The position numbers were made by a program, and so were the translations under genes. A stretch of DNA of 64,000 bases from a virus. The stretch is taken from IMG/VR virus record IMGVR_UViG_3300029827_000001, positions 22,763 through 86,762 of that record. The stretch is one strand, 5' to 3'. Numbering within the stretch: position 1 is the stretch's first letter; each line of letters starts with the position of its first letter. Below, piece by piece: positions 1 through 64,000 of this stretch. The notes beneath the pieces were generated by a model that was not told the origin of the DNA, made no database searches, and saw nothing but the letters and a program-made list of their open reading frames with translations.

Positions 1-1084
1 TATTCATTTCTAGAGCTTTCTTCATACTTTCCAATCTAGCTTGCCTTCTATCAGATAGGATACTCAGAATATGCTCTCTCTTATCAACCATCTCTGTAGA
101 TGAAGGATCATCTAACTCTCTTGTTAATAACTCAAAGGAAACCAATTTCAAATTCTTAGATATTAAATTCCTCTCATTTTCTTCTTTAACTATTTGATTT
201 ATATATTTGTTCTTGAAATTTGAGTCACCAAATTGAAAAATTGGTTGAGAATTAAACACATCATCATAGAGTTTCTCTATTCCTCCTAATAAATCAACTA
301 ACTCTCCCAGAAAACTAGCAACTCTCTTCTGACCAATCCCTTGAACTCCATCAACATCATCTCCAGTATCTCCAACTATTGCCATAGCAAGAGGTAAGTA
401 CTCGTCTGGAAAATCATTACTGAATTTCAAGTATTCATCCATTACTTTATTTTTCTTTATTATTTTCTTCTTTCTTCCAGACTTGCAAAACATATAAGAA
501 TTATCTCCAATACACTGATAAAGATCATGGTCATTTGAGTAAATAATATGAGCAACATTTGGATTAGTATCAACTAAAGAATTTCTTAGAAGATAATAAG
601 GAATAAAATCAGTTTCAAGATTAGGTACTCTAATCACTTTAATATTCGGCATCAAATTACACGCACTACTAATCAAAAGAAAATTCTTCTGAACTATCTC
701 TGTAAAAAGTTCTCTTTTTTCCCGTTCCAGACCATAAAGATCGTCTATTGCTCTTGAGATCTTATACTTCTTGCTAATATTAGTATGATAATAAGATCTT
801 CCAGTTTCAAAAAATATATAAAAATTTATATCTATCTTTCTCTTGATAGCATATAACTTATGAAAAGATAAAAAAGAAAGAAGAGATTCAAAAACCGCAG
901 TGTTTATATAATTAGACTTCAACGTAGTCTCAACCAAATTAACAATCGCATGCTTCATATATAAAGACTGCATATTGTTCTTTAAGTCAAGATAAAGATT
1001 CAAAGTATCATAATCAGAATAAGACAAAACTTCATCCAAAATAGAGTATGTTGGATAATAACTAAGAATTGACGACGGATGCAT
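1..1084 (-). CDS. 5'-3' exonuclease / RNase H-like flap nuclease (3' end outside window)
   Basis: I translated this from the minus strand; it starts at ATG 1084 and runs off the left edge, giving about 361 residues. Two signatures of the phage 5'-3' exonuclease/FEN family (T4 RNase H, T5 exonuclease) are visible: SNDHDLYQ, an acidic metal-binding motif, and GDTGDDVDGVQGIGQKR, the acidic motif followed by the helix-three-turn-helix that grips DNA. In this family the enzyme removes RNA primers and flaps from the lagging strand. Its start overlaps the end of the next upstream gene by 23 bases, in line with the minus-strand replication operon. The N-terminal ~100 residues are diverged and I cannot align them by eye. 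The family call is firm; the exact T4 counterpart is inferred. Confidence 0.85.
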   Translation of the reverse strand, partial: MHPSSILSYYPTYSILDEVLSYSDYDTLNLYLDLKNNMQSLYMKHAIVNLVETTLKSNYINTAVFESLLSFLSFHKLYAIKRKIDINFYIFFETGRSYYHTNISKKYKISRAIDDLYGLEREKRELFTEIVQKNFLLISSACNLMPNIKVIRVPNLETDFIPYYLLRNSLVDTNPNVAHIIYSNDHDLYQCIGDNSYMFCKSGRKKKIIKKNKVMDEYLKFSNDFPDEYLPLAMAIVGDTGDDVDGVQGIGQKRVASFLGELVDLLGGIEKLYDDVFNSQPIFQFGDSNFKNKYINQIVKEENERNLISKNLKLVSFELLTRELDDPSSTEMVDKREHILSILSDRRQARLESMKKALEMN

Positions 1085-1571
1085 TATTATCTCCCAAAGA
1101 ATGATATTTTTTTCCAACTTCTATAATTTTTTTATCAATCTCATATATTTGTTCTCGAATTTGTCCCAATTCTCTTTCCTTTTTCTTTAATTCTTGTTCT
1201 TTAAAGTCTCTTCGTCTGACCAGGTCAACCAACTCAAGCGGCTGGTTAACCCTCTCATCATCCAGGTAGATTTCCCAATCAACCTTATCTCCAATAAATT
1301 TCTTTAAATACTTTATTCTTTTCATATTAGTTTTATGAGAATCATAGTGTACTTCCCAACCCGCCAGAAGGTTTCCATCCAGATCATAAACATTATACTC
1401 AATAAGAGCATACTCAGGTTGACTTTTATTCCAACTCTCAAGAGACTTTGGAAATTCCACAACAATATCATCTAAACTATCATACTCATATACATCAGTA
1501 TAAGTACTCTTGCTCTGACAACACCCACACCAATATCCATTATGACTTATCTCCTCAATCTTGAAATACAT
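1062..1571 (-). CDS. hypothetical protein with C-terminal coiled coil
   Basis: This encodes 169 residues of unknown function. The N-terminus has a CGCC cysteine cluster near residue 16, the middle looks beta-rich, and residues about 122-155 are a charged heptad-like stretch (KEQELKKKERELGQIREQ) likely to form a coiled coil. Its ATG shares a base with the TAA stop of the sliding clamp gene (TAATG), so the two are translationally coupled. Its own 3' end overlaps the exonuclease start. The position between clamp and exonuclease suggests a replication accessory role, but nothing in the sequence shows one. Confidence 0.75.
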   Translation of the reverse strand: MYFKIEEISHNGYWCGCCQSKSTYTDVYEYDSLDDIVVEFPKSLESWNKSQPEYALIEYNVYDLDGNLLAGWEVHYDSHKTNMKRIKYLKKFIGDKVDWEIYLDDERVNQPLELVDLVRRRDFKEQELKKKERELGQIREQIYEIDKKIIEVGKKYHSLGDNNASVVNS

Positions 1572-2311
1572 TATTCTTCCTCTAAACTAGATAGAGTAGA
1601 CCTACAGTATACATTAATATCAATATCAGATATTGCAGTTGAAATACGATTCAAGCAAGCAGTATCTTCAACATTATACATTGAAAAAACCATATCACCG
1701 TCGTGATCAATAACAAACGGAACTGAAACAATATTTGTAATGGCCTCTAGCTCACGATTAGGTATAATGCCACTTACTAACTTTGCAAACTGATCTTTTG
1801 ACTGAGTTCGAGTAGTTATAGCAGCCGAACCATTTTCAAATAAAACCTGAACATTATTTACATTAAAACTAGAAGTAATAATTTTCATCCTATCAGAAAT
1901 CATCTTCCCAATGGAATGAGTCAAAATAATATCCGACTCATCAACAGTAAATATACTATTCATTTCTTCATCGGGGATGAACTTATTATCCATAAATTCC
2001 AAATTTGGAGAATCAAAACGAATTGAAGAATGCTCATCCGAAAAAGTAAAATCTCTCTGATTTACAGTTATCTCAACTTCTTGCTCACTAAAGCATTTTA
2101 ATAAATCTATCTTCTGCTTCAGATTTACCAAGGGAATATCTAATCCTGGTATTACACTACTTAAATCCATCTCAAAAATTGCTGATAAGTCATTAGTTCT
2201 CTGTCTGATCATTCCATTTCTAATATCTACATCATGACATTCTTCCTTAAGAAGAGAAATACATCTAAGAAATTTTTCGAATTCTTCAGCGCTACGGGTT
2301 ACAGTAACCAT
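1571..2311 (-). CDS. DNA polymerase sliding clamp (gp45/PCNA-like)
   Basis: A 246-residue protein with the size and alternating strand/helix pattern of T4 gp45/PCNA clamps. It begins with a short helix (SAEEFEKFLRCIS), has the expected strand rich in MIRQRTNDLSAIFEMDL near the N-terminus, and a repeated domain in the second half. In the family, a trimeric ring tethers the polymerase to DNA and, in T4, also activates late transcription. I chose ATG 2311 because GGAG sits six bases upstream; longer alternatives lack a ribosome site. It overlaps the upstream gene by 20 bases and lies in an operon with primase and clamp loader, which supports the call. Clamps diverge strongly, so the call rests on fold pattern plus context. 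Confidence 0.75.
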   Translation of the reverse strand: MVTVTRSAEEFEKFLRCISLLKEECHDVDIRNGMIRQRTNDLSAIFEMDLSSVIPGLDIPLVNLKQKIDLLKCFSEQEVEITVNQRDFTFSDEHSSIRFDSPNLEFMDNKFIPDEEMNSIFTVDESDIILTHSIGKMISDRMKIITSSFNVNNVQVLFENGSAAITTRTQSKDQFAKLVSGIIPNRELEAITNIVSVPFVIDHDGDMVFSMYNVEDTACLNRISTAISDIDINVYCRSTLSSLEEE

Positions 2312-2705
2312 CCATTTCTCCTTTCTTGTTAACTTTCTTGACAATAACCATATACACAAACTTCTCTTCTTTTACTTCTCTTGAACTGGAAAAATCTATA
2401 GTTGTAAAGCATTCCTCAACATTCTCAATCACTTCCATAACTCGCTCAGAAATATGTTTACTCCCAACTTCTTTCGAGTTTACAGGGATAGAAAAAAGCA
2501 TCAGAACAGCATCTTGATCATCAAACTTACAATTAAACATACAGGTATTATTTCCCATCAACTTAAATAAACGATCTTTTGCCGCTGACTTACATAACAG
2601 ATTATAGTAATCCACTTCTTTAACACTACCTGTATACTTCGCATCTGAATCAATAGTTGCTTCAAATATCTCTCTCAACTTTTGTCTTACAACTTCTTTT
2701 CCCAT
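2292..2705 (-). CDS. hypothetical protein in the replication operon
   Basis: This encodes 137 residues that I do not recognise. It starts with an amphipathic helix (VVRQKLREIFEATID) and has a beta-rich centre (TCMFNCKFDDQDAVLMLFSIP). It ends 20 bases inside the clamp gene, so translation of the two is probably coupled. It sits between primase and clamp, a place where phages often keep small replication or transcription accessory factors. No membrane segment or metal motif is seen. Confidence 0.7.
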   Translation of the reverse strand: MGKEVVRQKLREIFEATIDSDAKYTGSVKEVDYYNLLCKSAAKDRLFKLMGNNTCMFNCKFDDQDAVLMLFSIPVNSKEVGSKHISERVMEVIENVEECFTTIDFSSSREVKEEKFVYMVIVKKVNKKGEMDGYCNP

Positions 2706-2714
2706 ATCAGTACC

Positions 2715-3722
2715 TCATCTGTCAATCCCTATAACTTCAAACTGAGGATATAGAGGAGTCATATTAAAATCTTTACGATCTTTCTTTATGCCGTTATAAA
2801 CAACCGTTAAGCTATTTATATATCTTCCAACGGAATTCGACATATTCTTATAAAAATCAAGAGTAATATCTTTATCAGATAAGATATATACATCAGGATA
2901 AAGAACTCTTTCATTTTTCATTATACTAACAATCAAAGAAGCATATGAAGTTGAAAACCCACAAGCATATAATCTAGTGTCTTTCTTTATATTTGTAGAG
3001 TCAAATATATGTTCTGTGAATATATTAAATATTCCTTCTGATAGTACAACAGTTTTACCAAATGGACTACCTCCTTTTAACTTATAGTAATCAAGAAACT
3101 TCGTTTCATAAAGACTATATTTCCAATGGTTGAATTCCTGCTTCTCATCAATATTTCTAAAATATAAACGAGTTTGATTTTCAGCTATAAAACATACAAA
3201 ATTCTCCTGAAGATAATCTCTTAAACGAAATAGAGATGGACTAACTGGAATCTCATTTATATCTATAAAGTTATTAATATCAAAAACTAAACCTTTAATA
3301 GCTTCAAGTCTAACATTTCTAAATTTTAATCTTTGTTTTACATAAAGAGCTTTAGATTTAAATCTTCCCTCATCTAACTCAGGTCTCTTCAACTTTTTTG
3401 CTGGAATAATCTGTTGTCTAACAAGTTTTGTCCTTGCCTTTTCCTTCTTCTTCATTTCCCCTTCATCAACAAACTGATCCGACAAATCTTTGCCTTCAAT
3501 CTTCATTACCAATTTTGGTATCAGTCCACTAACATTACATGCTCCATGAAAACAGTGAAAAATTGGTGCTTCTAAAGATATATACATATGATAATGCTTC
3601 TTCTGCCTACCATACTCACACCACGGACAACGACAAATAATATTAGTTGAAGAGATTTTAATTGGTTCGCCCAATCTATCTCTTAGAAATTGAAGAAAAC
3701 TATCCTGATAGATTCCAACCAT
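2715..3722 (-). CDS. DNA primase (zinc finger + TOPRIM)
   Basis: A 335-residue primase with both hallmark domains. Residues 30-62 form the zinc finger: CPWC at 32-35, then C57 and C62 in FHCFHGAC. The TOPRIM domain has its glutamate in VVLSEGIFNIF (E229) and the paired aspartates in LSDKDI (D283, D285). It synthesises RNA primers for Okazaki fragments, normally working with the replicative helicase, which is encoded separately at 58.1 kb on the plus strand. No helicase domain is fused here, unlike T7 gp4. The ATG at 3722 has GAGAGG six bases upstream and overlaps the preceding gene by 23 bases. Confidence 0.9.
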   Translation of the reverse strand: MVGIYQDSFLQFLRDRLGEPIKISSTNIICRCPWCEYGRQKKHYHMYISLEAPIFHCFHGACNVSGLIPKLVMKIEGKDLSDQFVDEGEMKKKEKARTKLVRQQIIPAKKLKRPELDEGRFKSKALYVKQRLKFRNVRLEAIKGLVFDINNFIDINEIPVSPSLFRLRDYLQENFVCFIAENQTRLYFRNIDEKQEFNHWKYSLYETKFLDYYKLKGGSPFGKTVVLSEGIFNIFTEHIFDSTNIKKDTRLYACGFSTSYASLIVSIMKNERVLYPDVYILSDKDITLDFYKNMSNSVGRYINSLTVVYNGIKKDRKDFNMTPLYPQFEVIGIDR

Positions 3723-3903
3723 GTAGAGCCTCTCTATCTAAAGGTGTTAAAGCTTCAAAACGATCTTCATCAATATAATAAACAGCACTAAGCTTCTCAT
3801 CATCTAGACACTCAAAGATTACTTTTCTCTCTTCTTCATAAACTTTAAGAGCAAAAAGGTAACCATCAATTTTTCTCAGTTCTCTAATACGAATCCAAGT
3901 CAT
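3700..3903 (-). CDS. small hypothetical protein
   Basis: A 67-residue protein without recognisable motifs. It begins MTWIRIRELRKIDGY and looks like a small alpha/beta protein with an acidic middle. It overlaps both neighbours (zinc-knuckle gene upstream, primase downstream) by about 20 bases, typical of compact translation-coupled phage genes. No function can be assigned. Confidence 0.65.
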   Translation of the reverse strand: MTWIRIRELRKIDGYLFALKVYEEERKVIFECLDDEKLSAVYYIDEDRFEALTPLDREALHGWNLSG

Positions 3904-4156
3904 CTAATTTCTTGTAATCTCCACCAGTCATTAAATGGTCAATCCAATAAACTAGTCCTCTGCCTTCACACTTATCACAATATGAACCATCCCATGCCAT
4001 ATAAGTATTATTACCATCTCTCCACTCTTGAAGACCAGCTAATCCAGTACCTTTACAGTGCTCACATTTCTCAGTAGCTCCAGGAGGTAATTTCTCAAGT
4101 TCTTTATATCTTCTTCTCAAAGCAATCATTCGTTCTGCAGAATGTCTAACTGCCAT
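3884..4156 (-). CDS. DnaJ-type zinc-knuckle protein, distant relative of the 55-58 kb array
   Basis: A 90-residue protein with two CxxCxGxG knuckles, CEHCKGTG and CDKCEGRG, as in the DnaJ cysteine-rich domain. The second knuckle is followed by LVYWIDHL, which resembles the DWIENIVG tail in the five small proteins at 55.6-58.1 kb, so I infer a shared origin. The N-terminus is a basic helix. I chose ATG 4156, which follows GGGGATGAG and overlaps the preceding TGA (TGATG). The likely role is zinc-dependent protein or nucleic acid binding; the partner is unknown. Confidence 0.7.
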   Translation of the reverse strand: MAVRHSAERMIALRRRYKELEKLPPGATEKCEHCKGTGLAGLQEWRDGNNTYMAWDGSYCDKCEGRGLVYWIDHLMTGGDYKKLDDLDSY

Positions 4157-4470
4157 CACTCATCCCCAAACCAATGCATGTACTCGTCCTCAGTCATCAT
4201 TATTGGCCAATAATTACCAGACTCAATATCTTTATGACTAGAGTCTGAACCAATGTGCCAACCAGACTTGCCACAAGGATATTTTATCCTAATAACTAAC
4301 CATCTCCACCAATATCTTAATCTTGTATATAAATACCAATGAAAGAACCCAAACCATCGTTTCTTAAAATCGTAAGTACATCCGCACTCAGCATATTCAA
4401 CCCATAACCTCCTTCTACGCGTTGATGCCTGACTAGTAGTAGGAGATGAAGCACTAGTCGTTGAACTCAT
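4156..4470 (-). CDS. hypothetical protein with Ser/Thr-rich N-terminus
   Basis: A 104-residue protein. After ATG 4470, which follows AAGGTGAG, there is a Ser/Thr-rich segment (MSSTTSASSPTTSQAST) and an RRRR cluster. A Trp/Tyr-rich aromatic region (residues about 38-60, FFHWYLYTRLRYWWRWL) could be membrane-associated. It ends in an acidic stretch. A similar low-complexity Thr tract occurs in the protein at 52.0 kb. I do not recognise a family. It lies just downstream of the clamp loader in the same operon. Confidence 0.65.
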   Translation of the reverse strand: MSSTTSASSPTTSQASTRRRRLWVEYAECGCTYDFKKRWFGFFHWYLYTRLRYWWRWLVIRIKYPCGKSGWHIGSDSSHKDIESGNYWPIMMTEDEYMHWFGDE

Positions 4471-4480
4471 TTGTCTCACC

Positions 4481-5464
4481 TTAGGAAGCAACTGCTTTTC
4501 GATAATCCATAAGTACTTTAATGACTTCATAGATACAACCCATAAAATGCATTGATGGTACTAGACAATTCCCATGACTATTTGAGTATTTATTAATAAC
4601 TATCTTTGCAGGCATAGGAATTCCCTTTCTAAAAAATAAATTAGAATACATACTTCTATATTCCAGGTCTCTTTCATTTAACTTTGAGATAATTATATTT
4701 ACTAATTTGCTTATCTTATGCTGTTGATCTGTCTTTAATGCATCAACTATCTCAACAACAGAACTAATTATAACTCTCTCACTCGTTAAAGCAATATCTT
4801 TATCTACTTTTAAAGAACCCGTTCTTGAACTTTTTTGTAGTCTATTAACAATCCTTCTTATATCGGGATAAAAATTATCAATGATAAATTTCAAATCTTC
4901 ATCAGTATACTTTACTTGCTCACTATCAAGAATCTTCCTACAATAACTAGCTACAAACTCTATTGGTAACTGTTTAAAAAAATACTCTTGAAATCTGCTT
5001 TGAATAGCCTCAGGAAGTTTAGAAATATAATTGCAAGTCAATACAAATCTTCCAAACTTCTCATACTTCTCAATTATAGACCTTAAAGAATGAAAACTAG
5101 CATCTGTTAGATAATCAGCCTCATCAATAAATACCACCCGAAAAGGATCAGATCCAGCAGGAGGGATTTTTAAGAAAGGTTCAATAACATCTTCAACAAA
5201 AGAAATTCCTCTAGTCTTCTTTGACGATCCATTTATCTCTAACAAGTTATCTCTTGGATTACTAAGAATCCCTTTTTTAGAAACTAAAATTCTAGCAATT
5301 GTCGTCTTGCCTCCTCCAGGAGGACCATGAAAAAGAAAATTCGCTATATCCCTCTGATTAATACACCTTTTAAAATCTTCTTTATAATCATCAGGTAAAA
5401 CTAAGTCTTCAATAACTTCTGGTCGATACTTCTCAACCCATAACCTTCCAAGAATTTTCTCCAT
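4481..5464 (-). CDS. clamp loader AAA+ subunit (gp44/RFC small-subunit-like)
   Basis: A 327-residue AAA+ ATPase of the replication factor C/T4 gp44 type. It begins with the RFC box LWVEKYRPEVIEDLV, then Walker A GPPGGGKT (47-54), Walker B VVFIDEAD (110-117), sensor 1 asparagine in VLTCNYIS (N145), and the SRF arginine-finger motif (156-158). The C-terminal ~110 residues would be the collar domain. It loads the sliding clamp, encoded about 2.2 kb downstream in the same operon, onto primed DNA. ATG 5464 follows TGGAG. A possible small-subunit partner lies next to the polymerase at 45.8 kb. Confidence 0.93.
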   Translation of the reverse strand: MEKILGRLWVEKYRPEVIEDLVLPDDYKEDFKRCINQRDIANFLFHGPPGGGKTTIARILVSKKGILSNPRDNLLEINGSSKKTRGISFVEDVIEPFLKIPPAGSDPFRVVFIDEADYLTDASFHSLRSIIEKYEKFGRFVLTCNYISKLPEAIQSRFQEYFFKQLPIEFVASYCRKILDSEQVKYTDEDLKFIIDNFYPDIRRIVNRLQKSSRTGSLKVDKDIALTSERVIISSVVEIVDALKTDQQHKISKLVNIIISKLNERDLEYRSMYSNLFFRKGIPMPAKIVINKYSNSHGNCLVPSMHFMGCIYEVIKVLMDYRKAVAS

Positions 5465-5479
5465 TACGACTCCAAAAAA

Positions 5480-5887
5480 CTAGCAGTGATAACCTTCAAC
5501 ACTATGAAGTAGATGTAGTTGCTTCTGCTTCTCAATAAAATCTTTTATAATATCGTTTGTTAGTTCTCGCTCGAATGCTCTAACTGCTGTGTGCCCGGTT
5601 ACTAAATTAGTTGAACCATCTTCTGATGGTTCATGAAAAAATGGTTCAGATATCTCAATATCTAATCCTCTTATCTGCCTCAAAACTAAAATCTGAAAAG
5701 CTGCTGAAGTTGGATCAGTCGCTGCATTAAAAGAAACATATAACTTCTTCTCACTAACTTTATAAACTAATATTGAATAATCCGACATAAAAGAATACGC
5801 ATCTTTATTATTTGGATTGTCTTTAATCTTAACATCTCCATCATACTCTTCCAGCTTCTCAATAATTTTTTGAACCATCTTAACCAT
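5480..5887 (-). CDS. hypothetical protein heading a clamp-loader transcription unit
   Basis: A 135-residue protein from ATG 5887, which has GGGAG seven bases upstream. It opens with a basic helix (MVKMVQKIIEKLEEYDGD), has a beta-rich core, and ends with an acidic/aromatic helix. I recognise no family. It is the first gene after an intrinsic terminator and a GAACAAA-type motif, so it probably heads a transcript that runs through clamp loader, primase and clamp. A replication role is therefore possible but unproven. Confidence 0.7.
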   Translation of the reverse strand: MVKMVQKIIEKLEEYDGDVKIKDNPNNKDAYSFMSDYSILVYKVSEKKLYVSFNAATDPTSAAFQILVLRQIRGLDIEISEPFFHEPSEDGSTNLVTGHTAVRAFERELTNDIIKDFIEKQKQLHLLHSVEGYHC

Positions 5888-5900
5888 AACATAACTCCCT

Positions 5901-5940
5901 TTTATTTTTAATTTGTTCCATACCAAAAAAATTCATACTC
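5901..5940 (-). promoter_or_regulatory. GAACAAA-type promoter/leader motif
   Basis: On the minus strand this reads GAGTAT, then a run of seven T, then GGTATGGAACAAATTAAAAA, closely matching the copies at 47.1 kb and 54.1 kb. It lies between a terminator and the gene starting at 5887, so I infer a promoter or initially transcribed leader for the replication genes. Confidence 0.5.
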
Positions 5941-5958
5941 AAGATGATATTAGAACCA

Positions 5959-5989
5959 AAAAAAAGAGTCGAAAAGCAACTCTTTTTTT
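5959..5989 (-). terminator. intrinsic terminator after the zinc-ribbon gene
   Basis: An inverted repeat with arms AAAAAAAGAGT and ACTCTTTTTTT, separated by nine bases. The arms supply an A-run on one side and a T-run on the other. It starts a few bases after the stop codon at 5993, and so ends the upstream minus-strand transcript; it could also act on the other strand. Confidence 0.75.
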
Positions 5990-5992
5990 CTG

Positions 5993-6199
5993 TTATGTAG
6001 GGTCAAAACGGGACTTTAGTATTTGAAATACCTCATCCATTGCGTGTTGTATTTCATCACTAGATATACAACTCCGACCAAAACACACAGAACATATGAC
6101 AGAACCTATAAACTCCTCACCCTTTATAGAAGCTATAGGTCGATGACACAAGCTACAAAAAACCACTGTATCATCTGAAGTTATTAAGTTATCCTCCAT
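5993..6199 (-). CDS. small zinc-ribbon protein
   Basis: A 68-residue protein with two CxxC pairs, CSLC and CSVC, about 21 residues apart, separated by a short beta-hairpin (IASIKGEEFIGSVI). This is the layout of a small treble-clef or rubredoxin-like zinc ribbon. The C-terminus is a helix. Phages use such proteins as transcription or recombination modulators, but the target cannot be told from sequence. It is the last gene before the terminator at 5959-5989. Confidence 0.7.
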   Translation of the reverse strand: MEDNLITSDDTVVFCSLCHRPIASIKGEEFIGSVICSVCFGRSCISSDEIQHAMDEVFQILKSRFDPT

Positions 6200-6229
6200 T
6201 ATCTACCCCTCTTTTAAAAATCGTGAATT

Positions 6230-6808
6230 CTAAATTTTAGGTAAAGTAATAGAATTACCCTCTCTACAAGCAGGACAATCTGCTTCATCCCAATCAACAA
6301 TCTCATGTTGAATAAGAGATATAGTTTCAATATAAGGATGTTTCCAATGTGTTCTATTCCATATTGAAAATATACCTGAAATAAAAGCTCCATCCTGCTC
6401 CGCTTGTGAGATCAAACCACTAACGGAATTTCCAGTAGTAATTACATCTTCAATTACAATTAAATCACACTTTGATAATTTAGATACCGATGTTGACCTA
6501 AACCTGAATGGATCATTCCAATTATTTACTTTCTCAGCAATGACAAATTTTAGTCCTAATTTGTATGCCAACATTCCAGCTAAAATCATTCCAGCTTCAG
6601 GTGGCCCAGTAATTGTATCAAACTTATACTTAAAGAGAGAAAGTTGTGTCGCTAATGAGTCAATAACTTTTGTTCTCAATATTTCATCATACAATATCAA
6701 ATCTTTTTCTACATAACTCAGTGTATGTCTTCCAGAATTTAGTAAAAAATGACCATTAAGCACAACTTTCTCAATCAAAAGATCTTTAAGACTTGTCTTT
6801 TCGCTCAT
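6230..6808 (-). CDS. pyrE: orotate phosphoribosyltransferase
   Basis: A 192-residue type I phosphoribosyltransferase. The PRPP-binding loop is VIEDVITTGNS (118-128). The substrate region FLLNSGRHTLSYVEKDL (21-37) and the GPPEAGMILA segment (68-77) match the orotate-specific subfamily. It joins orotate to PRPP to make OMP in pyrimidine synthesis. The length is slightly shorter than the bacterial enzyme (about 210). It overlaps the preceding pyrimidine-dimer glycosylase gene by 23 bases. Carriage by a phage suggests it tops up the pyrimidine pool during infection; I see no other de novo pyrimidine gene in the window. Subfamily assignment is from motifs only. Confidence 0.85.
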   Translation of the reverse strand: MSEKTSLKDLLIEKVVLNGHFLLNSGRHTLSYVEKDLILYDEILRTKVIDSLATQLSLFKYKFDTITGPPEAGMILAGMLAYKLGLKFVIAEKVNNWNDPFRFRSTSVSKLSKCDLIVIEDVITTGNSVSGLISQAEQDGAFISGIFSIWNRTHWKHPYIETISLIQHEIVDWDEADCPACREGNSITLPKI

Positions 6809-7223
6809 TCCCTTTCCTCACCATATTTTCAACTACAGATTTGATAAGTTGCTCATTTAGCATTGGAAAAGAATCAATAAAGTATCTTACAGTTCTAGCT
6901 TTACATAAGTCACATCTACTAACTAAATCACACCAAGCATCATTTATAGCAAAAGAATTCATTTTGATACCTTTCATCCAGGTATCTAAATAAGGAGTAA
7001 CATCTTCAAGAGGAGACCGATGATTATACCCTCTATGTTCCATCTCCTCGACAATTTCATCATGCCTCTTATTCAAATATTGAGGAACGAGAAAATTCTT
7101 CTCAATATAACCTCTTACTGATCTCCCTTTCTTAATATTTCCGAGAAACTTATGATGCTCAAAATGTTCTCCACGTAAATGTTGTCCACATAATAATCTG
7201 GGTGGTAGAAACCATTGTCTCAT
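6786..7223 (-). CDS. pyrimidine-dimer DNA glycosylase (DenV / Pyr_excise family)
   Basis: A 145-residue protein beginning MRQWFLPPRLLCGQHLRGEH. The opening, the GNIKKG segment and LNKRHDEIVEEMEHRGYNHR match the Pyr_excise family (T4 endonuclease V and bacterial relatives that begin MRLW). These enzymes cut at UV-induced pyrimidine dimers by a glycosylase/AP-lyase mechanism. ATG 7223 is chosen for AGGAGG just upstream; a TTG one codon earlier is possible. T4 DenV uses the alpha-amino group of Thr2 after Met removal; here residue 2 is Arg, as in the MRLW branch. The C-terminal third (CDLCKARTVRYFIDSF) is not in T4 DenV. Confidence 0.7.
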   Translation of the reverse strand: MRQWFLPPRLLCGQHLRGEHFEHHKFLGNIKKGRSVRGYIEKNFLVPQYLNKRHDEIVEEMEHRGYNHRSPLEDVTPYLDTWMKGIKMNSFAINDAWCDLVSRCDLCKARTVRYFIDSFPMLNEQLIKSVVENMVRKGNERKDKS

Positions 7224-7233
7224 CAACCCTCCT

Positions 7234-7440
7234 TTATAAGTAACGAATAATTAACATTATCAAAAAGTAAGCAAAGATACCAATAACAGGAGAAATGTCT
7301 CTTAGGTCTTGGACAAGGGACTTAATTGTTACTACTTTTCGGTAATACTTACTATACTCAACACAAGTCTCTATGCATATAGGACTAATTATACACTCAC
7401 AACATGGACTTCTTCCATAAACAAATCTACGAAACCACAA
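7234..7440 (-). CDS. small PCxxC-family membrane protein, TTG start
   Basis: A 68-residue protein. I place the start at TTG 7440, with AAGGAG seven bases upstream; this gives MWFRRFVYGRSPCCECII, aligning with the paralogue at 13.0-13.3 kb (MGWFKRL...PPCRGCLL). The signature PCxxCxxxxxCxxxC is present (CCECIISPICIETC). The C-terminus is a single hydrophobic segment (VIGIFAYFLIMLIIRYL). It overlaps the helicase 3' end by 14 bases. The longer frame upstream is inside the helicase gene and lacks a ribosome site. Function unknown; the cysteines suggest metal or cluster binding at a membrane. Confidence 0.6.
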   Translation of the reverse strand: MWFRRFVYGRSPCCECIISPICIETCVEYSKYYRKVVTIKSLVQDLRDISPVIGIFAYFLIMLIIRYL

Positions 7441-8686
7441 AGAGCTTCTCCTTCGCCCTTGTGACCCCAGTATATAACCATCTTCGAAAATAGTCATCGT
7501 CCCAATACCGACTCCTTTCCTCAAATAAAATAACTTTCTTCCAATCACTCCCCTGAGCTCGGTGAACAGAAATAGCATATCCAAAGTCAAAAAAGTCAAC
7601 ACCATCAAAACCAGTACCTTTTAGACCTGCCTGAATTTTCTTAAAATCAATATCTCCAAGACTATCTTGATAGTTTTCCTTTCCAAAACAGCAATTATGA
7701 ACTAAACCATTATAGTTGTCATTATAATCATCCATCTCAATCGTGGCACTATACATATTTTCAGAAAAAGGCAACAACCACATCAAAGTACCAAGTTGCC
7801 CATTCATTACTTTCGTATTATAGTTGTTCTTAAGACAAATAAGTCTTTCACCTGGATATGGATCAGCAGAATCGAAACCAATTTTCTTTCTAACCATATT
7901 ATTTATTAAAACTCTAGACTTATTCATCCCACATAATGCAATAACTTCATCATTAAAATCAGTTGCCTCAAAAATTTCTCGACATTTCTTCTCATGCCAT
8001 GAAAGTTTAAAAACACCTGGACTGTGCACTCCATATGGAATAGCTCCATTATTTCTAACAATCATTGACAAGTTGATAATTGGATTATCCAATGCTTGTC
8101 TATGAATCTCCTTTAAAACATAGTTAGGTTTCTTCATAAGATAAAAATCTTCTCCAACAGGAGGCAATTGACCATGATCGCCAAAAGCTATTATAGGAAC
8201 TCCATAACTTCCCAGATCACTCCAAATTTCTTTATTAATCATTGATGATTCATCAATTATGATCAAATCTCCTGGGATCTCTAGCTTTCTCTTCCAACCA
8301 TATACAACTTTCTTTCCTGCTTTATCAATTCGATATATTGGTTGATACATCAATGAATGTATAGTTCCAATAAAATCAGTATCATATAACGCATCAGCCT
8401 CTCGTAACCTTGTAGCAAGTACTGATGTTGCTTTTCCAGTAAATGCACAAAAAGAAATATCATAACCTCTTCCAATTTTATTATAAATCTCATGTCTTAA
8501 GTGTGGGATAAGGTGAGTTTTACCAGTACCAGCGTATCCTCCAACTAACTTATAATCCTCAGGAATAGCTATTCCCTCAAAATCAGAACCACACACTGCT
8601 TGGATATATCTTGGTTTTATCGAATACTTTACCCAACCAATTAACTCATCTAAAATAAAAGATTGCTCAGAATTTAGATTATTCAC
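7427..8686 (-). CDS. Dda/RecD2-like SF1B DNA helicase
   Basis: A 419-residue superfamily 1 helicase. Motif I is GYAGTGKT (50-57), motif Ia AFTGKATSVL, motif II LIIIDESS (141-148), motif III FGDHGQLPPV, and motif VI YAISVHRAQGSDW near the C-terminus. The size and order fit T4 Dda, a 5'-3' helicase that remodels replication and recombination intermediates. GTG 8686 is the start, with GAGGAG upstream, overlapping the preceding gene by eight bases. A C-terminal GVTRAKEKLFVV motif, typical of UvrD/RecD helicases, completes the protein. Confidence 0.92.
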   Translation of the reverse strand: MNNLNSEQSFILDELIGWVKYSIKPRYIQAVCGSDFEGIAIPEDYKLVGGYAGTGKTHLIPHLRHEIYNKIGRGYDISFCAFTGKATSVLATRLREADALYDTDFIGTIHSLMYQPIYRIDKAGKKVVYGWKRKLEIPGDLIIIDESSMINKEIWSDLGSYGVPIIAFGDHGQLPPVGEDFYLMKKPNYVLKEIHRQALDNPIINLSMIVRNNGAIPYGVHSPGVFKLSWHEKKCREIFEATDFNDEVIALCGMNKSRVLINNMVRKKIGFDSADPYPGERLICLKNNYNTKVMNGQLGTLMWLLPFSENMYSATIEMDDYNDNYNGLVHNCCFGKENYQDSLGDIDFKKIQAGLKGTGFDGVDFFDFGYAISVHRAQGSDWKKVILFEERSRYWDDDYFRRWLYTGVTRAKEKLFVVS

Positions 8687-8939
8687 GATACTCCTCTAGT
8701 AATTTAGTTATTTTTACTAACGCATAGCCAAAAAACTTCTTGGGATCCTTAATCTCCTTTTTCTCAAACTGACTAACAAGTATAGTTTTTAAATCTCCAA
8801 AAAATGGATTAAAATCAATTGAAATGCCCGATGAGGTTTTCTCTTTTGCCATCGGGCATTTCTTACCTGGAATAATTGGATGAAGAAATCCACATTCTGG
8901 ACATACTTGACCAACAGTAGGAATATCTTTACCAGCCAT
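8679..8939 (-). CDS. small zinc-binding protein ahead of the helicase
   Basis: An 86-residue protein from ATG 8939, with AAAGGTG upstream. CPECGFLHPIIPGKKC near the N-terminus is a likely zinc site. The second half is a helix-rich segment (DLKTILVSQFEKKEIKDPKKFF). It overlaps the helicase start by eight bases and so may be co-translated with it. A perfect 13-base inverted repeat lies inside the gene. No family recognised. Confidence 0.65.
   Translation of the reverse strand: MAGKDIPTVGQVCPECGFLHPIIPGKKCPMAKEKTSSGISIDFNPFFGDLKTILVSQFEKKEIKDPKKFFGYALVKITKLLEEYRE
8821..8862. repeat. perfect 13-bp inverted repeat inside a coding region
   Basis: The arms GAAATGCCCGATG (8821-8833) and CATCGGGCATTTC (8850-8862) are exact reverse complements with a 16-base spacer. 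The repeat lies wholly within the small zinc-protein gene, about 140 bases upstream of the helicase start, and encodes the KCPMAKEKTSSGISI region. No T-run follows, so it is not a standard terminator. Confidence 0.8.
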
Positions 8940-8952
8940 TCTCACACCTTTC

Positions 8953-9102
8953 TTAAAAGAACCATTTAATGTACTGACAAATACCAATCGCCCAAGGCAC
9001 TACTCCAAAAACTATAAAAACAAAAAGTCCACCAAAAACTACTACTTTCGAAATAATATCTGACCTTTCTTTTTCCCAGTATCTCACAACTCGTTCAACC
9101 AT
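8953..9102 (-). CDS. 49-residue single-pass membrane protein
   Basis: A short gene read directly from the minus strand: ATG 9102 with GGAG six bases upstream, TAA at 8953. The product begins MVERVVRYWEKERSD and then has a hydrophobic segment of about 25 residues (VVVFGGLFVFIVFGVVPWAI), so one membrane span with a charged cytoplasmic head is likely. A GAACAAA-type motif and a strong hairpin lie just upstream. No function is known. Confidence 0.65.
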   Translation of the reverse strand: MVERVVRYWEKERSDIISKVVVFGGLFVFIVFGVVPWAIGICQYIKWFF

Positions 9103-9109
9103 GAGTAAC

Positions 9110-9134
9110 TCCTATTCTTTATTTTTTTGTTCCC
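9110..9134 (-). promoter_or_regulatory. GAACAAA-type motif before the 49-residue membrane protein
   Basis: On the minus strand it reads GGGAACAAAAAAATAAAG followed by AGGAG and the ATG at 9102. The core matches the motif found before many operon heads, but here a hairpin replaces the usual T-run upstream. Confidence 0.4.
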
Positions 9135-9160
9135 TCCCGGGATATAAGTATCCCGGGAGG
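9133..9160. repeat. 12-bp perfect hairpin between two minus-strand genes
   Basis: The arms CCTCCCGGGATA (9133-9144) and TATCCCGGGAGG (9149-9160) flank a TAAG loop. The stem is very GC-rich for this genome. It sits between the stop of one gene (9169) and the motif before the next. On the minus strand A-rich, not T-rich, sequence follows, so it may block readthrough, stabilise RNA ends or be a protein site rather than a classical terminator. Confidence 0.75.
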
Positions 9161-9168
9161 TTCTATAA

Positions 9169-9381
9169 TTATAACCAAATCGAGTTTTCTTCCTTCTTTT
9201 GTTCGAAAACCACTCTCGCCGATTTTATATCTGCTCCTGAGATAAATATTGGATTAGAGCAGAAATTGCAAAAGTATACTCCAATAAGGGCAGTTTTGGA
9301 CATCTTATTAGTACAGTTGTTACACTCAAACTCAACATACTCCTCACCACTCTTATAGACAATAGTAACATTTTTACTCAT
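9169..9381 (-). CDS. small zinc-ribbon protein
   Basis: A 70-residue protein with CNNC and CNFC pairs spaced 15 residues apart, a typical short zinc ribbon. The N-terminus is a beta strand (NVTIVYKSGEEYVEFE) and the C-terminus is charged. ATG 9381 has a perfect GGAGGAG upstream. It is one of several small zinc-ribbon proteins in this operon. Partner and function unknown. Confidence 0.7.
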   Translation of the reverse strand: MSKNVTIVYKSGEEYVEFECNNCTNKMSKTALIGVYFCNFCSNPIFISGADIKSARVVFEQKKEENSIWL

Positions 9382-9389
9382 AACTCCTC

Positions 9390-9614
9390 CTATCTTTGAC
9401 CTTTTCTATTAATAACTTTTAAAACTTTCTCAAGAAGAACCTTCCATCCATCGTCATAACGATGTTTGATTACATAATCTTTAAAACCCTTGGGATAAAC
9501 TATTTTATAACTATATATTTTCCTCCTTTCGCTTCGCTCCTCTAATCTTTGAATATGAATCTGACCAATATTTTCATAATCCACAAACGCATGAATTACT
9601 AGCAAATCAACCAC
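9390..9614 (-). CDS. small basic hypothetical protein
   Basis: A 74-residue protein rich in Arg and Lys (QRLEERSERRKIYSYKIVYPK). The start is GTG 9614, nearly touching AGGAGG; a TTG at 9605 would have better spacing and give a protein three residues shorter. It overlaps the preceding gene by eight bases. The composition would allow nucleic acid binding, but no domain is recognised. Confidence 0.6.
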   Translation of the reverse strand: MVDLLVIHAFVDYENIGQIHIQRLEERSERRKIYSYKIVYPKGFKDYVIKHRYDDGWKVLLEKVLKVINRKGQR

Positions 9615-10119
9615 CCTCCTTCAAAACTTTAAATTCAAAAGGACCCAGATTGCCCTTATATACTTCATTGATCAAAAGATTTTCTTGAAGCATAAGATTA
9701 CTAATAGCCTTCTTATCGTTGGTATACCCAATATGACCACTTATATACTCAATAGTCACAATCCTCTCACTATCAGTCACAGGAAAAGTCTTTACTCCCT
9801 CTCCACCAATCATACTCGGGATACCGTCGGCAAACTTTAAACCAGTTTCCTTAGCAATCCGATCTGCAAAAACCTTGTCCCAAATTGGAATAGATATAAC
9901 TCCCCAATATATCTCTTCCCACTTAAGAACCACAAGTTGAAAAAGATCATTCTTGAGAGTATCAGGAGGATAATGGCGATACTCTAAGAGAGTACTGAAA
10001 AGAGCAAAACCAATCCTACCAGGATGAAGCATACCAATTACAAAAAACTTGGTTTCATCTTTGGTCATCTCCTCCAGTTCTCCACTTGCTAGTGGTCTAC
10101 TTATTTCAGGTTCAGTCAT
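9607..10119 (-). CDS. hypothetical protein
   Basis: A 170-residue mixed alpha/beta protein that I do not recognise. It has an acidic N-terminus (MTEPEISRPLASGELEEMTK), a hydrophobic core (FFVIGMLHPGRIGFALFSTLL) and Trp-rich strands in the middle. ATG 10119 follows GGGAGG. It is co-directional with the winged-helix genes upstream and the small basic protein downstream. There is no signal peptide or clear metal site. Confidence 0.65.
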   Translation of the reverse strand: MTEPEISRPLASGELEEMTKDETKFFVIGMLHPGRIGFALFSTLLEYRHYPPDTLKNDLFQLVVLKWEEIYWGVISIPIWDKVFADRIAKETGLKFADGIPSMIGGEGVKTFPVTDSERIVTIEYISGHIGYTNDKKAISNLMLQENLLINEVYKGNLGPFEFKVLKEGG

Positions 10120-10137
10120 ATAGCCTCCCGTAAAATT

Positions 10138-11331
10138 TCAACTTGAAAAGGATCTAAGCTTTTCTCTAAGACTTATCTTGCCATCCTGCTTAATTTGATC
10201 TAGTTCAAGTTCTATTTCTGCTAAACGAACATCTTTAGTAGCTAGATCACTCTCAAGTTGGAGTATCTTCGCATTTTTGTGATCGAGTTCTTCTTTCTTA
10301 AGATCAAGTTCTTTCTTAATCTCAGAAAATCCATTAACAAATGGTTCCAGTTCCTGAACTTTTTTCTCAAGAGACTTAATAGTATTTTCCCGATCAACCA
10401 TGTATGCAAACACTTTTTTACCAAGATCAGCGTCAGTATAAATTGAGTCTAGTACATGAGTCTCTTGCGTATCTTCTTTGATCTCTTCTATAGGTTCTAT
10501 GGATTCCTCTTTAGAAATACTATTTGTTGTCATCTTCTGCTTCTCCTTTATAGAACTCCAGATTTCCTCTAACTTGGGGTCTCTGAATTTAATACTTGTT
10601 CTGGGTTGTCCCTCAACTATTCGAGTTTCTCTTTTTTCACCTTTAGCCACTTTTCGAAAGAAACTCGAAGTTAGTTCAGTAGGAAGATCTTTTGTGATAA
10701 GATAGTGAACCGGCTGTCTAGCTCCTGCTAATTTTACTCTTTCTAACCCACAATCTGACTGAAATATAGCATTCAGATAATTAGTTACTGTTGATGGTTT
10801 TATTTCTAGATTTCTAGCAGATGCGATTACTTCCAAGTCTTTCCTATTAAATATACTTCTAACTTCCATTTCCAGAAGCATATTATATATAGTTTTATAT
10901 ACGGAATCGGATCGTGCTTTCCACCCAAGAGGTCTTTTTGATAAAGTTTCACAGACTTCCCTTTTCTTTTCCTCATTATAAATCAGTTTATCTATAGGAA
11001 AGTAATTGACCTTTTTGGTTGTAATAACTCCTCTTTCTTTACGAAGAGCACAGGCTCTATTAAAAATTTGAGAGAAAGAAAGATCTATAGGTATATTTCC
11101 AGTTACCCTATAGAAAACTTCAGTAGAACCACTAGGTTTTAATTTATCTATACCATATCCTGCCTGTATGATATAGTCCAAATAGTTAAAGAGAGTTGAT
11201 TTTCTAATATTAAAACCTAGATCTACTAGTCTCTGTTGGAATGTTATTAGCTTAAACGAACACGCATCCATCGACGCCAGATGTACAATGACTGCATCAA
11301 ATATACTTTTTTTCATATTTAATTTAGACAT
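10138..11331 (-). CDS. DNA-binding-like protein with duplicated helix-rich domain and coiled coil
   Basis: A 397-residue protein from ATG 11331, with AAGGAG eight bases upstream. Two ~100-residue units repeat: the first has IRKSTLFNYLDYIIQAGYGIDKLKPSG and a RVTGNIPIDL strand, the second IKPSTVTNYLNAIFQSDCGLERVKLAG and ITKDLPTEL. Each looks like a helix-turn-helix followed by a beta wing. The C-terminal ~100 residues are a long coiled coil (KKELDLKKEELDHKNAKILQ). The layout suggests a dimeric DNA-binding protein, perhaps a regulator or replication/segregation factor. I do not know the family. Confidence 0.7.
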   Translation of the reverse strand: MSKLNMKKSIFDAVIVHLASMDACSFKLITFQQRLVDLGFNIRKSTLFNYLDYIIQAGYGIDKLKPSGSTEVFYRVTGNIPIDLSFSQIFNRACALRKERGVITTKKVNYFPIDKLIYNEEKKREVCETLSKRPLGWKARSDSVYKTIYNMLLEMEVRSIFNRKDLEVIASARNLEIKPSTVTNYLNAIFQSDCGLERVKLAGARQPVHYLITKDLPTELTSSFFRKVAKGEKRETRIVEGQPRTSIKFRDPKLEEIWSSIKEKQKMTTNSISKEESIEPIEEIKEDTQETHVLDSIYTDADLGKKVFAYMVDRENTIKSLEKKVQELEPFVNGFSEIKKELDLKKEELDHKNAKILQLESDLATKDVRLAEIELELDQIKQDGKISLREKLRSFSS

Positions 11332-11352
11332 CTTAAATTCTCCTTCCATCTT

Positions 11353-12645
11353 TTATTTATATACAAACAAGATAGATAACATTGGAGTCGTATCCTGGTA
11401 TGTAAAAACTTGTACATCAATTACACAACCATAATTTGAAATAATAGGAATACGCTTATAACAGAATTTTAACTGGGTATGCTCTTGAGAACCCATTGGA
11501 ATTTTATTTCCAAACAACTTACCTCCATGAAATCCTTCAAGTTCAGAGTTTAAACCTGAGTCTTGAAATATAGTTTGAAGTACTTTAAATCTTTCTGATG
11601 GGCCTCCATCATTTCGAGTAGATACTGTAAAAGTTAGAAATTTAATGGAGTCAGGCAGAAAGTAAAGTTGAGTTAATATGCATCTTGTTATTATGTTTAC
11701 CTCCCCTTTTATGGATCCCATTAAATCAAGATCTATATATTGGCAATCTGGAATGATAATATCAGCCAAATCGGCTTTAATAAGGTTTACATTTCCATTA
11801 ATATAATTTGGACATATTAACGCTTCACTGTAAATTTTCCGGAATACCCCTTTCTCTCTTTCCACAACATATACCTTATCTGCAACTGTAGAAAATAAGT
11901 TTTCAATGTGTCGATTGTAGTCAGGACCAGTTACTGACAAACAGCTTATTTTCTGTCCATGTATATATTGCTTAACTGTTGTAAGGAAATGATTCTCTAC
12001 AAAATCTTTATTTAGTCCTAATTTTGTAAATCTATTGATAATTTTTATAGACTTCATCCCAACATTACTGGAAACTGATTTCTTTTTCCTTTTTGACTTT
12101 GTACTCTTCTTACCAGTATACCATTTAATGTGATCCTGAACGAAAAGATCCCATTCTTCTTCCGTTATATCTTTATTGGCGAGAACAAGTCTTTTTGGAA
12201 ACCGACCTTTACCTGATGCTCTCATCAGATTATTAATACCATTGTGTTTAACAATACCCTTCTTGATAGCATAACCGAAAAAGCGATAGAGATAACCTCG
12301 GTTCACTTGTTTTTGGACTGGAGTGACCTTCTGGTATGCCTGCTCAATTTCCAAGAGAACCAGCCCCTGTTTAGACGAGTTTAGAATTGCTGGTAATTTG
12401 CTCAAATCCTTCTGCCTTGTTCGCATATGTTCATATTTATACCCCTTTTTAGGTCCCTTCTTTTGTAATTCAATCTTCTTCAAAATTTTATATTTACCTC
12501 GTCCTATCCTTTCGACATTCCCATTCTCATGAAGTGAGTAAAAGTAGTTACCAACCATAGCTGGTTTTGAAAAATCCTGAAGTGCTACAGTTTTTCCAAC
12601 TCTCTCATTCAAAAAATCTCTAACTTCTTGCCTTGTATTAATCAT
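11353..12645 (-). CDS. winged-helix protein with possible Rossmann/methyltransferase-like C-terminus
   Basis: A 430-residue protein. The N-terminal ~60 residues look like a winged helix (VALQDFSKPAMVGNYFYSL, then a GRGKYKILK wing). A basic linker (KSTKSKRKKKS) leads to a C-terminal domain with the alternation of a class I methyltransferase: CLSVTGPDYNRHIENLFS, then VYVVEREKGVFR, then NLIKADLADIIIP and YIDLDLMGS. No catalytic motif such as NPPY is present, so an inactive or divergent enzyme is possible. ATG 12645 follows GGGGG. It lies directly upstream of the duplicated-domain protein and may act with it. Confidence 0.65.
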   Translation of the reverse strand: MINTRQEVRDFLNERVGKTVALQDFSKPAMVGNYFYSLHENGNVERIGRGKYKILKKIELQKKGPKKGYKYEHMRTRQKDLSKLPAILNSSKQGLVLLEIEQAYQKVTPVQKQVNRGYLYRFFGYAIKKGIVKHNGINNLMRASGKGRFPKRLVLANKDITEEEWDLFVQDHIKWYTGKKSTKSKRKKKSVSSNVGMKSIKIINRFTKLGLNKDFVENHFLTTVKQYIHGQKISCLSVTGPDYNRHIENLFSTVADKVYVVEREKGVFRKIYSEALICPNYINGNVNLIKADLADIIIPDCQYIDLDLMGSIKGEVNIITRCILTQLYFLPDSIKFLTFTVSTRNDGGPSERFKVLQTIFQDSGLNSELEGFHGGKLFGNKIPMGSQEHTQLKFCYKRIPIISNYGCVIDVQVFTYQDTTPMLSILFVYK

Positions 12646-12668
12646 ATGATACCCCCATATATCTTATC

Positions 12669-13028
12669 TTATATTCTCTCTATTCCAAATGGACTAGCAT
12701 TAAATCTATGCCTACATTTAGCACACATAATATTAGTAGACGCACCACCACTAGGTCCTTCAAGAAATTTCTTCCCTCCACAATCTGGACAACAGTTATA
12801 TTTTCTGGCTATCTCAGTCAACTTATTATCATCTTTCTCAACCTTATCACATAACTCGGTACAGTTTGCTGCAACTATACATCCCTCACATGGATATATC
12901 TCTTTCTCAATTTCAATAACCACATTCGTTGGTTTAACCATTTCACAAGTAACATCTGATGAGTGTTCATACCCTTCATCTTTCACCAATCCAAAAAATC
13001 TCATAATACTTTGAATAATACTCACCAT
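12669..13028 (-). CDS. PCxxC-family protein with zinc ribbon
   Basis: A 119-residue protein combining the family signature YPCEGCIVAANCTELCDKV (residues about 45-63) with a C-terminal zinc ribbon (CPDCGG...CAKC). Its ATG lies inside the end of the upstream paralogue, after GGGAG, so translation is coupled. It is one of three consecutive paralogues at 12.7-13.9 kb; a fourth lies at 7.2-7.4 kb. No known enzyme motif is present. Binding of a metal or iron-sulfur cluster by the PCxxCx5Cx3C block is my inference. Confidence 0.7.
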   Translation of the reverse strand: MVSIIQSIMRFFGLVKDEGYEHSSDVTCEMVKPTNVVIEIEKEIYPCEGCIVAANCTELCDKVEKDDNKLTEIARKYNCCPDCGGKKFLEGPSGGASTNIMCAKCRHRFNASPFGIERI

Positions 13029-13318
13029 ACACTCCCCACCCCATAGTTAAAAGTACAGGTATTGCATCTATATACACTACATAATGTTGGAGGAATAGAA
13101 CCATCAAACCAACGAGTCTCTCCAGTCCCTATAATCTTTCCTCCACAGTATGCACATAGGTTAGGATACTTATCCTGCATATAATGAATAACCGCCATAT
13201 TTAACTTTATACAATCTTCATTTTTCATAGTACAAGCGGTTAATAATAAACATCCTCGGCAAGGCGGTCTATACCTTGCTAACTCTAGTTTGTTTCTCAA
13301 TCTTTTAAACCATCCCAA
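13022..13318 (-). CDS. PCxxC-family protein with zinc ribbon, TTG start
   Basis: A 98-residue protein starting at TTG 13318, with AGGAG six bases upstream. The signature PPCRGCLLLTACTMKNEDC is at residues 18-36 and a zinc ribbon follows (CAYCGG...CNTC). The basic start (MGWFKRLRNKLELARYR) resembles that of the 7.2 kb paralogue. The fourth cysteine of the signature is displaced slightly relative to the other members. Function unknown. Confidence 0.7.
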   Translation of the reverse strand: MGWFKRLRNKLELARYRPPCRGCLLLTACTMKNEDCIKLNMAVIHYMQDKYPNLCAYCGGKIIGTGETRWFDGSIPPTLCSVYRCNTCTFNYGVGSVW

Positions 13319-13330
13319 AGTTATCTCCTC

Positions 13331-13912
13331 TTAGTAGTGAATCTTTTCATCTCCTCTTCGATAAATCCTCTGAGTTATTTGAAGATCAAAATTAAAGTAA
13401 TGACCACAGTTTCTACACTCATAGGCGTCTGGTCCAACACTACCTATCAATCTACGTCTGGCGTCAACTACTAAAAATCTTATATGGTCAAAACGGTTGT
13501 GACCACAATCAACACAACATCTCTCAGATATAAACCTTTCTGTATCAAAATGTCTTTTTTCTTTAACTTCCTCACAAAACTCAGTACAACTTGATATTAG
13601 CAAGCATTCTCGACACGGATAAATGGATTCTATTTTCCTTTTCTTAAACATAAAAAAGATATCAATGATACTTCTATTTAAAAAAGACAATACTAACTCT
13701 ATTGAATAAAATGCCGCTAGAAATACTAATGCGCTAGTTTTCTTAATGACCATTGATATTATTATCTGACTTGCAATACTTCCAAACAAACCGAATCTAA
13801 AAGCATTAACTCGGTGTCTTCTCCTCTTATTTCTAGCAATTATAAGAGGTTCAATAACATCATCAACTAATATATTACTACGTAAAGTCTTTTTCTTAAG
13901 CTTAGTTTCCAT
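13331..13912 (-). CDS. PCxxC-family membrane protein with zinc ribbon
   Basis: A 193-residue protein from ATG 13912, which follows GGAGGTG. It is the longest family member. The N-terminal ~35 residues are basic, then two hydrophobic stretches (residues about 40-80) suggest a membrane hairpin. The signature YPCRECLLISSCTEFCEEV follows and the C-terminus carries a zinc ribbon (CCVDCGHN...CRNCGH). It is the first gene of the long minus-strand operon, 46 bases from the TATATATA motif, so it is probably among the most strongly transcribed. Function unknown. Confidence 0.7.
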   Translation of the reverse strand: METKLKKKTLRSNILVDDVIEPLIIARNKRRRHRVNAFRFGLFGSIASQIIISMVIKKTSALVFLAAFYSIELVLSFLNRSIIDIFFMFKKRKIESIYPCRECLLISSCTEFCEEVKEKRHFDTERFISERCCVDCGHNRFDHIRFLVVDARRRLIGSVGPDAYECRNCGHYFNFDLQITQRIYRRGDEKIHY

Positions 13913-13957
13913 CCACACCTCCAATCAAATAAAATAAACAAGCACAGCATTCATAAA

Positions 13958-13970
13958 TTAATATATATAG
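13958..13970 (-). promoter_or_regulatory. CTATATATATTAA motif before the minus-strand replication block
   Basis: A perfect copy of the 13-base motif, 46 bases upstream of the first minus-strand start codon. Every minus-strand operon in the window has one. It resembles a TATA-type -10 or T4 late element. No -35 hexamer is visible. Confidence 0.55.
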
Positions 13971-14009
13971 TTTATTGAAAGATGAAAAATTATAAATTTA
14001 AACTCGAGC

Positions 14010-14045
14010 GAGATACTTTTTTGGAATATGGTAACAAATAAATGA
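14010..14045 (+). promoter_or_regulatory. GAACAAA-type motif (variant GTAACAAA)
   Basis: It reads GAGATACTTTTTTGG, then AATATGGTAACAAATAAATG, ending 30 bases before the ATG at 14075. It shares the T-run, ATATGG and AACAAA elements with copies at 5.9, 43.9 and 54.1 kb. Confidence 0.5.
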
Positions 14046-14074
14046 TAGAATTTGATTTTTAAAAAGGAGTCAGT

Positions 14075-15040
14075 ATGAAAGTGAAAATTGAAAGATCAAT
14101 AAGGCAAGCTCTATCTCCTCATAGATTTGGTTCATGGGGAGACAACTTTAAATGCTCATCGGCAAATGGATCAAAACCTTCATTTAACATTGATGGTATG
14201 CTAATGGTCAATATCATTCATGACCTAATGATTAGTGGATACTGGAAATATGAAAATGAAGGTGATATACCAAAAAGTTGGAAAAAAGAAATTGTCTGGA
14301 AAAATCGAGAACCAATATATCATAAGAATACTTGTAATGATGCTTATGATAGTTTTCTTAAGAACTCAAATGATAAGAGAACTAAAGAATATTCTTACTC
14401 TGAGTTGTCAACAAAAATGTACCCATTCCTAAGAGATAGAATCAGTAGTGCATCATCTTTTAAGAAGACAATTATTAATCTTAGCAACCTAAGGTTTAAC
14501 TTAAATCTAAGGATAAGATCTGTATATCACTCCAAGAAAACTCTATATAATAATAAGACTTTTAAAAACTTTACTATTGAGTTTCCTGAAATTGAAACAT
14601 TCTATCTAAATACAAAAAATAATCCTCCATCTAGTTTAATGGACTTTGTGATAGTTGATGAAACAGATTTTAGTCGAGGGGGAATATCTGATCTAAAGTT
14701 CTATATAAAACTCCATAATCCATTGATGGCAGTTATGCGTCAAGGAGCAATGTATATAAACTTTGACTGGATACCAGAAGAAATCTATACTACTAAAATG
14801 AATAGTTATAGTAAATTTCTATATATACTGATGCTGGCGGGAAAAATTAATAAAGAGTATGAGTATACGATATATGAAATAGTTGATAGATTACAATTAA
14901 ATCCTAATCAAAGCATTAATCAACTTTGTGGTTTAGTTGAAGGATATCTAGGAAGTCTGGAAAAAAATCAGTTCATAACAGTAAATAAGATAAACGGAAA
15001 ATTTAAAAATAGAAGGTATTTTATTACTAATAGGAAGTAA
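14075..15040 (+). CDS. hypothetical protein with C-terminal winged-helix-like region
   Basis: A 321-residue basic protein. Residues about 250-320 (KFLYILMLAGKIN...YTIYEIVDRLQLNP...FITVNKINGKFKNRRYFI) look like a winged helix: two helices, a recognition helix and a beta wing. The upstream ~240 residues are Lys/Tyr/Asn-rich and unrecognised. It is transcribed alone, between a divergent promoter region and a structured 3' region. Candidates are a regulator or a replication initiator, but neither can be shown. ATG follows AAGGAG. Confidence 0.65.
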   Translation: MKVKIERSIRQALSPHRFGSWGDNFKCSSANGSKPSFNIDGMLMVNIIHDLMISGYWKYENEGDIPKSWKKEIVWKNREPIYHKNTCNDAYDSFLKNSNDKRTKEYSYSELSTKMYPFLRDRISSASSFKKTIINLSNLRFNLNLRIRSVYHSKKTLYNNKTFKNFTIEFPEIETFYLNTKNNPPSSLMDFVIVDETDFSRGGISDLKFYIKLHNPLMAVMRQGAMYINFDWIPEEIYTTKMNSYSKFLYILMLAGKINKEYEYTIYEIVDRLQLNPNQSINQLCGLVEGYLGSLEKNQFITVNKINGKFKNRRYFITNRK

Positions 15041-15208
15041 GAACATTAGTAAGGCAGTAAGTATACTATTTTACTCTGTGAGTGGAATTTAAGGAAAAAA
15101 ACTACGTTATTTGAGAAAAAATGTATTAAACTAAAATTGAAATTTAATAACAATTTCATACAATTATAGATCTCAGTTCCCTATATGATTTATGATAATG
15201 ATTATGAA

Positions 15209-15259
15209 CACTTTGGTATAGATAGCTAGGTTGAGAACCTGCTATACCAAAGTGCTTTT
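15209..15259 (+). terminator. nested hairpin, likely terminator
   Basis: The outer 13-base arms CACTTTGGTATAG (15209-15221) and CTATACCAAAGTG (15242-15254) are perfect. Inside is a second hairpin, AGGTT/AACCT, with a GAG loop. CTTTT follows the outer stem. It lies about 170 bases after the stop of the 14.1 kb gene. It may be a terminator or an RNA element. Confidence 0.55.
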
Positions 15260-15272
15260 GGGCATGCGCCCA

Positions 15273-15296
15273 GGTTATTAAAGAACAAATTCTTAT
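15273..15296 (+). promoter_or_regulatory. GAACAAA-type motif before the 663-residue gene
   Basis: It reads GGTTATTAAAGAACAAATTC. The GAACAAA core matches other copies but the T-run is missing; a GC-rich mini-hairpin sits directly upstream instead. Confidence 0.4.
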
Positions 15297-15308
15297 AGGA
15301 AAAATTCA

Positions 15309-15332
15309 ACCTTAATAAATTTATTAAGGTTC
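15309..15332. repeat. 24-base perfect palindrome in the leader of the 663-residue gene
   Basis: AACCTTAATAAA is followed directly by TTTATTAAGGTT. The palindrome ends five bases before GGAG and 17 bases before the ATG at 15350. It could be an operator for a dimeric repressor or a hairpin hiding the ribosome site. Confidence 0.75.
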
Positions 15333-15349
15333 AGAAAGGAGATCAACGA

Positions 15350-17341
15350 ATGTTTAATGGAGATGAAACAATTTGGGTAAATCAAAAGGAATTCCAGTAC
15401 AAAGATGTAGAGTTTGGATCAGCTTCAATGCTAGATATAGCTACTTCAATCAACACGAAAGATTATAAGTACTTCTCTTATGTAACTCTAAATATCTCAA
15501 TTACTTCAGATTCAGATCGTACAAGAAGAAGCTGTAACCTTCAAATTCAAGATGTGAAGAAACTCTTCAACTCATTCAGAGAAGTATCAAAAGATTATGA
15601 GGAGGCATATTATAAGAATTCAGAAATCTCTCTCAAGGTTGGAGATAGATATTTGGAGTTCAAGTATAAAGAGTCAACCTCTGGAACTAGATGTGTGATA
15701 ATCATAATTGCCTATAGTGAGAATGATTATGGCAGAGTAATAGTACCATTGGAAGATTTTGAGACAATTATTCATATATTCTCAACTTTCTTTTATGGTT
15801 ATCAGAACTTTAGGAAAGAGTTAAAAGATCAAATTGTTAATCATAAGATTGCTGAAACTAACTTATCAATAGAGAGAGGTATAAGGTTACTCCCATCTTC
15901 TATTTCAATAGGAGGTATGGAAACTCCAACTTTAGATACAGAAACCAAAACTCCTTCTGATGAGCAAGATCTTCTAAAGGACTTTGAGAAACATATAGAT
16001 GAAAGTCTTGAGAAACCTCTTGAGGAAGAAAAGAAAATTCAGGCAGAAGAGAAAATGGAAGTTATTCCAGATATTAATAGTAGTTTTATTAAAGACACCT
16101 TGAAGTTAGATTTAGCAAATTATGAAAGAATACTAGTTGCTGCATCTGGAGAGTATAACTCAACTCAAGCAGTTATAGATAGATTGAAAGAGTCAATGTC
16201 CTTACCTAAAGATTTTATGGATCTTCCAGGGATCTCCGAGAAAGATTATAAGTCAACATTATATATTTCAAGATTCAATTATCTTACAGCATTCAAATTA
16301 TATATAAGAGATAAAAGTCCAGTTCCCATTTCAATGCCCCCAATAAAATATAAACCAGATCATTCAAAAGTTCATAGTTCTAACGTTGAGTTAGCATATG
16401 ATCTTCTTGTTATTAGTGCTTACCTGAAGAATCTGACGCAAAAGATCGCTCAGAAAAATGCTGATAGTCAGGAGAATAAAGCATTATTCTATTATGCGCA
16501 TAGATGTTTTACAGATATCTTGTGCTTTAGTTTTCTAGATGAAAAAGATGCTGACATTATTAAAAATTGTGTATTAAGTAGATTTCGAGATTATGAAAAA
16601 GCTGGTTTCTTTGCTCAATATCAAAACTTATTGTTTGAGAAAACTTGTACTCCTATAAGTGAGAAAGACATATATAGTTTTCTCGATTTATTAGTTCAGA
16701 AAGTACTCCCATCAAAGATGTATGTAGATGACTTTCATAGTAAACTTTTTGAAGATCGTTTACTAGTACCACCTTCAAACAATATTAGTTTAGAACAAAT
16801 AATAAATGAGGTTGTTAAGATTAACGTTCTACATTGTGTTAATGAACTCAATATTTATGAGGTTGATCTTGCTCAGCTAAATCAAATAATTGATTCTCGA
16901 GTTTCTCCGGAAGTATTTGATATTTTGCGAACTCCTAAAAGTACAAGGAAACAAGTTGAGAAAGTGAAATATACCTCAAATCTTCATTGGTATTTTAATA
17001 AGTACAGAGGAGATCTCCCAAAAGGAGAGGGTGATAAACTTGTTGAGTACTTTAAAGTATTGGGAGAGAACGATTTTCCATTTAATAACCCTCCAGTTAA
17101 TTTGGAAGATCTTGATGAAAGGTATGTACGAGCACTATATCATCATAATAACTTAGAGGGAAGTAAGAGAAATTTAGATAGAAATGGTTTTGTTACTTAT
17201 ATTCACGATAGTTGTGATATGACCAAAAGGGATATTCTTGATAAATATAAAGCAGAAGAAGAATCATCTGAAAAGGGCGAAAGTACTGAACAACCAGCGA
17301 CCGATGCAGATATATTTAATAATATCTCATGGGATTTATAG
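15350..17341 (+). CDS. large protein of unknown function, possibly virion or DNA-associated
   Basis: A 663-residue protein. Residues about 1-150 hold two similar strand-strand-helix units (YVTLNISITSDSD...DVKKLFNSFREV and RYLEFKYKESTSG...VPLEDFETIIHIFSTF), reminiscent of small DNA-binding beta/alpha domains, but this is a weak impression. Residues about 190-235 are an acidic linker. The rest is helical. The C-terminus is Ser/Glu-rich. It heads a plus-strand block that continues to the PAAR tip. The structured leader suggests specific control. I cannot name the family. Confidence 0.65.
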   Translation: MFNGDETIWVNQKEFQYKDVEFGSASMLDIATSINTKDYKYFSYVTLNISITSDSDRTRRSCNLQIQDVKKLFNSFREVSKDYEEAYYKNSEISLKVGDRYLEFKYKESTSGTRCVIIIIAYSENDYGRVIVPLEDFETIIHIFSTFFYGYQNFRKELKDQIVNHKIAETNLSIERGIRLLPSSISIGGMETPTLDTETKTPSDEQDLLKDFEKHIDESLEKPLEEEKKIQAEEKMEVIPDINSSFIKDTLKLDLANYERILVAASGEYNSTQAVIDRLKESMSLPKDFMDLPGISEKDYKSTLYISRFNYLTAFKLYIRDKSPVPISMPPIKYKPDHSKVHSSNVELAYDLLVISAYLKNLTQKIAQKNADSQENKALFYYAHRCFTDILCFSFLDEKDADIIKNCVLSRFRDYEKAGFFAQYQNLLFEKTCTPISEKDIYSFLDLLVQKVLPSKMYVDDFHSKLFEDRLLVPPSNNISLEQIINEVVKINVLHCVNELNIYEVDLAQLNQIIDSRVSPEVFDILRTPKSTRKQVEKVKYTSNLHWYFNKYRGDLPKGEGDKLVEYFKVLGENDFPFNNPPVNLEDLDERYVRALYHHNNLEGSKRNLDRNGFVTYIHDSCDMTKRDILDKYKAEEESSEKGESTEQPATDADIFNNISWDL

Positions 17342-17352
17342 GAGAATTTTGA

Positions 17353-17964
17353 ATGGGTTTAAGTTTGGGAAAATCCCTTGATCGTTGCTTTAGTATAAGA
17401 CTACCTATTCTCGATGGTTACTATAATATAGGGATATTTTTTAACAAGAGGTCAACTTTTTTACTTTTTAAAGTTGACCCCGATTTCCCTAAAGGAGATA
17501 GACTCTCTCATGGAATGAAGATAAATATGTTTAAGAATATTGAGTCATCTAAATTCTGTGAGACCTTTTTAAACTTACACAGCTATAGAGGAGACAATCT
17601 AGATATCTTAAATCAGTTTGACTCAATCAAAGATGAATATTACTCAGAAATAAACTTTATCTTAAATGAAACAATAGTTCTATCAAAAGTAAGTGTTGGT
17701 GATAAGTCTCTATTTGATCAATTAATAATATATGGTTTTACTCTTTCCGCTTTTCAGTCTGAGATAATCTTTCTCCTAGCTGAAAGGCAAAATATTGTAA
17801 AAAGATTAAGCAAGAAAATTGTAAGAACAACTGGAATTCAAGTTTCGACAACATCTGCCATAGATATGATAAATGAGTTTCATGAGGATTTTAGAACTGG
17901 AGGAAAACTAGCAACAAAACCAAGGTTTCCATCAGATGAAATAATAAAATTAGAGGATGAATAA
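17353..17964 (+). CDS. hypothetical protein
   Basis: A 203-residue mixed protein with no recognised motif. The N-terminal half looks beta-rich (FSIRLPILDGYYNIGIFF), the second half helical (AFQSEIIFLLAERQNIVKRLSKKI). A perfect 10-base inverted repeat is embedded early in the gene. Its TAA overlaps the next ATG (TAATG), so it is coupled to the downstream probable structural gene. Confidence 0.65.
   Translation: MGLSLGKSLDRCFSIRLPILDGYYNIGIFFNKRSTFLLFKVDPDFPKGDRLSHGMKINMFKNIESSKFCETFLNLHSYRGDNLDILNQFDSIKDEYYSEINFILNETIVLSKVSVGDKSLFDQLIIYGFTLSAFQSEIIFLLAERQNIVKRLSKKIVRTTGIQVSTTSAIDMINEFHEDFRTGGKLATKPRFPSDEIIKLEDE
17450..17479. repeat. 10-bp inverted repeat within coding sequence
   Basis: The arms GGTCAACTTT (17450-17459) and AAAGTTGACC (17470-17479) are perfect, with a T-rich ten-base loop. 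It is inside the 203-residue gene, about 100 bases after its start. No T-run follows the stem. Confidence 0.65.
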
Positions 17965-19181
17965 TGCCAACCAAACCAGATAGATATGAATATACTTTTA
18001 TACATAATGTTTATGCTCATTTCTTTAGTGATACTGCAAAGTATTTCTCTGAGCATGTTTGGCCAAGATTTGAGTGGGTAACAATTGGAACATACGATAA
18101 AGCTGTTGAGTATATAACAAAGAGGCAACAGGAGCAAAGGGAAACTGATAAACCGTTGCTTCCTGCTCTTATTCTAAATCCGACTGGTGATTGGAATGTT
18201 TCTGACTATGGGGGTAAGCAGTATTGGAGATTTCCAAACTTGCAACCTGGAATGGTCGATAAATTATTTGACCCCATATATCAAGATCAGAATGTTTTAA
18301 TCACTCCAGCTTTTACAAGAATAAGAGGAGATATAGAATTAATTATGCTTCTAAACTCCTTTTATGAGTACTGTGATGTTAGAACATTATTTCTTTTAAT
18401 ATTTGGTGGTATGGAGAGAATAATCTATCCTCGATGGTTTCATAGTTTTATAATTCTTCCAGACGAGCTAATAAACTATAGATATGATAATCCAGTTACT
18501 GGACTTTCATATAAATTGGACTGGGACTCAGCAAATGCTAATCATCAACTAGTAAAAACTACGAACAGGAACGAGTTAGTTGTTCCCTGTCAAATTAGAC
18601 CATGGTATAAACTAACTTCTATAGGAGATGCCAGTACTAGATATGGTGGAGATCGACTAGCAGACTGGCGACTTAGTGCTACAATTGAATATGAAGTTGA
18701 AATGCCAACTTTTCTTGTTATTAAATCAGATTATCTAGCTGAAAATATTGAGTGGGAATTAAGGTATGAGTCAGTTTATACAAAGTATCCTGATTATAAT
18801 AGTGAACTTCCAGGAGACAGGAATTCTTGGAAAAGTCATTGGGATTGGAATCTAGATGAAACATCTAGTACTATAATTGAGCTTGAGGATGGACCAGATA
18901 TAGTTAAGTCAGAGGATTTTAGTTTTAAAACCAGATATTTTCATGTGGTGACTACTGCTGAGGCTGACTCGACTTCAAACATTATAATATCCATGCCAGA
19001 AGCAATAACTGATGAGAAGCGGCTAATTGTAAATTCTTATGATGGTCCACTAAGTTATTGGGATCATTATGAACTTATTGATAGTGGTACTAAGATGGTT
19101 ATAAAAATACCGGAAGTTAAGTTAAATGAAGGAGATATTATAGAACTATACGTTTATGAGGTAACTTATGAAAATCCTTGA
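17964..19181 (+). CDS. probable virion structural protein
   Basis: A 405-residue protein rich in Tyr, Trp, Asp and beta-type segments. The C-terminal half (residues about 230-400) has many alternating strands (FLVIKSDYLAENIEWELRYES), as in tail, baseplate or decoration proteins. There is no signal peptide or catalytic motif. It lies in the plus-strand block that ends in the PAAR tip. The structural call is inference from composition and context. Confidence 0.55.
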   Translation: MPTKPDRYEYTFIHNVYAHFFSDTAKYFSEHVWPRFEWVTIGTYDKAVEYITKRQQEQRETDKPLLPALILNPTGDWNVSDYGGKQYWRFPNLQPGMVDKLFDPIYQDQNVLITPAFTRIRGDIELIMLLNSFYEYCDVRTLFLLIFGGMERIIYPRWFHSFIILPDELINYRYDNPVTGLSYKLDWDSANANHQLVKTTNRNELVVPCQIRPWYKLTSIGDASTRYGGDRLADWRLSATIEYEVEMPTFLVIKSDYLAENIEWELRYESVYTKYPDYNSELPGDRNSWKSHWDWNLDETSSTIIELEDGPDIVKSEDFSFKTRYFHVVTTAEADSTSNIIISMPEAITDEKRLIVNSYDGPLSYWDHYELIDSGTKMVIKIPEVKLNEGDIIELYVYEVTYENP

Positions 19182-19728
19182 TAGGTACTTAGAAAGTTTG
19201 ATAGGTCAAGAGGATAAAGTCCAAGTCGAAGTAAACGTTGCGGCAGCGGTAATAATGAGACTTGATGACACAGGAAGTCCCGAAGTACTGTTGATTCAAA
19301 GAGCCAGAGAAGATCATTGGCCCAGTCACTGGGAATTTCCTAGAGGAAAATGTGATCAAGGACCAGATGAGAAACTATACCCTTGTTTGAAAAGGGAAAT
19401 AAAAGAAGAAACTGGACTTGATGTTATCCCTGTTAGGTTTATAAACAAATTCGAGTATCTGGCAGATGGGGGAACTAGGAGATCAACTCAGTATAACTAT
19501 TTATGTAAAATGAAAGATCCTGGTCAACCTATTAAGTTATCAAAAGAGCATCAAGACTATCGTTGGGTAAGAACTGCTGGAGAAGTTGAGCTTATGGTTA
19601 ATGCAGGTGAGATGAAGAAGACTCTTGTAAAAGTTTTTGATTCAGACCATAAAGTAGTAACATATCCTGAGAACGGAGCAACTGAGAAGATTGAAGAATC
19701 CATTGAGAAACTATTAGGAAAAATATGA
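19168..19728 (+). CDS. Nudix hydrolase
   Basis: A 186-residue protein with a Nudix box: WEFPRGKC, then REIKEETGLDV (REuxEExGu). The loop between the first Gly and the conserved Glu is two residues longer than the usual Gx5E. The size and WEFPRGK start resemble Ap4A/(d)NTP pyrophosphatases. It would hydrolyse a nucleoside diphosphate linked to some group; the substrate is unknown. It overlaps the upstream gene by 14 bases and the downstream start by four (ATGA). The C-terminal ~50 residues are a charged helical extension. Confidence 0.85.
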   Translation: MKILDRYLESLIGQEDKVQVEVNVAAAVIMRLDDTGSPEVLLIQRAREDHWPSHWEFPRGKCDQGPDEKLYPCLKREIKEETGLDVIPVRFINKFEYLADGGTRRSTQYNYLCKMKDPGQPIKLSKEHQDYRWVRTAGEVELMVNAGEMKKTLVKVFDSDHKVVTYPENGATEKIEESIEKLLGKI

Positions 19729-20195
19729 AACTTATAATTAGACAAACTGGATTTTTTCTATCATTAACTGGACTAAAACCATTTAGGACACCTGCAATAG
19801 TAGATATTTCAAAAGTAAATCTTAACACTCTCAAACTTGAATTGAAGCAACAAGGAGTTGGGAAGTATGAGATTTCTGAGGAACCTTATCTTCCCATATC
19901 TATAGAACCAGATAAAAAACCAGCGGTTAGTGATAGTTCAAATAAGTTAAATGAGATACATAAAATGTTGAGTCAATTGTTGTCTAGACAACCAACAGTT
20001 GAGCATCATTATCATGCTGCTGTACAAACTTTAGATAGATTGGTTGAAGAGAAATCTGAACCTGATATAGAAGAATTTATTCCTGATATTGATCTTGAAG
20101 AATTCTCAGATGTTGAACTAGAATATAGAACTGAGAAATCTGAAGATGCATTTGGTACAGCAGAAGCATTAAGAAAACTAAAAGGAGATAAATAG
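19725..20195 (+). CDS. hypothetical acidic protein before the actin-like gene
   Basis: A 156-residue protein. The first ~50 residues are basic/hydrophobic beta strands (MKLIIRQTGFFLSLTGLKPF); the rest is acidic and helical with HHYH near residue 95. It overlaps the Nudix gene by four bases and ends directly before the actin-like gene. A partner of the filament protein is possible by position, but there is no sequence evidence for it. Confidence 0.65.
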   Translation: MKLIIRQTGFFLSLTGLKPFRTPAIVDISKVNLNTLKLELKQQGVGKYEISEEPYLPISIEPDKKPAVSDSSNKLNEIHKMLSQLLSRQPTVEHHYHAAVQTLDRLVEEKSEPDIEEFIPDIDLEEFSDVELEYRTEKSEDAFGTAEALRKLKGDK

Positions 20196-21284
20196 ATGAG
20201 TGATGAGAAGAAAAATGGCATCATCGAAGAACCTGCCAAGCAACCTCCACCGCCACCTCCAAAGAAAGAAGATAGTAGATTATTTGTAGGTCTAGATTGT
20301 GGGACAATGAATATATGTTGTGCTAGGAGTGATAATAATGTAGTTAAAATTACTAGAAATGTTTTTCTTCCCTTAAATGATGAGTCGATCTCAATGTCTG
20401 AACTATCGAATATCAGCTATGTCAAATCGGATGATAACGATTTATTTATTATAGGGGAAGATGCATTTAAATTTGCAAATATATTTGGTCAAGCTGTTTC
20501 AAGACCTATGGAGAAGGGACTAATTTCTCCAAAGGAGATATCTGCTATTGATGTTCTAACATTAATAATTAGAGATTTAATAGGTCCAATAAAAGGTAAA
20601 GATGTATACTGTGCATATAGTATTCCTGCTGAAGCAATTGATGAAAGTAGATCTGTTGTTTATCATACGAGAGTATTTGGAAGAATTCTCAGTGCACTTG
20701 GTATAAATCATAGACCAGTTAATGAAGGTGCAGCAATCATATATTCTGAATGTAGTCAGGAGAGGTTCTCTGGAGTTGGCATATCTTTTGGAGCTGGAAT
20801 GTGTAACGTTGCAATAATGTATAAAGGTGTAGAAGTATTAAAATTTTCAACTTCAAGAAGCGGAGACTATATTGATAATTCTGTGGCTGAGTCTCTTAGT
20901 ATAGTTCCTAATAGAGTTACCTCTTTAAAGGAAAGAAAACTAGATTTAGCTAAGGGATTTGTAGCTGAGAAAGACAAAAAAATTAGGAGAGTTTTGGAAG
21001 CAATTGAGTATTACTATAATGCTCTTATAAATTATACTATAAAGAAGATAATTAATGAATTTAATGAAAAAGTTGATATTGAAGTTGATGAAAGTTTGCC
21101 AGTCATTATATCTGGAGGAACTTCAATGCCAAACGGATTCCTGGAACTATTCAAATCTACAATATCTCAATATGAGTTGCCTTTTGGAGTAAGTGAAGTT
21201 AGACGAGCAAAAAATCCACTTACTTCAGTTGCAAACGGTTTACTAGTATTGACACTTGCAGATTTTTCCGGAACAAAAAAATAA
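20196..21284 (+). CDS. actin/MreB-fold ATPase with poly-proline N-terminus
   Basis: A 362-residue member of the actin/Hsp70/MreB ATPase superfamily. Phosphate-1 loop VGLDCGTMNICCA (31-43), NEGAA (177-181) as in MreB's E-P-A-A region, phosphate-2 GVGISFGAGMCNVAI (193-207), SGDYID (222-227) and the adenosine motif VIISGGTSMPNG (303-314) are all in order. The length fits MreB/ParM/FtsA rather than DnaK. An N-terminal tail with six consecutive prolines (17-22) precedes the fold. In phages such proteins make filaments that position DNA or replication centres; here that is inferred. It is followed by a small acidic protein and glycosyltransferases. Confidence 0.88.
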   Translation: MSDEKKNGIIEEPAKQPPPPPPKKEDSRLFVGLDCGTMNICCARSDNNVVKITRNVFLPLNDESISMSELSNISYVKSDDNDLFIIGEDAFKFANIFGQAVSRPMEKGLISPKEISAIDVLTLIIRDLIGPIKGKDVYCAYSIPAEAIDESRSVVYHTRVFGRILSALGINHRPVNEGAAIIYSECSQERFSGVGISFGAGMCNVAIMYKGVEVLKFSTSRSGDYIDNSVAESLSIVPNRVTSLKERKLDLAKGFVAEKDKKIRRVLEAIEYYYNALINYTIKKIINEFNEKVDIEVDESLPVIISGGTSMPNGFLELFKSTISQYELPFGVSEVRRAKNPLTSVANGLLVLTLADFSGTKK

Positions 21285-21301
21285 AATAGGAGGAGTTAAC
21301 A

Positions 21302-21706
21302 ATGAAGCCAGAGAATATGGTAGATCTTATACTAGATGGAAAGTATAATAAAGTTAAAAAGGCTGAAAAAATTACTGATAGGTTACTAGAGTTTGAAGAT
21401 GTTGAAACTACAACAGGCACTGATGTTGGAGATTCTTCTGGTCAACTATCTCCAGTTGATGATCTGAAAGATAAAAGAAAAGAAGACATCGCTGAAAAAA
21501 TCAATACGGCCTTGAAAGAAGCTGATGAACTTACTGCTGATGATTTTAAAGACTACTTTGATGACCTCAAGAAGAAGGGTCTGACTGATGAAGATAAACT
21601 AAAGGGTATGCTTAGTCGGGCAAAAGAAATTGCGAAGAAGCAAGGTAAAGAGAATGATAAGCAAGCGGTTATGGGAATTATGCAAGGTTTCATGGGTGGA
21701 AAATAA
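21302..21706 (+). CDS. charged hypothetical protein after the actin-like gene
   Basis: A 134-residue Lys/Glu/Asp-rich protein. Residues about 55-125 form helices with regular charge pattern (KRKEDIAEKINTALKEADELTADDFKDYF). It ends in a short Gly/Met motif (MGIMQGFMGGK). ATG follows a strong AGGAGGAG site 18 bases after the actin-like stop, so both are probably co-transcribed. It may be an adaptor of the filament protein, by position only. Confidence 0.65.
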   Translation: MKPENMVDLILDGKYNKVKKAEKITDRLLEFEDVETTTGTDVGDSSGQLSPVDDLKDKRKEDIAEKINTALKEADELTADDFKDYFDDLKKKGLTDEDKLKGMLSRAKEIAKKQGKENDKQAVMGIMQGFMGGK

Positions 21707-21732
21707 TCGAATTTTCGAAAGGGGTTTGACAA

Positions 21733-22992
21733 GTGAGGAAAAGATTAAGGTACTCAGAGCAGCCCGTAGTAAAGGAGATAACGACTTCTGAACTAAAAAG
21801 GTTTGGCCTATCAGAAGATTCAGTAAGGTTGGTTGAAAGAATTGAGGAACTACGATCTGACCCTCCAAATATAATTATTGCTGAGTGTATCAAGACTGCT
21901 CACTTCATTCAAAATAAGTTTAAACAGCAAGTAGTAAGAAAGAAGAATAGATATGTAATGGGTCTCGGAGTCTATGAGCAGCTAAAATTTGAACCAAGAT
22001 TAAGATCGAAGATTCTGAAACCTGCTAATGTAAAGTTTAAAAATATATATAGACCATATACTGGTCAAGATCTTGAGGATGAAACTTTACTAGTCTGGAG
22101 AACTGGAGGGATAGGAGATCTTCTTTTCATTCAACCAAATTTAAATTATCTCAAAGAAATATATCCAACCTGTGAAATAATTCTTGGGTGTGGTCCTCAA
22201 TATCAAGCAATGGTTGAGGATTGGCCTTCCGTTGATAAGATTCTAGATCTACCATTTCCATTTCAATATTTAATTCGTTCTGATTATCACGCGGTATTTG
22301 AAGGAGTTATTGAAAGATGTAAAGAAGCACAAATTACTAATGCTTATAACTTGTTTACTAGATGGTTAGGGTTGGATTTACCAAAAGAAAAGCTCCTTCC
22401 TAAGCAAACTGTAAAAGCTGATAAAGTTGAAGAATGTAAAAGAATACTAGAAGATGAATGGAATTTGGAAGGTATAGATTTTATTATAATTCAACTAAGA
22501 GCTAGTTCTCCCGTTAGGTCTCCTCGCTTAGGTCTTTGGGGTGATATAATAAATCGTATAACAAAGAATGACCATGTAGTAATTATTACTGATGCTCCTC
22601 ATTATGCGAAGGAGATAGATTTTTTAATTGACAAGTTTATAAAAGATAAAGACCTTGTGTTTAATTTTGCTCGTCATTCGAAAAGTTTAGATTATACAAT
22701 TGCTCTCACATCTTTAGCAAAGATGGCAATATCAACTGATACTGCGTTGATGCATCTTGCTGCTGCTCTAGATGTTAAGAGTTTTGGAATATATGGACCT
22801 TTTCCTGGAGAGATTCGACTTACTACTTATCCAAAAGCTAGATGGATAAATGTTCAATTACATTGTACTCCATGCTTTTTACATGGTCATAAACCCTGTC
22901 CGAACTCAGCATTAGATGGAACCTCTAAGTGTTATGAAGAGTTGAATTTAGATGAGTTTGCTGAAAAGGTTGAGGAACTCTATAATGATTAA
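21733..22992 (+). CDS. glycosyltransferase family 9 (heptosyltransferase-like)
   Basis: A 419-residue GT-B enzyme starting at GTG 21733. It has the GT9 N-terminal signature LVWRTGGIGDLLFIQPNL near residue 115 and the C-terminal donor site STDTALMHLAAALDVKSFGIYGPF. A cysteine-rich end (CTPCFLHGHKPCPN...KCYEEL) matches bacterial heptosyltransferase-like proteins such as ADP-heptose:LPS heptosyltransferase. The first ~110 residues are an extra domain. It would transfer a sugar to a surface glycan. It overlaps the next glycosyltransferase by eight bases. Confidence 0.85.
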   Translation: MRKRLRYSEQPVVKEITTSELKRFGLSEDSVRLVERIEELRSDPPNIIIAECIKTAHFIQNKFKQQVVRKKNRYVMGLGVYEQLKFEPRLRSKILKPANVKFKNIYRPYTGQDLEDETLLVWRTGGIGDLLFIQPNLNYLKEIYPTCEIILGCGPQYQAMVEDWPSVDKILDLPFPFQYLIRSDYHAVFEGVIERCKEAQITNAYNLFTRWLGLDLPKEKLLPKQTVKADKVEECKRILEDEWNLEGIDFIIIQLRASSPVRSPRLGLWGDIINRITKNDHVVIITDAPHYAKEIDFLIDKFIKDKDLVFNFARHSKSLDYTIALTSLAKMAISTDTALMHLAAALDVKSFGIYGPFPGEIRLTTYPKARWINVQLHCTPCFLHGHKPCPNSALDGTSKCYEELNLDEFAEKVEELYND

Positions 22993-23815
22993 AATTGCAG
23001 TTACTATACGCAATCGACTTGCGATTACAAAAAAATGTGTAGCTGCGATTAAGAAACACTCAAAAATTCCTCATCAATTATATTTATATAATAACTCTAC
23101 TAGTCATCTTATAAAAGAACATTTTGAGTATGCATATAATCTCTACAGGCAAGGTTTAGTCACTCAGGTAACTTTTAATACAGATGCTAGTACATATAAA
23201 GCATTTAGTAAAGCTTCTGCATTAAATGCTTTCGGATTAGCTCATGAACAAGATCCAAACAAAGACAAATTTTACTACTTAGTATTTCTGGATAATGACG
23301 TTATTGTAACTCCAAATTGGGATTCTACTTTATATGAAGCCTGGAAATTTGTTAATGAAAAGAAATTATCTCATATAAAAGTAGTAGGTCAACTTCCTGG
23401 AGGAATAAAAAGTAGAACACCTTTAAAGACTACTGTTGCTGGATGTAATATGGCAACAGGAAAACTGGGTGGGTCTGGTCTATGGACTGTCAGATCAAAT
23501 TTCTTTCGAGATGTTGGATTTCTTGAGATAAAAAATCTTATTGGCCATAATAAACGTCATGATCAGATGTACTGGAGTATAATGAATAGTAAGAATCATG
23601 GCAAAGATTATATTCTAGGTGTTAGGAAGAAGATTGGCTATCACTGTGGATCTTATGCTGGATCCGTATGTAATGTTTTGACAAAATCTGGTAAGAATAT
23701 AGATAAGAATGAAGCAATAAAATTTGAGTCTCAGGAGAAATTAATTGAGTCAATGACATTTGAAGAATTTTATGAGAGGATAAGCGAGGATCCAAAACTT
23801 CAACGAGGTTGGTAA
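22985..23815 (+). CDS. GT-A fold glycosyltransferase (GT2-like)
   Basis: A 276-residue protein from ATG 22985, with GAGGAA upstream. MIKIAVTIRNRLAITKKCVAAI is the usual first strand and helix of a GT2 nucleotide-sugar domain, and FLDNDVIVTPNWDSTL contains the DxD metal motif. A later segment (GGSGLWTVRSNFFRDVGFLE) matches the acceptor-loop region. It overlaps both neighbours (TAATG downstream), forming a three-gene glycosyltransferase run. Donor and acceptor sugars are unknown. Confidence 0.8.
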   Translation: MIKIAVTIRNRLAITKKCVAAIKKHSKIPHQLYLYNNSTSHLIKEHFEYAYNLYRQGLVTQVTFNTDASTYKAFSKASALNAFGLAHEQDPNKDKFYYLVFLDNDVIVTPNWDSTLYEAWKFVNEKKLSHIKVVGQLPGGIKSRTPLKTTVAGCNMATGKLGGSGLWTVRSNFFRDVGFLEIKNLIGHNKRHDQMYWSIMNSKNHGKDYILGVRKKIGYHCGSYAGSVCNVLTKSGKNIDKNEAIKFESQEKLIESMTFEEFYERISEDPKLQRGW

Positions 23816-24732
23816 TGCAGGAAGCAGTCTTAATGGGTCCCTTTATTGGGGAGATGGGTTGGGAATTATTAAGGTTTGCTCCAATGCTCCCGTATATGAA
23901 GCTAAAGAAATATAAGAATCGAAATATAAAGTATATAATCTTTACGAGGCCAGAGAGGTTTGACCTATATGGTGCTTGGGCAGATACTCTAGTGCCTCTT
24001 CGTATTGAAAATGACTATTACAAATATAAACCTGAATGCTTTAGAGCAATTGGTTTTTCAGTCGAGGACTATAAAAAATTAGCCCAACAGTTTAAACTAC
24101 AATTTTCCAAAAGGTTTAAAATTGTTGAGCATATATTTCCCAACATAACTAAACCATCATACTTAAGAAAAAATCAATATCCACAAAAGTTAATGGTTTA
24201 TGATTTTCGACCAAGAAAGTCTAACCGACTTTTGGTTAGTAAATATGTTCCTAATGATAAACCGGTTATAGTTCTTGGTCCTAGATTTAGGAAAGGGTTT
24301 AAAAGAAATTGGCCACATTGGCAGAAATTTTACAATATGATTTCTATTAATAGCTGGTTAATGAATAATTTTCACTTTGTTATTTGTGGTAGAGAACCTG
24401 AGTATATCCCGGATGAGAAAGAAAGGTTTTTTGATATTAATAGTATTGAAGAAAGTGAAAGTAGTTCTCTAATTGGACTTACTCTTGAGACAATAAGGCG
24501 TTCTATATTAGTAGTTGGATCTCAATCTGCTATACCAAATATTGGAATGATTTTAAAAGTTGAAGTACTACAGTGGGGCAATGAACCAAAAGAACATACG
24601 AAAACTTATAACGTATTTAATACGAAAGTACACTTCATTACTGATAGGCAGTATCAAACAAAACCAGAAAAAGTTATCTCAGAAATGACGAAAATTCTAA
24701 AAACTAAACTTCATGAAGGAGTAAAGAAATGA
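23815..24732 (+). CDS. putative GT-B glycosyltransferase
   Basis: A 305-residue protein, start ATG 23815 within the upstream TAATG. MGPFIGEMGWELLRFAPMLPYMKLKKY looks like the glycine-rich acceptor-domain opening of GT9-like enzymes. The C-terminal half has VIVLGPRFRKGFKRNWPHWQ and VVGSQSAIPNIGMILKVEVLQWG, the donor-domain pattern. It lacks classical motif residues I could point to as catalytic. The context with two clear glycosyltransferases supports the call. Confidence 0.65.
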   Translation: MQEAVLMGPFIGEMGWELLRFAPMLPYMKLKKYKNRNIKYIIFTRPERFDLYGAWADTLVPLRIENDYYKYKPECFRAIGFSVEDYKKLAQQFKLQFSKRFKIVEHIFPNITKPSYLRKNQYPQKLMVYDFRPRKSNRLLVSKYVPNDKPVIVLGPRFRKGFKRNWPHWQKFYNMISINSWLMNNFHFVICGREPEYIPDEKERFFDINSIEESESSSLIGLTLETIRRSILVVGSQSAIPNIGMILKVEVLQWGNEPKEHTKTYNVFNTKVHFITDRQYQTKPEKVISEMTKILKTKLHEGVKK

Positions 24733-25010
24733 GTGAAAACGTATGGTTAATCTCGAATCGAAGAAGGGTAGATACATTAATCCGACAGTTTGAAGAGTAT
24801 CGAATGATGGGATCTTATGGAGGAAAAATAAACTTTGGTGAAGGGATCCTTTTAGTTAGAGGTCTAGTAAATGAACTTGAAAGAGTAAACAAAGAACTAG
24901 AAAAGAAAGCGGATGAAGATGTTATTAAGAAACTGAAAGCCAGAAATGAGATTTTAGAAACAGAAATCAAGCATCTAAAGCAAAAGATACAAAGTTTAAA
25001 GGGAGAATAA
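24729..25010 (+). CDS. small coiled-coil protein
   Basis: A 93-residue protein whose C-terminal half (residues about 48-92) is a clear coiled coil (LVNELERVNKELEKKADEDV). It overlaps the glycosyltransferase by ATGA. The N-terminal part is basic (ISNRRRVDTLIRQFEEYRM). Function unknown; it may belong with the two downstream probable virion genes. Confidence 0.65.
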   Translation: MSENVWLISNRRRVDTLIRQFEEYRMMGSYGGKINFGEGILLVRGLVNELERVNKELEKKADEDVIKKLKARNEILETEIKHLKQKIQSLKGE

Positions 25011-25011
25011 A

Positions 25012-25764
25012 ATGGCTCTTCCTATTGACTCAGTCTACGCGGGTACTAATGTTAAAATAGCGGACGTACAAGCAAAATATAATGACTGCCTTACTTTATT
25101 TCCTGATATTCAAAATCAACTTAATATAGTCTCAGCAAATGTAGCATCTATGTATAATGACTCAGTTGATGCAATTAGTACAGAGATAAGTGGTTTACTT
25201 GAACAGTATGGTATAAACTGTGCATCTAGAGCATACTTTGGTCAAGATGCTGATGACTTGATAACTAATAAGTATGATATATATAAGAAGATGCAGAGTG
25301 GAGATATATATGGGCCAATTACTAATACATTAGATAGTATGCTTGATGAAACTGGTCCCTTTGACTGTAGTATACCAGCAATTGAAGCTTGGGTCAGGAG
25401 TCTATTTGATGGACTATCATTTGAGACAGATAGTCGTGTGGACCTTATGAATACAGTAAAAGATTTTATAAATAGTGCACAAGAATTTTTTGACGATGTA
25501 AATCGTGCCTTAGGATTCTTAGGAGAGTGGTTGGGGTGTGGTGAGCAAATGTTTGGCAACTTTGTTGATCTTGGGCCAGCCATGGAGACATATAATACAT
25601 ATGCTAATGAAACTTTTAGTGCAGTTCAAGATGCAAAATCAATAACAGACAATCCAAAAGAAATTTATGACCGGTCAGTAGCACAAACGAAAGAAACATT
25701 AGGTTTACAAACAAGAATTGATGATCTTAAAAGTGAGGCAGATTCAATATTGACTATATTCTAG
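25012..25764 (+). CDS. probable baseplate/tail-associated protein upstream of PAAR
   Basis: A 250-residue helical protein. Five cysteines are spread along it (C27, C70, C119 among them) and it has a long helical C-terminus. It is followed nine bases later by the PAAR tip gene. In T4-like phages, spike-tip genes neighbour baseplate hub genes, so a tail role is likely, but I do not recognise the family itself. Confidence 0.55.
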   Translation: MALPIDSVYAGTNVKIADVQAKYNDCLTLFPDIQNQLNIVSANVASMYNDSVDAISTEISGLLEQYGINCASRAYFGQDADDLITNKYDIYKKMQSGDIYGPITNTLDSMLDETGPFDCSIPAIEAWVRSLFDGLSFETDSRVDLMNTVKDFINSAQEFFDDVNRALGFLGEWLGCGEQMFGNFVDLGPAMETYNTYANETFSAVQDAKSITDNPKEIYDRSVAQTKETLGLQTRIDDLKSEADSILTIF

Positions 25765-25772
25765 GAGGTAAA

Positions 25773-26075
25773 ATGCCAGCAACTGCATATCTTACGTCCA
25801 TTGGAGTTGGAACTTGTTGTTGTCATAATGATCCAAAGTGCAGATCCAAAACTGGGATGATTGTGACTGGTTCTCCAAATAAAGTTACAAATGGGTTACC
25901 AAACGCTAGACTCGGTGATTTATTCTTGGGAACTTGTGGTCATATATCTGTAATGGTAGGAGGATCACCAAATACTTTTGTGAACGGACTACCTCAGTGT
26001 AGAACTGGTGATCCTTTTTCAGGATGTATAGTTGGAGTAATTGTGACTGGTTCTCCAAACTCTATCACTAATTAG
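25773..26075 (+). CDS. PAAR-repeat spike tip protein
   Basis: A 100-residue protein with three PAAR-like repeats: MIVTGSPNKVTNGLPNARLGD, SVMVGGSPNTFVNGLPQCRTGD and VIVTGSPNSITN. Small PAAR proteins form the conical metal-binding tip on the phage tail spike or type VI secretion VgrG spike; His and Cys residues (CCCHNDPKC, CGH) are the likely ligands. It shows that the phage has a contractile tail. It is the last gene of the plus block and is followed immediately by a convergent terminator. Confidence 0.9.
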   Translation: MPATAYLTSIGVGTCCCHNDPKCRSKTGMIVTGSPNKVTNGLPNARLGDLFLGTCGHISVMVGGSPNTFVNGLPQCRTGDPFSGCIVGVIVTGSPNSITN

Positions 26076-26077
26076 AC

Positions 26078-26103
26078 AAAAAAAGGGAGGTGGGGAACCT
26101 CCC
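26078..26103 (-). terminator. terminator of the 26-28 kb minus-strand island
   Basis: On the minus strand GGGAGGT-loop-ACCTCCC is followed by TTTTTTTG. It lies 24 bases after the island's last stop codon (26127) and just past the PAAR stop, so it separates the convergent transcripts. Confidence 0.8.
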
Positions 26104-26126
26104 ATAAATCACCCCACCTGGTTGAG

Positions 26127-26498
26127 TTATGAAGATGCAGCCTCTTTTGGCCGCTTCTCTTCGAACATAATGACTTTACTCTCATCCACTTTCGGTCTGG
26201 TCTTAAATTTCCCTTCTCTTATATCTTTCTTATGCTGCTTCCACATCTCAATCTTTTCAACTCCGGTATCTAGAAGATCAGCAAAGAAGACTTGAGAATA
26301 CGAGGATCCACACTGAGGACAAGACAAGTAAGATAGAGAATTATATGCACATCTACAATTCTCACACATCTTGGCGTTTGTCCAATTAGACACTGCTTCG
26401 ATGGGAATTTCTCTCTTCTTGACATTGTCTTCATGGATAAGAGAATAAACAACTACACCTATCAGTACCCCAACTACTAATACAATTAACGTCTGCAT
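26127..26498 (-). CDS. membrane-anchored zinc-ribbon protein
   Basis: A 123-residue protein. The N-terminus is one hydrophobic span (LIVLVVGVLIGVVVYSLI, residues 3-20). It is followed by a zinc ribbon (CENCRC...CPQCGS, residues about 44-63) and an acidic, Lys-rich tail. This architecture suggests a cytoplasmic zinc domain tethered to the membrane. It is the last gene of the island before the terminator. Function unknown. Confidence 0.7.
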   Translation of the reverse strand: MQTLIVLVVGVLIGVVVYSLIHEDNVKKREIPIEAVSNWTNAKMCENCRCAYNSLSYLSCPQCGSSYSQVFFADLLDTGVEKIEMWKQHKKDIREGKFKTRPKVDESKVIMFEEKRPKEAASS

Positions 26499-26514
26499 AT
26501 CTATCAGCCCCTTT

Positions 26515-26676
26515 CTATTTATTTATACATTTTGGACAGAGACCAGTTTTCAAGAATTTCTTTATTTCATCCTCATTTACAAACTGGTCTATTGACACAT
26601 TTGAAAGACACATAGGACAACGTCCTTGCTTGTCTGATTGAGATATACTCCTTTTTTGTTTGTTCTTGTCGTTCAT
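26515..26676 (-). CDS. 53-residue zinc-ribbon protein
   Basis: Read directly from the minus strand: ATG 26676, TAG at 26515. The product starts with a basic stretch (MNDKNKQKRS) and has CPMC and CPKC pairs 27 residues apart. Its start codon overlaps the stop of the preceding gene (ATGA), which supports translation. A small zinc finger of unknown role. Confidence 0.65.
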   Translation of the reverse strand: MNDKNKQKRSISQSDKQGRCPMCLSNVSIDQFVNEDEIKKFLKTGLCPKCINK

Positions 26677-27122
26677 ATTGGATACTCCCCTAAGTGTTCA
26701 AGTACCACTTGAGGATTTCCCTTCTTATTCTTCTTTTTTAGTTCTTTTAGTTCTTCCTCAAGGGGTTCAATCAACCTCTTTCTGACGTGGTTTGTCATCT
26801 CATTGAATTGGTCATAGAGATGAGGAGTTCGAGCGATTATTTCTTCTTGAAAAGCTTCAACCATCTCTAGCTGGTTTTTCATGTGGTTTATTCTTTTAGA
26901 CATCTCGGTAGACCCTTTGATGACTTCAATATTTGACTTTAGTGAGACGTTGGAGCTTTCGAGTACCAGCCTCATCTTTTTATGCATATTGGTCAGTGCA
27001 AGTATTAATATGATTAGTAATGTGAAAGAGACAACATTAAGCACTAGTTGTGTAAGCATAAAACGATGGACTGCTTTTGGTCCTGCTTCTGTAAATTTCT
27101 TATACCGTAACATCGTTAACAT
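26673..27122 (-). CDS. membrane protein with coiled-coil domain
   Basis: A 149-residue protein. Residues about 20-44 form one membrane span (FMLTQLVLNVVSFTLLIILI). A long helical region with heptad character follows to about residue 130, and the tail is Lys-rich. ATG 27122 follows AAGGAG. Its layout resembles an anchored spacer protein. Function unknown; it is part of an island of membrane and exported proteins. Confidence 0.65.
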   Translation of the reverse strand: MLTMLRYKKFTEAGPKAVHRFMLTQLVLNVVSFTLLIILILALTNMHKKMRLVLESSNVSLKSNIEVIKGSTEMSKRINHMKNQLEMVEAFQEEIIARTPHLYDQFNEMTNHVRKRLIEPLEEELKELKKKNKKGNPQVVLEHLGEYPI

Positions 27123-27135
27123 AGGTGCTCTCCTT

Positions 27136-27441
27136 TCACCTAGCTTGCTGTTTTAGTTCTTGAATCTCCTGGTTGCTTAGAGCACGTATTTGTATTACAG
27201 TAGCTGATGGTATTGCCAACCACAGACTTCTATGGAAATAGTCTCCACCTGGATCCTCCAAGTAGCAATAGACAAAGGTCTCTTCCGGAGAGACTTTAAA
27301 ATACTGAGTGTTGATGGATTGTATTGCCACCATAAACTCAGGGTCTCCAGCTCTTCTGTCTTGATTTGGCAACCAGTACTTATAGGTAATATTAAACATA
27401 AGTACCAGCATGATGATAAAACCTAAGAATTTCTTCCCCAT
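27136..27441 (-). CDS. membrane-anchored or exported small protein
   Basis: A 101-residue protein starting at ATG 27441, six bases after AGGAGG. The first ~20 residues (MGKKFLGFIIMLVLMFNITY) are a signal anchor or signal peptide without a clear cleavage site. The rest (residues 25-100) is a small soluble domain with beta strands (FVYCYLEDPGGDYFHRSLW). Function unknown. It likely faces the periplasm. Confidence 0.65.
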   Translation of the reverse strand: MGKKFLGFIIMLVLMFNITYKYWLPNQDRRAGDPEFMVAIQSINTQYFKVSPEETFVYCYLEDPGGDYFHRSLWLAIPSATVIQIRALSNQEIQELKQQAR

Positions 27442-27456
27442 TAGCATCCTCCTTAT

Positions 27457-27615
27457 TTATTCATATTTTGGTAGATTTTCTTTCGCATACTCTTTTGCTC
27501 TCTCAAAAAGGTCGTCAATGGATTCATGCTCCATTATATCGAAGGTTTCCATATGAGTTGCTTTGGTGGTATCAATTATTACTTCAATTCTAAATTGTCT
27601 TACTATTTCTGGCAT
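27457..27615 (-). CDS. 52-residue hypothetical protein
   Basis: Read directly: ATG 27615 with GGAG upstream, TAA at 27457. It begins MPEIVRQFRIEVIIDTTKAT and continues as an acidic helix. No cysteines or membrane span. It fills the gap between two exported-protein genes. Function unknown. Confidence 0.6.
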   Translation of the reverse strand: MPEIVRQFRIEVIIDTTKATHMETFDIMEHESIDDLFERAKEYAKENLPKYE

Positions 27616-27617
27616 CT

Positions 27618-28112
27618 CTATATCTCCTTCCTTCGGAGTAATAGGAAGACAAAGTCAGTAGTTATTCTAACCTCACTTTTGTTATAACGCCAACCTCCTA
27701 TCCCTACTCCATATCCTGAAGCTTCATTGACTGTTTCACTTCCTAGGAAAAGTACCTGATGAGCACCGTCATGACTTGCAAACTTTAGAATCCGATCCAT
27801 TACGTCGTTGATGCTACATTTCTTTGGACCCGACATTCTTATAGTCAAAAATCCAATTGGTTCTAAACCTTCTGGCATTTCTTTGACCAGTTCGCTCTTA
27901 GATGTTGGTTCATACTTTCCGCTTAGATCATGTACCACAATCAGCGCACAGATCTCATCAGGTTTAACTCCAGATTTCTCAAGTCTTTTAAAAACTTCGA
28001 ATACTCCTTCTGGTGTACTTTCAAGAACTTCTGGAGATTTCTGAGTTTCAGCAAAACAAGTTGTCGAAAACAGGACTAAAACTATCAGTATGACTTGCTT
28101 AGAAAAGTTCAT
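27618..28112 (-). CDS. exported protein with Sec signal peptide
   Basis: A 164-residue protein. MNFSKQVILIVLVLFSTTCFAET is a textbook signal peptide with likely cleavage after CFA. The mature domain is alpha/beta with a Gly-rich loop (ASGYGVGIGGWRYNKSEVR) near the C-terminus. ATG 28112 follows AGGAGG. It would act in the periplasm or outside the host. No family recognised. A signal peptide in a phage gene suggests superinfection exclusion or envelope modification, as inference. Confidence 0.7.
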   Translation of the reverse strand: MNFSKQVILIVLVLFSTTCFAETQKSPEVLESTPEGVFEVFKRLEKSGVKPDEICALIVVHDLSGKYEPTSKSELVKEMPEGLEPIGFLTIRMSGPKKCSINDVMDRILKFASHDGAHQVLFLGSETVNEASGYGVGIGGWRYNKSEVRITTDFVFLLLRRKEI

Positions 28113-28135
28113 AATTTCTTTTCCTCCTTAAAGAA

Positions 28136-28411
28136 CTATTTTGATAGGAACTTTCCTTCTCTTGGTAACCTGGTCTGTTCTATAGGGAGGATTGCTATCC
28201 CCACTGCATGACCGTATGTTTTACTATTTACAATCCAGATAACCACACCCGCTTGTTGATCTATAATTCGGGTTACTATAGATTCATCATCTTTCAAATC
28301 GACGTAAAAATCTGAGATGGTTGTTGGGAGTGATGTTGTTGGTTCAGCATAACATAAACCAGTAGAAAGAAGTAAAACTACTATTAATAAAACTAAAACC
28401 TTCGTTTTCAT
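28136..28411 (-). CDS. exported small protein with signal peptide
   Basis: A 91-residue protein from ATG 28411, after GAGGAGG. MKTKVLVLLIVVLLLSTGLCYAEP is a signal peptide with likely cleavage after CYA. The short mature part is about 68 residues of beta-type sequence (GVVIWIVNSKTYGHAVGIAIL). It is the first gene of the island after its TATATATA motif. Function unknown. Confidence 0.7.
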   Translation of the reverse strand: MKTKVLVLLIVVLLLSTGLCYAEPTTSLPTTISDFYVDLKDDESIVTRIIDQQAGVVIWIVNSKTYGHAVGIAILPIEQTRLPREGKFLSK

Positions 28412-28474
28412 AGTACCTCCTCTATCTTTGACATTCAAAATTTTAATATAAACCTATCGACTTGTTATTGGTAA

Positions 28475-28487
28475 TTAATATATATAG
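28475..28487 (-). promoter_or_regulatory. CTATATATATTAA motif of the 26-28 kb island
   Basis: A perfect copy on the minus strand, 64 bases before the first start codon of the island (28411). It is in a divergent junction, so use by the plus-strand glycan operon cannot be excluded. Confidence 0.5.
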
Positions 28488-28493
28488 AGTAAC

Positions 28494-28520
28494 TTATATT
28501 ATCTAAAAGAACAAATTAAT
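28494..28520 (+). promoter_or_regulatory. GAACAAA-type motif before the glycan operon
   Basis: TATATTATCTAAAAGAACAA followed by ATTAATAA, 23 bases before the ATG at 28543. It has the GAACAAA core and a TATA-like block but no long T-run. Confidence 0.45.
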
Positions 28521-28542
28521 AATTAAAAATGAAAGGAATAAT

Positions 28543-29538
28543 ATGAGAATTCTTTTTAACTCAGTGAATTGTGGGTTAGGTAATAATGGCGGGTCTTCAA
28601 CTATAGTACATTCTGCTAATACCCTTATTGAACTGGGGCATGACGTTAAAATTATTGATAGCATGAGAAATCAGTTTACTTGGTTTGAGCTAAAGGCAAA
28701 ACATATAGTCTTAAAAGATCTAAATGATAGTCCAGACGCAGATGTTGTAATTGCAACTGGTTATAAAACTGTTAGCTCTACCCTTAGGTTGCCAAAAAGG
28801 TGTGGGATTAAAGCACATTGGATAAGAGCATGGGAACACTGGCAAATGTCAGATGATCAGATTTTTACTAGAGTACTAAACGTTCCAACTATAAAGTTAG
28901 TTAATAGTATATGCCTACAAAGGAAACTAGAACAATATCAAATTTCTTCCCATATAGTTCGTCCTGGATATGATTTTGGAAAGTTGTATCCTCTAAACTT
29001 AAGAAATTATAATAGGGGAGAATTTGTAGTAGGAGCTTTATACCGAGAAGGAGTTCATGGACAAAGAAAAAGAACCAAATGGTCTCTTGATATTATAAAA
29101 GAACTAAAATCAAGAAAAAGAATAAAATTCTGGATGTTTGGGTCTGAACCAAAACCAAATTTTTCTTTCATTGATAACTATCTGAAATCTCCATCATTCC
29201 AGGAGAAGAATGATTTTTATAATAGAGTACATTTATGGATTGCTCCTACAATGTCTGAAGGTTTACACTTACCCCCTGCTGAAGCAATGATGACTGAATG
29301 TCCGGTTGTTGGTACCAATGCTCAAATGAGTGGTATGCAAGACTACTTAATTGATAGAGAAACTGGTAGAGTTTCTGGAGATAGTATAAGTTCCTTTAGA
29401 GAAACTATCAGAGAAGTTCTTGATGATCCTAAAAGCATGGAACAGATGGGAAAAAAAGCTAGGCTAAAAATAGCTGATCTTGGAGATAGAAAAACTAATA
29501 TGTATCTAATGGTAAACTATTTGAAGAGTTTAATATGA
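28543..29538 (+). CDS. GT4-family glycosyltransferase
   Basis: A 331-residue GT-B enzyme. MRILFNSVNCGLGNNGGSST is the glycine-rich acceptor-domain loop. The donor site shows the family motif in APTMSEGLHLPPAEAMMTECPVVGTN, the E-x7-E pattern of GT4. It begins the ten-gene plus-strand glycan operon and overlaps the next gene by four bases. Donor sugar unknown. Confidence 0.85.
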   Translation: MRILFNSVNCGLGNNGGSSTIVHSANTLIELGHDVKIIDSMRNQFTWFELKAKHIVLKDLNDSPDADVVIATGYKTVSSTLRLPKRCGIKAHWIRAWEHWQMSDDQIFTRVLNVPTIKLVNSICLQRKLEQYQISSHIVRPGYDFGKLYPLNLRNYNRGEFVVGALYREGVHGQRKRTKWSLDIIKELKSRKRIKFWMFGSEPKPNFSFIDNYLKSPSFQEKNDFYNRVHLWIAPTMSEGLHLPPAEAMMTECPVVGTNAQMSGMQDYLIDRETGRVSGDSISSFRETIREVLDDPKSMEQMGKKARLKIADLGDRKTNMYLMVNYLKSLI

Positions 29539-30368
29539 GCGTAAAAATATATAAAGTCAAAGAGATTTTAGATAGCTTAGAGGAATGTATAGTTGAGAGA
29601 AAACCTTTCTCTCTAATAAGATTTGGAGATGGAGGGATCAAATTGATCCACTCATATTTCTATAGAGATTATAATCAGTTGCTTAAGATATGTAAAAAAG
29701 AAGGTCTACCGAATGATAAAGTTGAACATATAATTAGACTTTGGGCAAGATATGCAAACGAAGCTGATTTTATTGACTCTCCTCAAGTATATTTCTCTAA
29801 TAAATTCTGGGGTAAATACAAAAAAGGGTTTATCCACGCTTCTGATAAAACTTTAATTAGAATGAAAATGTGGAAGGATTTATATCAAAGGGCAGGTATT
29901 GATATTCATAAGGTCAAATTCTGTAACCCAGAAGTAAATTACTTGATGTGTATAACTATACCTTCTAAAAGAACTATTTTTGAGTTAATGAAAGGTAGAA
30001 AAATATGTTGTATAACGTCTTGTCCTGAAGCGATTAATAATTTATCAAAGTATAATATTGACGTTGTCAAGATTGTTGGGCACTATGAAAATCAGTTTGA
30101 AAATTCTTTCTCAGATGTAGTTAGTGTTATTGAAGGAAGAGCACTGTTATATGACTTTTGGATGGTTGGTGCTGGAGAACTTGGGAGAATATACTCAGGT
30201 TTGATAAAAGCTAGAGGTGGTCGAACTATTGATATGGGATTTGTTATTGACTATTGGAAGAATCATGAGATACCAGCACGTCTTGGTGAATTTGTATCTT
30301 CTCATCCACTAGATCCTCTGAAATTTGTCTTAACTAAATATGGAAATCCCTATGCAGACCATATCTAA
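29535..30368 (+). CDS. GT-D fold glycosyltransferase-like protein
   Basis: A 277-residue protein. FSLIRFGDGGIKLI (residues about 24-37) matches the opening of the GT-D family (DUF1792; streptococcal third-sugar transferase), whose DGE motif is DGG here. The C-terminal segment GAGELGRIYSGLIKARGGRTIDMG also fits. It would transfer sugar in glycan synthesis. The change of the last motif residue may alter metal or donor binding. It is embedded in the operon by overlaps at both ends. Confidence 0.7.
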   Translation: MSVKIYKVKEILDSLEECIVERKPFSLIRFGDGGIKLIHSYFYRDYNQLLKICKKEGLPNDKVEHIIRLWARYANEADFIDSPQVYFSNKFWGKYKKGFIHASDKTLIRMKMWKDLYQRAGIDIHKVKFCNPEVNYLMCITIPSKRTIFELMKGRKICCITSCPEAINNLSKYNIDVVKIVGHYENQFENSFSDVVSVIEGRALLYDFWMVGAGELGRIYSGLIKARGGRTIDMGFVIDYWKNHEIPARLGEFVSSHPLDPLKFVLTKYGNPYADHI

Positions 30369-31095
30369 GATTGATATTACAATGACAAGTGTTCTTCGAC
30401 CTGGAATAGTTAATGAAACGCTTGAGTCATTTTGTAATAATCTCTTTACCGAAAAGAGCAGGTATCGCCTAGTAATCAATATTGATCCAGTTGGTGAGAA
30501 AGTAAAAGCAAAAGAAGTAGTAAAAGTTTGCCAAAAATACTTTGATGATGTTGTTTATAATATTCCAAACAAACCATCTTTTCCAGCAGCTGTAATATGG
30601 ACATGGAAAAATTCCAGGTCAGATTGGGTTTTTCACCTTGAAGATGATTGGAAGATAAATAGTAAAGTTGACATAAATCATATGATCAGCATACTTAATA
30701 AGTATAAAGATGTTGCTTGTCTCAGAATGTCAAAACATCCTCTTCCTAGGAGAAAGATAATTAAGCTATTTAGATCGAATTATAGTTTTAAACCAGAAGG
30801 TTTTTTTATTGGTCAAGATAGAAAAGCTCAGTTTGGACTGAATCCTGTACTTATAAGAGGAAAATTCATTAAACGAGCATTACCATATATGGTTACTACT
30901 AAGAACCCTGAGAAGCAGTTTAGATATGGCAATGAACTTCTAAGAGACTTTATTATGAAATGGAGATATGCTATTTATGGAAGACCAGGTCAAGGTGCTC
31001 TAGTGGTTGATAACGGATCAAAATGGAGGAAAGATTTTGGATTTGATAAACCAGACCCAGAGGAGGGTCCGTTTTTAGTATGGAAAAAGAAATAA
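30340..31095 (+). CDS. GT-A fold glycosyltransferase
   Basis: A 251-residue protein with a GT2-like nucleotide-sugar domain; FHLEDDWKIN holds the acidic metal motif and the region IDITMTSVLRPGIVNETLES is the first strand/helix. ATG 30340 overlaps the upstream gene by 29 bases; ATG 30352 is an alternative start with little change. Neither has a strong ribosome site, suggesting translational coupling. Substrates unknown. Confidence 0.75.
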   Translation: MEIPMQTISKIDITMTSVLRPGIVNETLESFCNNLFTEKSRYRLVINIDPVGEKVKAKEVVKVCQKYFDDVVYNIPNKPSFPAAVIWTWKNSRSDWVFHLEDDWKINSKVDINHMISILNKYKDVACLRMSKHPLPRRKIIKLFRSNYSFKPEGFFIGQDRKAQFGLNPVLIRGKFIKRALPYMVTTKNPEKQFRYGNELLRDFIMKWRYAIYGRPGQGALVVDNGSKWRKDFGFDKPDPEEGPFLVWKKK

Positions 31096-31847
31096 AATTA
31101 TTCTGGAGTCGTCAAGATAATAATTTTGGAGATAAATTATCTCCTTATATTGTTGGAAAAATATCTAAAAGAAAAGTAAAATATTGTAATTCTCCAACTC
31201 CAACTAGAACAGTATATTTGGCTGTTGGAAGTATTTTACATCATTTAGGTTCTTCTATGAAATGGTGTGAAATTTGGGGTTCTGGTTTAATGGATCAGAA
31301 TCATAAATTGTTATCTCCCAAGAAGATTCATGCAGTTAGAGGTCCACTAACTAGACAATTTCTAATAAGACAGAGTATAAATTGCCCAGACATTTATGGA
31401 GATCCAGCTCTTTTATTACCTCGGTTATTTAATCCTGACATTGAGAAAAAATATAAAGTTGGTATTGTTCCACACTTCGTCGATCAAAAAGATAACTGGA
31501 TTGGTATTCAATGTTTAAGAAAAGATGTTTTGTTTATAGATGTTTATGAACCTGTTGAGAAAGTTATTACTAACATTTTATCTTGTCAAGCAATCCTTTC
31601 TAGTTCTCTACATGGTTTAATTGTTGCAGATGCATATAGAGTTCCATCCTTATGGATTGAACTATCTGGTAAAGTAAAAGGAAAAGGTTTTAAGTTTAGA
31701 GATTATCTATTATCTGTTGGAGTTGAACCTTATAAACCATATACTCTTGGTCTTCCTTATAGGAGTATTGATGCCCCTTTGAGGTTTGTAAAGAAATATG
31801 ATCTAAAGATTGATCTGGATAAGCTTTTAGAGAGTTGTCCATTCTGA
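31080..31847 (+). CDS. polysaccharide pyruvyl transferase family protein
   Basis: A 255-residue member of the CsaB/WcaK family. Signature segments are NFGDKLSPYIV, WGSGLMDQNHKLLSPKKIHAVRGP in two parts with AVRGPLTRQFL, YGDPALLLPRLF, and the C-terminal SSSLHGLIVADAYRVPSLWI. These enzymes add ketal-linked pyruvate from PEP to sugars of exopolysaccharides or cell-wall polymers. It overlaps the preceding gene by 16 bases. This is strong evidence that the operon builds or edits a bacterial-type surface glycan. Confidence 0.85.
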   Translation: MEKEIKLFWSRQDNNFGDKLSPYIVGKISKRKVKYCNSPTPTRTVYLAVGSILHHLGSSMKWCEIWGSGLMDQNHKLLSPKKIHAVRGPLTRQFLIRQSINCPDIYGDPALLLPRLFNPDIEKKYKVGIVPHFVDQKDNWIGIQCLRKDVLFIDVYEPVEKVITNILSCQAILSSSLHGLIVADAYRVPSLWIELSGKVKGKGFKFRDYLLSVGVEPYKPYTLGLPYRSIDAPLRFVKKYDLKIDLDKLLESCPF

Positions 31848-31859
31848 GGAGTTACAAAA

Positions 31860-33140
31860 ATGAAAATTACTTTGATATATCTACCTCATCCGTATTTAAA
31901 GCAACCAGATGCTCAGGCTCCTTTGGGTATTATGTATCTGGCATCAGTCATAGAAGAAAATGAATTTGAAGTTGAAATAAAAAATTATTCTTCTTACTTA
32001 ACATATGAAGCGATTGCTGACCTTAATGAATCTGACTTTTATGGAATAACAGTAACCAGTTTAGAACTTCCACAAGCAAATAGATTTGCATACCTTATAA
32101 AGGAAAAGTTTCCAGAAGCAATTATTGGTTTAGGTGGTCCCGGAACTTATACAGAAGAGTTTGTTGACTGGTCAGTTGTGGATACTATTTGCAAGGGAGA
32201 AGGTGAGATTACTTTTCTTAATATGTTAGAAGATGTAAGGAATAAGAAACTAAAGAAAATCTACAACGGTCAAATAGTTGATAATCTTGATACAATTCCA
32301 TTTCCATCAAGAGATTTACTTAAGGATAAGCAAGGAGGAAATATCTTTGCGTATAACAAAACATATAAAGAAGGAGGTAGTACCGTTCTCTTAACATCTC
32401 GTGGATGTCCTTTTAAATGTACTTTCTGCTCAGCTCCCAAGTTTACTTATAGTAAGAAGGTTCGTCATAGAAGTTCCAAGAATGTTAAACAAGAAATAGA
32501 GCATGTCATCCAGAAGTATGGCATAAGGCAATTCAGAATTTCAGATGATATGTTTACTGCTAATAGAGATAGAGTCCTAGATTTATGTGATCACTTGAGT
32601 TCCCTTGATATAGTATGGAGAATTTCGACTAGAGTTAAACCAATTGATTATGAGATGTATAAAATTATGTTTGAATCTGGTTGTCGAGAAGTTTCTTTTG
32701 GAATTGAAAGTTTTGACGACGATGTATTAAAAGTTTTAAGAAAGGGAACTACCTCTAAAGATAATGCTAGAGCATTAGAGATAGCTCATCAAGTTGGAAT
32801 GAAAAGCAGAGTTTTATTTATGATAAGAACTCCAGGTCAAACTAAGGAGACAGTTAAAAAGAATATTGAGTGGCTACAGAAAGTTCCATACGATATTATT
32901 TGTGTAACTAGTTTTGTTCCCTTACCTGGTTCTGAGATATGGGAAAAACCAGATGAGTTTGGAGTAGAAATTTTATCTAGAAATTTAGATGACTATAATT
33001 TTTACTTCTTCGGTTCTTCAGGAGAGAATGAACTAAAAAATGTAATTAAGATTAAAAACAGAAGTTTGGAAGAGTTTAATGAAGAAACGCAGTATTTTAA
33101 GGATTGGATTAAGGCAACTGGTAAATTGAATATTGGGTAA
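31860..33140 (+). CDS. B12-binding radical SAM enzyme
   Basis: A 426-residue enzyme. The N-terminal ~150 residues form a B12-binding-like fold (PLGIMYLASVIEENEFEVEI, then GLGGPGTYTEEF and a KGEGEITFL end). The radical SAM cluster motif CPFKCTFC (CxxxCxxC) follows at about residue 185, then the usual GIESFDDDVLK and PGQT segments. Members include BchE and P-C/C-methylases of natural products. In a glycan operon it may methylate or cyclise a sugar. Clear family call; the reaction is unknown. Confidence 0.85.
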   Translation: MKITLIYLPHPYLKQPDAQAPLGIMYLASVIEENEFEVEIKNYSSYLTYEAIADLNESDFYGITVTSLELPQANRFAYLIKEKFPEAIIGLGGPGTYTEEFVDWSVVDTICKGEGEITFLNMLEDVRNKKLKKIYNGQIVDNLDTIPFPSRDLLKDKQGGNIFAYNKTYKEGGSTVLLTSRGCPFKCTFCSAPKFTYSKKVRHRSSKNVKQEIEHVIQKYGIRQFRISDDMFTANRDRVLDLCDHLSSLDIVWRISTRVKPIDYEMYKIMFESGCREVSFGIESFDDDVLKVLRKGTTSKDNARALEIAHQVGMKSRVLFMIRTPGQTKETVKKNIEWLQKVPYDIICVTSFVPLPGSEIWEKPDEFGVEILSRNLDDYNFYFFGSSGENELKNVIKIKNRSLEEFNEETQYFKDWIKATGKLNIG

Positions 33141-33145
33141 AAAGC

Positions 33146-33841
33146 ATGAGCATACTGAATGAATCTCAAGAGCAACGTGATATAGAACTATCTAAGATAA
33201 CCAAAATCTCTCTGAAAAAGATTAAATCAATTATACCGAAAAGTCCTGACTCAATAAGAATTTATGATGGGCAGTCTTCTATTAAAAGTGAAAATGATAT
33301 TCTATCATTGTATAAAGAGTATAAGTGTTTAGATATTATTGCGTACTTAAAAACTTTAATGGTTACTAGTATTGAATCTAGACATCGTGAACTATACTCT
33401 CTTATTAGAAAAACTAGTAGAAAAGTGTGCCTAGATTTTGGAAGTGGAGTTGGAACTCATGCAATTGCTCTATTTGAGAATTCCAATGAAGTTTCTATAC
33501 TCGATGTCCCAGGGCCTCTTCTTAATTTTACTTTAGATCGAGTTAGGTTAAGAGGATTTAATCCAAAGGTTTACTACCATGATTCTCAACTGCCCGATTC
33601 ATTCTTTGATTTAGTTATTTGTACCGATGTATTAGAACACGTATATGATCCAGTACGAGAGTTAGCAAGAATAACCAATTGCTTAAAGAGATCTGGTATA
33701 TTACATCTACAAGTCAGTTCAAAGATTAAACCTTCTTCTGGTCATTTTGAATCTTCAATTAGAAAGTGGAAAATTGAGGGACCTAAGTTTCTTGGTGGTA
33801 ACTATAAGAAAATTGGTGAAACTATATATAGGAAATTATGA
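33146..33841 (+). CDS. SAM-dependent methyltransferase
   Basis: A 231-residue protein. After ~85 residues of N-terminal extension come class I motifs: VCLDFGSGVGTHAIAL (motif I), VSILDVPGPLL (motif II), and FDLVICTDVLEHVYDPVREL (post-motif typical of methyltransferase 11/12). It likely methylates a small molecule or sugar. It starts five bases after the radical SAM stop and overlaps the acyltransferase gene by ATGA. Confidence 0.8.
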   Translation: MSILNESQEQRDIELSKITKISLKKIKSIIPKSPDSIRIYDGQSSIKSENDILSLYKEYKCLDIIAYLKTLMVTSIESRHRELYSLIRKTSRKVCLDFGSGVGTHAIALFENSNEVSILDVPGPLLNFTLDRVRLRGFNPKVYYHDSQLPDSFFDLVICTDVLEHVYDPVRELARITNCLKRSGILHLQVSSKIKPSSGHFESSIRKWKIEGPKFLGGNYKKIGETIYRKL

Positions 33842-34323
33842 TGATTACTGCTAAACTTACTCAGGGGAAAAATTGCTCCATATCTAAAAACGCGCTTATA
33901 GGATTTAAGGAACACGGTGGAGAAATTATTCTTGGTAACAATGTTGTAATCCGGCATGGAGTGATTCTAAGAACTTGTACTGGTGTAATAAAGATTGGCA
34001 ATAATACTATTATTAACTATCATTGTATTATGCATGGACTTGGTGGAATCACAATTGGTAATGATGTTGTGTTTAGTCCATATGTTCAAATATATGCTCA
34101 AAACCATGGAATCTTACCAGATAAGTTAATACGAGAACAAAAGAATACTGGTCAGGGAGTCATAATAGGAAATGATGTTTGGATAGGTGCAGGAGCAATT
34201 ATTACAGATGGAGTAATGGTTCAAACTGGATCTATAATAGGTGCAGGTTCAATTGTAACAAAAAATATTGGAAGTTATCAGATATGGGCAGGAAATCCTG
34301 CTAGAAAAATTGGAGATAGATAA
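33838..34323 (+). CDS. hexapeptide-repeat acyltransferase
   Basis: A 161-residue left-handed beta-helix protein. Repeats such as ILGNNVVIRHGVIL, IKIGNNTIINYHCI, ITIGNDVVFSPYVQI and VIIGNDVWIGAGAIITDGV are clear, with YAQNHG (a catalytic-type His region) between. The C-terminus AGNPARKIG is typical of sugar O-acetyltransferases of the WbbJ/LacA type. It would acetylate a sugar using acetyl-CoA. Good length for the family. Confidence 0.88.
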   Translation: MMITAKLTQGKNCSISKNALIGFKEHGGEIILGNNVVIRHGVILRTCTGVIKIGNNTIINYHCIMHGLGGITIGNDVVFSPYVQIYAQNHGILPDKLIREQKNTGQGVIIGNDVWIGAGAIITDGVMVQTGSIIGAGSIVTKNIGSYQIWAGNPARKIGDR

Positions 34324-34911
34324 TTGAAGAAGTTAAAGAATATACCAGTTTTGGTAAAGTGGATTCATTGGAGAATGTCGAATTTAGTGAGTGAGTATGA
34401 ACCTACTAGCATTATTGATATGGGTGGGGTTGGAAGAATAAAGAGTTTTGTAAACTGTAAAGTTGTAGATGCAAATCTTAAAGCGGGAATTGATGCAACT
34501 AAATTACCATTTAAAGATAACTCATTCGATATATCCTTATCAATTAATACTTTAGAGCATATTAAGAATAAAAAGAAATTTCTCTTAGAAGCAATTCGAG
34601 TAGCAAAAGTTGCTTCGATACATTGGTTTCCTTATGGAGCAGGTGCTAAACTAACTGAGAAGTTAAAAAAAGAGCTTGGCCACAAGCACCCCTGTAGTAT
34701 CCCAGAATATCAGGATATTCTCCCATTTTTAACTGACTCAAAGACTAGTTGTAAATTTAAAGAATCTATAAGTTGTAAAGATCATTTACTGCTGTTAGCA
34801 TCTATAAATGAAAAAATGAATAACAGTAAAACATTTGAGTTTATTGAGAAATACGGAAACGTACCTTATAGTTTTATCTTGTCAGCAGAATATCGAAGAG
34901 GTGAAGAATGA
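34324..34911 (+). CDS. methyltransferase type 11-like protein, TTG start
   Basis: A 195-residue protein, starting at TTG 34324 immediately after the preceding TAA, with GGAG eight bases upstream. Motif I is degenerate (SIIDMGGVGRIKSFV) but LPFKDNSFDISLSINTLEHI is the standard post-motif. It may be an active small-molecule methyltransferase or a divergent one. It overlaps the next gene by four bases. Confidence 0.7.
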   Translation: MKKLKNIPVLVKWIHWRMSNLVSEYEPTSIIDMGGVGRIKSFVNCKVVDANLKAGIDATKLPFKDNSFDISLSINTLEHIKNKKKFLLEAIRVAKVASIHWFPYGAGAKLTEKLKKELGHKHPCSIPEYQDILPFLTDSKTSCKFKESISCKDHLLLLASINEKMNNSKTFEFIEKYGNVPYSFILSAEYRRGEE

Positions 34912-35801
34912 AGATTCTCTATTTTTCGGACGGATATGCTTGGCATGTTATGGGAACCAAACGCTCGATTTATGAAGAAGTTCAGAAACGGGGTCATGAA
35001 GTTATCTATCTTGATAAGGGTTTAGTTTGGAATATACCACAACTTATATTTGATCATAATCCGGATCAGATTTGGTTAGTTCATACTGGATTATCTTTCT
35101 CGGGACAAGATAGAAAGAAAATAAAAGTACCAATTGTTGGGTTCGGTTTTAGTGATCCAGTGTATAGAATTATAGACTATAGTATCTTTGATATTTATGT
35201 AACTAACCATTTTGAGACATATAAGAAGGTTTCAAAAAAGATGAAATGTATTTATAACCCAACTGCGTGTGATCTTAAATTTCACCAGAAACTTAGCATT
35301 CCAAAAACGACAGATCTCTTAATGATTGGAACTGGAACTCATGCTAGGTTTAAGAGTAAGAAAATGAGAATAACATATGTTAATAAACTTAGAAAAGATA
35401 CAAGTTGGATTGTCACAGCGTATGGAAAAAATTGGCCTAAGCATATTAGAAATCATGGTCATATTGAAGGTCAAGAATTTCTAGTTGCTATAAATAGCGC
35501 AAGATTAGGTTTAGATATCCAAGATGAAGTATCTCCTTTAGCTCATAGGATGTTTGAATTTGGAGCGTGTGGAGTTCCAGTTATAACCAAACACAGACCA
35601 GAAGTCTTAATACATCTTGAAGATGGTAAAGAAATTCTAACCTATCATAACTATAATGACCTTTTGGAGAAAGTAAATCATTATCTTAATAACCAATCTG
35701 AGTTAGAACAAATAAGTACAAATGTATTGGAAAGGTGTGTGAGAGACCATAATATAAGTAATAGGGTTAATCACATATTGGCAGAACTTCAACGAGGGTA
35801 A
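34908..35801 (+). CDS. CgeB-like glycosyltransferase
   Basis: A 297-residue GT-B protein. MKILYFSDGYAWHVMGTKRS opens the first domain, and LAHRMFEFGACGVPVITKHRPEV near the C-terminus is the donor loop seen in CgeB/Glyco_trans_1_2 proteins (E in RxFE, GAcG). It probably transfers a sugar onto a glycan or a protein. Fourth or fifth glycosyltransferase of the operon. Confidence 0.78.
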   Translation: MKILYFSDGYAWHVMGTKRSIYEEVQKRGHEVIYLDKGLVWNIPQLIFDHNPDQIWLVHTGLSFSGQDRKKIKVPIVGFGFSDPVYRIIDYSIFDIYVTNHFETYKKVSKKMKCIYNPTACDLKFHQKLSIPKTTDLLMIGTGTHARFKSKKMRITYVNKLRKDTSWIVTAYGKNWPKHIRNHGHIEGQEFLVAINSARLGLDIQDEVSPLAHRMFEFGACGVPVITKHRPEVLIHLEDGKEILTYHNYNDLLEKVNHYLNNQSELEQISTNVLERCVRDHNISNRVNHILAELQRG

Positions 35802-35804
35802 TAA

Positions 35805-36836
35805 ATGACTAAGGACTTTTGGTTATTTAGAACAAACCTGAGGCCATTAGAGTATTACCATCAGTATAAGAGCTTAGAAAACTTTGAAAAGAATTGTCAT
35901 GACTTTTATCTACTAATGGGAATATGGTTTCTTAGAAACCACATATACGATAACTTTATTGTCTGGCGACTAAACCCGAAAAGACAGAAATTAGCAGATA
36001 TTACTTTTAATATAGATGGTAAGAAATTTATCCAGAGATGGGTAGATAACTTTAATGAAGTATTCGATTACATCCCACCAAAAATTTCCTTCTTTCGAGG
36101 AGGATTCCCTGAGTACTGTAAACTTACAAAAATCAATCCTGACCATTTTGGGAAGAAACTATACCTCGGTGCTGGCAAAAGAGTCTATCCTCAGCATGGT
36201 GGTAACTATGATTTAATACTTTTAGAAAGTGAAAAAGATAATCAAAACGAATATAAAACTGCACCTTTCTATAAAACTGCTAATAATGAGATATTTAAAC
36301 CACTTGGAATGCCAAAAAAATATAACCTATGCTGGATTTGTAATTTTGCTCAAATAAGGCACAAAGGTCAAGAATTTTTTATAAGTGAGATTTCTAAATC
36401 TATTCACTTAAAAGGATTATCTATTGTTCACTTGGGGAATAAACCAGAAGATGGGCAAAGAATGTGTAAGAAATATGGAGTTAATAATATTGACTTTGTT
36501 GGGTGGGTTGAAAGACCAATTCTAAATGAGTATCTAAATTCTAGTTTTTTTGGGGTAGTAACATCAAATGAGCAAGATGGTTGTCCTAGAGTTATAACAG
36601 AAATAATGATGTCTGGAGTACCTCTACTATTAAGAAAAAGAACTAGACTCCTTGACTTCTATAAAAGGTCTGGAGTAATAATATTTGATGATAAAAGTTT
36701 AGAAATGAAGATACAGCACGCGATGCATAAGTATCAAGATTATAATAATCAAGCGAAAAAAAATGTTGAAGAAAAACTAATCATGGATAAAGTCTGTAAT
36801 ATGAACTTAAATCTATGGAACAACTCAAAAAAATGA
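35805..36836 (+). CDS. GT-B glycosyltransferase
   Basis: A 343-residue protein ending the glycan operon. The C-terminal half has CWICNFAQIRHKGQEFFI, FVGWVERPILNEYLNSSFF and the donor motif NEQDGCPRVITEIMMSGVPLLL (E-x7-E-like). The N-terminal domain is Tyr/Phe-rich and diverged. The stop codon is inside the start of a hairpin terminator, marking the end of the transcript. Confidence 0.75.
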   Translation: MTKDFWLFRTNLRPLEYYHQYKSLENFEKNCHDFYLLMGIWFLRNHIYDNFIVWRLNPKRQKLADITFNIDGKKFIQRWVDNFNEVFDYIPPKISFFRGGFPEYCKLTKINPDHFGKKLYLGAGKRVYPQHGGNYDLILLESEKDNQNEYKTAPFYKTANNEIFKPLGMPKKYNLCWICNFAQIRHKGQEFFISEISKSIHLKGLSIVHLGNKPEDGQRMCKKYGVNNIDFVGWVERPILNEYLNSSFFGVVTSNEQDGCPRVITEIMMSGVPLLLRKRTRLLDFYKRSGVIIFDDKSLEMKIQHAMHKYQDYNNQAKKNVEEKLIMDKVCNMNLNLWNNSKK

Positions 36837-36854
36837 GGGGACCCGACTCCCCTC
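36826..36854 (-). terminator. convergent terminator at the end of the 36.9-38.1 kb island
   Basis: GAGGGGA (36835-36841) pairs with TCCCCTC (36848-36854). On the minus strand it is followed by ATTTTTTTG. It ends the minus-strand island and overlaps the stop codon of the glycan operon's last gene. Confidence 0.78.
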
Positions 36855-36880
36855 TAATCACGAGTTCACTTCTGATCTCT

Positions 36881-37912
36881 TTAGAAAACCCAGTGATAAA
36901 CCTTTTTGGCTTTTTCGCTTACCCAGTTATAGGCACCCGAGAAATAGTTACTTTTCTTTTCCTCTTTGGCCTTGACAGTTCCTTCTGCTTCAGCAGCTCT
37001 CTGGATGGCGTCGATGGGCTCATTGTCAATCTTGACCTTGAAACTGTCTCCCTTTATCACTCCATTTAAGTTCTCAGAGTGAATGACAATCTTTTGCTCA
37101 TCGGTCTTCCAGAGGATTGAGGCAAAGCGAACAGATTCCTGGCGGATTGTCAAGTCCCCCTGAACCCAATTTTTGATTGGATCAGGCCATGTTCGCCTAT
37201 CTGGGTTTGACATAAACGCAAAGCATTTCTTGAGACCCATTGATCTCATTTTGTCAATGATAATCTCAAGATCTGTTTCATCCTGACCTTGGAAGTCGGT
37301 CCAGAAGACTCTGCCACCTAATGAGTTATAGGCTCTCCCAACTAGTAAAGAATCGTAACCCCAACTCTTCACCTTATGGGACATATCCTCAATTGCCTTT
37401 GATCTCACTTGATCTTTGTAGACGGTTGTAGGAAATATCATAGTGAAACCATCTGAATCAGTGATAGTTTCAACGCCGATCAACTCGGGGTTTTTGACGT
37501 CTTTGATTCTTTTTGATAAAACGTCAACCAACTGCTTTTCAAGGTGTTGCTGCTCTGCTGCGTAGTTGATTGCTTTCTTGATTGCTTCAGGTCCAGTCTC
37601 ATGGAAAATGTATACTCCTGCTATGGTGAAGATCAAAGCAAGAGAAACTATTGAGTACATAAGGACCCTAATTACATAAGCAAACCCACCTTGAGCTTGT
37701 TCCCTCGGTTTTCTGAACAACCGAAAGCTTTTCGGTTTGTCGACCAACTCTGAAAGTTCCCGACTGACTCTTGATAGATTTTCCTTGATCACTAGTAGTC
37801 TCTCCTTGTCCTCGGTGGTTGCGATTCCCTTATTGACTCTCTCTTCTAATTCTGCGCTTTGACGGAGTAAGGAGACTCGCTCCTCACGAAGTAATTTTTC
37901 TTTCTCCTTCAT
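36881..37912 (-). CDS. membrane-anchored coiled-coil protein
   Basis: A 343-residue protein. The N-terminal ~60 residues are a charged coiled coil (MKEKEKLLREERVSLLRQSA). One membrane span lies at residues about 80-105 (VLMYSIVSLALIFTIAGVYIF). A ~190-residue extracytoplasmic domain with alternating strands and helices follows (IGVETITDSDGFTMIF...). ATG 37912 after AAGGAGG. Base composition is visibly less AT-rich than neighbouring plus-strand genes, compatible with separate acquisition. Function unknown. Confidence 0.65.
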   Translation of the reverse strand: MKEKEKLLREERVSLLRQSAELEERVNKGIATTEDKERLLVIKENLSRVSRELSELVDKPKSFRLFRKPREQAQGGFAYVIRVLMYSIVSLALIFTIAGVYIFHETGPEAIKKAINYAAEQQHLEKQLVDVLSKRIKDVKNPELIGVETITDSDGFTMIFPTTVYKDQVRSKAIEDMSHKVKSWGYDSLLVGRAYNSLGGRVFWTDFQGQDETDLEIIIDKMRSMGLKKCFAFMSNPDRRTWPDPIKNWVQGDLTIRQESVRFASILWKTDEQKIVIHSENLNGVIKGDSFKVKIDNEPIDAIQRAAEAEGTVKAKEEKKSNYFSGAYNWVSEKAKKVYHWVF

Positions 37913-37936
37913 AGTAATATCCTCCTTCTACTTTGG

Positions 37937-38125
37937 TTAGACTATTTCTTCCCCTCCTGTTTCTGGAATTGCAAAACCCTTAATCACTCTCCATCCATAG
38001 GATGGAAAAGCAATTGCTCCAATGATTGTTCCGACAATTGATCCTACACAACCTCCTAGAAATGCTAGAGATAAGAGAATCAGTACACACGCCACCACCG
38101 CCAGAACATCGAGAACTAGTTTCAC
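37937..38125 (-). CDS. 62-residue membrane protein, GTG start
   Basis: GTG 38125 follows GGAGG by seven bases. The product is almost entirely hydrophobic in residues 1-42 (VLAVVACVLILLSLAFLGGC, then VGSIVGTIIGAIAF), giving one or two spans with Gly-rich packing, and ends in an acidic tail. The LGGC could mimic a lipobox, but the following residues are hydrophobic, so I do not call it a lipoprotein. Confidence 0.62.
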   Translation of the reverse strand: MKLVLDVLAVVACVLILLSLAFLGGCVGSIVGTIIGAIAFPSYGWRVIKGFAIPETGGEEIV

Positions 38126-38179
38126 CTTCTATCCTCCTTCCAAATATTAGTTTTAGATACAATAACTTTATTCCAGTAA

Positions 38180-38192
38180 TTAATATATATAG
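38180..38192 (-). promoter_or_regulatory. CTATATATATTAA motif of the 36.9-38.1 kb island
   Basis: A perfect copy, 55 bases upstream of the GTG at 38125 on the minus strand. Confidence 0.5.
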
Positions 38193-38220
38193 CTTTGGGA
38201 CAGTAACCAAAGAACTATAT

Positions 38221-38260
38221 GAGACATAAATTTTGGATATGAGAACATATTATAAAAATG
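38221..38260 (+). promoter_or_regulatory. GAACA-type motif before the QueC-like gene
   Basis: It reads GACATAAATTTTGG, ATATGAGAACATATTATAAA, then GAAAGGAG. It is a degenerate version of the GAACAAA motif, with ACATA in place of ACAAA. Confidence 0.4.
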
Positions 38261-38274
38261 AAAGGAGTAGTTTT

Positions 38275-38874
38275 ATGGTAAATTTAGGTCCATTAAAAGA
38301 AGATGTGCGAGATCTATTAATTCTTTATAGCGGCGGAGCAGATAGTCGGTTGATGCTGGAAATCGCTTTTAGAACAAATAGAAAGCCTTATTGTCTACTA
38401 ATTGATTATGGACAATTACATAAAGAAGAACTAGATTTTGCTGTTAATCAACTTGACAAACTTAAAGTTCCTTGGCAATTAGTCTCAGTATCAGGTTTAC
38501 TATATGATAGTGCTTTAACTGGAAGTGGTGAGCAGGGCACGTTTGGAAGTAAAGATGAAATTAGTATTTTTCATGTTCCAGGTAGAAATACAATGTTTGC
38601 AGGCATTGCACTAGGAGTTGCTGAGAACAAAAGGATCAGTGAGATTTGGCATGGGGCTGATTTTTCAGATCGTTTAAATCTATTTCCAGATTGTTATCAA
38701 GAGTATGCAGTTAAGTTGAATGAATTATTTGCAATTGCTGGCCCAAGTCCAATTAAATATTTAGTTCCTTTAGCTGGTATGACAAAAGAGATGATACTTG
38801 ATTTACTAAAAGCATATGGGGTTAATTTAGCTACTATTTTTTCAGGATATGGAGAGATTCAAGCAGAGTTATAA
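38275..38874 (+). CDS. QueC-like 7-cyano-7-deazaguanine synthase lacking the zinc site
   Basis: A 199-residue protein from ATG 38275, after GGAG. It has the PP-loop SGGADS (19-24), IDYGQLHKEEL, VPGRNTMF (101-108), GADFSDRLNLFPDCYQEY (128-145) and PLAGMTKEMI, all in QueC order. QueC turns 7-carboxy-7-deazaguanine into preQ0 with ATP and ammonia. Normal QueC ends in a zinc-binding set of four cysteines (S-C-Y...C-x2-C-x2-C); here the protein stops at TIFSGYGEIQAEL with none of them. It may be inactive, altered, or need another partner. QueE and a DpdA-like protein are encoded 12-16 kb away. Confidence 0.78.
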   Translation: MVNLGPLKEDVRDLLILYSGGADSRLMLEIAFRTNRKPYCLLIDYGQLHKEELDFAVNQLDKLKVPWQLVSVSGLLYDSALTGSGEQGTFGSKDEISIFHVPGRNTMFAGIALGVAENKRISEIWHGADFSDRLNLFPDCYQEYAVKLNELFAIAGPSPIKYLVPLAGMTKEMILDLLKAYGVNLATIFSGYGEIQAEL

Positions 38875-38896
38875 GACAAAAAAATAACTGAGAAAC

Positions 38897-38925
38897 AAAA
38901 AGGCATTGGTGAAATATGCCTTTTT
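38897..38925. terminator. bidirectional terminator between QueC-like gene and the 39-40 kb island
   Basis: AAAAAGGCAT (38897-38906) pairs with ATGCCTTTTT (38916-38925). Both sides have A/T runs, so it can terminate both convergent transcripts. Confidence 0.82.
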
Positions 38926-38952
38926 GACTATCCGTTGAATCTAGTGGATAGC

Positions 38953-39129
38953 TTATTCACTACCGAACTTTGATTCCATCATAGCTGAGACAAACAGGTT
39001 TAAGCTCTCAGCGATTGCGATCAGAGCAAACTTTATCTTCTCATTGTCCCTATAGTCAGGACCATCAGACTTTGCTCTGTCGATGTACTTTCTTATTTCT
39101 TTTAGTGTGAGCTCTTCTTTAGTGCTCAT
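38953..39129 (-). CDS. 58-residue helical protein
   Basis: Read directly: ATG 39129 with AGGAGG upstream, TAA at 38953. The product (MSTKEELTLKEIRKYIDRAK...) is a compact helical protein without cysteines or membrane spans. It is the last gene before the bidirectional terminator. Function unknown. Confidence 0.65.
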   Translation of the reverse strand: MSTKEELTLKEIRKYIDRAKSDGPDYRDNEKIKFALIAIAESLNLFVSAMMESKFGSE

Positions 39130-39142
39130 TGTTTCCTCCTGG

Positions 39143-39700
39143 TTAGAAGGTTCTCCAACGATTGTTTTTCCACATGAGTTGACGGTCGGCCATGATGGTC
39201 GTATTCTTTTTCTTAGCTACATTTGCAGCCATCAGACCGATTGTATCATGAGTAGTGTTAGTAAAAGTGTGACCCAACTCATGAGCAGTAACTATGCCTG
39301 AACCCTGCATAGTCGACCTAATGAGAATATACCGACCAGCATTCTTTGCCATAAAGGGTTTCCCTGGAAGATTCAGGTAACCAATAGCAACGTCATAATC
39401 AATCTTCTTCTCAAGTTGCTTCGCTCTCTTTGTGAGTTGCATCATTATATGGGCACCTGTTTTCTTGTTCCAGTGATACTCTTTAACTGCTACAATCTCA
39501 AGCTCCATATAGACCTGACCCTTTATGATATTGGTGGCATTTGAAACTGCCTGGTAGATCCGGTCTTGCCTGAACACACCATCTGTCAAAACCAGGACTT
39601 TTAAAGTCCGAACTTCGAAACTCTCAGCAAGTACTGGACTTGCCAAACTGAGAACTAACACTATGATCAATAGTGATCTTAACATCATTCTTCGTTTCAT
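39143..39700 (-). CDS. exported zinc metalloprotease-like protein
   Basis: A 185-residue protein. The N-terminus (MMLRSLLIIVLVLSLASPVLA) is a signal peptide, likely cleaved after VLA near residue 25. HELGH at 140-144 followed by His151 forms a zinc-binding site like zincins, but the third ligand spacing (HExxHx6H) is one longer than the metzincin HExxHxxGxxH. It would act outside the cytoplasm, perhaps on an envelope protein. No propeptide is evident. Protease activity is inferred from the HExxH motif. ATG 39700 follows AGGAGG. Confidence 0.72.
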   Translation of the reverse strand: MKRRMMLRSLLIIVLVLSLASPVLAESFEVRTLKVLVLTDGVFRQDRIYQAVSNATNIIKGQVYMELEIVAVKEYHWNKKTGAHIMMQLTKRAKQLEKKIDYDVAIGYLNLPGKPFMAKNAGRYILIRSTMQGSGIVTAHELGHTFTNTTHDTIGLMAANVAKKKNTTIMADRQLMWKNNRWRTF

Positions 39701-39727
39701 GGTATTATCCTCCTTGAAACTATTAGT

Positions 39728-39988
39728 TTATTTCTCTTTTAGTAACTTCCTTACAAATGGGTAAACTTCATTTATCGTAGTATGGACTCCTGCAACTAGC
39801 GCTGCGACTGCTAGTCCTATTCCAAGTATCACGAATGTCCATGCCAGAAAGTGAGACGAGTGGACGAATGTCCATGAAGTTCTTGAAGCGGTAAACGATA
39901 AACCCCCAATACATAGAGCAACTACTAACTGACCAATTATTCTCTTTACTTGGTCAATATTTCTTTTTTCAAACTCACTAAGTTTCAT
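39728..39988 (-). CDS. small two-span membrane protein
   Basis: An 86-residue protein with two hydrophobic segments: residues about 20-35 (LVVALCIGGLSFTAS) and 48-66 (LAWTFVILGIGLAVAALVAG). Both ends are charged. This layout fits a small holin, antiholin or superinfection protein, but nothing decides among them. ATG 39988 follows GAGGTAG. Confidence 0.6.
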   Translation of the reverse strand: MKLSEFEKRNIDQVKRIIGQLVVALCIGGLSFTASRTSWTFVHSSHFLAWTFVILGIGLAVAALVAGVHTTINEVYPFVRKLLKEK

Positions 39989-40012
39989 TTTAACTACCTC
40001 CTTGTTTGAAAC

Positions 40013-40264
40013 TTACTCTGAAAGACTGGGATGTATTAGTAACTCCCGGCTCTTTTGAGTTATTATATCTCTGTACTTCTTAGAGACTAAGTTTTTGAGA
40101 TCTTCTGATGACTCAACTTTCTTAACCAATGCCGTTGAGAGATTTACCATACCTCTCTCTTTAAATCTAGATATTGCTTTTTCAATCTGACTTTGAGGAA
40201 GACCCTTTTCCTCAAGGTCTTGTCTCACTAACTCTTCAATGAGACACTGTAGGATCTTTTTCAT
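40013..40264 (-). CDS. small charged hypothetical protein
   Basis: An 83-residue helical protein from ATG 40264, after AAGGAGG. Repeated Glu/Lys-rich helices (LIEELVRQDLEEKGLPQSQI) and no membrane segment. It is the first gene of the island after its TATATATA motif. Function unknown. Confidence 0.65.
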   Translation of the reverse strand: MKKILQCLIEELVRQDLEEKGLPQSQIEKAISRFKERGMVNLSTALVKKVESSEDLKNLVSKKYRDIITQKSRELLIHPSLSE

Positions 40265-40322
40265 GATATTACCTCCTTGTAAAGTAGATACCAAGAAACC
40301 AAACATTCCGCCCTATCATTAA

Positions 40323-40335
40323 GTAATATATATAG
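40323..40335 (-). promoter_or_regulatory. TATATATA motif of the 39-40 kb island
   Basis: CTATATATATTAC, one base different from the consensus at its end, lies 59 bases before the ATG at 40264. The plus-strand gene at 40364 begins soon after and has only a short TTTATATATGG match of its own. Confidence 0.45.
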
Positions 40336-40363
40336 TAGCAAATCTTTATATATGGTGGTGAAA

Positions 40364-40738
40364 ATGGATCCAACTAAACCTGGAAAAATTATTGGAATTA
40401 TTGGTACTAGAAGAAGAGATAGATTTAATGACTATAAAGTAGTTGAGGAAGCATTCTTTAAAGCTTATGAAGAAGGTGATTGGATTTGCTCTGGTGGTTG
40501 TCCTCAGGGCGGAGATAGATTTGCTGAAAAGATTGCAAAGAAGTATGGAATACCAATTCTTATATTTTATCCGGATTGGAAAAAGTTTGGTAGAGGAGCG
40601 GGTATTGTAAGAAATACTTATATAGCATTAATGTCTGATATTTTGATTGCTTGCGTTGCAGAAGATAGAACTGGTGGATCTGAAGATACCATTGAAAAGT
40701 TTGAGAAATATAAGAAAATGGAGGCGGTGTTAGTATGA
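40364..40738 (+). CDS. SLOG-domain (DprA/YspA-like) nucleotide-binding protein
   Basis: A 124-residue Rossmann-like protein from ATG 40364, after GGTGGTG; ATG 40352 would add four residues. KIIGIIGTRRR, the GG loop in SGGCPQGGDRFAEKIAKKYG, and the DILIACVAEDRTGGSEDTI end match the cpYpsA-related SLOG family (DUF2493). SLOG proteins bind nucleotides and occur in nucleotide metabolism or antiviral signalling. It overlaps the next gene, also a SLOG relative, by four bases, suggesting they act together. Confidence 0.75.
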   Translation: MDPTKPGKIIGIIGTRRRDRFNDYKVVEEAFFKAYEEGDWICSGGCPQGGDRFAEKIAKKYGIPILIFYPDWKKFGRGAGIVRNTYIALMSDILIACVAEDRTGGSEDTIEKFEKYKKMEAVLV

Positions 40739-41562
40739 AACTAAGAGTATATCTAGGTGGTTATTCTCGTGAATCCAAATACCGAGAACTAGTAAAAAAA
40801 GATTATGGGGATAAGATTAACTTTATTGATCCTATTATGGTACATAAAGTAGGAGGGACTGACCCTTCGGAGATTCCTCCAGCAGATAAACTTATGATTC
40901 TTTCTTGTCATGTTCTCGTTGTATATATTAGAAGAGCTTCTTTTGGAACACCTATGGAGATAATGTTTGCTCATACACACGGGATACCCGTTATATTAAT
41001 TGATCCAACAGATGATCAAATTGCTTCAAGAGATATCTGGGTTTCTTATCATATAGATTTTACATTTGCTTCAATCTCATCTTGCTTCAATTATCTTTTA
41101 AGTCATCAATTAGACTATATAGAACAAAAAAATAAAAAGGAGTCGGTTATGGCAGAACCAAAAGTAAGTACAGTAATTCTAGGAAAACACTATTCTCCGT
41201 TTATTATTAGAAAAACAAATAAGTTTGGTTTTCCTCTCTACGTTGGACTCATTTGTGATTATGATATGAGTGATCTAGATGCTGTAATAGAGAAACTTTG
41301 TACAGAAGTAATTGCAGATGATTTTGACGGGGACCAAGATCAGATTTCTGAGAATCCACAAAATTTAAGAAATTTTTCAGGAGAGTTAACTGACCGATTT
41401 GTTAAGTATTACAACGGAAAGCATGCAAATTGTGTTGAGGGGGTTGCAATAATTTTCTACGCAGATAAGATGTTTATATCGAGTTTATTTGGTGACTTTA
41501 TGAATCATGCGATGTGTAGACAAGAACTTTACTTTGCTTTAAATTTTATGACTGGTGTATAA
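40735..41562 (+). CDS. nucleoside 2-deoxyribosyltransferase-like domain fused to an unknown domain
   Basis: A 275-residue frame. Residues 1-120 resemble nucleoside 2-deoxyribosyltransferase: YLGGYSRESKYRELV, an Asp-rich region, VVYIRRASFGTPMEIMFAH with the catalytic-type Glu, and HGIPVILIDP. The enzyme would swap bases on deoxyribonucleosides. Residues 139-275 are an unrelated alpha/beta domain of unknown function. The two are joined in frame through DNA that looks like a full promoter/ribosome site for residue 139 (ATG 41149), so the second half may also be made separately. It overlaps the SLOG gene. Confidence 0.7.
   Translation: MKLRVYLGGYSRESKYRELVKKDYGDKINFIDPIMVHKVGGTDPSEIPPADKLMILSCHVLVVYIRRASFGTPMEIMFAHTHGIPVILIDPTDDQIASRDIWVSYHIDFTFASISSCFNYLLSHQLDYIEQKNKKESVMAEPKVSTVILGKHYSPFIIRKTNKFGFPLYVGLICDYDMSDLDAVIEKLCTEVIADDFDGDQDQISENPQNLRNFSGELTDRFVKYYNGKHANCVEGVAIIFYADKMFISSLFGDFMNHAMCRQELYFALNFMTGV
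41115..41140 (+). promoter_or_regulatory. GAACAAA-type motif inside an open frame
   Basis: ACTATATAGAACAAAAAAAT is followed by AAAAAGGAG and ATG 41149. It is one of the best copies of the motif, although it lies within the coding frame of the deoxyribosyltransferase fusion. Confidence 0.5.
41149..41562 (+). CDS. possible independent gene from an internal start (137 residues)
   Basis: ATG 41149 has AAGGAG six bases upstream and a GAACAAA motif before that, so the second domain (MAEPKVSTVILGKHYSPFII...) is probably translated alone as well as, or instead of, in the fusion. The domain shows alternating strands and helices (CVEGVAIIFYADKMFISSLF) and no recognised motif. It overlaps the next gene by one base (TAATG). 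Confidence 0.55.
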   Translation: MAEPKVSTVILGKHYSPFIIRKTNKFGFPLYVGLICDYDMSDLDAVIEKLCTEVIADDFDGDQDQISENPQNLRNFSGELTDRFVKYYNGKHANCVEGVAIIFYADKMFISSLFGDFMNHAMCRQELYFALNFMTGV

Positions 41563-41831
41563 TGAATGGAAACTGGGAATTTAAGGACGAAAAAATAGTT
41601 CCATGCTATTACGATAGTCTTCTTGAAGCTAAAGAGATGAACACACTTCCTGATTTAAATTATGGAAATATCTATGTTTATACTCACCCTAACTGGGATC
41701 AGTATGTTATAGAGGTTAGATTTCCATGTTTTTCTAAGTATATATTTACTTACTCTTTTTCAAATTATATAGAACTTATGAATAAATTAACTCCACAATT
41801 TTTCCTAGAACCTATCATAAAGGAGAAGTAA
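41562..41831 (+). CDS. hypothetical protein
   Basis: An 89-residue protein, ATG overlapping the preceding TAA. Aromatic-rich with beta strands (WDQYVIEVRFPCFSKYIFTY). It shares the short-strand, Leu-helix outline of its neighbours at 41.1 and 41.8 kb but I see no clear sequence repeat. Function unknown. Confidence 0.62.
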   Translation: MNGNWEFKDEKIVPCYYDSLLEAKEMNTLPDLNYGNIYVYTHPNWDQYVIEVRFPCFSKYIFTYSFSNYIELMNKLTPQFFLEPIIKEK

Positions 41832-41834
41832 AAT

Positions 41835-42194
41835 ATGGAAATTGAAGTAAACACTATTGAGGGTGTAGATATTAGGCCCACCAAATACTCTGTACCTGAT
41901 GGTTTAACTACTGGAGAAGTACTTGAGAATCTTGGATTTACTGAGAGTGTACACCAGTTTATTGAACCAACATTTCCATTTGAAATACTAATAAGTAGGC
42001 GAGAAGAAAGAAATGAGTTTTTACTCTCAGTAGAAGGTTTTGGTGCCTGTGAGTATTTTAAAGCATACTCAATTAGAGAGTTGATGACTTTATTTGAGAA
42101 AGCTTTAACTCCTTTCCTTCTTCCATTTTACTTTGAGCATTTCTTTAAAGCTCTTAGGGCCTTACAACAACAAGGTGATAGACCAGGGAGATAA
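41835..42194 (+). CDS. hypothetical protein
   Basis: A 119-residue protein with an N-terminal beta region (IEVNTIEGVDIRPTKYSVP) and a helical C-terminus (RELMTLFEKALTPFLLPFYF). ATG follows AAGGAG. Co-directional with the SLOG/deoxyribosyltransferase genes. No family recognised. Confidence 0.62.
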   Translation: MEIEVNTIEGVDIRPTKYSVPDGLTTGEVLENLGFTESVHQFIEPTFPFEILISRREERNEFLLSVEGFGACEYFKAYSIRELMTLFEKALTPFLLPFYFEHFFKALRALQQQGDRPGR

Positions 42195-42196
42195 TA

Positions 42197-42484
42197 ATGG
42201 CAAGAGAACATATTAGAGATTTAGTTAGAGATCCTGAGTGGCAAAGAGTAAGAGAAAGTTTACTAGGTCAGTGGAAAGAGAAACCTGAGTGGTGTTGCAG
42301 CCAATTGAAAAAATACTTAGGTTCAGTATCGGGTGCTCATAATAAGAAGATAAGAATAGTTATGAACTACCTCACAGGAACTGGTTTTAGGACGGGAAGA
42401 ATTACTCATCCATGTATTACTAAACTCAGGACTCAATTATCAACTGAGATAAAGGTAAGAAAAGCAAAGAAAACCTGGCAATAA
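42197..42484 (+). CDS. small basic protein
   Basis: A 95-residue protein rich in Arg and Lys (RDLVRDPEWQRVRESLLGQW, end EIKVRKAKKTWQ), so nucleic-acid binding is possible. CC at residues 33-34 and an AHNKKIRIVMNYLTGTGFRTG segment are the main features. It starts two bases after the previous stop with GGGAG upstream. It ends the plus transcript before the terminator. Confidence 0.62.
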   Translation: MAREHIRDLVRDPEWQRVRESLLGQWKEKPEWCCSQLKKYLGSVSGAHNKKIRIVMNYLTGTGFRTGRITHPCITKLRTQLSTEIKVRKAKKTWQ

Positions 42485-42501
42485 GACAAAAAAATGAAAG
42501 A

Positions 42502-42540
42502 AAAAGGGAAGGGTCCCTTTTCCTCCTGATGAAGTCAGGA
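42502..42540 (-). terminator. double hairpin ending the 42.5-43.9 kb island
   Basis: Two hairpins follow the stop at 42541 on the minus strand: TCCTGA/TCAGGA (42524-42540), then AAAAGGGA/TCCCTTTT (42502-42521), with a TTTTTTT run at about 42490. The second can also act on the plus strand, so it probably separates convergent transcripts. Confidence 0.7.
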
Positions 42541-42750
42541 CTAAATATCTACGTATGCTACATGACCTCGAAAGTCAGCAAACGCTCTTTCGAAGAGGAA
42601 ATCATGACACTTGTTGCAAATACAACAATGCCGCTTGACGAGTTCAGAAGTTTCCTCATCAAGTTCTCCCCGTAGGTAGCACTCGACATTCTCACGAACA
42701 ACCATACAACCTGGTTGTTGATTTAATTCTCCATCAAGTTTGAAATTCAT
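42541..42750 (-). CDS. small zinc-finger protein of zf-HC2 (anti-sigma) type
   Basis: A 69-residue protein from ATG 42750, after AGGAGG. VECYLRGELDEETSELVKRH followed by CCICNKC gives H41-x3-C45-x2-C48, the zinc site of anti-sigma factors of the zf-HC2 family. These bind sigma factors. A phage version could divert host RNA polymerase; this is inference, because the rest of the anti-sigma protein is absent. Last gene of its island. Confidence 0.62.
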   Translation of the reverse strand: MNFKLDGELNQQPGCMVVRENVECYLRGELDEETSELVKRHCCICNKCHDFLFERAFADFRGHVAYVDI

Positions 42751-42761
42751 ATTTCTTCCTC

Positions 42762-42962
42762 CTACCATCTTCCAAATTGGCCCTTGGTAGACTGGATTTT
42801 ATCCCAGTATCCACCAAATGACAATGATTGCCGAAACTGCTCTTCCTTCCTCTTTCTTTTTCTCTTTGATGAGCGAACGGGTGTACCTTTCCATAACCAA
42901 ATGAAGAAGCAGAGATGAGCAAGAGCAATGACTGCTATTAAGAATTGCCCAAGTGTAAGCAT
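42762..42962 (-). CDS. single-pass small membrane protein
   Basis: A 66-residue protein: one span at residues 5-24 (GQFLIAVIALAHLCFFIWLW) followed by a very basic tail (RSSKRKRKRKEEQF). ATG 42962 follows AGGAGG. The frame in another register here was rejected. Function unknown. Confidence 0.65.
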   Translation of the reverse strand: MLTLGQFLIAVIALAHLCFFIWLWKGTPVRSSKRKRKRKEEQFRQSLSFGGYWDKIQSTKGQFGRW

Positions 42963-42976
42963 GTCTATGCCTCCTT

Positions 42977-43234
42977 TCAGTCCTTATAAAAGGATCTGAT
43001 TCTTTCTTTTCTAAGATGTTCTTCTAATTCTTTCTTTCTCTCATCTTCTCTTTCCCGTTTTTCAGCTTTTACGAAACGGATCCAGAGCTTCGCTATTATA
43101 ATCCATGTAACTGTTGTCAGCAGAAATGATGGCACCCTAGTAAAGATGCTAGTACTCGTTTCCATAGCAGCGATTCCTAGTACCTCTATAACCGCATATA
43201 TGAAACACCACTTCATGAGAGTTGTTGATTGCAT
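42977..43234 (-). CDS. membrane protein with charged C-terminal helix
   Basis: An 85-residue protein. Residues about 10-22 and 32-52 are hydrophobic (WCFIYAVIEVLGIAA and FLLTTVTWIIIAKLW), then a Lys/Glu-rich helix follows (KREREDERKKELEEHLRKER). ATG 43234 follows AGGAGG at slightly long spacing. Function unknown; the layout resembles small holin-like or membrane adaptor proteins. Confidence 0.6.
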   Translation of the reverse strand: MQSTTLMKWCFIYAVIEVLGIAAMETSTSIFTRVPSFLLTTVTWIIIAKLWIRFVKAEKREREDERKKELEEHLRKERIRSFYKD

Positions 43235-43253
43235 AGCCCTATTACCTCCTTGT

Positions 43254-43661
43254 TTAATAGTTGGAATTATCTTCAACTACTACATTGTAGAGTTTAGCAA
43301 GAGCAAGGACCATTTCCTTAAAAGCTACTATTTGTCTATGATCCCAATACTTATGGTTTACGATGACCCTGAAATCTTCCTCATCTTTCATCTCAGTGAA
43401 GATCCAGCAGTCATTCTGCTCGTCATATTCATACTCATTAAGATCCATAAGTATGAAGTGAGGAGCCAGGAAGCTACTTAGTGCTCTTACAGTTGTCGTA
43501 CATATATAGCGTTGATACTCATAATTCTTGAAACGTTTGAATACAAACGTTGCAATTCGACCTCGACGATCCCAGCTTTCATTGATCTTATGAAATATTA
43601 CTTTTTCCAGATCAGCTAGGGATGTTGATGTAGCAATTTTAATTCCTTGTGGAAGGCCCAT
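43254..43661 (-). CDS. hypothetical protein
   Basis: A 135-residue soluble protein with mixed strands and helices. Features: ATFVFKRFKNYEYQRYICTT in the middle, an acidic YEYDEQNDCWIFTEMKDEED stretch, and a C-terminal helix. There is no signal or metal motif. It is co-transcribed with membrane protein genes. Function unknown. Confidence 0.62.
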   Translation of the reverse strand: MGLPQGIKIATSTSLADLEKVIFHKINESWDRRGRIATFVFKRFKNYEYQRYICTTTVRALSSFLAPHFILMDLNEYEYDEQNDCWIFTEMKDEEDFRVIVNHKYWDHRQIVAFKEMVLALAKLYNVVVEDNSNY

Positions 43662-43664
43662 AAT

Positions 43665-43868
43665 CTACCTCCTTGGGTCCAAACTACTACCTACTGCAAT
43701 CATGGTTGAGCAAACATTACACTCAACCCCCTCTTTATGATAAGTAAATCCCCAGTAGAGACATTTCAATCTCTGAGCATCAACTATTGAGTGACAACAT
43801 GGACATTCAACATTATTGATGCTTGATTTAAAAGTTTGAGTAGTTCCGAAAGTATCATGATCACTCAT
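43665..43868 (-). CDS. small zinc-ribbon protein
   Basis: A 67-residue protein with ECPCCHS and CNVC pairs (residues about 21-25 and 49-52) separated by a strand-rich loop. ATG 43868; GGAGG lies 11 bases upstream, and a TTG two codons earlier is possible. It is the first gene of the island. Zinc ribbon of unknown target. Confidence 0.62.
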   Translation of the reverse strand: MSDHDTFGTTQTFKSSINNVECPCCHSIVDAQRLKCLYWGFTYHKEGVECNVCSTMIAVGSSLDPRR

Positions 43869-43916
43869 AACCAACTAAGCCTCCTTGTTCAAGAATATAA
43901 ACAGTTCATCCTACAA

Positions 43917-43929
43917 TTAATATATATAG
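43917..43929 (-). promoter_or_regulatory. CTATATATATTAA motif of the 42.5-43.9 kb island
   Basis: A perfect copy, 49 bases upstream of the ATG at 43868 on the minus strand, in a divergent junction. Confidence 0.5.
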
Positions 43930-43962
43930 ACACTTTTTTTATATAAGGTAACAAAATAAAAA
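43929..43962 (+). promoter_or_regulatory. GAACAAA-type motif (GTAACAAA)
   Basis: GACACTTTTTTTATATAAGG is followed by TAACAAAATAAAA and GGAAAGGAG. It leads directly into the PIG-L deacetylase gene (43982). Confidence 0.5.
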
Positions 43963-43981
43963 AGGAAAGGAGTCTTAAAAA

Positions 43982-44452
43982 ATGGCTGGAGATGAGATTA
44001 TCATTGCTCCTCATTATGACGACGAGATAATTGGATGTTTTGAAATTCTAGAAAGAAGACCTATAGTGGTTTATACTGATCCTCATGATCCGAGAAGAGC
44101 AGAATCTGAAAAACTATTTAAAGAACATAGATTAGTTAAAGCACAATATTTCTCATTTAACCTCCCACCAAATCTGTTAGATCCAAATAATACTTACTAT
44201 TTTCCAGATCCAATTTATGAATTCCACCCATCTCATAGGAAGTGGGGAGCAGTTGGAGAAAGTATGCTTCGGAGTGGTTTTGATATTATCTTTTATTCTA
44301 TCCAGATGAATGCTCCTTATATTCATGAAGTTGAAAATTCTATAGAGAAGTGGAAATTACTAGATTTAGTTTATCCAAGTCAAAAGAGTTTATGGGATCA
44401 TGATAAGAAATACTATCTTTTTGAAGGAAGATGCAAATGGCTAATGAAATAA
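43982..44452 (+). CDS. PIG-L/LmbE-family deacetylase
   Basis: A 156-residue protein with the zinc-binding PHYDDE motif (10-15; PHPDDE in most members) and a later HPSHRKWG segment giving the third histidine. The family removes N-acetyl groups from GlcNAc-type substrates (LmbE, MshB, BshB). It is shorter than most members (about 220), so it may be a minimal domain. Its substrate could be a sugar in a surface glycan or an acetylated nucleotide; unknown. The dCMP deaminase frame begins inside its 3' end. Confidence 0.72.
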   Translation: MAGDEIIIAPHYDDEIIGCFEILERRPIVVYTDPHDPRRAESEKLFKEHRLVKAQYFSFNLPPNLLDPNNTYYFPDPIYEFHPSHRKWGAVGESMLRSGFDIIFYSIQMNAPYIHEVENSIEKWKLLDLVYPSQKSLWDHDKKYYLFEGRCKWLMK

Positions 44453-44907
44453 AGAGACCTGATTGGAATGCTTATTTTATGAAAATGGCCCACCTAGCAA
44501 AGAGTCGTTCAACTTGACTAAGGAGAAAAGTTGGAGCGGTTCTAGTTAAGGACCGTCAAGTAATAGCAACTGGTTATAATGGAGCACCAACTGGGCAGAA
44601 ACATTGTTTAGATATAGGATGTCTAAGAGAAGAACTAAATATTCCATCAGGCGAAAAACATGAGTTGTGCAGAGCAGTACATGCTGAGCAGAACCTCATA
44701 GCTCAAGCTGCTAAACGAGGTATATCGAGCGAAGGGGCGACTGTCTATTGTACAACTTTTCCATGTTTTATATGCGCTAAACTTCTAATAAACTCAGGTA
44801 TATCTGAGATATACTATGAAGAATACTATAATGCCCCCGAGACAAAAGAGATGCTTGAAGAAGCAAAAGTCAAACTGATTCACTGGAAAGGAGAAAGTTG
44901 TGAGTAG
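44437..44907 (+). pseudogene. dCMP deaminase interrupted by an in-frame TGA
   Basis: Reading from ATG 44437, the frame gives 26 residues (ending AKSRST), then TGA at 44515-44517, then continues with [20 protein letters not shown], the rest of a dCMP deaminase. Zinc-site residues are intact: C78-x3-H82-A-E84 and PCFIC (C110, C113). The TGA falls where most family members have Cys (RSTCxRR). GGAAG is upstream of the ATG. A single stop could be a sequencing error, a real loss, or recoding. Downstream in-frame starts would lack the first beta strand and probably do not make active enzyme. The product would deaminate dCMP to dUMP for thymidylate synthase (52.6 kb). Confidence 0.72.
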
Positions 44908-45844
44908 GTTATTTTTTGTTCCACAGCTGCCAGTGAAGATGAGATACCAAGAGTGGTGGTTTTCTCAAATACCAGAAGGACTATCAAAGTATTTTGACGA
45001 AATAATCATAATAGGTAAAGATTGTGTATCGGAACAGAAGTCAAGTCAAGAAGATTTTTCAAATATTGAAAAAGCAATTACTTTTGAGAGTGATCAAGTA
45101 AAAGAGTTTCTAAACTATGATATAAAAGACGATGATTTTCTTCTTCATGCTGATATAAGTTTTCCCGGAATCTTTCATAGTGTTCTTCACCATAGAAGAA
45201 TCAAGAATGCTTTTGCTTTCTGTCATGCAACTTCATTAAATGATTATGACTATTTTGTTCCTGTAAGGGCTAGCAAATGGGCTATTGAGTGTGGTCACAG
45301 TCTTCTGTATAAGAAAGTATTTGTTGCTAGTGATTATCATAAAAGAAAAATTCACTGGAATCATGCGGTAAATTTGGGAGCATTACCAAACCCTCCATTT
45401 AAGGGTCAAAAGTCTGAGAAGGAGTATCATATAATATCAGTTGCTCGAGATTCTGTTCAGAAAAGAACTAAAAGGTTAGAGAATGCAGCAATTGAAAAAT
45501 ATGGAGAAATTGTTGATGCCCCTCCATTTCAAGATTGGAGTGATTATTATGAGTTTATAAGTAAGGCAGAGTGCATGCTAATTACTTCAAAAGAAGAATG
45601 TTATGGATACCAGGTCATTGATGCAGTAATAAATAATTGTATACCAATTGCTCCTAGAAACTTCTCATATCCAGAATTGTTGCCCGATGAGTATCTATAT
45701 AGGGGACAATATGAGATGCTTGAACTATTAAGGTGGACTGATGGGAAAGGAGTAAGAGGACTAAAAACTCCAAAGTTACTCAATCAAGAAAAGATTGATA
45801 ACTTTTATGAGAACTTAGCAATGGAGATGAAAAATGCCGTTTAA
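44900..45844 (+). CDS. GT-B glycosyltransferase-like protein
   Basis: A 314-residue protein from GTG 44900, overlapping the preceding gene by eight bases. [20 protein letters not shown] resembles the start of a GT4 donor domain, and [22 protein letters not shown] is the E-x7-E-like loop. The first half has [20 protein letters not shown]. It sits with the deacetylase gene, so both may act on the same sugar. Function inferred from fold pattern. Confidence 0.65.
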
Positions 45845-46346
45845 GACATTTAATAAATGGTTATTTGATGGAAATCTTAAAACCCAAGTTAATTCCGATT
45901 TACTAAAGTATAATTCTCCAATTACTCATACCTATGTTATAAGCATGTTTCAACGTAGTGGTAAGTTGAATCATTTCTTAGATGCATATCTAAACAATAT
46001 TAACTTGTATTATCTTGATAAGGAGGAGTTGTTTAACTTCATCAAGAAGTGTGTAATGGATTTTAGAATCAATAGGAGAGATATAACATTTTCTCCAAGG
46101 ACTTATAACAATGATCTATTCAATTCTCTTCGAGATAAAATTGCTATTCTAAAAGATGATGACCTTGACTTATTGAGTCAAATAATTAATGAGTCAGATG
46201 ATAAAGTAGCAATATTTTCTTCTTTAAATCTTAATAAAAAACAACAGATCAGAAAACCAACTAAGACTTGCCAATTAAACCAAAAAAATAAGATTAGCCT
46301 TGAAGATTTTTTAGAAAACTTTACCACCATAGAGATAGGGAAGTAA
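45834..46346 (+). CDS. hypothetical protein next to DNA polymerase; possible clamp-loader small subunit
   Basis: A 170-residue basic protein. LLKYNSPITHTYVISMFQRSG and YYLDKEELFNFIKKCVM resemble the pattern of phage gp62-type clamp-loader small subunits (conserved SPYVVNR-like start and a helical second half), but the match is loose. The window carries the large subunit at 4.5-5.5 kb and no other candidate. Its 3' end forms a strong hairpin. It overlaps the preceding gene by 11 bases. The gp62 link is my inference. Confidence 0.5.
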   Translation: MPFKTFNKWLFDGNLKTQVNSDLLKYNSPITHTYVISMFQRSGKLNHFLDAYLNNINLYYLDKEELFNFIKKCVMDFRINRRDITFSPRTYNNDLFNSLRDKIAILKDDDLDLLSQIINESDDKVAIFSSLNLNKKQQIRKPTKTCQLNQKNKISLEDFLENFTTIEIGK

Positions 46347-46359
46347 CCTATCTCTATGG
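46327..46359. terminator. 13-bp hairpin at a convergent gene end
   Basis: The arms CCATAGAGATAGG (46327-46339) and CCTATCTCTATGG (46347-46359) flank a GAAGTAA loop holding the stop codon of the gene at 45834. It lies 12 bases after the stop of the 46.4-47.0 kb minus-strand gene. No T-run is present, so its role as terminator is inferred. Confidence 0.6.
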
Positions 46360-46370
46360 CGGGACAGAGA

Positions 46371-46994
46371 CTACGTTTCCGTCAGTTTTTTGGCAATGTC
46401 TTTTGATAAGACTGGAGTTGAAACTGATAGCGGTTTTCGTCCTATTCCTTTGCATTTCTTACACATAACAATTTCTTTTATTTTTCCAGTATTTACTGGT
46501 TTTGATTTACTGCCGCTTCCTCCACAATTTTTACACTTTATTGGTTGACGTCTTTTTGAAGTTCTCCTGTATTCATATATACCTTTTCCTTTACAAGTTT
46601 GACAAGTCTTCTGACCAACATTTCCTTTGCCTTTACACCGCTTACATATACTTCTCGCGATGCCAGTACCGTCACAAACTTTGCATGGAAGAACTAAGAC
46701 ATCATAAAAAAATTCTGGTTTAAAACCTTTGCCCCTGCAATTTGGACAGGCATTAGGTATTGGAAGCTTGATGTAATATCGAGACCTTTCAGATAACTGG
46801 TCTTCGATTATTGCAGCTAGCAAAGTATTCTTTGCTGCTATTACCTTCTCTGTCCCGCTCTTATCTCCCCCTAACTCGGCAAGTAAATCAATAAAAGAAT
46901 TGACTATAGTTTTCTCACTAACATCATCTTGGTTTAGATCCAAAATTCTGATTGAGTCATCAATCATATCCTGATCTATACATGATTTAGTCAT
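46371..46994 (-). CDS. protein with multiple DnaJ-type zinc knuckles
   Basis: A 207-residue protein. The C-terminal two thirds hold CxxCxGxG knuckles: CPNCRGKG, CKVCDGTG, CKRCKGKG, CQTCKGKG, CKNCGGSG and CKKCKGIG. This is more than the four of DnaJ, so it is an expanded cysteine-rich domain without a J domain. The N-terminal ~80 residues are helical. Its likely role is zinc-dependent protein or nucleic-acid binding. It is the only gene of its minus-strand island and is related in motif to the array at 55.6-58.1 kb. Confidence 0.8.
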   Translation of the reverse strand: MTKSCIDQDMIDDSIRILDLNQDDVSEKTIVNSFIDLLAELGGDKSGTEKVIAAKNTLLAAIIEDQLSERSRYYIKLPIPNACPNCRGKGFKPEFFYDVLVLPCKVCDGTGIARSICKRCKGKGNVGQKTCQTCKGKGIYEYRRTSKRRQPIKCKNCGGSGSKSKPVNTGKIKEIVMCKKCKGIGRKPLSVSTPVLSKDIAKKLTET

Positions 46995-47086
46995 AGGCCC
47001 TCCCCCCTTTCAAATCATAATTAGTTTCCTCCTTTTAGAACAATTCTTTGAAAATAAAAAAAACCAATCCATTCATTCTTCAAATA

Positions 47087-47099
47087 TTTATATATATAG
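47087..47099 (-). promoter_or_regulatory. TATATATA motif of the 46.4-47.0 kb island
   Basis: On the minus strand CTATATATATAAA, one base different from the consensus, 93 bases before the ATG at 46994; this is the longest spacing of the seven. Confidence 0.45.
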
Positions 47100-47120
47100 A
47101 AAAAATCTTAATCTGTAATG

Positions 47121-47158
47121 AGTATCCATTTTTTATATCTAGAACAAAAATAAAATTA
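47121..47158 (+). promoter_or_regulatory. GAACAAA-type motif before DNA polymerase
   Basis: GAGTATCCATTTTTTATATC is followed by TAGAACAAAAATAAAAT. It aligns almost base by base with the minus-strand copy at 5.9 kb, which precedes clamp-loader genes, suggesting shared control of replication proteins. Confidence 0.55.
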
Positions 47159-47177
47159 ATATTAATGGAGTACGTTT

Positions 47178-50100
47178 ATGTTTAGTATTAAGAGTTCATT
47201 TGCTGATTGTATGACCTGTCCTCTCCTCAGTGCTCCTTCATGCATACTCGAAACAAACTCTCCCAAAAACCTGAAAGATGTAGAAGTTATATTTCTGTCA
47301 GAAAATCCGGGTAAAAATGAAGTTGAAAAAGAAAAACCTCTGATAGGTAGATCAGGTCAAACATTTAGAAAACCATTTAACTTATATATTAGAGATAAGT
47401 TTAAATGGTTATTGACAAACTGTGTTCTGTGTTGTACGATACTTCCCGACGGAAAGACTGGTAATCCAACTCCGGATATAATCAATAGATGTAAGGAAAA
47501 TGCTTTTAAAATAATCGAAGCATGTAATCCTAAGTTAGTAGTAGCTATGGGTGCATCACCAATGATGGCATTTGGTTTTGCTAAAAGTGGAATAACAGAT
47601 TTGAGAGGACAAGTCTTTAAATGGAACGGTTATGATGTTCTTTTAACAGTTCATCCCTCATTTGTAAATAGAAATCAAACTTATAAAGATAAGTTCGAAA
47701 GAGATATTCAAACTGCAGCAGTAATGCTTGGAGCAAAACTTGAAGTAAAACCAGAGAAAACAATAAAGTCTCTAGGAAAAGGAAAATTTCGTTATAAAAT
47801 TCCAGATAAGTTTTATGAACCAGACTATCGACTTATTGATGTTCAGTTTTTAAATAGAACTAGTGAAGTTTTATATATTTTTAGAGATAAAGATAACAAA
47901 AAAGTTTATCATAAGATGAATGATGATTACTATTGCTACCAAGCTCCAGAAGGAATTGAGAATAGGCATTTAGTTAAATATGAGAATTTAGATTTAATAA
48001 AAGTTCCTTATAGACAAAAAGCAAAGTTAGATCCAGAAAGAACATATGAAGGTGATACGAGAATATCAGTAAAGCATGCTCAAGACTATTATCACTTTAA
48101 TAAAGGAGAACCAGAAACCCGACTCAATATTATGTATTTAGATATTGAGACATATAGCGAGACAAAGGAATTTCCAAATGTTGAAGATGCAAAACATGCT
48201 GTATGTGTTATAACTTATTCTTATCATGGTAAATTTATAACGTATGCAGTTGACAATAAAATTCTTCTAAATAATCCAAATGCTTCAGATATTATAACTA
48301 CAAAGGATGATCCAATCCATATTTTTAAATCTGAATATGATATGCTAATTAAGTTTATAAAAGATTTCAGAACTTTAGAACCAGATTTTGTTGTGGGATG
48401 GAATGTAATAGGATTTGACCTTTATTATATTCATAATAGATGTAAGAGGTTAAGAATAAAGTCTGAATCTATGTCAAAGTTTGGAGAAATATCTTTTTCA
48501 ATTGACGAAAAAAGAACATATTGTGAAATTGCTGGAACTGTTGTTCTTGATCTTCTTAAATTATATAGAAGTTTTACGTTCACACAAAAAGAGAATTATA
48601 GACTTGGTACAATTGCCAAAGAAGAATTAGGAGAAGAGAAAACTGATGTTGGAGAGAATTTCTCTGAGAAATACGAGAAAGATATTAATGGAGCAATTGA
48701 GTATAATATAAAAGACGTTGATTTAATCATAGGTATAGAAAATAAACTAAAACTTATAGTTCTAGAAAATGAGATCAGAAAAATTGGTAGCTCAAGTTTC
48801 TCAGGAGCTTTCAGTAATTTAGGGAAACTAGATAGTCTGGTTATATCATTTCTAAAAGATAAAGGATTAGCATCAAGAAATGCTAATGTCTACAAAGTAA
48901 AAGAACAATCAATTCCGGGAGCTTTTGTCAAAGAACCTCGCATCGGAATTCATGAGCATATAGTTGATTTTGACTTTACATCTCTGTATCCCAGTTTAAT
49001 TTTAACTTATAATATTGGAATAAATACTTTTGCGATGAAATTTAAAGATCATACTTTGGGGTATGACTATGTATATCAACCAGACAATCTTCCCAATGAA
49101 TTTGAAATAATATATGATCCAGCATTTCTGAACAAAGAGATGAAAGTTACAAAGGATCAATTTTTTAAGAAGGTAAAAGAAGGAAATCTTATTTATACAA
49201 TAAATGGTTGTTTCTATAAACCTCATGATAAAGAAGTATCAATTTATTCAGAAGTTCTTGACCATTTGCTAAGTTCAAGAAAAGAGTATAAAACCAAGAT
49301 GTTTGAAGCTAAGCAAGCAGGAAATGAAAATTTACAAGATATGTATCATGGTCGTCAGTTAGTTTACAAAGTTCTTGCAAATGCTCTATATGGTATTCTT
49401 ACAAACCACTTCTTTAGATTCTATCATGATGATCTTGGTAGTAGTATTACTCTAAGTGGTCAGGAAGCATTAAAAACTTCAATTCTTTCAGCAAACAATT
49501 ATGTTAAGAAGCTAAAGGAGTTAACTAAGTATGAAGATCCAGATCCTCTAACGAAGCAAGAAATGTACGGTGACCTATCTAGAGATACTAATTTTATTAT
49601 TACCGGAGATACTGATAGTTTATTTATCACGTTTGGAGAACTAGTAAATAAGAATAAACCAGAAGAAGAAACAATGGGTAAGATTGTAAAGTGGTGTAAT
49701 GAAATTCAAATATTTTTGAATGATAAGATAATTGCTCCATTAGTTAATTTACATAATGTCCCGCCTTCAAAAAATCGTCTCGAGTTGAAGAATGAATTAG
49801 TAATTAAGAGAGGACTATTCTTAGCAAAAAAGAGATACGCAATCTATGTGACTTCTCAAGAAGGAAGAGAGACAAGAGAAATTGTAAACATGGGAATTGA
49901 AACAAAAAGAAGTGATTATCCAAGTTATACAAAAGAAAGTTTAAATGAGCTATTAGATAAGATTTTGAAAGAGGAAGAAGCAAGTCCAGCAAAGATTTTC
50001 AAATTTGTTGACCTTAGAGAAAGAGTCTTTCTACAAAAGATAAAAGCTGGAGATAAATCAGTTGCAAGACCATCCTCATTCACGAAGAAATTAGAGAATT

Positions 50101-50435
50101 ACAAGCGAGTACCTCCTGGTGTGATCTCAATGTTGAATTGGAACGAACTCGAGTATAATATCTTTAATACGGGTTCAAAAGGCTATCTCTTTAAGTTATC
50201 TGGTATTGACCTTATGACAGCACCTGAAGATGTGAGGAAGAGATTTGAGGAGAAATTTCTAGCAAATGGGAGAAAGTTAGAATCCATATCTCTCCCAGAT
50301 GAGGAGGTATCTTTGCCCCCATATTATGTAGTTGACGCTCGGGCAATGCTTAAGTTTGCGTGGACCGATAGATCTGACTTATTATTGAATCCAATAATGA
50401 AGAGGTTAGAAAAACGAACCACTGATACTATTTAG
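47178..50435 (+). CDS. family B DNA polymerase with N-terminal uracil-DNA glycosylase domain
   Basis: A 1085-residue fusion. Residues 1-190 match family 4 uracil-DNA glycosylase: CMTCPLL (C11, C14), SENPGKNE (41-48), KPLIGRSGQ, C86 and C105 flanking the GNPTPDII segment, VAMGASPMMAFG, and catalytic VHPSF; the cysteines would hold a 4Fe-4S cluster. Exonuclease motifs follow: YLDIETYSE (D322, E324), FVVGWNVIGFDL and YNIKDVDL. Polymerase motifs are DFDFTSLYPS, KVLANALYGI and ITGDTDSLF. All catalytic residues I can see are present, so replicative synthesis with proofreading, plus uracil removal in the same chain, is expected. The neighbouring motif suggests co-regulation with the clamp loader. 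Confidence 0.92.
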   Translation: MFSIKSSFADCMTCPLLSAPSCILETNSPKNLKDVEVIFLSENPGKNEVEKEKPLIGRSGQTFRKPFNLYIRDKFKWLLTNCVLCCTILPDGKTGNPTPDIINRCKENAFKIIEACNPKLVVAMGASPMMAFGFAKSGITDLRGQVFKWNGYDVLLTVHPSFVNRNQTYKDKFERDIQTAAVMLGAKLEVKPEKTIKSLGKGKFRYKIPDKFYEPDYRLIDVQFLNRTSEVLYIFRDKDNKKVYHKMNDDYYCYQAPEGIENRHLVKYENLDLIKVPYRQKAKLDPERTYEGDTRISVKHAQDYYHFNKGEPETRLNIMYLDIETYSETKEFPNVEDAKHAVCVITYSYHGKFITYAVDNKILLNNPNASDIITTKDDPIHIFKSEYDMLIKFIKDFRTLEPDFVVGWNVIGFDLYYIHNRCKRLRIKSESMSKFGEISFSIDEKRTYCEIAGTVVLDLLKLYRSFTFTQKENYRLGTIAKEELGEEKTDVGENFSEKYEKDINGAIEYNIKDVDLIIGIENKLKLIVLENEIRKIGSSSFSGAFSNLGKLDSLVISFLKDKGLASRNANVYKVKEQSIPGAFVKEPRIGIHEHIVDFDFTSLYPSLILTYNIGINTFAMKFKDHTLGYDYVYQPDNLPNEFEIIYDPAFLNKEMKVTKDQFFKKVKEGNLIYTINGCFYKPHDKEVSIYSEVLDHLLSSRKEYKTKMFEAKQAGNENLQDMYHGRQLVYKVLANALYGILTNHFFRFYHDDLGSSITLSGQEALKTSILSANNYVKKLKELTKYEDPDPLTKQEMYGDLSRDTNFIITGDTDSLFITFGELVNKNKPEEETMGKIVKWCNEIQIFLNDKIIAPLVNLHNVPPSKNRLELKNELVIKRGLFLAKKRYAIYVTSQEGRETREIVNMGIETKRSDYPSYTKESLNELLDKILKEEEASPAKIFKFVDLRERVFLQKIKAGDKSVARPSSFTKKLENYKRVPPGVISMLNWNELEYNIFNTGSKGYLFKLSGIDLMTAPEDVRKRFEEKFLANGRKLESISLPDEEVSLPPYYVVDARAMLKFAWTDRSDLLLNPIMKRLEKRTTDTI

Positions 50436-50472
50436 AAAAAAATGTGGGACACCGGCATCAAAGTGTCCCACA
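50434..50472 (-). terminator. terminator of the 50.5-51.0 kb island
   Basis: TGTGGGACAC (50443-50452) pairs with GTGTCCCACA (50463-50472); on the minus strand TTTTTTTCTAAA follows. It ends the island and lies just past the polymerase stop. Confidence 0.82.
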
Positions 50473-50473
50473 A

Positions 50474-50512
50474 TACTGAGTAGGGGGAAGGCATCTAGTG
50501 CCTGACTCAGTA
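50474..50512. repeat. nested hairpin at the end of the 50.5-51.0 kb island
   Basis: Outer arms TACTGAGT (50474-50481) and ACTCAGTA (50505-50512) enclose an inner AGGCA/TGCCT stem with a TCTAG loop. It precedes the terminator on the minus strand. It could be an RNA-stability or protein-binding structure. Confidence 0.55.
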
Positions 50513-50761
50513 CTATTTTGGTTCTATAAACTGGGGGAGAAATATTACTACAACTATTGCTCCTACCAGATAACCGCCAATGCCTATAAAAGTTCTAATA
50601 AATGTTCTCTGTGTAAAACCTTCTTTTTTATCAGTTGCAGCGATACCAATTGCTATTGCTGAGGCAAACAGAGAAAATAGAGCAAAAGGTGAAGATTTGC
50701 ATGATAGTAAAGTAATCATGCCAATAAAACCTATCAAAAAACAACTAAGGTTTCTTTTCAT
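50513..50761 (-). CDS. small multi-span membrane protein
   Basis: An 82-residue protein with about three hydrophobic segments (FLIGFIGMITLLS, LFSLFASAIAIGIAA, GIGGYLVGAIVVVIFLP). LLSC near residue 21 could be read as a lipobox but the flanking sequence is a membrane span. ATG 50761 follows AGGAG. Function unknown; lies downstream of another small membrane protein. Confidence 0.62.
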   Translation of the reverse strand: MKRNLSCFLIGFIGMITLLSCKSSPFALFSLFASAIAIGIAATDKKEGFTQRTFIRTFIGIGGYLVGAIVVVIFLPQFIEPK

Positions 50762-50770
50762 CTCTTTCTC

Positions 50771-50983
50771 CTATATCATCGCATAGGCAATGAGGTAACC
50801 TCCTAGAAAACATATGAACTCTGTACCTCTTGTCTTTACTCCAAGAAAGATGCCTATTATGAGGAGGATTATTAGTACTGGAGTATGAGAAATTCCATAC
50901 TTTCTCGCTTCATTAGCTAGTAGAAATATTAATGCTCCAAAAACGAAAGATGCTAAATTTCTTATAATTGATCTAGTATTCAT
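50771..50983 (-). CDS. small membrane protein
   Basis: A 70-residue protein with three hydrophobic segments (LASFVFGALIFLLA, VLIILLIIGIFLGV, FICFLGGYLIAYAMI). ATG 50983 follows AGGAGG. First gene of its island, 41 bases from the TATATATA motif. Function unknown; possible envelope-targeting or holin-like protein. Confidence 0.62.
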   Translation of the reverse strand: MNTRSIIRNLASFVFGALIFLLANEARKYGISHTPVLIILLIIGIFLGVKTRGTEFICFLGGYLIAYAMI

Positions 50984-51023
50984 TATCCCCTCCTAAAAAA
51001 AGTTAGAAATTCTCTATTTGAAA

Positions 51024-51036
51024 TTAATATATATAG
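51024..51036 (-). promoter_or_regulatory. CTATATATATTAA motif of the 50.5-51.0 kb island
   Basis: A perfect copy, 41 bases before the ATG at 50983 on the minus strand. Confidence 0.5.
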
Positions 51037-51060
51037 TCAATTTCAAAATGAGAAAAAGAA

Positions 51061-51085
51061 CTTGAGTTCAAGAACAAAATAAAAA
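51061..51085 (+). promoter_or_regulatory. GAACAAA-type motif before queE
   Basis: CTTGAGTTCAAGAACAAAAT then AAAAATC and GAAAGGAG. The T-run is lacking; CTTGAGTTCAAG is itself palindromic. Confidence 0.42.
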
Positions 51086-51100
51086 TCAGAAAGGAGTTGT

Positions 51101-51772
51101 ATGAAACGGAAGGTTAAAGCAATTGAATGTATTCAGACTTGGCAAGGTGAGGGACCAGACACTGGTCGACTAATGCTTCTAATCAGATTTAAAAATTGTA
51201 ATCGGGTTGATCAGAAGACTCCATGTGAATGGTGTGATACTATGGTTAAGATGAGAGTCAGTCGTGAGGCTGAATACTCTCTTCAAGAACTACAAAATAT
51301 ACTAGATGACTTAAAGTGTGGTCTAATGATAACCGGTGGAGAACCAACTTGGGATCCACATTATAAGGATACAGTTCTCTTATTAGACAAACTAAGTTAC
51401 CAGTCGGCAAATATTGAAACTAACGGTTATCGTTTAAAAGATCTCTATAAACAAACTGCTAGAGATAACATTAACTATATTTACTCTCCAAAGATGTTTC
51501 AGATGACTGAAGTACATGACGCAATTAAAATGGTTGAGTGGGCAAGAGAGTTTAAAAATATCTATATAAAAGTTGTATATGAAGTTACTCCAGAGAATCA
51601 TAACTTTATTGAAGAGATTTCTAAAATGAATATAAATGAAAGAATTTACTTAATGCCACAGGGATGTACTGCTGAAGAACTATTCAAAAATACTCCAATT
51701 GTTCTTGATGCAGCCGAAAAGTTTAGAGTGAATATTTCAACGAGAATGCACTTAATGTTTAATTTTATCTAG
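51101..51772 (+). CDS. queE: 7-carboxy-7-deazaguanine synthase (QueE), radical SAM
   Basis: A 223-residue radical SAM enzyme. WQGEGPDTGRLMLLIRFKNC is the QueE start; the cluster cysteines are C33, C42 and C45 (CX8CX2C), with WCDT after the last. MITGGEPTWDPHY and NIETNGY follow as in QueE. It makes 7-carboxy-7-deazaguanine from carboxy-tetrahydropterin. Spacing of the first two cysteines differs from the usual CX3CX2C, and some QueE proteins have CX14CX2C. A QueC-like protein and DpdA-like protein in the same window indicate a 7-deazaguanine pathway for DNA. Confidence 0.85.
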   Translation: MKRKVKAIECIQTWQGEGPDTGRLMLLIRFKNCNRVDQKTPCEWCDTMVKMRVSREAEYSLQELQNILDDLKCGLMITGGEPTWDPHYKDTVLLLDKLSYQSANIETNGYRLKDLYKQTARDNINYIYSPKMFQMTEVHDAIKMVEWAREFKNIYIKVVYEVTPENHNFIEEISKMNINERIYLMPQGCTAEELFKNTPIVLDAAEKFRVNISTRMHLMFNFI

Positions 51773-51783
51773 AGGAGGGAAAG

Positions 51784-52044
51784 ATGATTGATGCAGTAGG
51801 TGACAATGTGATAGTTGAAGTACTCAAAGATGAGAACAAAACTGAAGGTGGAATACTTGTTCCAGAGACTACACAACAACCACAGGCACGAGGAAAAGTA
51901 TTATCTGTTGGGGAGCTAATTACTACAATTAAATCGGGTAATATTATTATGTGTCATAGGGCTGGTGGGCAAGATGTTCTATATAAGGGAAAACTTTATA
52001 AGGTATTAAAGTACGGGGAAGTTTATGGAATTGTGAGGGAATAG
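51784..52044 (+). CDS. GroES-like co-chaperonin
   Basis: An 86-residue protein matching the GroES fold: IDAVGDNVIVEVLKDENKTE, GGILVPETTQQ in the mobile-loop region, and KVLSVGELITTIKSGNIIMC. T4 gp31 and other phages encode such proteins to let host GroEL fold the large capsid protein. The mobile loop sequence is short. ATG follows GAGGAGGG. The TAG stop overlaps the next GTG (TAGTG). Confidence 0.85.
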   Translation: MIDAVGDNVIVEVLKDENKTEGGILVPETTQQPQARGKVLSVGELITTIKSGNIIMCHRAGGQDVLYKGKLYKVLKYGEVYGIVRE

Positions 52045-52592
52045 TGTTTGAGAAAGTAAAGAGAAAGATTAAGGAAATAAAGACAAACCTTAGTTCTGGG
52101 TTATCAGGCAATCAATTTCCACCACATAGTCATTCATTACTATCAGGTAATGCGTATACAAGTACAAATCAAGGGCATACTCATACTATACCTGGTCATA
52201 GTCATACTCAAAGTACGGCATGGCCTTATGACCCATCTACTGGACCTCTTGAAGAACCCTTTGAGTGGTTTCATAAAGTATTCTGTCCGTGTGGAAGTAT
52301 TGATTGGGTAGAGGTTGCAAAAGTTTATGCTTGGAGTCATATTAAAAATGCGAATATAACTAGGAAGTTAGCAATATGCCGAGAATGTGAAAAAGTTACA
52401 GTTATTGATGATTTTGAGATTAGTGAACAGCGGCCTCCTATTGAGGCAGACGACAAGTTTGATTTCTTTGAGAAACTTAAAGATTTAAGAATTGATTTTG
52501 AAACCAACAATTATCCCAGAAGTACAACAACATATACTACTAGTACAACCTCAACGACAAGCACAACATTCCCTCCAAGGAGATATAGATGA
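52044..52592 (+). CDS. His- and Thr-rich zinc-motif protein, GTG start
   Basis: A 182-residue protein starting at GTG 52044 (overlap TAGTG). It has a basic N-terminus, a His-rich segment (PPHSHSLLSGN and QGHTHTIPGHSHTQS), then CPCG and CREC (zinc site), and a C-terminal Thr/Ser repeat (STTTYTTSTTSTTSTTF). The CPCGSIDWVEV segment loosely recalls the DWxEN motif of the array downstream. Metal binding is likely; no family is recognised. Confidence 0.68.
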   Translation: MFEKVKRKIKEIKTNLSSGLSGNQFPPHSHSLLSGNAYTSTNQGHTHTIPGHSHTQSTAWPYDPSTGPLEEPFEWFHKVFCPCGSIDWVEVAKVYAWSHIKNANITRKLAICRECEKVTVIDDFEISEQRPPIEADDKFDFFEKLKDLRIDFETNNYPRSTTTYTTSTTSTTSTTFPPRRYR

Positions 52593-53452
52593 ATATCGTG
52601 AAAATTGAAGCTACGACACTTCAAGACGCGTGGTTTCGAGCACTATTTGAAATGATAGAAAATGGTCGGGTATTTAAGATCGACCAAGGGTCTTATGCTG
52701 GTCAAAAGAGACTCGAGTTTGATTATGTTGTAGTTGGAGTTAAGGATCCTGGCAACAAAAATTATATGTACTTGAAAGATAGCGATAGACTTCTACCAAA
52801 AATACCAGAGCAGTATGGTATTCCAAACCCAGTTGCTGACAATTATATAGATGATTATTTACCGTATCTAATGACTGATTTAGTTTCTGAGAACGAGTCA
52901 TATACTTATGGTCAAAGAATAAATAAAGTTCGTATGCCAATGGAGTACTTATACGAAAGAAAGTTTTTTCTAAATGGAAGTAAAAGCGATGAAAAATGCT
53001 TAGTCTATACAGATGAATGTTGGGAAGACCGGGACGTTGTACCATTAGAATTCTCTGATAGGGGAGATGAAATATACTCTCTGAGTCAAGTAAATTGGGT
53101 AATATGGACATACAAGAATAAAGGTTATAGAAATAATCAAATGGTTCTTCAAGTAGCACAGCCATCTGACATTGTCTTAAAAGACCCTCCATGCTTAAGG
53201 CATATTGATACAAGAGTTCAAGATAATAAACTACATTTCTTTCCATATTTTCGAAGTTGGGACTTATGGAATGGTTTCCCAGCAAATCTGGCAGCAATTC
53301 AATTATTAAAAGAATATATGGCAGCAGAAATTGGAGTTGAAGATGGTGAGATGGTTTGTGCTTCTAAAGGACTTCATATTTATGACTATGTTTTTGATAT
53401 GGCAAAATGTGTTAGGATGAAGGAAGATGGATTTAAATTTCAAGGAGAATAA
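52589..53452 (+). CDS. thymidylate synthase, archaeal-type ThyA
   Basis: A 287-residue protein. KDPPCLRHID holds the catalytic Cys (C202), FRSWDLWNGFPANL gives the R-S-x-D and G-x-P-x-N residues, and GLHIYDY is the conserved His-Tyr near the C-terminus. The PPCLR..I and SWDLWNGFPANL forms resemble archaeal-type ThyA more than E. coli ThyA. It converts dUMP to dTMP; a hydroxymethylase role is possible since the two families share these residues. It overlaps the previous gene by four bases. The interrupted dCMP deaminase would feed it dUMP. Confidence 0.8.
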   Translation: MNIVKIEATTLQDAWFRALFEMIENGRVFKIDQGSYAGQKRLEFDYVVVGVKDPGNKNYMYLKDSDRLLPKIPEQYGIPNPVADNYIDDYLPYLMTDLVSENESYTYGQRINKVRMPMEYLYERKFFLNGSKSDEKCLVYTDECWEDRDVVPLEFSDRGDEIYSLSQVNWVIWTYKNKGYRNNQMVLQVAQPSDIVLKDPPCLRHIDTRVQDNKLHFFPYFRSWDLWNGFPANLAAIQLLKEYMAAEIGVEDGEMVCASKGLHIYDYVFDMAKCVRMKEDGFKFQGE

Positions 53453-53454
53453 TT

Positions 53455-53619
53455 ATGATTATAGGTACAATGCAACAGAGACTTATAGCTCCACATTTAA
53501 GCAAACCAATCCATATGCCAGATGAGATGAAAGAATATATCGAAGAATATCATAAAAGGAAAGAGGATGAAAGAAATAGTAGGGGATATGTTCAGCGAGA
53601 AGATAATGAAACTTGCTGA
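53455..53619 (+). CDS. 54-residue hypothetical protein
   Basis: Read directly: ATG 53455 with AGGAG upstream, TGA at 53619. It begins MIIGTMQQRLIAPHLSKPIH and ends in a charged helix. It overlaps the start of the macro-domain gene by 53 bases in a different frame, so it may be coupled to it. Function unknown. Confidence 0.55.
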   Translation: MIIGTMQQRLIAPHLSKPIHMPDEMKEYIEEYHKRKEDERNSRGYVQREDNETC

Positions 53620-54028
53620 CGCAGTATGTATTACTACAAACGGATTTGTGAAGAAAGATGGTTGTTGTGTAATGGGTGCTGGAAATGCTAAACAAGCAAA
53701 AGAAAAGTTTGAAGGAATTGATAAAAGATTGGGGGAATTAATTAAAGAAAATGGAAATATAGTTCAAATTATTTATAGATATTTTGGACCGGATATTATT
53801 GCATTTCCAGTAAAACATAACTGGTGGGAAAAAGCAGATCCAGACTTAGTGACAACTTCAACCAAATCATTGCTTTCACTAACCAATTCTATGGGCTGGA
53901 AAAAAGTTATTCTACCTCGACCTGGTTGTAATAATGGAAAACTCAAGTGGCTTTCAGAAGTAAAACCAATACTTAAGTTATATCTCGATGATAGGTTCTC
54001 AATTATAAGTCTTCCAGGTAGGTACTAA
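53567..54028 (+). CDS. macro-domain protein
   Basis: A 153-residue macro domain. Key segments: AVCITTNGFVKKDGCCVMGAGNAKQA (adenine/ribose binding, with the usual G-x-G loop), IIAFPVKHNWWEKAD, and ILPRPGCNNGKLKWLSE near the phosphate site. Macro domains bind ADP-ribose and can hydrolyse ADP-ribose phosphate or remove ADP-ribose from proteins or nucleic acids. In phages they are often linked to NAD metabolism or defence avoidance; the role here is inference. ATG 53567 follows GGAAAGAGG. Confidence 0.82.
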   Translation: MKEIVGDMFSEKIMKLADAVCITTNGFVKKDGCCVMGAGNAKQAKEKFEGIDKRLGELIKENGNIVQIIYRYFGPDIIAFPVKHNWWEKADPDLVTTSTKSLLSLTNSMGWKKVILPRPGCNNGKLKWLSEVKPILKLYLDDRFSIISLPGRY

Positions 54029-54054
54029 CCCGTTAAACCTATTCTATTTTATGC

Positions 54055-54100
54055 TTGACTTACCTGGAATATTTTTTTATAATTTGGAACAAATAAAAAA
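54055..54100 (+). promoter_or_regulatory. sigma-70-like promoter with GAACAAA motif before the DpdA-like gene
   Basis: TTGACT (54055-54060) and TATAAT (54078-54083) are spaced by 17 bases, a near-perfect sigma-70 promoter. TTTGGAACAAATAAAAAA follows, so GAACAAA here would be at or just after the start of transcription. This is the best evidence that the motif marks transcription starts. Confidence 0.7.
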
Positions 54101-54118
54101 TTGAGATAGGAGTATATC

Positions 54119-55612
54119 ATGGCATCAGATTACATTTGTGCAGGACTTCAGACAGTAAATAGTATAATAGAGAACTTCTATAAAGATCCTCAGAGAGGTT
54201 TTAAGAACAACTTTACCCGTTTTGGTCTTTCAAGGTTCTTTGGTCAGACTTCTAACTCGTTTCTCCACTCTTTTGGCCAAAACTTACCAGGTAAGAAAGT
54301 TAGCATTAGTGATATGGAGTCTATGAAAAAATATATTGAAGCTGAAGTTAAAATGCTAACAGGTGCAAGACAAAGACTTATTTTTAGTAGGTCAGAGATT
54401 ATAATTGACTCAGGAGGTTATCAAGTTAGTGTTGGAAGGTTGACTGAAGATCAGGCAAAGGCATTAGATTGGATGTATCACTATTTTCTTGAAGTTTATC
54501 AAGCTGTTTATGATAGAGCTTTCACTCTTGATTTTCCTCCAGGACAAGGAAGACATCCAAAGTTTTTTAAAGATTTTAATGATGTTTTTAATTGGAATTA
54601 TCAGTCCTATATGAAAGCAGCAGCATTTCCAAATTCGATTAAAGATAAAATAGTTTATATTCATCACTTTAGAACTCCCGCTCTTTGGAAGATCTTTATA
54701 AAAATTCTACGTCAAAACGACTTATTTAAGGAATTTAAGTATCATGGAACAGGCGGTATGGTTGCAAATCTAGCTTCTGACGCAAATACTCCTTGTATTA
54801 CTTATGTCCTTCCTTTAATTACATTGTTAAATGAAGCAAAGAAGATCAACCGAAATTATTTACACTTTCATATACTTGGAATTGGTAATGCAAGAGATAT
54901 ATTCTTTTATGAGTTTTTTAAAACCCACGTCAAGAGAGTTCACAATATAGATCTGTATATATCTTATGATTCTGCTGGAGCAATGTTTCACCAATTAAAT
55001 CGAGCAAGATACATACCAGTGTATGAAGACGATACTGATATGGTTGTAAAGATGTATTTAAAAACAAACTACTTAGAAAAAAGGTTTGGTAGAAGTAATA
55101 AGTCAGTAATTACTGCTTATGATGAAGAATTATCTAAGATGGCGGAAACATATAACTTTCTAAAAATTCCAGTGAAAGAAATTTCTGACGTCTACCAAAA
55201 ATGTGGTGATTGTAATGGAACAGGAATAACTAATGGGACAGGAAGACAATGTCAGAAATGCCACGGAAGTGGTTGGGGAACTTTCCACGATACTATAAAG
55301 ATCTACTCAATGCTGTATTCAATAGAGTCAGTAAGAAGAATACAGGAAGTTTCAAAGCAACATTCAGATGAGTTATATCCACTATATGAGTCAGGGGCAC
55401 TAGAAGAATTCAATCGAGGAGTTGAACAAATTACTAGAAAATTTAACTATGAGAGAATAACAAGGAAACAGAAAGCAAAGACAAATAGTTTGATAAGATC
55501 TTTAGATATGCTAACAAGTTTAGATGAAGATTACTGTGAGTATATAGTAAATAGATTTCTTGCAAAAGACGAGTTTACTCACCTTAATCATGACCGGACA
55601 TTGAGATTCTGA
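54119..55612 (+). CDS. DpdA-like 7-deazaguanine DNA transglycosylase
   Basis: A 497-residue protein with tRNA-guanine transglycosylase-like motifs: EIIIDSGGYQVSVG (D97), YHGTGGMVANLAS (209-220), LHFHILGIGNARD and YISYDSAGAMFH, where D284 would be the nucleophile. DpdA proteins are TGT relatives that insert 7-deazaguanine bases into DNA. An inserted cysteine segment (CGDC...CQKC, residues 362-381, with GTG and GSG loops) is of DnaJ-like type. Length exceeds bacterial TGT (about 375). The plus-strand QueE gene is 2.3 kb upstream. TGT with tRNA substrate is the alternative. Confidence 0.75.
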   Translation: MASDYICAGLQTVNSIIENFYKDPQRGFKNNFTRFGLSRFFGQTSNSFLHSFGQNLPGKKVSISDMESMKKYIEAEVKMLTGARQRLIFSRSEIIIDSGGYQVSVGRLTEDQAKALDWMYHYFLEVYQAVYDRAFTLDFPPGQGRHPKFFKDFNDVFNWNYQSYMKAAAFPNSIKDKIVYIHHFRTPALWKIFIKILRQNDLFKEFKYHGTGGMVANLASDANTPCITYVLPLITLLNEAKKINRNYLHFHILGIGNARDIFFYEFFKTHVKRVHNIDLYISYDSAGAMFHQLNRARYIPVYEDDTDMVVKMYLKTNYLEKRFGRSNKSVITAYDEELSKMAETYNFLKIPVKEISDVYQKCGDCNGTGITNGTGRQCQKCHGSGWGTFHDTIKIYSMLYSIESVRRIQEVSKQHSDELYPLYESGALEEFNRGVEQITRKFNYERITRKQKAKTNSLIRSLDMLTSLDEDYCEYIVNRFLAKDEFTHLNHDRTLRF

Positions 55613-56001
55613 TGAAAGAAATAGTACCTATGTGTAGGAAGAAAAATTCTAATATAACTTTACTAGAGAATGAATATCTTTGTCCAATATGTTTTGGATG
55701 GGGAAAGGTTATGAATAGTGATCCTTTCTTAAGAGCAATTCAAGTAGACTGTCCATGGTGTCTAGGGGATGGAAAACTTGATTGGATTGAAAATATAGTT
55801 GGAAAAAGAGAAGAGAATATAAAAGGAAAAAGTTGGAGACCTAGGGCAATTACTGGACTTGTATGTAAAAATAAATCACCTAAACCGACAAAAGGTATGA
55901 AATATTATGACATGGATGAAAGATCTCTTAAAGTCTTTAATGGAAAAAGTTGGGTTATCACAACAGACAGAAGGAAAGGAGGAAAAGATGGCCGATTTTA
56001 A
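55612..56001 (+). CDS. zinc-knuckle array protein 1 (CxxC...DWIENIVGK)
   Basis: A 129-residue protein. It has CPICFGWGK, then CPWCLGDGKLDWIENIVGK, the motif shared by four more proteins downstream. The C-terminal ~60 residues are basic and unrelated to the others. Its ATG overlaps the DpdA-like stop (TGATG). It is probably zinc-binding. Function unknown; first of a tandem array that flanks the endolysin. Confidence 0.75.
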   Translation: MKEIVPMCRKKNSNITLLENEYLCPICFGWGKVMNSDPFLRAIQVDCPWCLGDGKLDWIENIVGKREENIKGKSWRPRAITGLVCKNKSPKPTKGMKYYDMDERSLKVFNGKSWVITTDRRKGGKDGRF

Positions 56002-56575
56002 CAAAGCATTTGAAATAACAATGGGACACGAAGGCGGTTATGTTCATGATCCAGATGATCCAGGTGGAGAAACTTATAAGGGTGTTGCAAGAAGTCGTCA
56101 CCCAACTTGGAGAGGTTGGAGTGTAATTGACAAGAAGAAAAGTCAACCAAACTTCCCAAAAAATCTTGATGGAGATGAGGATCTTCAAGAGTGTATTAAA
56201 GAGTTTTATAAACTCACGTTTTGGGATCATGTTGGTGGAGATGAAATTCCAGATGATGATATTGGAATTGAATTATTTGATACAGCAGTTAATATGGGAG
56301 TATACTGGGCATCAATGTTTCTTCAACAGACATTGAATCTGTTAAATAAAGAAGGTCGACTTTATGGAGATATTGCTGAGGATGGAGCGATTGGTAGAAA
56401 TACTATTAAAGCGCTTAGAACTCTATTGAGTTATGACCCACCTGAACTTGTCCTTCTTTGGTTGAATGTTTTCCAAGGATGTCGCTACTCAGATATAACT
56501 AAGAGCAATCCAAAGTTGGAGAAGTATATGAGAGGATGGTCTAAGCGTCTTAAGGTAACAAAGCAGTATGGTTAA
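55988..56575 (+). CDS. endolysin, GH108 N-acetylmuramidase-like
   Basis: A 195-residue protein from ATG 55988, after GGAGG. GHEGGYVHDPDDPGGETYKGV (residues 13-33, in parts) is the family 108 catalytic loop, with E15 the likely acid. IGIELFDTAVNMGVYWASMFLQQ matches the rest of the domain, and the C-terminal region (AIGRNTIKALRTLL) resembles the PG-binding 3 domain. It cuts peptidoglycan to release progeny. No signal peptide, so a holin is needed; candidates are the small membrane proteins downstream. It overlaps the preceding gene by 14 bases. Confidence 0.88.
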   Translation: MADFNKAFEITMGHEGGYVHDPDDPGGETYKGVARSRHPTWRGWSVIDKKKSQPNFPKNLDGDEDLQECIKEFYKLTFWDHVGGDEIPDDDIGIELFDTAVNMGVYWASMFLQQTLNLLNKEGRLYGDIAEDGAIGRNTIKALRTLLSYDPPELVLLWLNVFQGCRYSDITKSNPKLEKYMRGWSKRLKVTKQYG

Positions 56576-56819
56576 AGCAATTAAGTATTTACTAAAGAAG
56601 ATACGACCTCGCCTAGAAATAGGCGAGGTTTTTTGTGATCGTTGTAACGGGGTTGGGATAGTTAATAATAAAGAAGGTCCTGGTACTTATTACTGTCGTA
56701 AGTGTCTTGGCACTGGAAAACTTGACTGGGTTGAGAATGTTACTGGGAAGGTATATAATGGAAAACCGAGGAGAATTAAACAGAGATATAAGATCATTTC
56801 TAAATCTGAAAGAGGGTGA
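56568..56819 (+). CDS. zinc-knuckle array protein 2, with a terminator in its coding region
   Basis: An 83-residue protein with CDRCNGVG and CRKCLGTGKLDWVENVTGK. ATG 56568 overlaps the endolysin end by eight bases. A perfect hairpin with T-run lies within codons 13-23. The protein has a basic first helix (MVKAIKYLLKKIRPRLEI) and a basic C-terminus. Function unknown; paralogue of the other array members. Confidence 0.72.
   Translation: MVKAIKYLLKKIRPRLEIGEVFCDRCNGVGIVNNKEGPGTYYCRKCLGTGKLDWVENVTGKVYNGKPRRIKQRYKIISKSERG
56606..56634 (+). terminator. intrinsic terminator inside array protein 2
   Basis: ACCTCGCCT (56606-56614), loop AGAAAT, AGGCGAGGT (56621-56629), then TTTTTT. It is 31 bases after the endolysin stop codon but inside the open frame of array protein 2. 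It should terminate or attenuate transcripts after the endolysin. Confidence 0.82.
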
Positions 56820-57027
56820 GATGATATGTCCAGATTGTATTGGACTAGGTATTCTGAACCTAGATCATCTACCTAAAGATGTAGATAGTTGGATTGAATG
56901 TAAGTTATGTCACGGAGAAGGAAAGATTGACTGGATTGAGAATATAGTTGGTAAAAAACCAAGAGCACCCTATGGGAGTAATTTTAAATATGACAGAGAA
57001 AGAGGAAAAGTCGTCAGAGTCGACTAA
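56758..57027 (+). CDS. zinc-knuckle array protein 3
   Basis: An 89-residue protein from ATG 56758. It has ICPDCIGLG and CKLCHGEGKIDWIENIVGKK, aligning with array proteins 1 and 2. It overlaps the previous gene by 62 bases in another frame and the next by 38, an unusually tight nesting. ATG 56758 has AAGG upstream. Basic C-terminus. Function unknown. Confidence 0.7.
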   Translation: MENRGELNRDIRSFLNLKEGEMICPDCIGLGILNLDHLPKDVDSWIECKLCHGEGKIDWIENIVGKKPRAPYGSNFKYDRERGKVVRVD

Positions 57028-57445
57028 AGATGAAGCAATAAAGTATTTTGCTAAAAAATTAGCTGGAGTGAAAGAAACGGATACTCCTTACTATTACTTA
57101 TGGTCCGAGTTTCTTGGAGGCCTTGCTATTGTATCCTTCAAGTTCTGGATTATGTATTTGACAGATCACGAAGGATTTAAAGAAAAGTTAGATGATGATC
57201 CAAAAGTAATTATAGATACAGTACTTCAAATGTGGAAAGTAAAAGTTATAAATGAGATTGATAAAGAAATTGAGCATCATAAAAAGATGGTAGATAGTCC
57301 ATTTGGAAAGATGTTCGGAAAAATGATGACTTCCACTGAGCAAGCACAGAAGGAGATGTACGAAACTATAAATATGGTTGAAGAAAAAGCTAGGCAGGTT
57401 CTTTATGATGGCATCATTACGAAAACTGAAGATAAAACTGAATGA
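56990..57445 (+). CDS. hypothetical protein in the array, possible membrane helix
   Basis: A 151-residue protein from ATG 56990 (GGGAG 11 bases upstream, so the start is uncertain). It is acidic at the N-terminus, has a hydrophobic segment (FLGGLAIVSFKFWIMYLT, residues about 40-57) and a charged helical C-terminus. It has no cysteine knuckle. Its position in the lysis region makes it a holin candidate, by inference only. Confidence 0.58.
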   Translation: MTEKEEKSSESTKDEAIKYFAKKLAGVKETDTPYYYLWSEFLGGLAIVSFKFWIMYLTDHEGFKEKLDDDPKVIIDTVLQMWKVKVINEIDKEIEHHKKMVDSPFGKMFGKMMTSTEQAQKEMYETINMVEEKARQVLYDGIITKTEDKTE

Positions 57446-57767
57446 AGGTGAAGTTATTTGTAGTCGTTGTAAGGGGAGAGGATACGAGTTCAGAAAAGCA
57501 GGATGGGGAAAACAGGAAAGATTATCTTGTGCTCTTTGCGATTCTATTGGAAAAGTTGATTGGATTAAAAATATAATTGGACCTAACGCTGCGATGCCAC
57601 AACAGTATTGGCTAGAAAGATCTTTCCTGAGAATCTCATATGACTGGATTTCAGATAAACTTCAATCAGGTAATTTATATAAAGTCGAGAATTTCTTCTA
57701 TTGGTTAGTATCATATACTCTCATTATATTTCTCTTCGTTCTCGTAATTCTAATAATAAAAGGATAG
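57405..57767 (+). CDS. zinc-knuckle array protein 4 with membrane tail
   Basis: A 120-residue protein from ATG 57405, after AGG (ATG 57408 is also possible). It has CSRCKGRG and a degenerate second knuckle CALCDSIGKVDWIKNIIG, then ends in a hydrophobic span (SYTLIIFLFVLVILIIKG). The membrane tail links the zinc module to the envelope. It overlaps the previous gene by 41 bases. Function unknown. Confidence 0.7.
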   Translation: MMASLRKLKIKLNEGEVICSRCKGRGYEFRKAGWGKQERLSCALCDSIGKVDWIKNIIGPNAAMPQQYWLERSFLRISYDWISDKLQSGNLYKVENFFYWLVSYTLIIFLFVLVILIIKG

Positions 57768-57770
57768 TAA

Positions 57771-58127
57771 GTGTATAGTAAATATAAATGTGATAAGTGT
57801 AGAGGAAAAGGAAGATATTACGTGCCAAACGAGGGATTAGAGGCTATATCAGTCAGGTGCTCAAAGTGTGATGGAGATGGATATCTGGATTGGGTTGAGA
57901 ATGTTGTAGGGAAAACTCCTAGACGAAGAGCAACTGATTCATCTTCAGCAATAGGCTTAACCGCTACTGAAGTCGCTATTGCTTATCCAAGAATGCACGG
58001 CAAATCTTCTCTTCTAAAAGCACAGGTAAGCATAGAGCGAGAATTAATTCAAATAATGAGTAACAAAATTGCAATAGAGATTGATAAAGAAATATTAGAA
58101 TCATTAGGAGTCAAGGAGGTAAAATGA
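57771..58127 (+). CDS. zinc-knuckle array protein 5, GTG start
   Basis: A 118-residue protein from GTG 57771. It has CDKCRGKG and CSKCDGDGYLDWVENVVGK, then a Ser/Thr-rich linker and a C-terminal helix (QIMSNKIAIEIDKEILESLG). It overlaps the helicase start by four bases (ATGA), placing the last array member directly before the replicative helicase. Function unknown. Confidence 0.72.
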   Translation: MYSKYKCDKCRGKGRYYVPNEGLEAISVRCSKCDGDGYLDWVENVVGKTPRRRATDSSSAIGLTATEVAIAYPRMHGKSSLLKAQVSIERELIQIMSNKIAIEIDKEILESLGVKEVK

Positions 58128-59632
58128 TAACAGATTCGTTTATGAATGTCTGTTTCTCTGCTATTTTTTGTAAATTGCCTGAGGATAGCAATATTAGAAG
58201 AGATACTAGTTTATATAGAGATGTTATTCAGATTCTTGAGTTCTTTGAAGATAAAGAGACTGTGGGAATTCGCCTTACATCAAAAACCAAATTAGAGTGT
58301 TTAAAACGAGTCTGTGAATTAAAGATTGAAGGAAAAGGTAATGATGCAGTTATTGATAGTTTAACTTCGTTTGGAAAGAAATTTGCAAGTTTAAAAGACT
58401 TTCTAGAATCTAAAGTATCAGAGGAGTTAGATGCAAAAGAGATCATAAAAAATCTTGACCAAATAAAATTACATAAAAAAGCATTATCAATGTTTTCTAA
58501 TTATGATGAGTTGGTTAGAATAGTTGAGTTAATAAAGGTTGGAAATTTTGAAGCAATTGAGGACTTGGTATCAAACTATGAAGATAATATAAAGCGATTA
58601 TATATAAATGTAATGGAACATCATAGAACTGCAGATATTGAAGCTTCTGCATCTTTGGATTTTATAGAGGACGATCATACTCCTATTCTACAAGAAATAG
58701 TAAATAAGTATTCAAGGAAGAACAAAGTCTCAGCTGGTTTTAAGGTATTTAACAACGAAGTTTTAAATGGTGGATTTGAAACTGAAAGATTATATATTTT
58801 TGGTGGTGGAACCAGCGCAGGAAAATCAACGCTTCTTAATAACATAATAATAAACTCTGCAACTGAAGTAGACGTGTTTGATAGAAAACCATCAAGTGAT
58901 AAAATTGAAAGGGTTTATATATATGTCACTCTTGAAAATTCCCTTAGTGATGCATATTTAAGAACGTATCAACCTTTGTTTGACAGAACAACAGTACAAG
59001 CAGTAGATGATGTTAAAAGAGGAGTAAATATAAAAGAAAAAATAATGGAGAAATTAAGAGAAAGAAATAGCACAATTATTATGAAATTTTTCCGTTCTTA
59101 CTCCATTACTCCCTCTGACCTAATCCCTATTGTGAATGATGCACTTACGATATATGGAGATGGATCCGTTAAAGGGTTATATGTTGATTATCTTGATCTT
59201 CTTCGACCTGAGAGAAAGCATGAGCATTACCGACTTGAGTTAGGTCACATTACTATGTCTCTTAAAGGGTTATCTAACTACTATAAGATTCCAGTTATTA
59301 CTGCTAGCCAATTGGGTCGACAAGTATATGATGGAATAAAAGATGCAAGAGAACTAAATCTTGGAATGATGTCTGAGTCAATCAAGAAAGTAGAACACGC
59401 AGACTTTGTTGCTTTGCTTGCTAGAAATGTGGAGAAGGAAAGTCTAGTTCATATGTTTATTGGAAAAAACAGGAGTGGAAGAGCAAGTGTAGCAATTAAT
59501 TTTGTAGTAAATTTTGAGAAGTATAAGTTTATAAATGGTGAAGTTGCAGTTGTATCAAAGGAGAAAAGACCAGAAAAGCATACAGGTACAAGCACTATCG
59601 CTGATATGGGTTGGGCAGGTATGTCAATTTAA
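58124..59632 (+). CDS. DnaB/gp41-type replicative helicase
   Basis: A 502-residue helicase. After ~200 residues of N-terminal domain come NKVSAGFKVFNNEVLNGGFE and Walker A GGGTSAGKST (227-236). Walker B-like LYVDYLDLL follows, then the ITASQLGR and RSGR arginine-finger region typical of DnaB/gp41. It unwinds DNA at the fork and works with the primase at 2.7-3.7 kb, which lies on the opposite strand. ATG overlaps the preceding stop. A GAACAAA motif follows the gene, before the next unit. Confidence 0.9.
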   Translation: MITDSFMNVCFSAIFCKLPEDSNIRRDTSLYRDVIQILEFFEDKETVGIRLTSKTKLECLKRVCELKIEGKGNDAVIDSLTSFGKKFASLKDFLESKVSEELDAKEIIKNLDQIKLHKKALSMFSNYDELVRIVELIKVGNFEAIEDLVSNYEDNIKRLYINVMEHHRTADIEASASLDFIEDDHTPILQEIVNKYSRKNKVSAGFKVFNNEVLNGGFETERLYIFGGGTSAGKSTLLNNIIINSATEVDVFDRKPSSDKIERVYIYVTLENSLSDAYLRTYQPLFDRTTVQAVDDVKRGVNIKEKIMEKLRERNSTIIMKFFRSYSITPSDLIPIVNDALTIYGDGSVKGLYVDYLDLLRPERKHEHYRLELGHITMSLKGLSNYYKIPVITASQLGRQVYDGIKDARELNLGMMSESIKKVEHADFVALLARNVEKESLVHMFIGKNRSGRASVAINFVVNFEKYKFINGEVAVVSKEKRPEKHTGTSTIADMGWAGMSI

Positions 59633-59656
59633 GATTCCAACTTATGATGAAAACTG

Positions 59657-59680
59657 AATATAATAAGAACAAAAAATAAA
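59657..59680 (+). promoter_or_regulatory. GAACAAA-type motif with TATAAT
   Basis: AATATAATAAGAACAAAAAA then TAAATC. TATAAT stands three bases before GAAC, the same layout as at 54.08 kb. No clear -35 box. It precedes the Glu-rich gene at 59737. Confidence 0.5.
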
Positions 59681-59736
59681 TCATTTGAGAATATAATTAA
59701 AATTTGAAGAAGAAAATCAGATAGGGAGGATTTATT

Positions 59737-60633
59737 ATGAGTAAGAAAACCAAAAAAGTAACATACGCAAATTTACTGAAAGAAGCTCTTAGTGATTTCA
59801 CCGAAATTCCCAAGAGCGTGGACACCGCTGGTCCTTTCCTTGATCCAATTATGAGCTACAGAGGAGATGGTGAACTCCCAACTCACAAAGATGCAGCATC
59901 TATTCTTGAGAGGTATTACTTCCAAGAAGAGCAAGATTCAGGTGTATCAATTGCGATTGACGAAGAAGAGTCAGTCGTCAATAAGGACATTGTAACTGTA
60001 GGTAAAGACAAAGCTGCTCTTCCAGATGAACCAGAAGATGTTGAAGATTCAAAAGATGATATTGAAGATGCCATGGCTATGGAACAAGAAGAAATAGATA
60101 TGAAGGATGAGGAAGAGGAAGAGAAAGAAGAAGAAAAAGAAGAGATGGAAGAGTGGTTGGAGCAGATTGTCCCGAATGAACCTGCTGGACTTGCTGGTGA
60201 TGAGGATGAGCTTCCCCCACGAAAAGGTGCAGATGGCGAGGGGCAAGTAGAACCAGCTGAACTTAAGGAAGATGAAAATGTTGAGTCAGCTGTCATTGAA
60301 AAACTGATCTCTGAAATGGAAGATGAAGGCGAAGAAGAAAAAGAAGAAGAGGAAGAGGAAGAGGAAAAAGAAGAGGAAATGGAAGAACAGGCTGAACCTG
60401 GAAAAGAAGAAGAAGACAAAGAAGAAGAAGAGCTGGATGTTGACAAAGAGATGAAAGGAAAGGAAGAAGTCGAAGAACAGATTCCAATCCAAAAGATAGC
60501 TGGTGCCGGTGGCCTCGATAAGGAAGAAATGCAAGAGTCCTTCCGAATCTTCAAAGAGCAAATTGAAGAGGAAGATGAAGAGGAGAAGGAAGAGGAAGCT
60601 CCTGAGGTCTCGTCAAAAGAAGTCACAGTTTAA
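59737..60633 (+). CDS. extremely Glu-rich acidic protein
   Basis: A 298-residue protein. Residues about 100-290 consist mostly of Glu, Asp and Lys in long runs. The first ~75 residues look like a short folded domain (TYANLLKEALSDFTEIPKSV). The tract is encoded by GAA/GAG repeats, so it may vary in length. Such acidic proteins can act as scaffolds, DNA mimics or chaperones for basic structural proteins. Its position 1.1 kb before the portal gene suggests a head-assembly role, but this is inference. A terminator follows immediately. Confidence 0.7.
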   Translation: MSKKTKKVTYANLLKEALSDFTEIPKSVDTAGPFLDPIMSYRGDGELPTHKDAASILERYYFQEEQDSGVSIAIDEEESVVNKDIVTVGKDKAALPDEPEDVEDSKDDIEDAMAMEQEEIDMKDEEEEEKEEEKEEMEEWLEQIVPNEPAGLAGDEDELPPRKGADGEGQVEPAELKEDENVESAVIEKLISEMEDEGEEEKEEEEEEEEKEEEMEEQAEPGKEEEDKEEEELDVDKEMKGKEEVEEQIPIQKIAGAGGLDKEEMQESFRIFKEQIEEEDEEEKEEEAPEVSSKEVTV

Positions 60634-60646
60634 CTTTTAGAAAGAG

Positions 60647-60690
60647 CTCAACAGTGGAGGTTCTTTCTCCACTGTTGAGTATATTTTTTT
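60647..60690 (+). terminator. intrinsic terminator after the Glu-rich gene
   Basis: CTCAACAGTGGAG (60647-60659) pairs with CTCCACTGTTGAG (60667-60679) over a seven-base loop, followed by TATATTTTTTT. It should stop transcription between the Glu-rich gene and the portal operon; no promoter motif of the GAACAAA type is seen after it. Confidence 0.85.
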
Positions 60691-60708
60691 GAATCTTCGG
60701 AAGGTACT

Positions 60709-61005
60709 ATGAAAAAAGAAAAACGAAAAAGAGTAAAAATCCATGAAGCTAATCATATAATTATATTTAGAGGAAGGGGAGTAAGAACTCCAGTCTCTAT
60801 AGATGTTACCGACGAAGAATTCAGAAGTGTTATGATGATAATTCAGTCAAGAGGAATATTGGGTTATGAGGTTGAAGATATAATCGAAAAAGTGAAGATT
60901 GATAAGGATCTTGTTATGCAAGTTCCACAAGAAATTGATGAATCTGTCGCGGTTGAATCATTCGAAGGAGAATCAACCCTTAAAAAACTCTTGGATGAAA
61001 AATGA
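60709..61005 (+). CDS. hypothetical protein upstream of portal
   Basis: A 98-residue protein. Basic N-terminus (MKKEKRKRVKIHEANHIIIF), then alternating strands and helices and an acidic C-terminus. It starts 19 bases after the terminator T-run, with GGAAGG upstream, and overlaps the next gene by ATGA. Unrecognised; it belongs to the portal transcript. Confidence 0.65.
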   Translation: MKKEKRKRVKIHEANHIIIFRGRGVRTPVSIDVTDEEFRSVMMIIQSRGILGYEVEDIIEKVKIDKDLVMQVPQEIDESVAVESFEGESTLKKLLDEK

Positions 61006-61277
61006 AATTTATAAAAATAATTCATGAAAATGCAGATCCTATCGAAGTTCAGGACAATGATAAAACTGACCTGGCAAGTTATACAAAGAATTTAGCAAAG
61101 CTTCTTGAAGTAGGTAATGTGTCAATACTCGAGACTAGTTCGGGTTCAGCAATAGTTAGACCGTCGAGAGTATGCTCAATTCTAGTCTCCGAAATTAATG
61201 ATGAGCATAAAGATACTGAGCAAGTCTTAGGTGAAAGCAATCAAATAGTCGAAGACATCATTACTGACGGGGAATGA
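61002..61277 (+). CDS. hypothetical protein upstream of portal
   Basis: A 91-residue mixed alpha/beta protein (NVSILETSSGSAIVRPSRVC, then SEINDEHKDTEQ). It overlaps the preceding and following genes by four bases (ATGA). There are no motifs or membrane spans. Function unknown. Confidence 0.65.
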   Translation: MKFIKIIHENADPIEVQDNDKTDLASYTKNLAKLLEVGNVSILETSSGSAIVRPSRVCSILVSEINDEHKDTEQVLGESNQIVEDIITDGE

Positions 61278-61735
61278 AAGTGTCAATATATATACAAATA
61301 GGTTTAGTTTTTATACTTCTTCTATCCTTGCTTCTGTATAATAAGAAGCAAGATTCGTTGAAAAGGATAGAAATAATAAAGAATTTTCCGTCGTATGTTA
61401 CTGTTCTAAACTATCACTTAGAAAGAGCATATGAGATAATTCATAAAGATAGGATTTTAATATACTCTCTTGAAGCAACGAGACTGACGAATGCTCAGTT
61501 TGATGCAGTAACAAAAGATTTTATTAATTTAGTGCTAAAATTTCTTGGACCAAAGTTGATAGAAGATTACTCCTATGCTTATGGAAACTTTGATACTTTT
61601 CTCTTTAACATAACTGAGTATTTTAATACCAGATATGAAGAAGATGAAATAAGAAAAGAGTCCATAAAATCTCTGATGGAAGGCGAAATTGAAACTGAGG
61701 AAAAGCCAGAAGAGTCAACTCAAGTTCAAAGTTAA
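61274..61735 (+). CDS. membrane-anchored helical protein upstream of portal
   Basis: A 153-residue protein. The N-terminal span (IYIQIGLVFILLLSLLLY, residues 5-22) is followed by helices (VLNYHLERAYEIIHKDRILI) and an acidic tail ending in ESTQVQS. The gene overlaps the previous one by ATGA. A membrane-anchored protein just upstream of the portal may act as a head-assembly initiator, by inference. No family recognised. Confidence 0.62.
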   Translation: MKVSIYIQIGLVFILLLSLLLYNKKQDSLKRIEIIKNFPSYVTVLNYHLERAYEIIHKDRILIYSLEATRLTNAQFDAVTKDFINLVLKFLGPKLIEDYSYAYGNFDTFLFNITEYFNTRYEEDEIRKESIKSLMEGEIETEEKPEESTQVQS

Positions 61736-61750
61736 ATCTTGGAGATAAAT

Positions 61751-63676
61751 ATGCCACTTAGTGATACGTTTGATAAGTTAAAGTCGTCAGTTCTTGGAGT
61801 TAAAACTGCAAGAATTGATAAAAAACTAGATCAAGCAGTTAAAGATATTTCACTATATAAATCTCAATCAGGCAGAAATGGATATATAGACTTAGTGCGT
61901 TCAGTCATCGCAAAAAGTGGTAATATAGATTTTGGTGTTGGAAGTCAAGGTTTATTCGGTCAAGCAGCAACTCCCGCAATGATGGGTCAAGGTGGGAGAT
62001 TAATGCGCTATAGAACATATGCCGCAATTGTCTCAAATATAAGTTATTGTCATAGAGCTTTAATGGTTCTAACTGATAACATTATTTCTCCAGATGATAT
62101 AACGAAAGTATCACTTGACATAAAACCAGTTGAAGAAATAACTGATGAAATTTCTACTGAATCTTTGACGAACATAGTTGAGCAAGTTATCAAAAAGCTT
62201 AAGCTAGAGAAAAACTTAAGAAAAGTTGTTTCAAATACTCTACAATTTGGAGATTACTTTTGTGAGGTAGCAGATACAAGAACCGCTTTAACTTCAAGAG
62301 CAATCATTTCAGAACAACAACAGTATTTAGATTCAAATAATAGAGCTACATATAGAGAAGAAATAACATTAGAAGGTCTTGAGAAAACTGACCTAAAAAA
62401 TCTCTCTATTACTATTGATTACTCAGCATTTACTGAAGATATAAAGAAAGATGATGAGAATATCACCAAAGAAGAAGAGAAAGAAGAAAGTGAAGAAGAT
62501 AAGGAAAAAATTGATATACGAGATATACATTTAGTATTTCATGATCCAAAATTTGTGGCAAAACTGCAAAGTGATCTTTTCCCAATTTGTTTTGGGTATT
62601 TAGTATTCCCTAGAGCATTAGCTATTCCACAACTAGCAATACAAGATCAAATAATAAATAACATCTGTTTAGCAATCTTGAAAAACGTCGAAAAGAAAGT
62701 TCCACAAGCTAAGGAGTTGGAAAATAATGAAGATCTAAAAGATGTTATTAAGTCAATGATTAAGTCTGCAGATTTTTCAAGATCCCTAAACATTCGATAT
62801 GTCCCACCAGACAAGATGGAACATTTTCATATTCCATCTGATAAATACTTCCCATATGGTGAGTCAATATTTGATCCATGCCAATATAACGCAAAAGTTC
62901 TAATTGCTCTTGAAACAGCTTTAGCGATTCATAGATTGACTAGATCTATTGAGAAGAGAAAAATAGCAGTAGAAATAGGTCTTCCAAGAGATGCGAAGAA
63001 CGCAATTGAGAAAATGAAGGAAGAATTCAGAAAAAGAAAGATTAGTTTAGATTCATTTGGTACAGTTGATACTATTCCGAGTATGATTACTACATTCGAA
63101 GATATCTATATACCTCAGAAAGACGGAAAACCATTCGTTGATGTTAGTTCATTTAATGAAGGTGGTGCAGATGTAAGAGGTAAAGTTGACGAACTTAAAT
63201 TCTTGAGGGATAGTGTTGTTGCGTGTTTAGGAGTTCCTGCTAGCTTTCTAAATATTGAAGAAAATCTTTCAAATAAAGCAGCTCTTTCAGAAGAAAATAT
63301 CCTTTTTGCAAGAACAATTATTGGTCATCAGAAATACTTTACTCATCAGATAAATGATCTTCTTCATAAAGTTATGAAACTCGTTAAACCTGAAATTGCT
63401 TTACAACTACTAGATCGACTTCTTATCTCACTTGCTCCACCCAAGTCACTTCAATTTGAGAGAGAGGCAAGATACTTAAGTGACCTTGCGAATATGATTG
63501 ATACACTAGATAGAATAGGGATACCAAAAGATTACGCTAAAAAGAAATACCTTAGTCAAATCGACTGGGCTGAAGTTGAGAAATATAAAGTTGAAGAAGA
63601 TATTGATAAGGGAGTTGGAACTGAGAAAGAAGAAGAAGCAGGATTTGGTGGAGGTATGGGAACGCCCACATTCTAA
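61751..63676 (+). CDS. portal protein (gp20-like)
   Basis: A 641-residue protein from ATG 61751, after GGAG. The pattern fits a T4-like portal: an N-terminal clip/wing region, the stem helices, and a C-terminal crown. LGVPASFLNIEENLSNKAALSEENILFARTI (in parts) and LAPPKSLQFEREARYLSDLANMID are typical of gp20, as is the acidic KKDDENITKEEEKEES insert. The dodecameric portal is the DNA entry gate and motor platform. It is followed by a partly visible gene. The call rests on size, these segments and head-gene context. Confidence 0.8.
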   Translation: MPLSDTFDKLKSSVLGVKTARIDKKLDQAVKDISLYKSQSGRNGYIDLVRSVIAKSGNIDFGVGSQGLFGQAATPAMMGQGGRLMRYRTYAAIVSNISYCHRALMVLTDNIISPDDITKVSLDIKPVEEITDEISTESLTNIVEQVIKKLKLEKNLRKVVSNTLQFGDYFCEVADTRTALTSRAIISEQQQYLDSNNRATYREEITLEGLEKTDLKNLSITIDYSAFTEDIKKDDENITKEEEKEESEEDKEKIDIRDIHLVFHDPKFVAKLQSDLFPICFGYLVFPRALAIPQLAIQDQIINNICLAILKNVEKKVPQAKELENNEDLKDVIKSMIKSADFSRSLNIRYVPPDKMEHFHIPSDKYFPYGESIFDPCQYNAKVLIALETALAIHRLTRSIEKRKIAVEIGLPRDAKNAIEKMKEEFRKRKISLDSFGTVDTIPSMITTFEDIYIPQKDGKPFVDVSSFNEGGADVRGKVDELKFLRDSVVACLGVPASFLNIEENLSNKAALSEENILFARTIIGHQKYFTHQINDLLHKVMKLVKPEIALQLLDRLLISLAPPKSLQFEREARYLSDLANMIDTLDRIGIPKDYAKKKYLSQIDWAEVEKYKVEEDIDKGVGTEKEEEAGFGGGMGTPTF

Positions 63677-63688
63677 GGAGATAATGTT

Positions 63689-64000
63689 ATGTCAGAAAGA
63701 CTTAAGAAGATATACGAGCAGATAAATAATGCTCTATTCTGGGGAACCCAAGGCCTTAGACGCCAGTCTCAAGATATTACTACTTATTATGACCCAAGGT
63801 TTGCAAGTGGTTGGGAAGATTATGTTACTCATATGTCAGTTGGAGCTATGGGTCCTCCGACAACAGCAATCGGTAGTTCTATACCAATGGAAGCTGGTCC
63901 TTTAACAAATAAGAAAACTGAAGAGATAGAAGATGAAGAAAAGTTGGAGAAAAAATTAGCAGGTGGAGTATATGAGCAGGAAGAACCAGCTCCCGCAGCA
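63689..64000 (+). CDS. hypothetical virion-region protein (3' end outside window)
   Basis: Only the first 104 residues are present. ATG 63689 follows AAGGAG, 12 bases after the portal stop. It begins MSERLKKIYEQINNALFWGT and includes a Gly/Ala/Pro-rich, acidic section. In T4-like gene order, the gene after portal is the prohead core or protease; the start here does not match those by eye, so I do not name it. Confidence 0.6.
   Translation, partial: MSERLKKIYEQINNALFWGTQGLRRQSQDITTYYDPRFASGWEDYVTHMSVGAMGPPTTAIGSSIPMEAGPLTNKKTEEIEDEEKLEKKLAGGVYEQEEPAPAA

What the first reader, a model, noticed from the sequence alone, without database searches (positions are those of the whole stretch)
26078..51036. 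Minus-strand islands look like self-contained cassettes set between plus-strand operons
Five islands (26.1-28.4, 36.9-38.1, 39.0-40.3, 42.5-43.9, 50.5-51.0 kb), and a sixth single-gene one (46.4-47.0 kb), each run against the flanking plus genes. Each begins on the right with a TATATATA motif, and each ends on the left with a hairpin terminator, often with a T7-type run. Most products are small membrane, exported or zinc-ribbon proteins. To my eye their DNA is less AT-rich than that of adjacent plus genes. This looks like an accessory module system for envelope or host-takeover genes inserted in a common format.
Basis: partly seen in the sequence, partly recalled or inferred. Interest (0 to 1): 0.75.

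Follow-up and report, generated by a model that had tools for sequence, protein, structure and literature searches.

The report
Early-gene operons of a jumbo phage
The backward-running gene islands are most likely the phage's early genes: each has the same phage-specific promoter and its own terminator, back to back with a different promoter for the late genes, in a large, uncultured phage group whose better-assembled relatives carry two RNA polymerases of their own.

Summary
Six minus-strand islands lie between plus-strand operons. Each starts at CTATATATATTAATT (1-2 mismatches at two islands), and most end at a hairpin plus T7. Their third codon positions are less AT-rich, and 14 of 21 products carry a hydrophobic segment against 2 of 50 plus genes.

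In the nearest relative (277 kb) every island sits at the same junction, and 17 of 21 genes have orthologues in order, so within this genus they are fixed. In distant relatives islands are kept, emptied, lost or placed elsewhere, in the same format.

The motif is directional and part of a promoter pair. Element A reads into the islands and fits the AR9 jumbo-phage early consensus. Element B (AGAACAAAnnnnAAA) reads the opposite way, into capsid, terminase and polymerase operons, and resembles the AR9 late consensus. The pair hit 80 stretches of IMG/VR (listing cap) against 2 for a control. Of 16 large contigs with it, 11 encode RNA polymerase beta-prime; six carry two types that form two fully supported clades.

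Best reading: early transcription units read by a virion-type RNA polymerase. Timing is inferred, and the polymerase genes lie outside the window's own record.

The parts
26127..28438 (-). Island 1: seven small genes (single-helix zinc-ribbon protein, membrane and signal-peptide proteins)
   Evidence: six of seven have syntenic orthologues in G004 174797-177222
36881..38125 (-). Island 2: 343-aa single-pass protein and 62-aa membrane protein
   Evidence: orthologues in G004 185223-186521
38953..40306 (-). Island 3: exported HELGH...H protease-like protein (39143-39700) plus three small genes without a G004 orthologue
   Evidence: protease 77% identical at the same site in G004, where the other genes are replaced by a prepilin-like gene
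42541..43874 (-). Island 4: five small genes (zinc-binding and membrane proteins)
   Evidence: all five have orthologues in G004 190520-191877
46371..46994 (-). Island 6: single gene, protein with DnaJ-type CxxCxGxG zinc repeats
   Evidence: Pfam PF00684 2.8e-10; same junction before polB in G004, L036, L062, L094
50513..50983 (-). Island 5: two small membrane proteins between polB and queE
   Evidence: conserved in G004; the 70-aa gene also in G003
28473..28487 (-). Promoter element A (CTATATATATTAATT) of island 1
38178..38192 (-). Promoter element A of island 2
40321..40335 (-). Promoter element A of island 3 (1 mismatch)
43915..43929 (-). Promoter element A of island 4
47085..47099 (-). Promoter element A of island 6 (2 mismatches; the same variant is kept in G004 at 195349)
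51022..51036 (-). Promoter element A of island 5
13956..13970 (-). Promoter element A of the minus-strand left arm (replication and nucleotide genes)
   Evidence: arm genes UvsX, ribonucleotide reductase, clamp loader, Dda helicase from G004 orthologues
28508..28522 (+). Promoter element B (AGAACAAATTAATAA), divergent to island 1
38242..38256 (+). Promoter element B (AGAACATATTATAAA), divergent to island 2
43948..43962 (+). Weak element B variant (GTAACAAAATAAAAA), divergent to island 4
   Evidence: sequence; below the matrix threshold
47141..47155 (+). Promoter element B (AGAACAAAAATAAAA), before polB
51071..51085 (+). Promoter element B (AGAACAAAATAAAAA), before queE
59666..59680 (+). Promoter element B before the 298-aa gene upstream of the portal gene
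   Evidence: portal PF07230 at 61751-63676
26085..26103 (-). Hairpin + T7 terminator of island 1
36835..36854 (-). Hairpin + T7 terminator of island 2
38898..38925 (-). Hairpin + T5 terminator-like site of island 3
   Evidence: read by eye; not listed by the scan
42496..42526 (-). Hairpin + T7 terminator of island 4
46327..46359 (.). Stem-loop without T run between the convergent 45834 gene and island 6
   Evidence: read by eye
50443..50472 (-). Hairpin + T7 terminator of island 5

Best explanation
The islands are early transcription units of an uncultured large phage that very likely encodes two RNA polymerases. Each unit has a phage-specific early promoter, A (5'-CTATATATATTAATT-N2-T-R-A, start predicted at the R), a few small, fast-evolving genes, many of them envelope-directed, and usually an intrinsic terminator. 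At most island junctions A lies back to back with a late promoter, B (5'-AGAACAAAnnnnAAA), which drives the plus-strand late operon. A would be read at once by a virion-packaged polymerase and B later by a polymerase made in the cell, as in AR9 and phiKZ. Shown: the two directional motifs, their positions, conservation of the islands, two RNA polymerase pairs in G004, and the motif pair recurring in relatives that carry one or two polymerases. Inferred: that the window phage also has the polymerases, the timing, which polymerase reads which motif, and what the island proteins do.
For: Direction: A precedes minus genes even where both neighbours are minus (G000 9296; G004 112982, 125135, 135726) and fires the other way at G004 59491, where the late terminase is on the minus strand. 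In 70 pairs from IMG/VR, positions outside the searched motif show T18 83%, R19 100%, A20 86%, only on the island side. Statistics: A 8 sites against 0.2 expected; B 14 against 1.2, 30 against 1.4 and 16 against 0.6 in three records. Gene classes: B precedes terminase in G004 and several other phages, the major capsid operon, the large plus-strand proteins, and virion structural proteins; A precedes small unknown genes and the replication arm. Literature: AR9 early consensus AAATATATATTAT-(6N)-G, late AACA-(6N)-T(A/G), and early and late genes divergent on opposite strands (PMC5312081). Polymerases: G004 encodes two unsplit beta/beta-prime pairs, both beta-primes with NADFDGD; 11 of 16 pair-bearing contigs encode beta-prime, six of them two types, in two clades with 100/100 support. 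No sigma-70 promoter excess.
Against: No expression data exist. The window's own 86.8-kb record does not contain the polymerase genes; by synteny with G004 they lie outside it. polB and a DnaB-type helicase are on the plus (B) side, unusual for purely late genes. The junction of island 3 has no clear B. Which polymerase belongs to which promoter could not be settled: in G004 one pair lies downstream of A and B and the other of B only, but other phages give no consistent pattern. Element B differs from AR9's late consensus at -1 (A instead of T).
Confidence: 0.8

Rival explanations
1. The islands are morons or accessory cassettes inserted between operons, each carrying its own promoter and terminator.
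For: Autonomous units with different codon usage; content turnover in island 3 and gene gains in G004; across distant relatives islands differ between junctions.
Against: All six junctions and 17/21 genes shared with G004; the zinc-repeat island is kept before polB in phages at 52-56% PolB identity; the promoter also drives core operons; GC3 is raised in the G004 A-only units too, so it is not a mark of recent import.
Confidence: 0.1
2. Element A is a T4-type late promoter (TATAAATA-like, read by host polymerase with a gp55-like sigma factor), so the islands are late.
For: The phage group has T4-type head genes (Gp23 capsid, T4 portal and terminase), and T4 late promoters are an AT-rich octamer (own knowledge).
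Against: Capsid, terminase and large structural genes follow B, not A. No Sigma70_r2 match in 8 records, though gp55 may be too divergent to show. A fits the AR9 early consensus over ten bases.
Confidence: 0.07
3. A and B are not promoters but other directional signals, such as replication origins or RNA-processing sites.
For: No transcript was mapped here; the early/late reading rests on position and analogy.
Against: Strict placement upstream of co-oriented genes, a conserved YR start dinucleotide, and match to experimentally mapped AR9 promoters.
Confidence: 0.03

Closest known systems
Early and late promoters of Bacillus phage AR9 (phiKZ-related, two multisubunit RNA polymerases)
   Same: AT-rich early element (ATATATATTA core) with a purine start 5-6 nt downstream; late AACA-(6N)-start element; early and late genes on opposite strands from divergent promoter pairs; terminators at operon ends.
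   Different: A has a leading C and TTAATT tail; B has A instead of T at -1 and an extended AG/AAA context. In AR9 and phiKZ the polymerase subunits are split into several chains; here they are unsplit.
mReC phages (multimeric RNA-polymerase-encoding Caudovirales, Weinheimer and Aylward 2020)
   Same: Unsplit beta and beta-prime on one phage contig, capsid family PF07068, terminase family PF03237, found in metagenomes.
   Different: The text of that paper that I searched and read has no 'promoter' or 'sigma' and does not report two polymerase pairs per phage; I could not test whether these polymerases fall in its clade.
Yersinia phage YerA41 and Cobetia phage Carin-5
   Same: Phages encoding RNA polymerase beta and beta-prime; early genes of YerA41 are scattered over several scaffolds.
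   Different: About 150 kb, one polymerase set seen in the region read, about 25-28% identity, YerA41 beta-prime split in two.
Phage morons
   Same: Small autonomous units, often of deviating composition, between operons.
   Different: These are fixed within the genus and share one phage-wide promoter with core operons.

Membership tests
phiKZ/AR9-type two-polymerase transcription programme | Two multisubunit RNA polymerases per phage | tested here: met
   Two beta/beta-prime pairs in G004 and two beta-prime types in six records. Not in the window's own record, which is a fragment.
phiKZ/AR9-type two-polymerase transcription programme | AT-rich conserved motif before presumed early operons, start about 6 nt downstream | tested here: met
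   Element A and its initiator
phiKZ/AR9-type two-polymerase transcription programme | Distinct late promoter before structural genes | tested here: met
   Element B before terminase, capsid operon and structural genes
phiKZ/AR9-type two-polymerase transcription programme | Islands expressed early, one polymerase in the virion | not testable with these tools
   needs RNA and virion protein data
phiKZ-related phages as a taxon | Split beta and beta-prime subunits | tested here: not met
   All four subunits in G004 are unsplit, with NADFDGD in both beta-primes; so not filed as phiKZ-related
mReC lineage | Unsplit beta and beta-prime on a tailed-phage contig | tested here: met
mReC lineage | Capsid PF07068 and terminase PF03237 | tested here: met
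mReC lineage | Polymerase falls in the mReC clade | not tested
Moron | Variable presence between close relatives | tested here: not met
   all six islands shared with G004
Moron | Own promoter and terminator | tested here: met

The most novel reading that the evidence does not exclude
A widespread, uncultured group of phages with T4-type heads carries two ancient, unsplit, cell-like RNA polymerases and uses an early/late promoter pair almost the same as that of AR9. The two-polymerase programme would then predate the splitting of subunits in phiKZ relatives, or have arisen twice, and the early regulon of this genus would be largely an envelope-directed set of exported and membrane proteins.
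Probability: 0.45. Interest if true: 0.8.

Novelty: new variant of a known kind. Interest (0 to 1): 0.6.

Why it matters
It gives a readable early/late map for phages that cannot be cultured: any gene behind A can be called a candidate early (takeover) gene from sequence alone. It ties an unsplit phage polymerase lineage to AR9-like promoters, which makes the disputed origin of jumbo-phage RNA polymerases testable in vitro. It also points to a set of early exported proteins, including a protease-like and a prepilin-like protein, as candidates for envelope takeover or superinfection exclusion.

Tried and rejected
Sigma-70 promoters: no excess (68 against 64.6 and 21 against 34.4 expected). Rfam on window and three loci: no match. 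The ~140-nt A transcript of L036 looked like a structured RNA but folds no better than shuffles (z -0.69). Structure of the protease-like protein: mean pLDDT 45, not used. Sigma factor search: none. Linking each polymerase type to A or B by upstream sites: inconclusive. Hydrophobic-segment and GC3 bias as a general mark of A-side genes in all relatives: not significant across the 70 pairs (p 0.08 and 0.13), so it is claimed only for this genus. Near-identity search of cultured phages: none. Moraphages as the known name of this group: they lack RNA polymerase genes (PMC12619734).

Full report
What the window is. The window is positions 22763-86762 of an 86,762-base IMG/VR record. It has no near match among 50,697 phage records. 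Its B-family polymerase is at most about 29% identical to those of T4-like phages. The nearest relative found, G004 (277,131 bases; identical over 23 kb to two further records), is syntenic with nearly the whole record from G004 125.8 to 212 kb. G003 (113 kb) shares the right part.

The observation. All six islands are real. The right-end motif is a directional 15-mer, AATTAATATATATAG on the plus strand and CTATATATATTAATT as read into the islands: exact at four islands, 1 mismatch at island 3, 2 at island 6, exact again before the minus-strand left arm. Every copy in the record has the same orientation, and the reversed pattern gives none. With a matrix there are 8 sites against 0.2 expected, all within 150 nt upstream of a co-oriented gene. 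Four islands end at a hairpin with T7, one at a hairpin with T5, one at a stem without Ts. Island genes have GC3 35.8% against 23.7% in plus genes, with no difference at positions 1 and 2; 14 of 21 have a hydrophobic segment against 2 of 50.

Not insertions within the genus. Every island has its counterpart at the same junction in G004. Of 21 island genes 17 have a syntenic orthologue; the missing ones are 27618, 38953, 39728 and 40013. Island proteins evolve faster (median 56% against 73% identity, p=8.5e-5). In G004, genes behind A alone again have raised GC3 (36.1% against 26-27.5%) and more hydrophobic segments (23/39 against 46/310). The compositional difference is therefore inherited, not a mark of recent import.

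Two promoters. Upstream regions of three genomes show a second directional word, GAACAAA (53 regions sense, 9 antisense). It lies about 20-65 nt before plus operons at most island junctions and elsewhere before structural genes. The pair A-N15-45-B hit 80 stretches of IMG/VR, the listing cap, while the same pattern with B reversed hit 2. In 70 distinct pairs the B-side gene is co-oriented in 63 of 64 cases and the A-side gene in 49 of 61. Outside the searched letters, A continues with T18, a purine at 19 in all 70, and A20; B continues with A at 10 and AAA at 12-14. B-side genes include terminase in several phages, a virion structural protein, polB, queE and queC.

Fit to known promoters. In AR9 the early consensus is AAATATATATTAT-(6N)-G and the late one AACA-(6N)-T(A/G); early and late genes start divergently on opposite strands (PMC5312081). 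A shares ten consecutive bases (ATATATATTA) with the early consensus and has its purine 5-6 nt downstream. B shares AACA and the six-base spacing. A review states that every polymerase-encoding jumbo phage has such an early motif before its presumed early operons (PMC7598289).

Polymerases. G004 encodes two beta/beta-prime pairs (81080-87010 and 113878-121314). All four subunits are unsplit and both beta-primes have NADFDGD. Of 16 large records carrying the promoter pair, 11 encode beta-prime, six of them two types. The roughly 900-aa and 1000-aa types form two clades with 100/100 support, so the duplication is older than the group. The capsid is Gp23 type (PF07068) and the terminase PF03237, both features of the mReC lineage (PMC7481178). 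Because the polymerase genes lie outside the window's record, their presence in the window phage is inferred from synteny.

Turnover at larger distance. In L036, L062 and L094 (PolB 52-56% identical) the zinc-repeat island is kept before polB. Between polB and queE, L094 has no island and L036 has an A promoter with only about 140 nt to the convergent gene. L062 has an island before the 42197 homologue, and L092 one between two separate halves of gene 40735. Before terminase, several phages have A followed by a ribosome-binding site, an ORF of 20-40 codons and a terminator-like hairpin. G004 has an island on the opposite strand beside its minus-strand terminase. So the units behave as cassettes on a long time scale while keeping one format.

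Function. Timing is inferred: B is late because structural genes follow it, and A is the other class with an AR9-early-like sequence. The island proteins of this genus are mostly exported, membrane or zinc-binding; the best-conserved is an exported protein with HELGHTF...HD, a metzincin-like signature with one extra residue. I read them as early envelope-directed takeover or exclusion proteins, but nothing here tests that.

Noticed in passing
L010 2514-2921 (G004 187956-188363): In G004 island 3 holds a prepilin-like protein with an N-terminal methylation motif (PF07963 3.8e-6, above cut-off), where the window has three unrelated small genes.
   Followed up: partly
window 39143-39700: Exported protein with HELGHTFTNTTHD, 77% identical in G004; weak Reprolysin_5 hit (0.037). 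No other relatives found in IMG/VR.
   Followed up: partly
L076, L084, L096, L097, L103, L111, L115: Upstream of terminase, element A drives a very short unit, mostly with a ribosome-binding site and an ORF of 20-40 codons ending at a terminator-like hairpin.
   Followed up: partly
G004 59.49-60.1 kb (L016): Island in the opposite orientation, beside the minus-strand terminase gene.
   Followed up: partly
L092 (reverse strand) 2380-2751 and 4289-4720: The two halves of window gene 40735-41562 are separate genes here with an island between them.
   Followed up: no
window 47178-50435: The B-family polymerase has an N-terminal extension that looks like a uracil-DNA glycosylase domain (by eye).
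   Followed up: no
window 38275-38874 and 51101-51772: QueC (PF06508 1.1e-26) and a radical-SAM QueE-like protein: a possible 7-deazaguanine DNA modification set.
   Followed up: no
L034 6473-6808 and 10248-10715: A cupin gene lies between beta and beta-prime of one polymerase pair, and a response-regulator-like gene just upstream.
   Followed up: no
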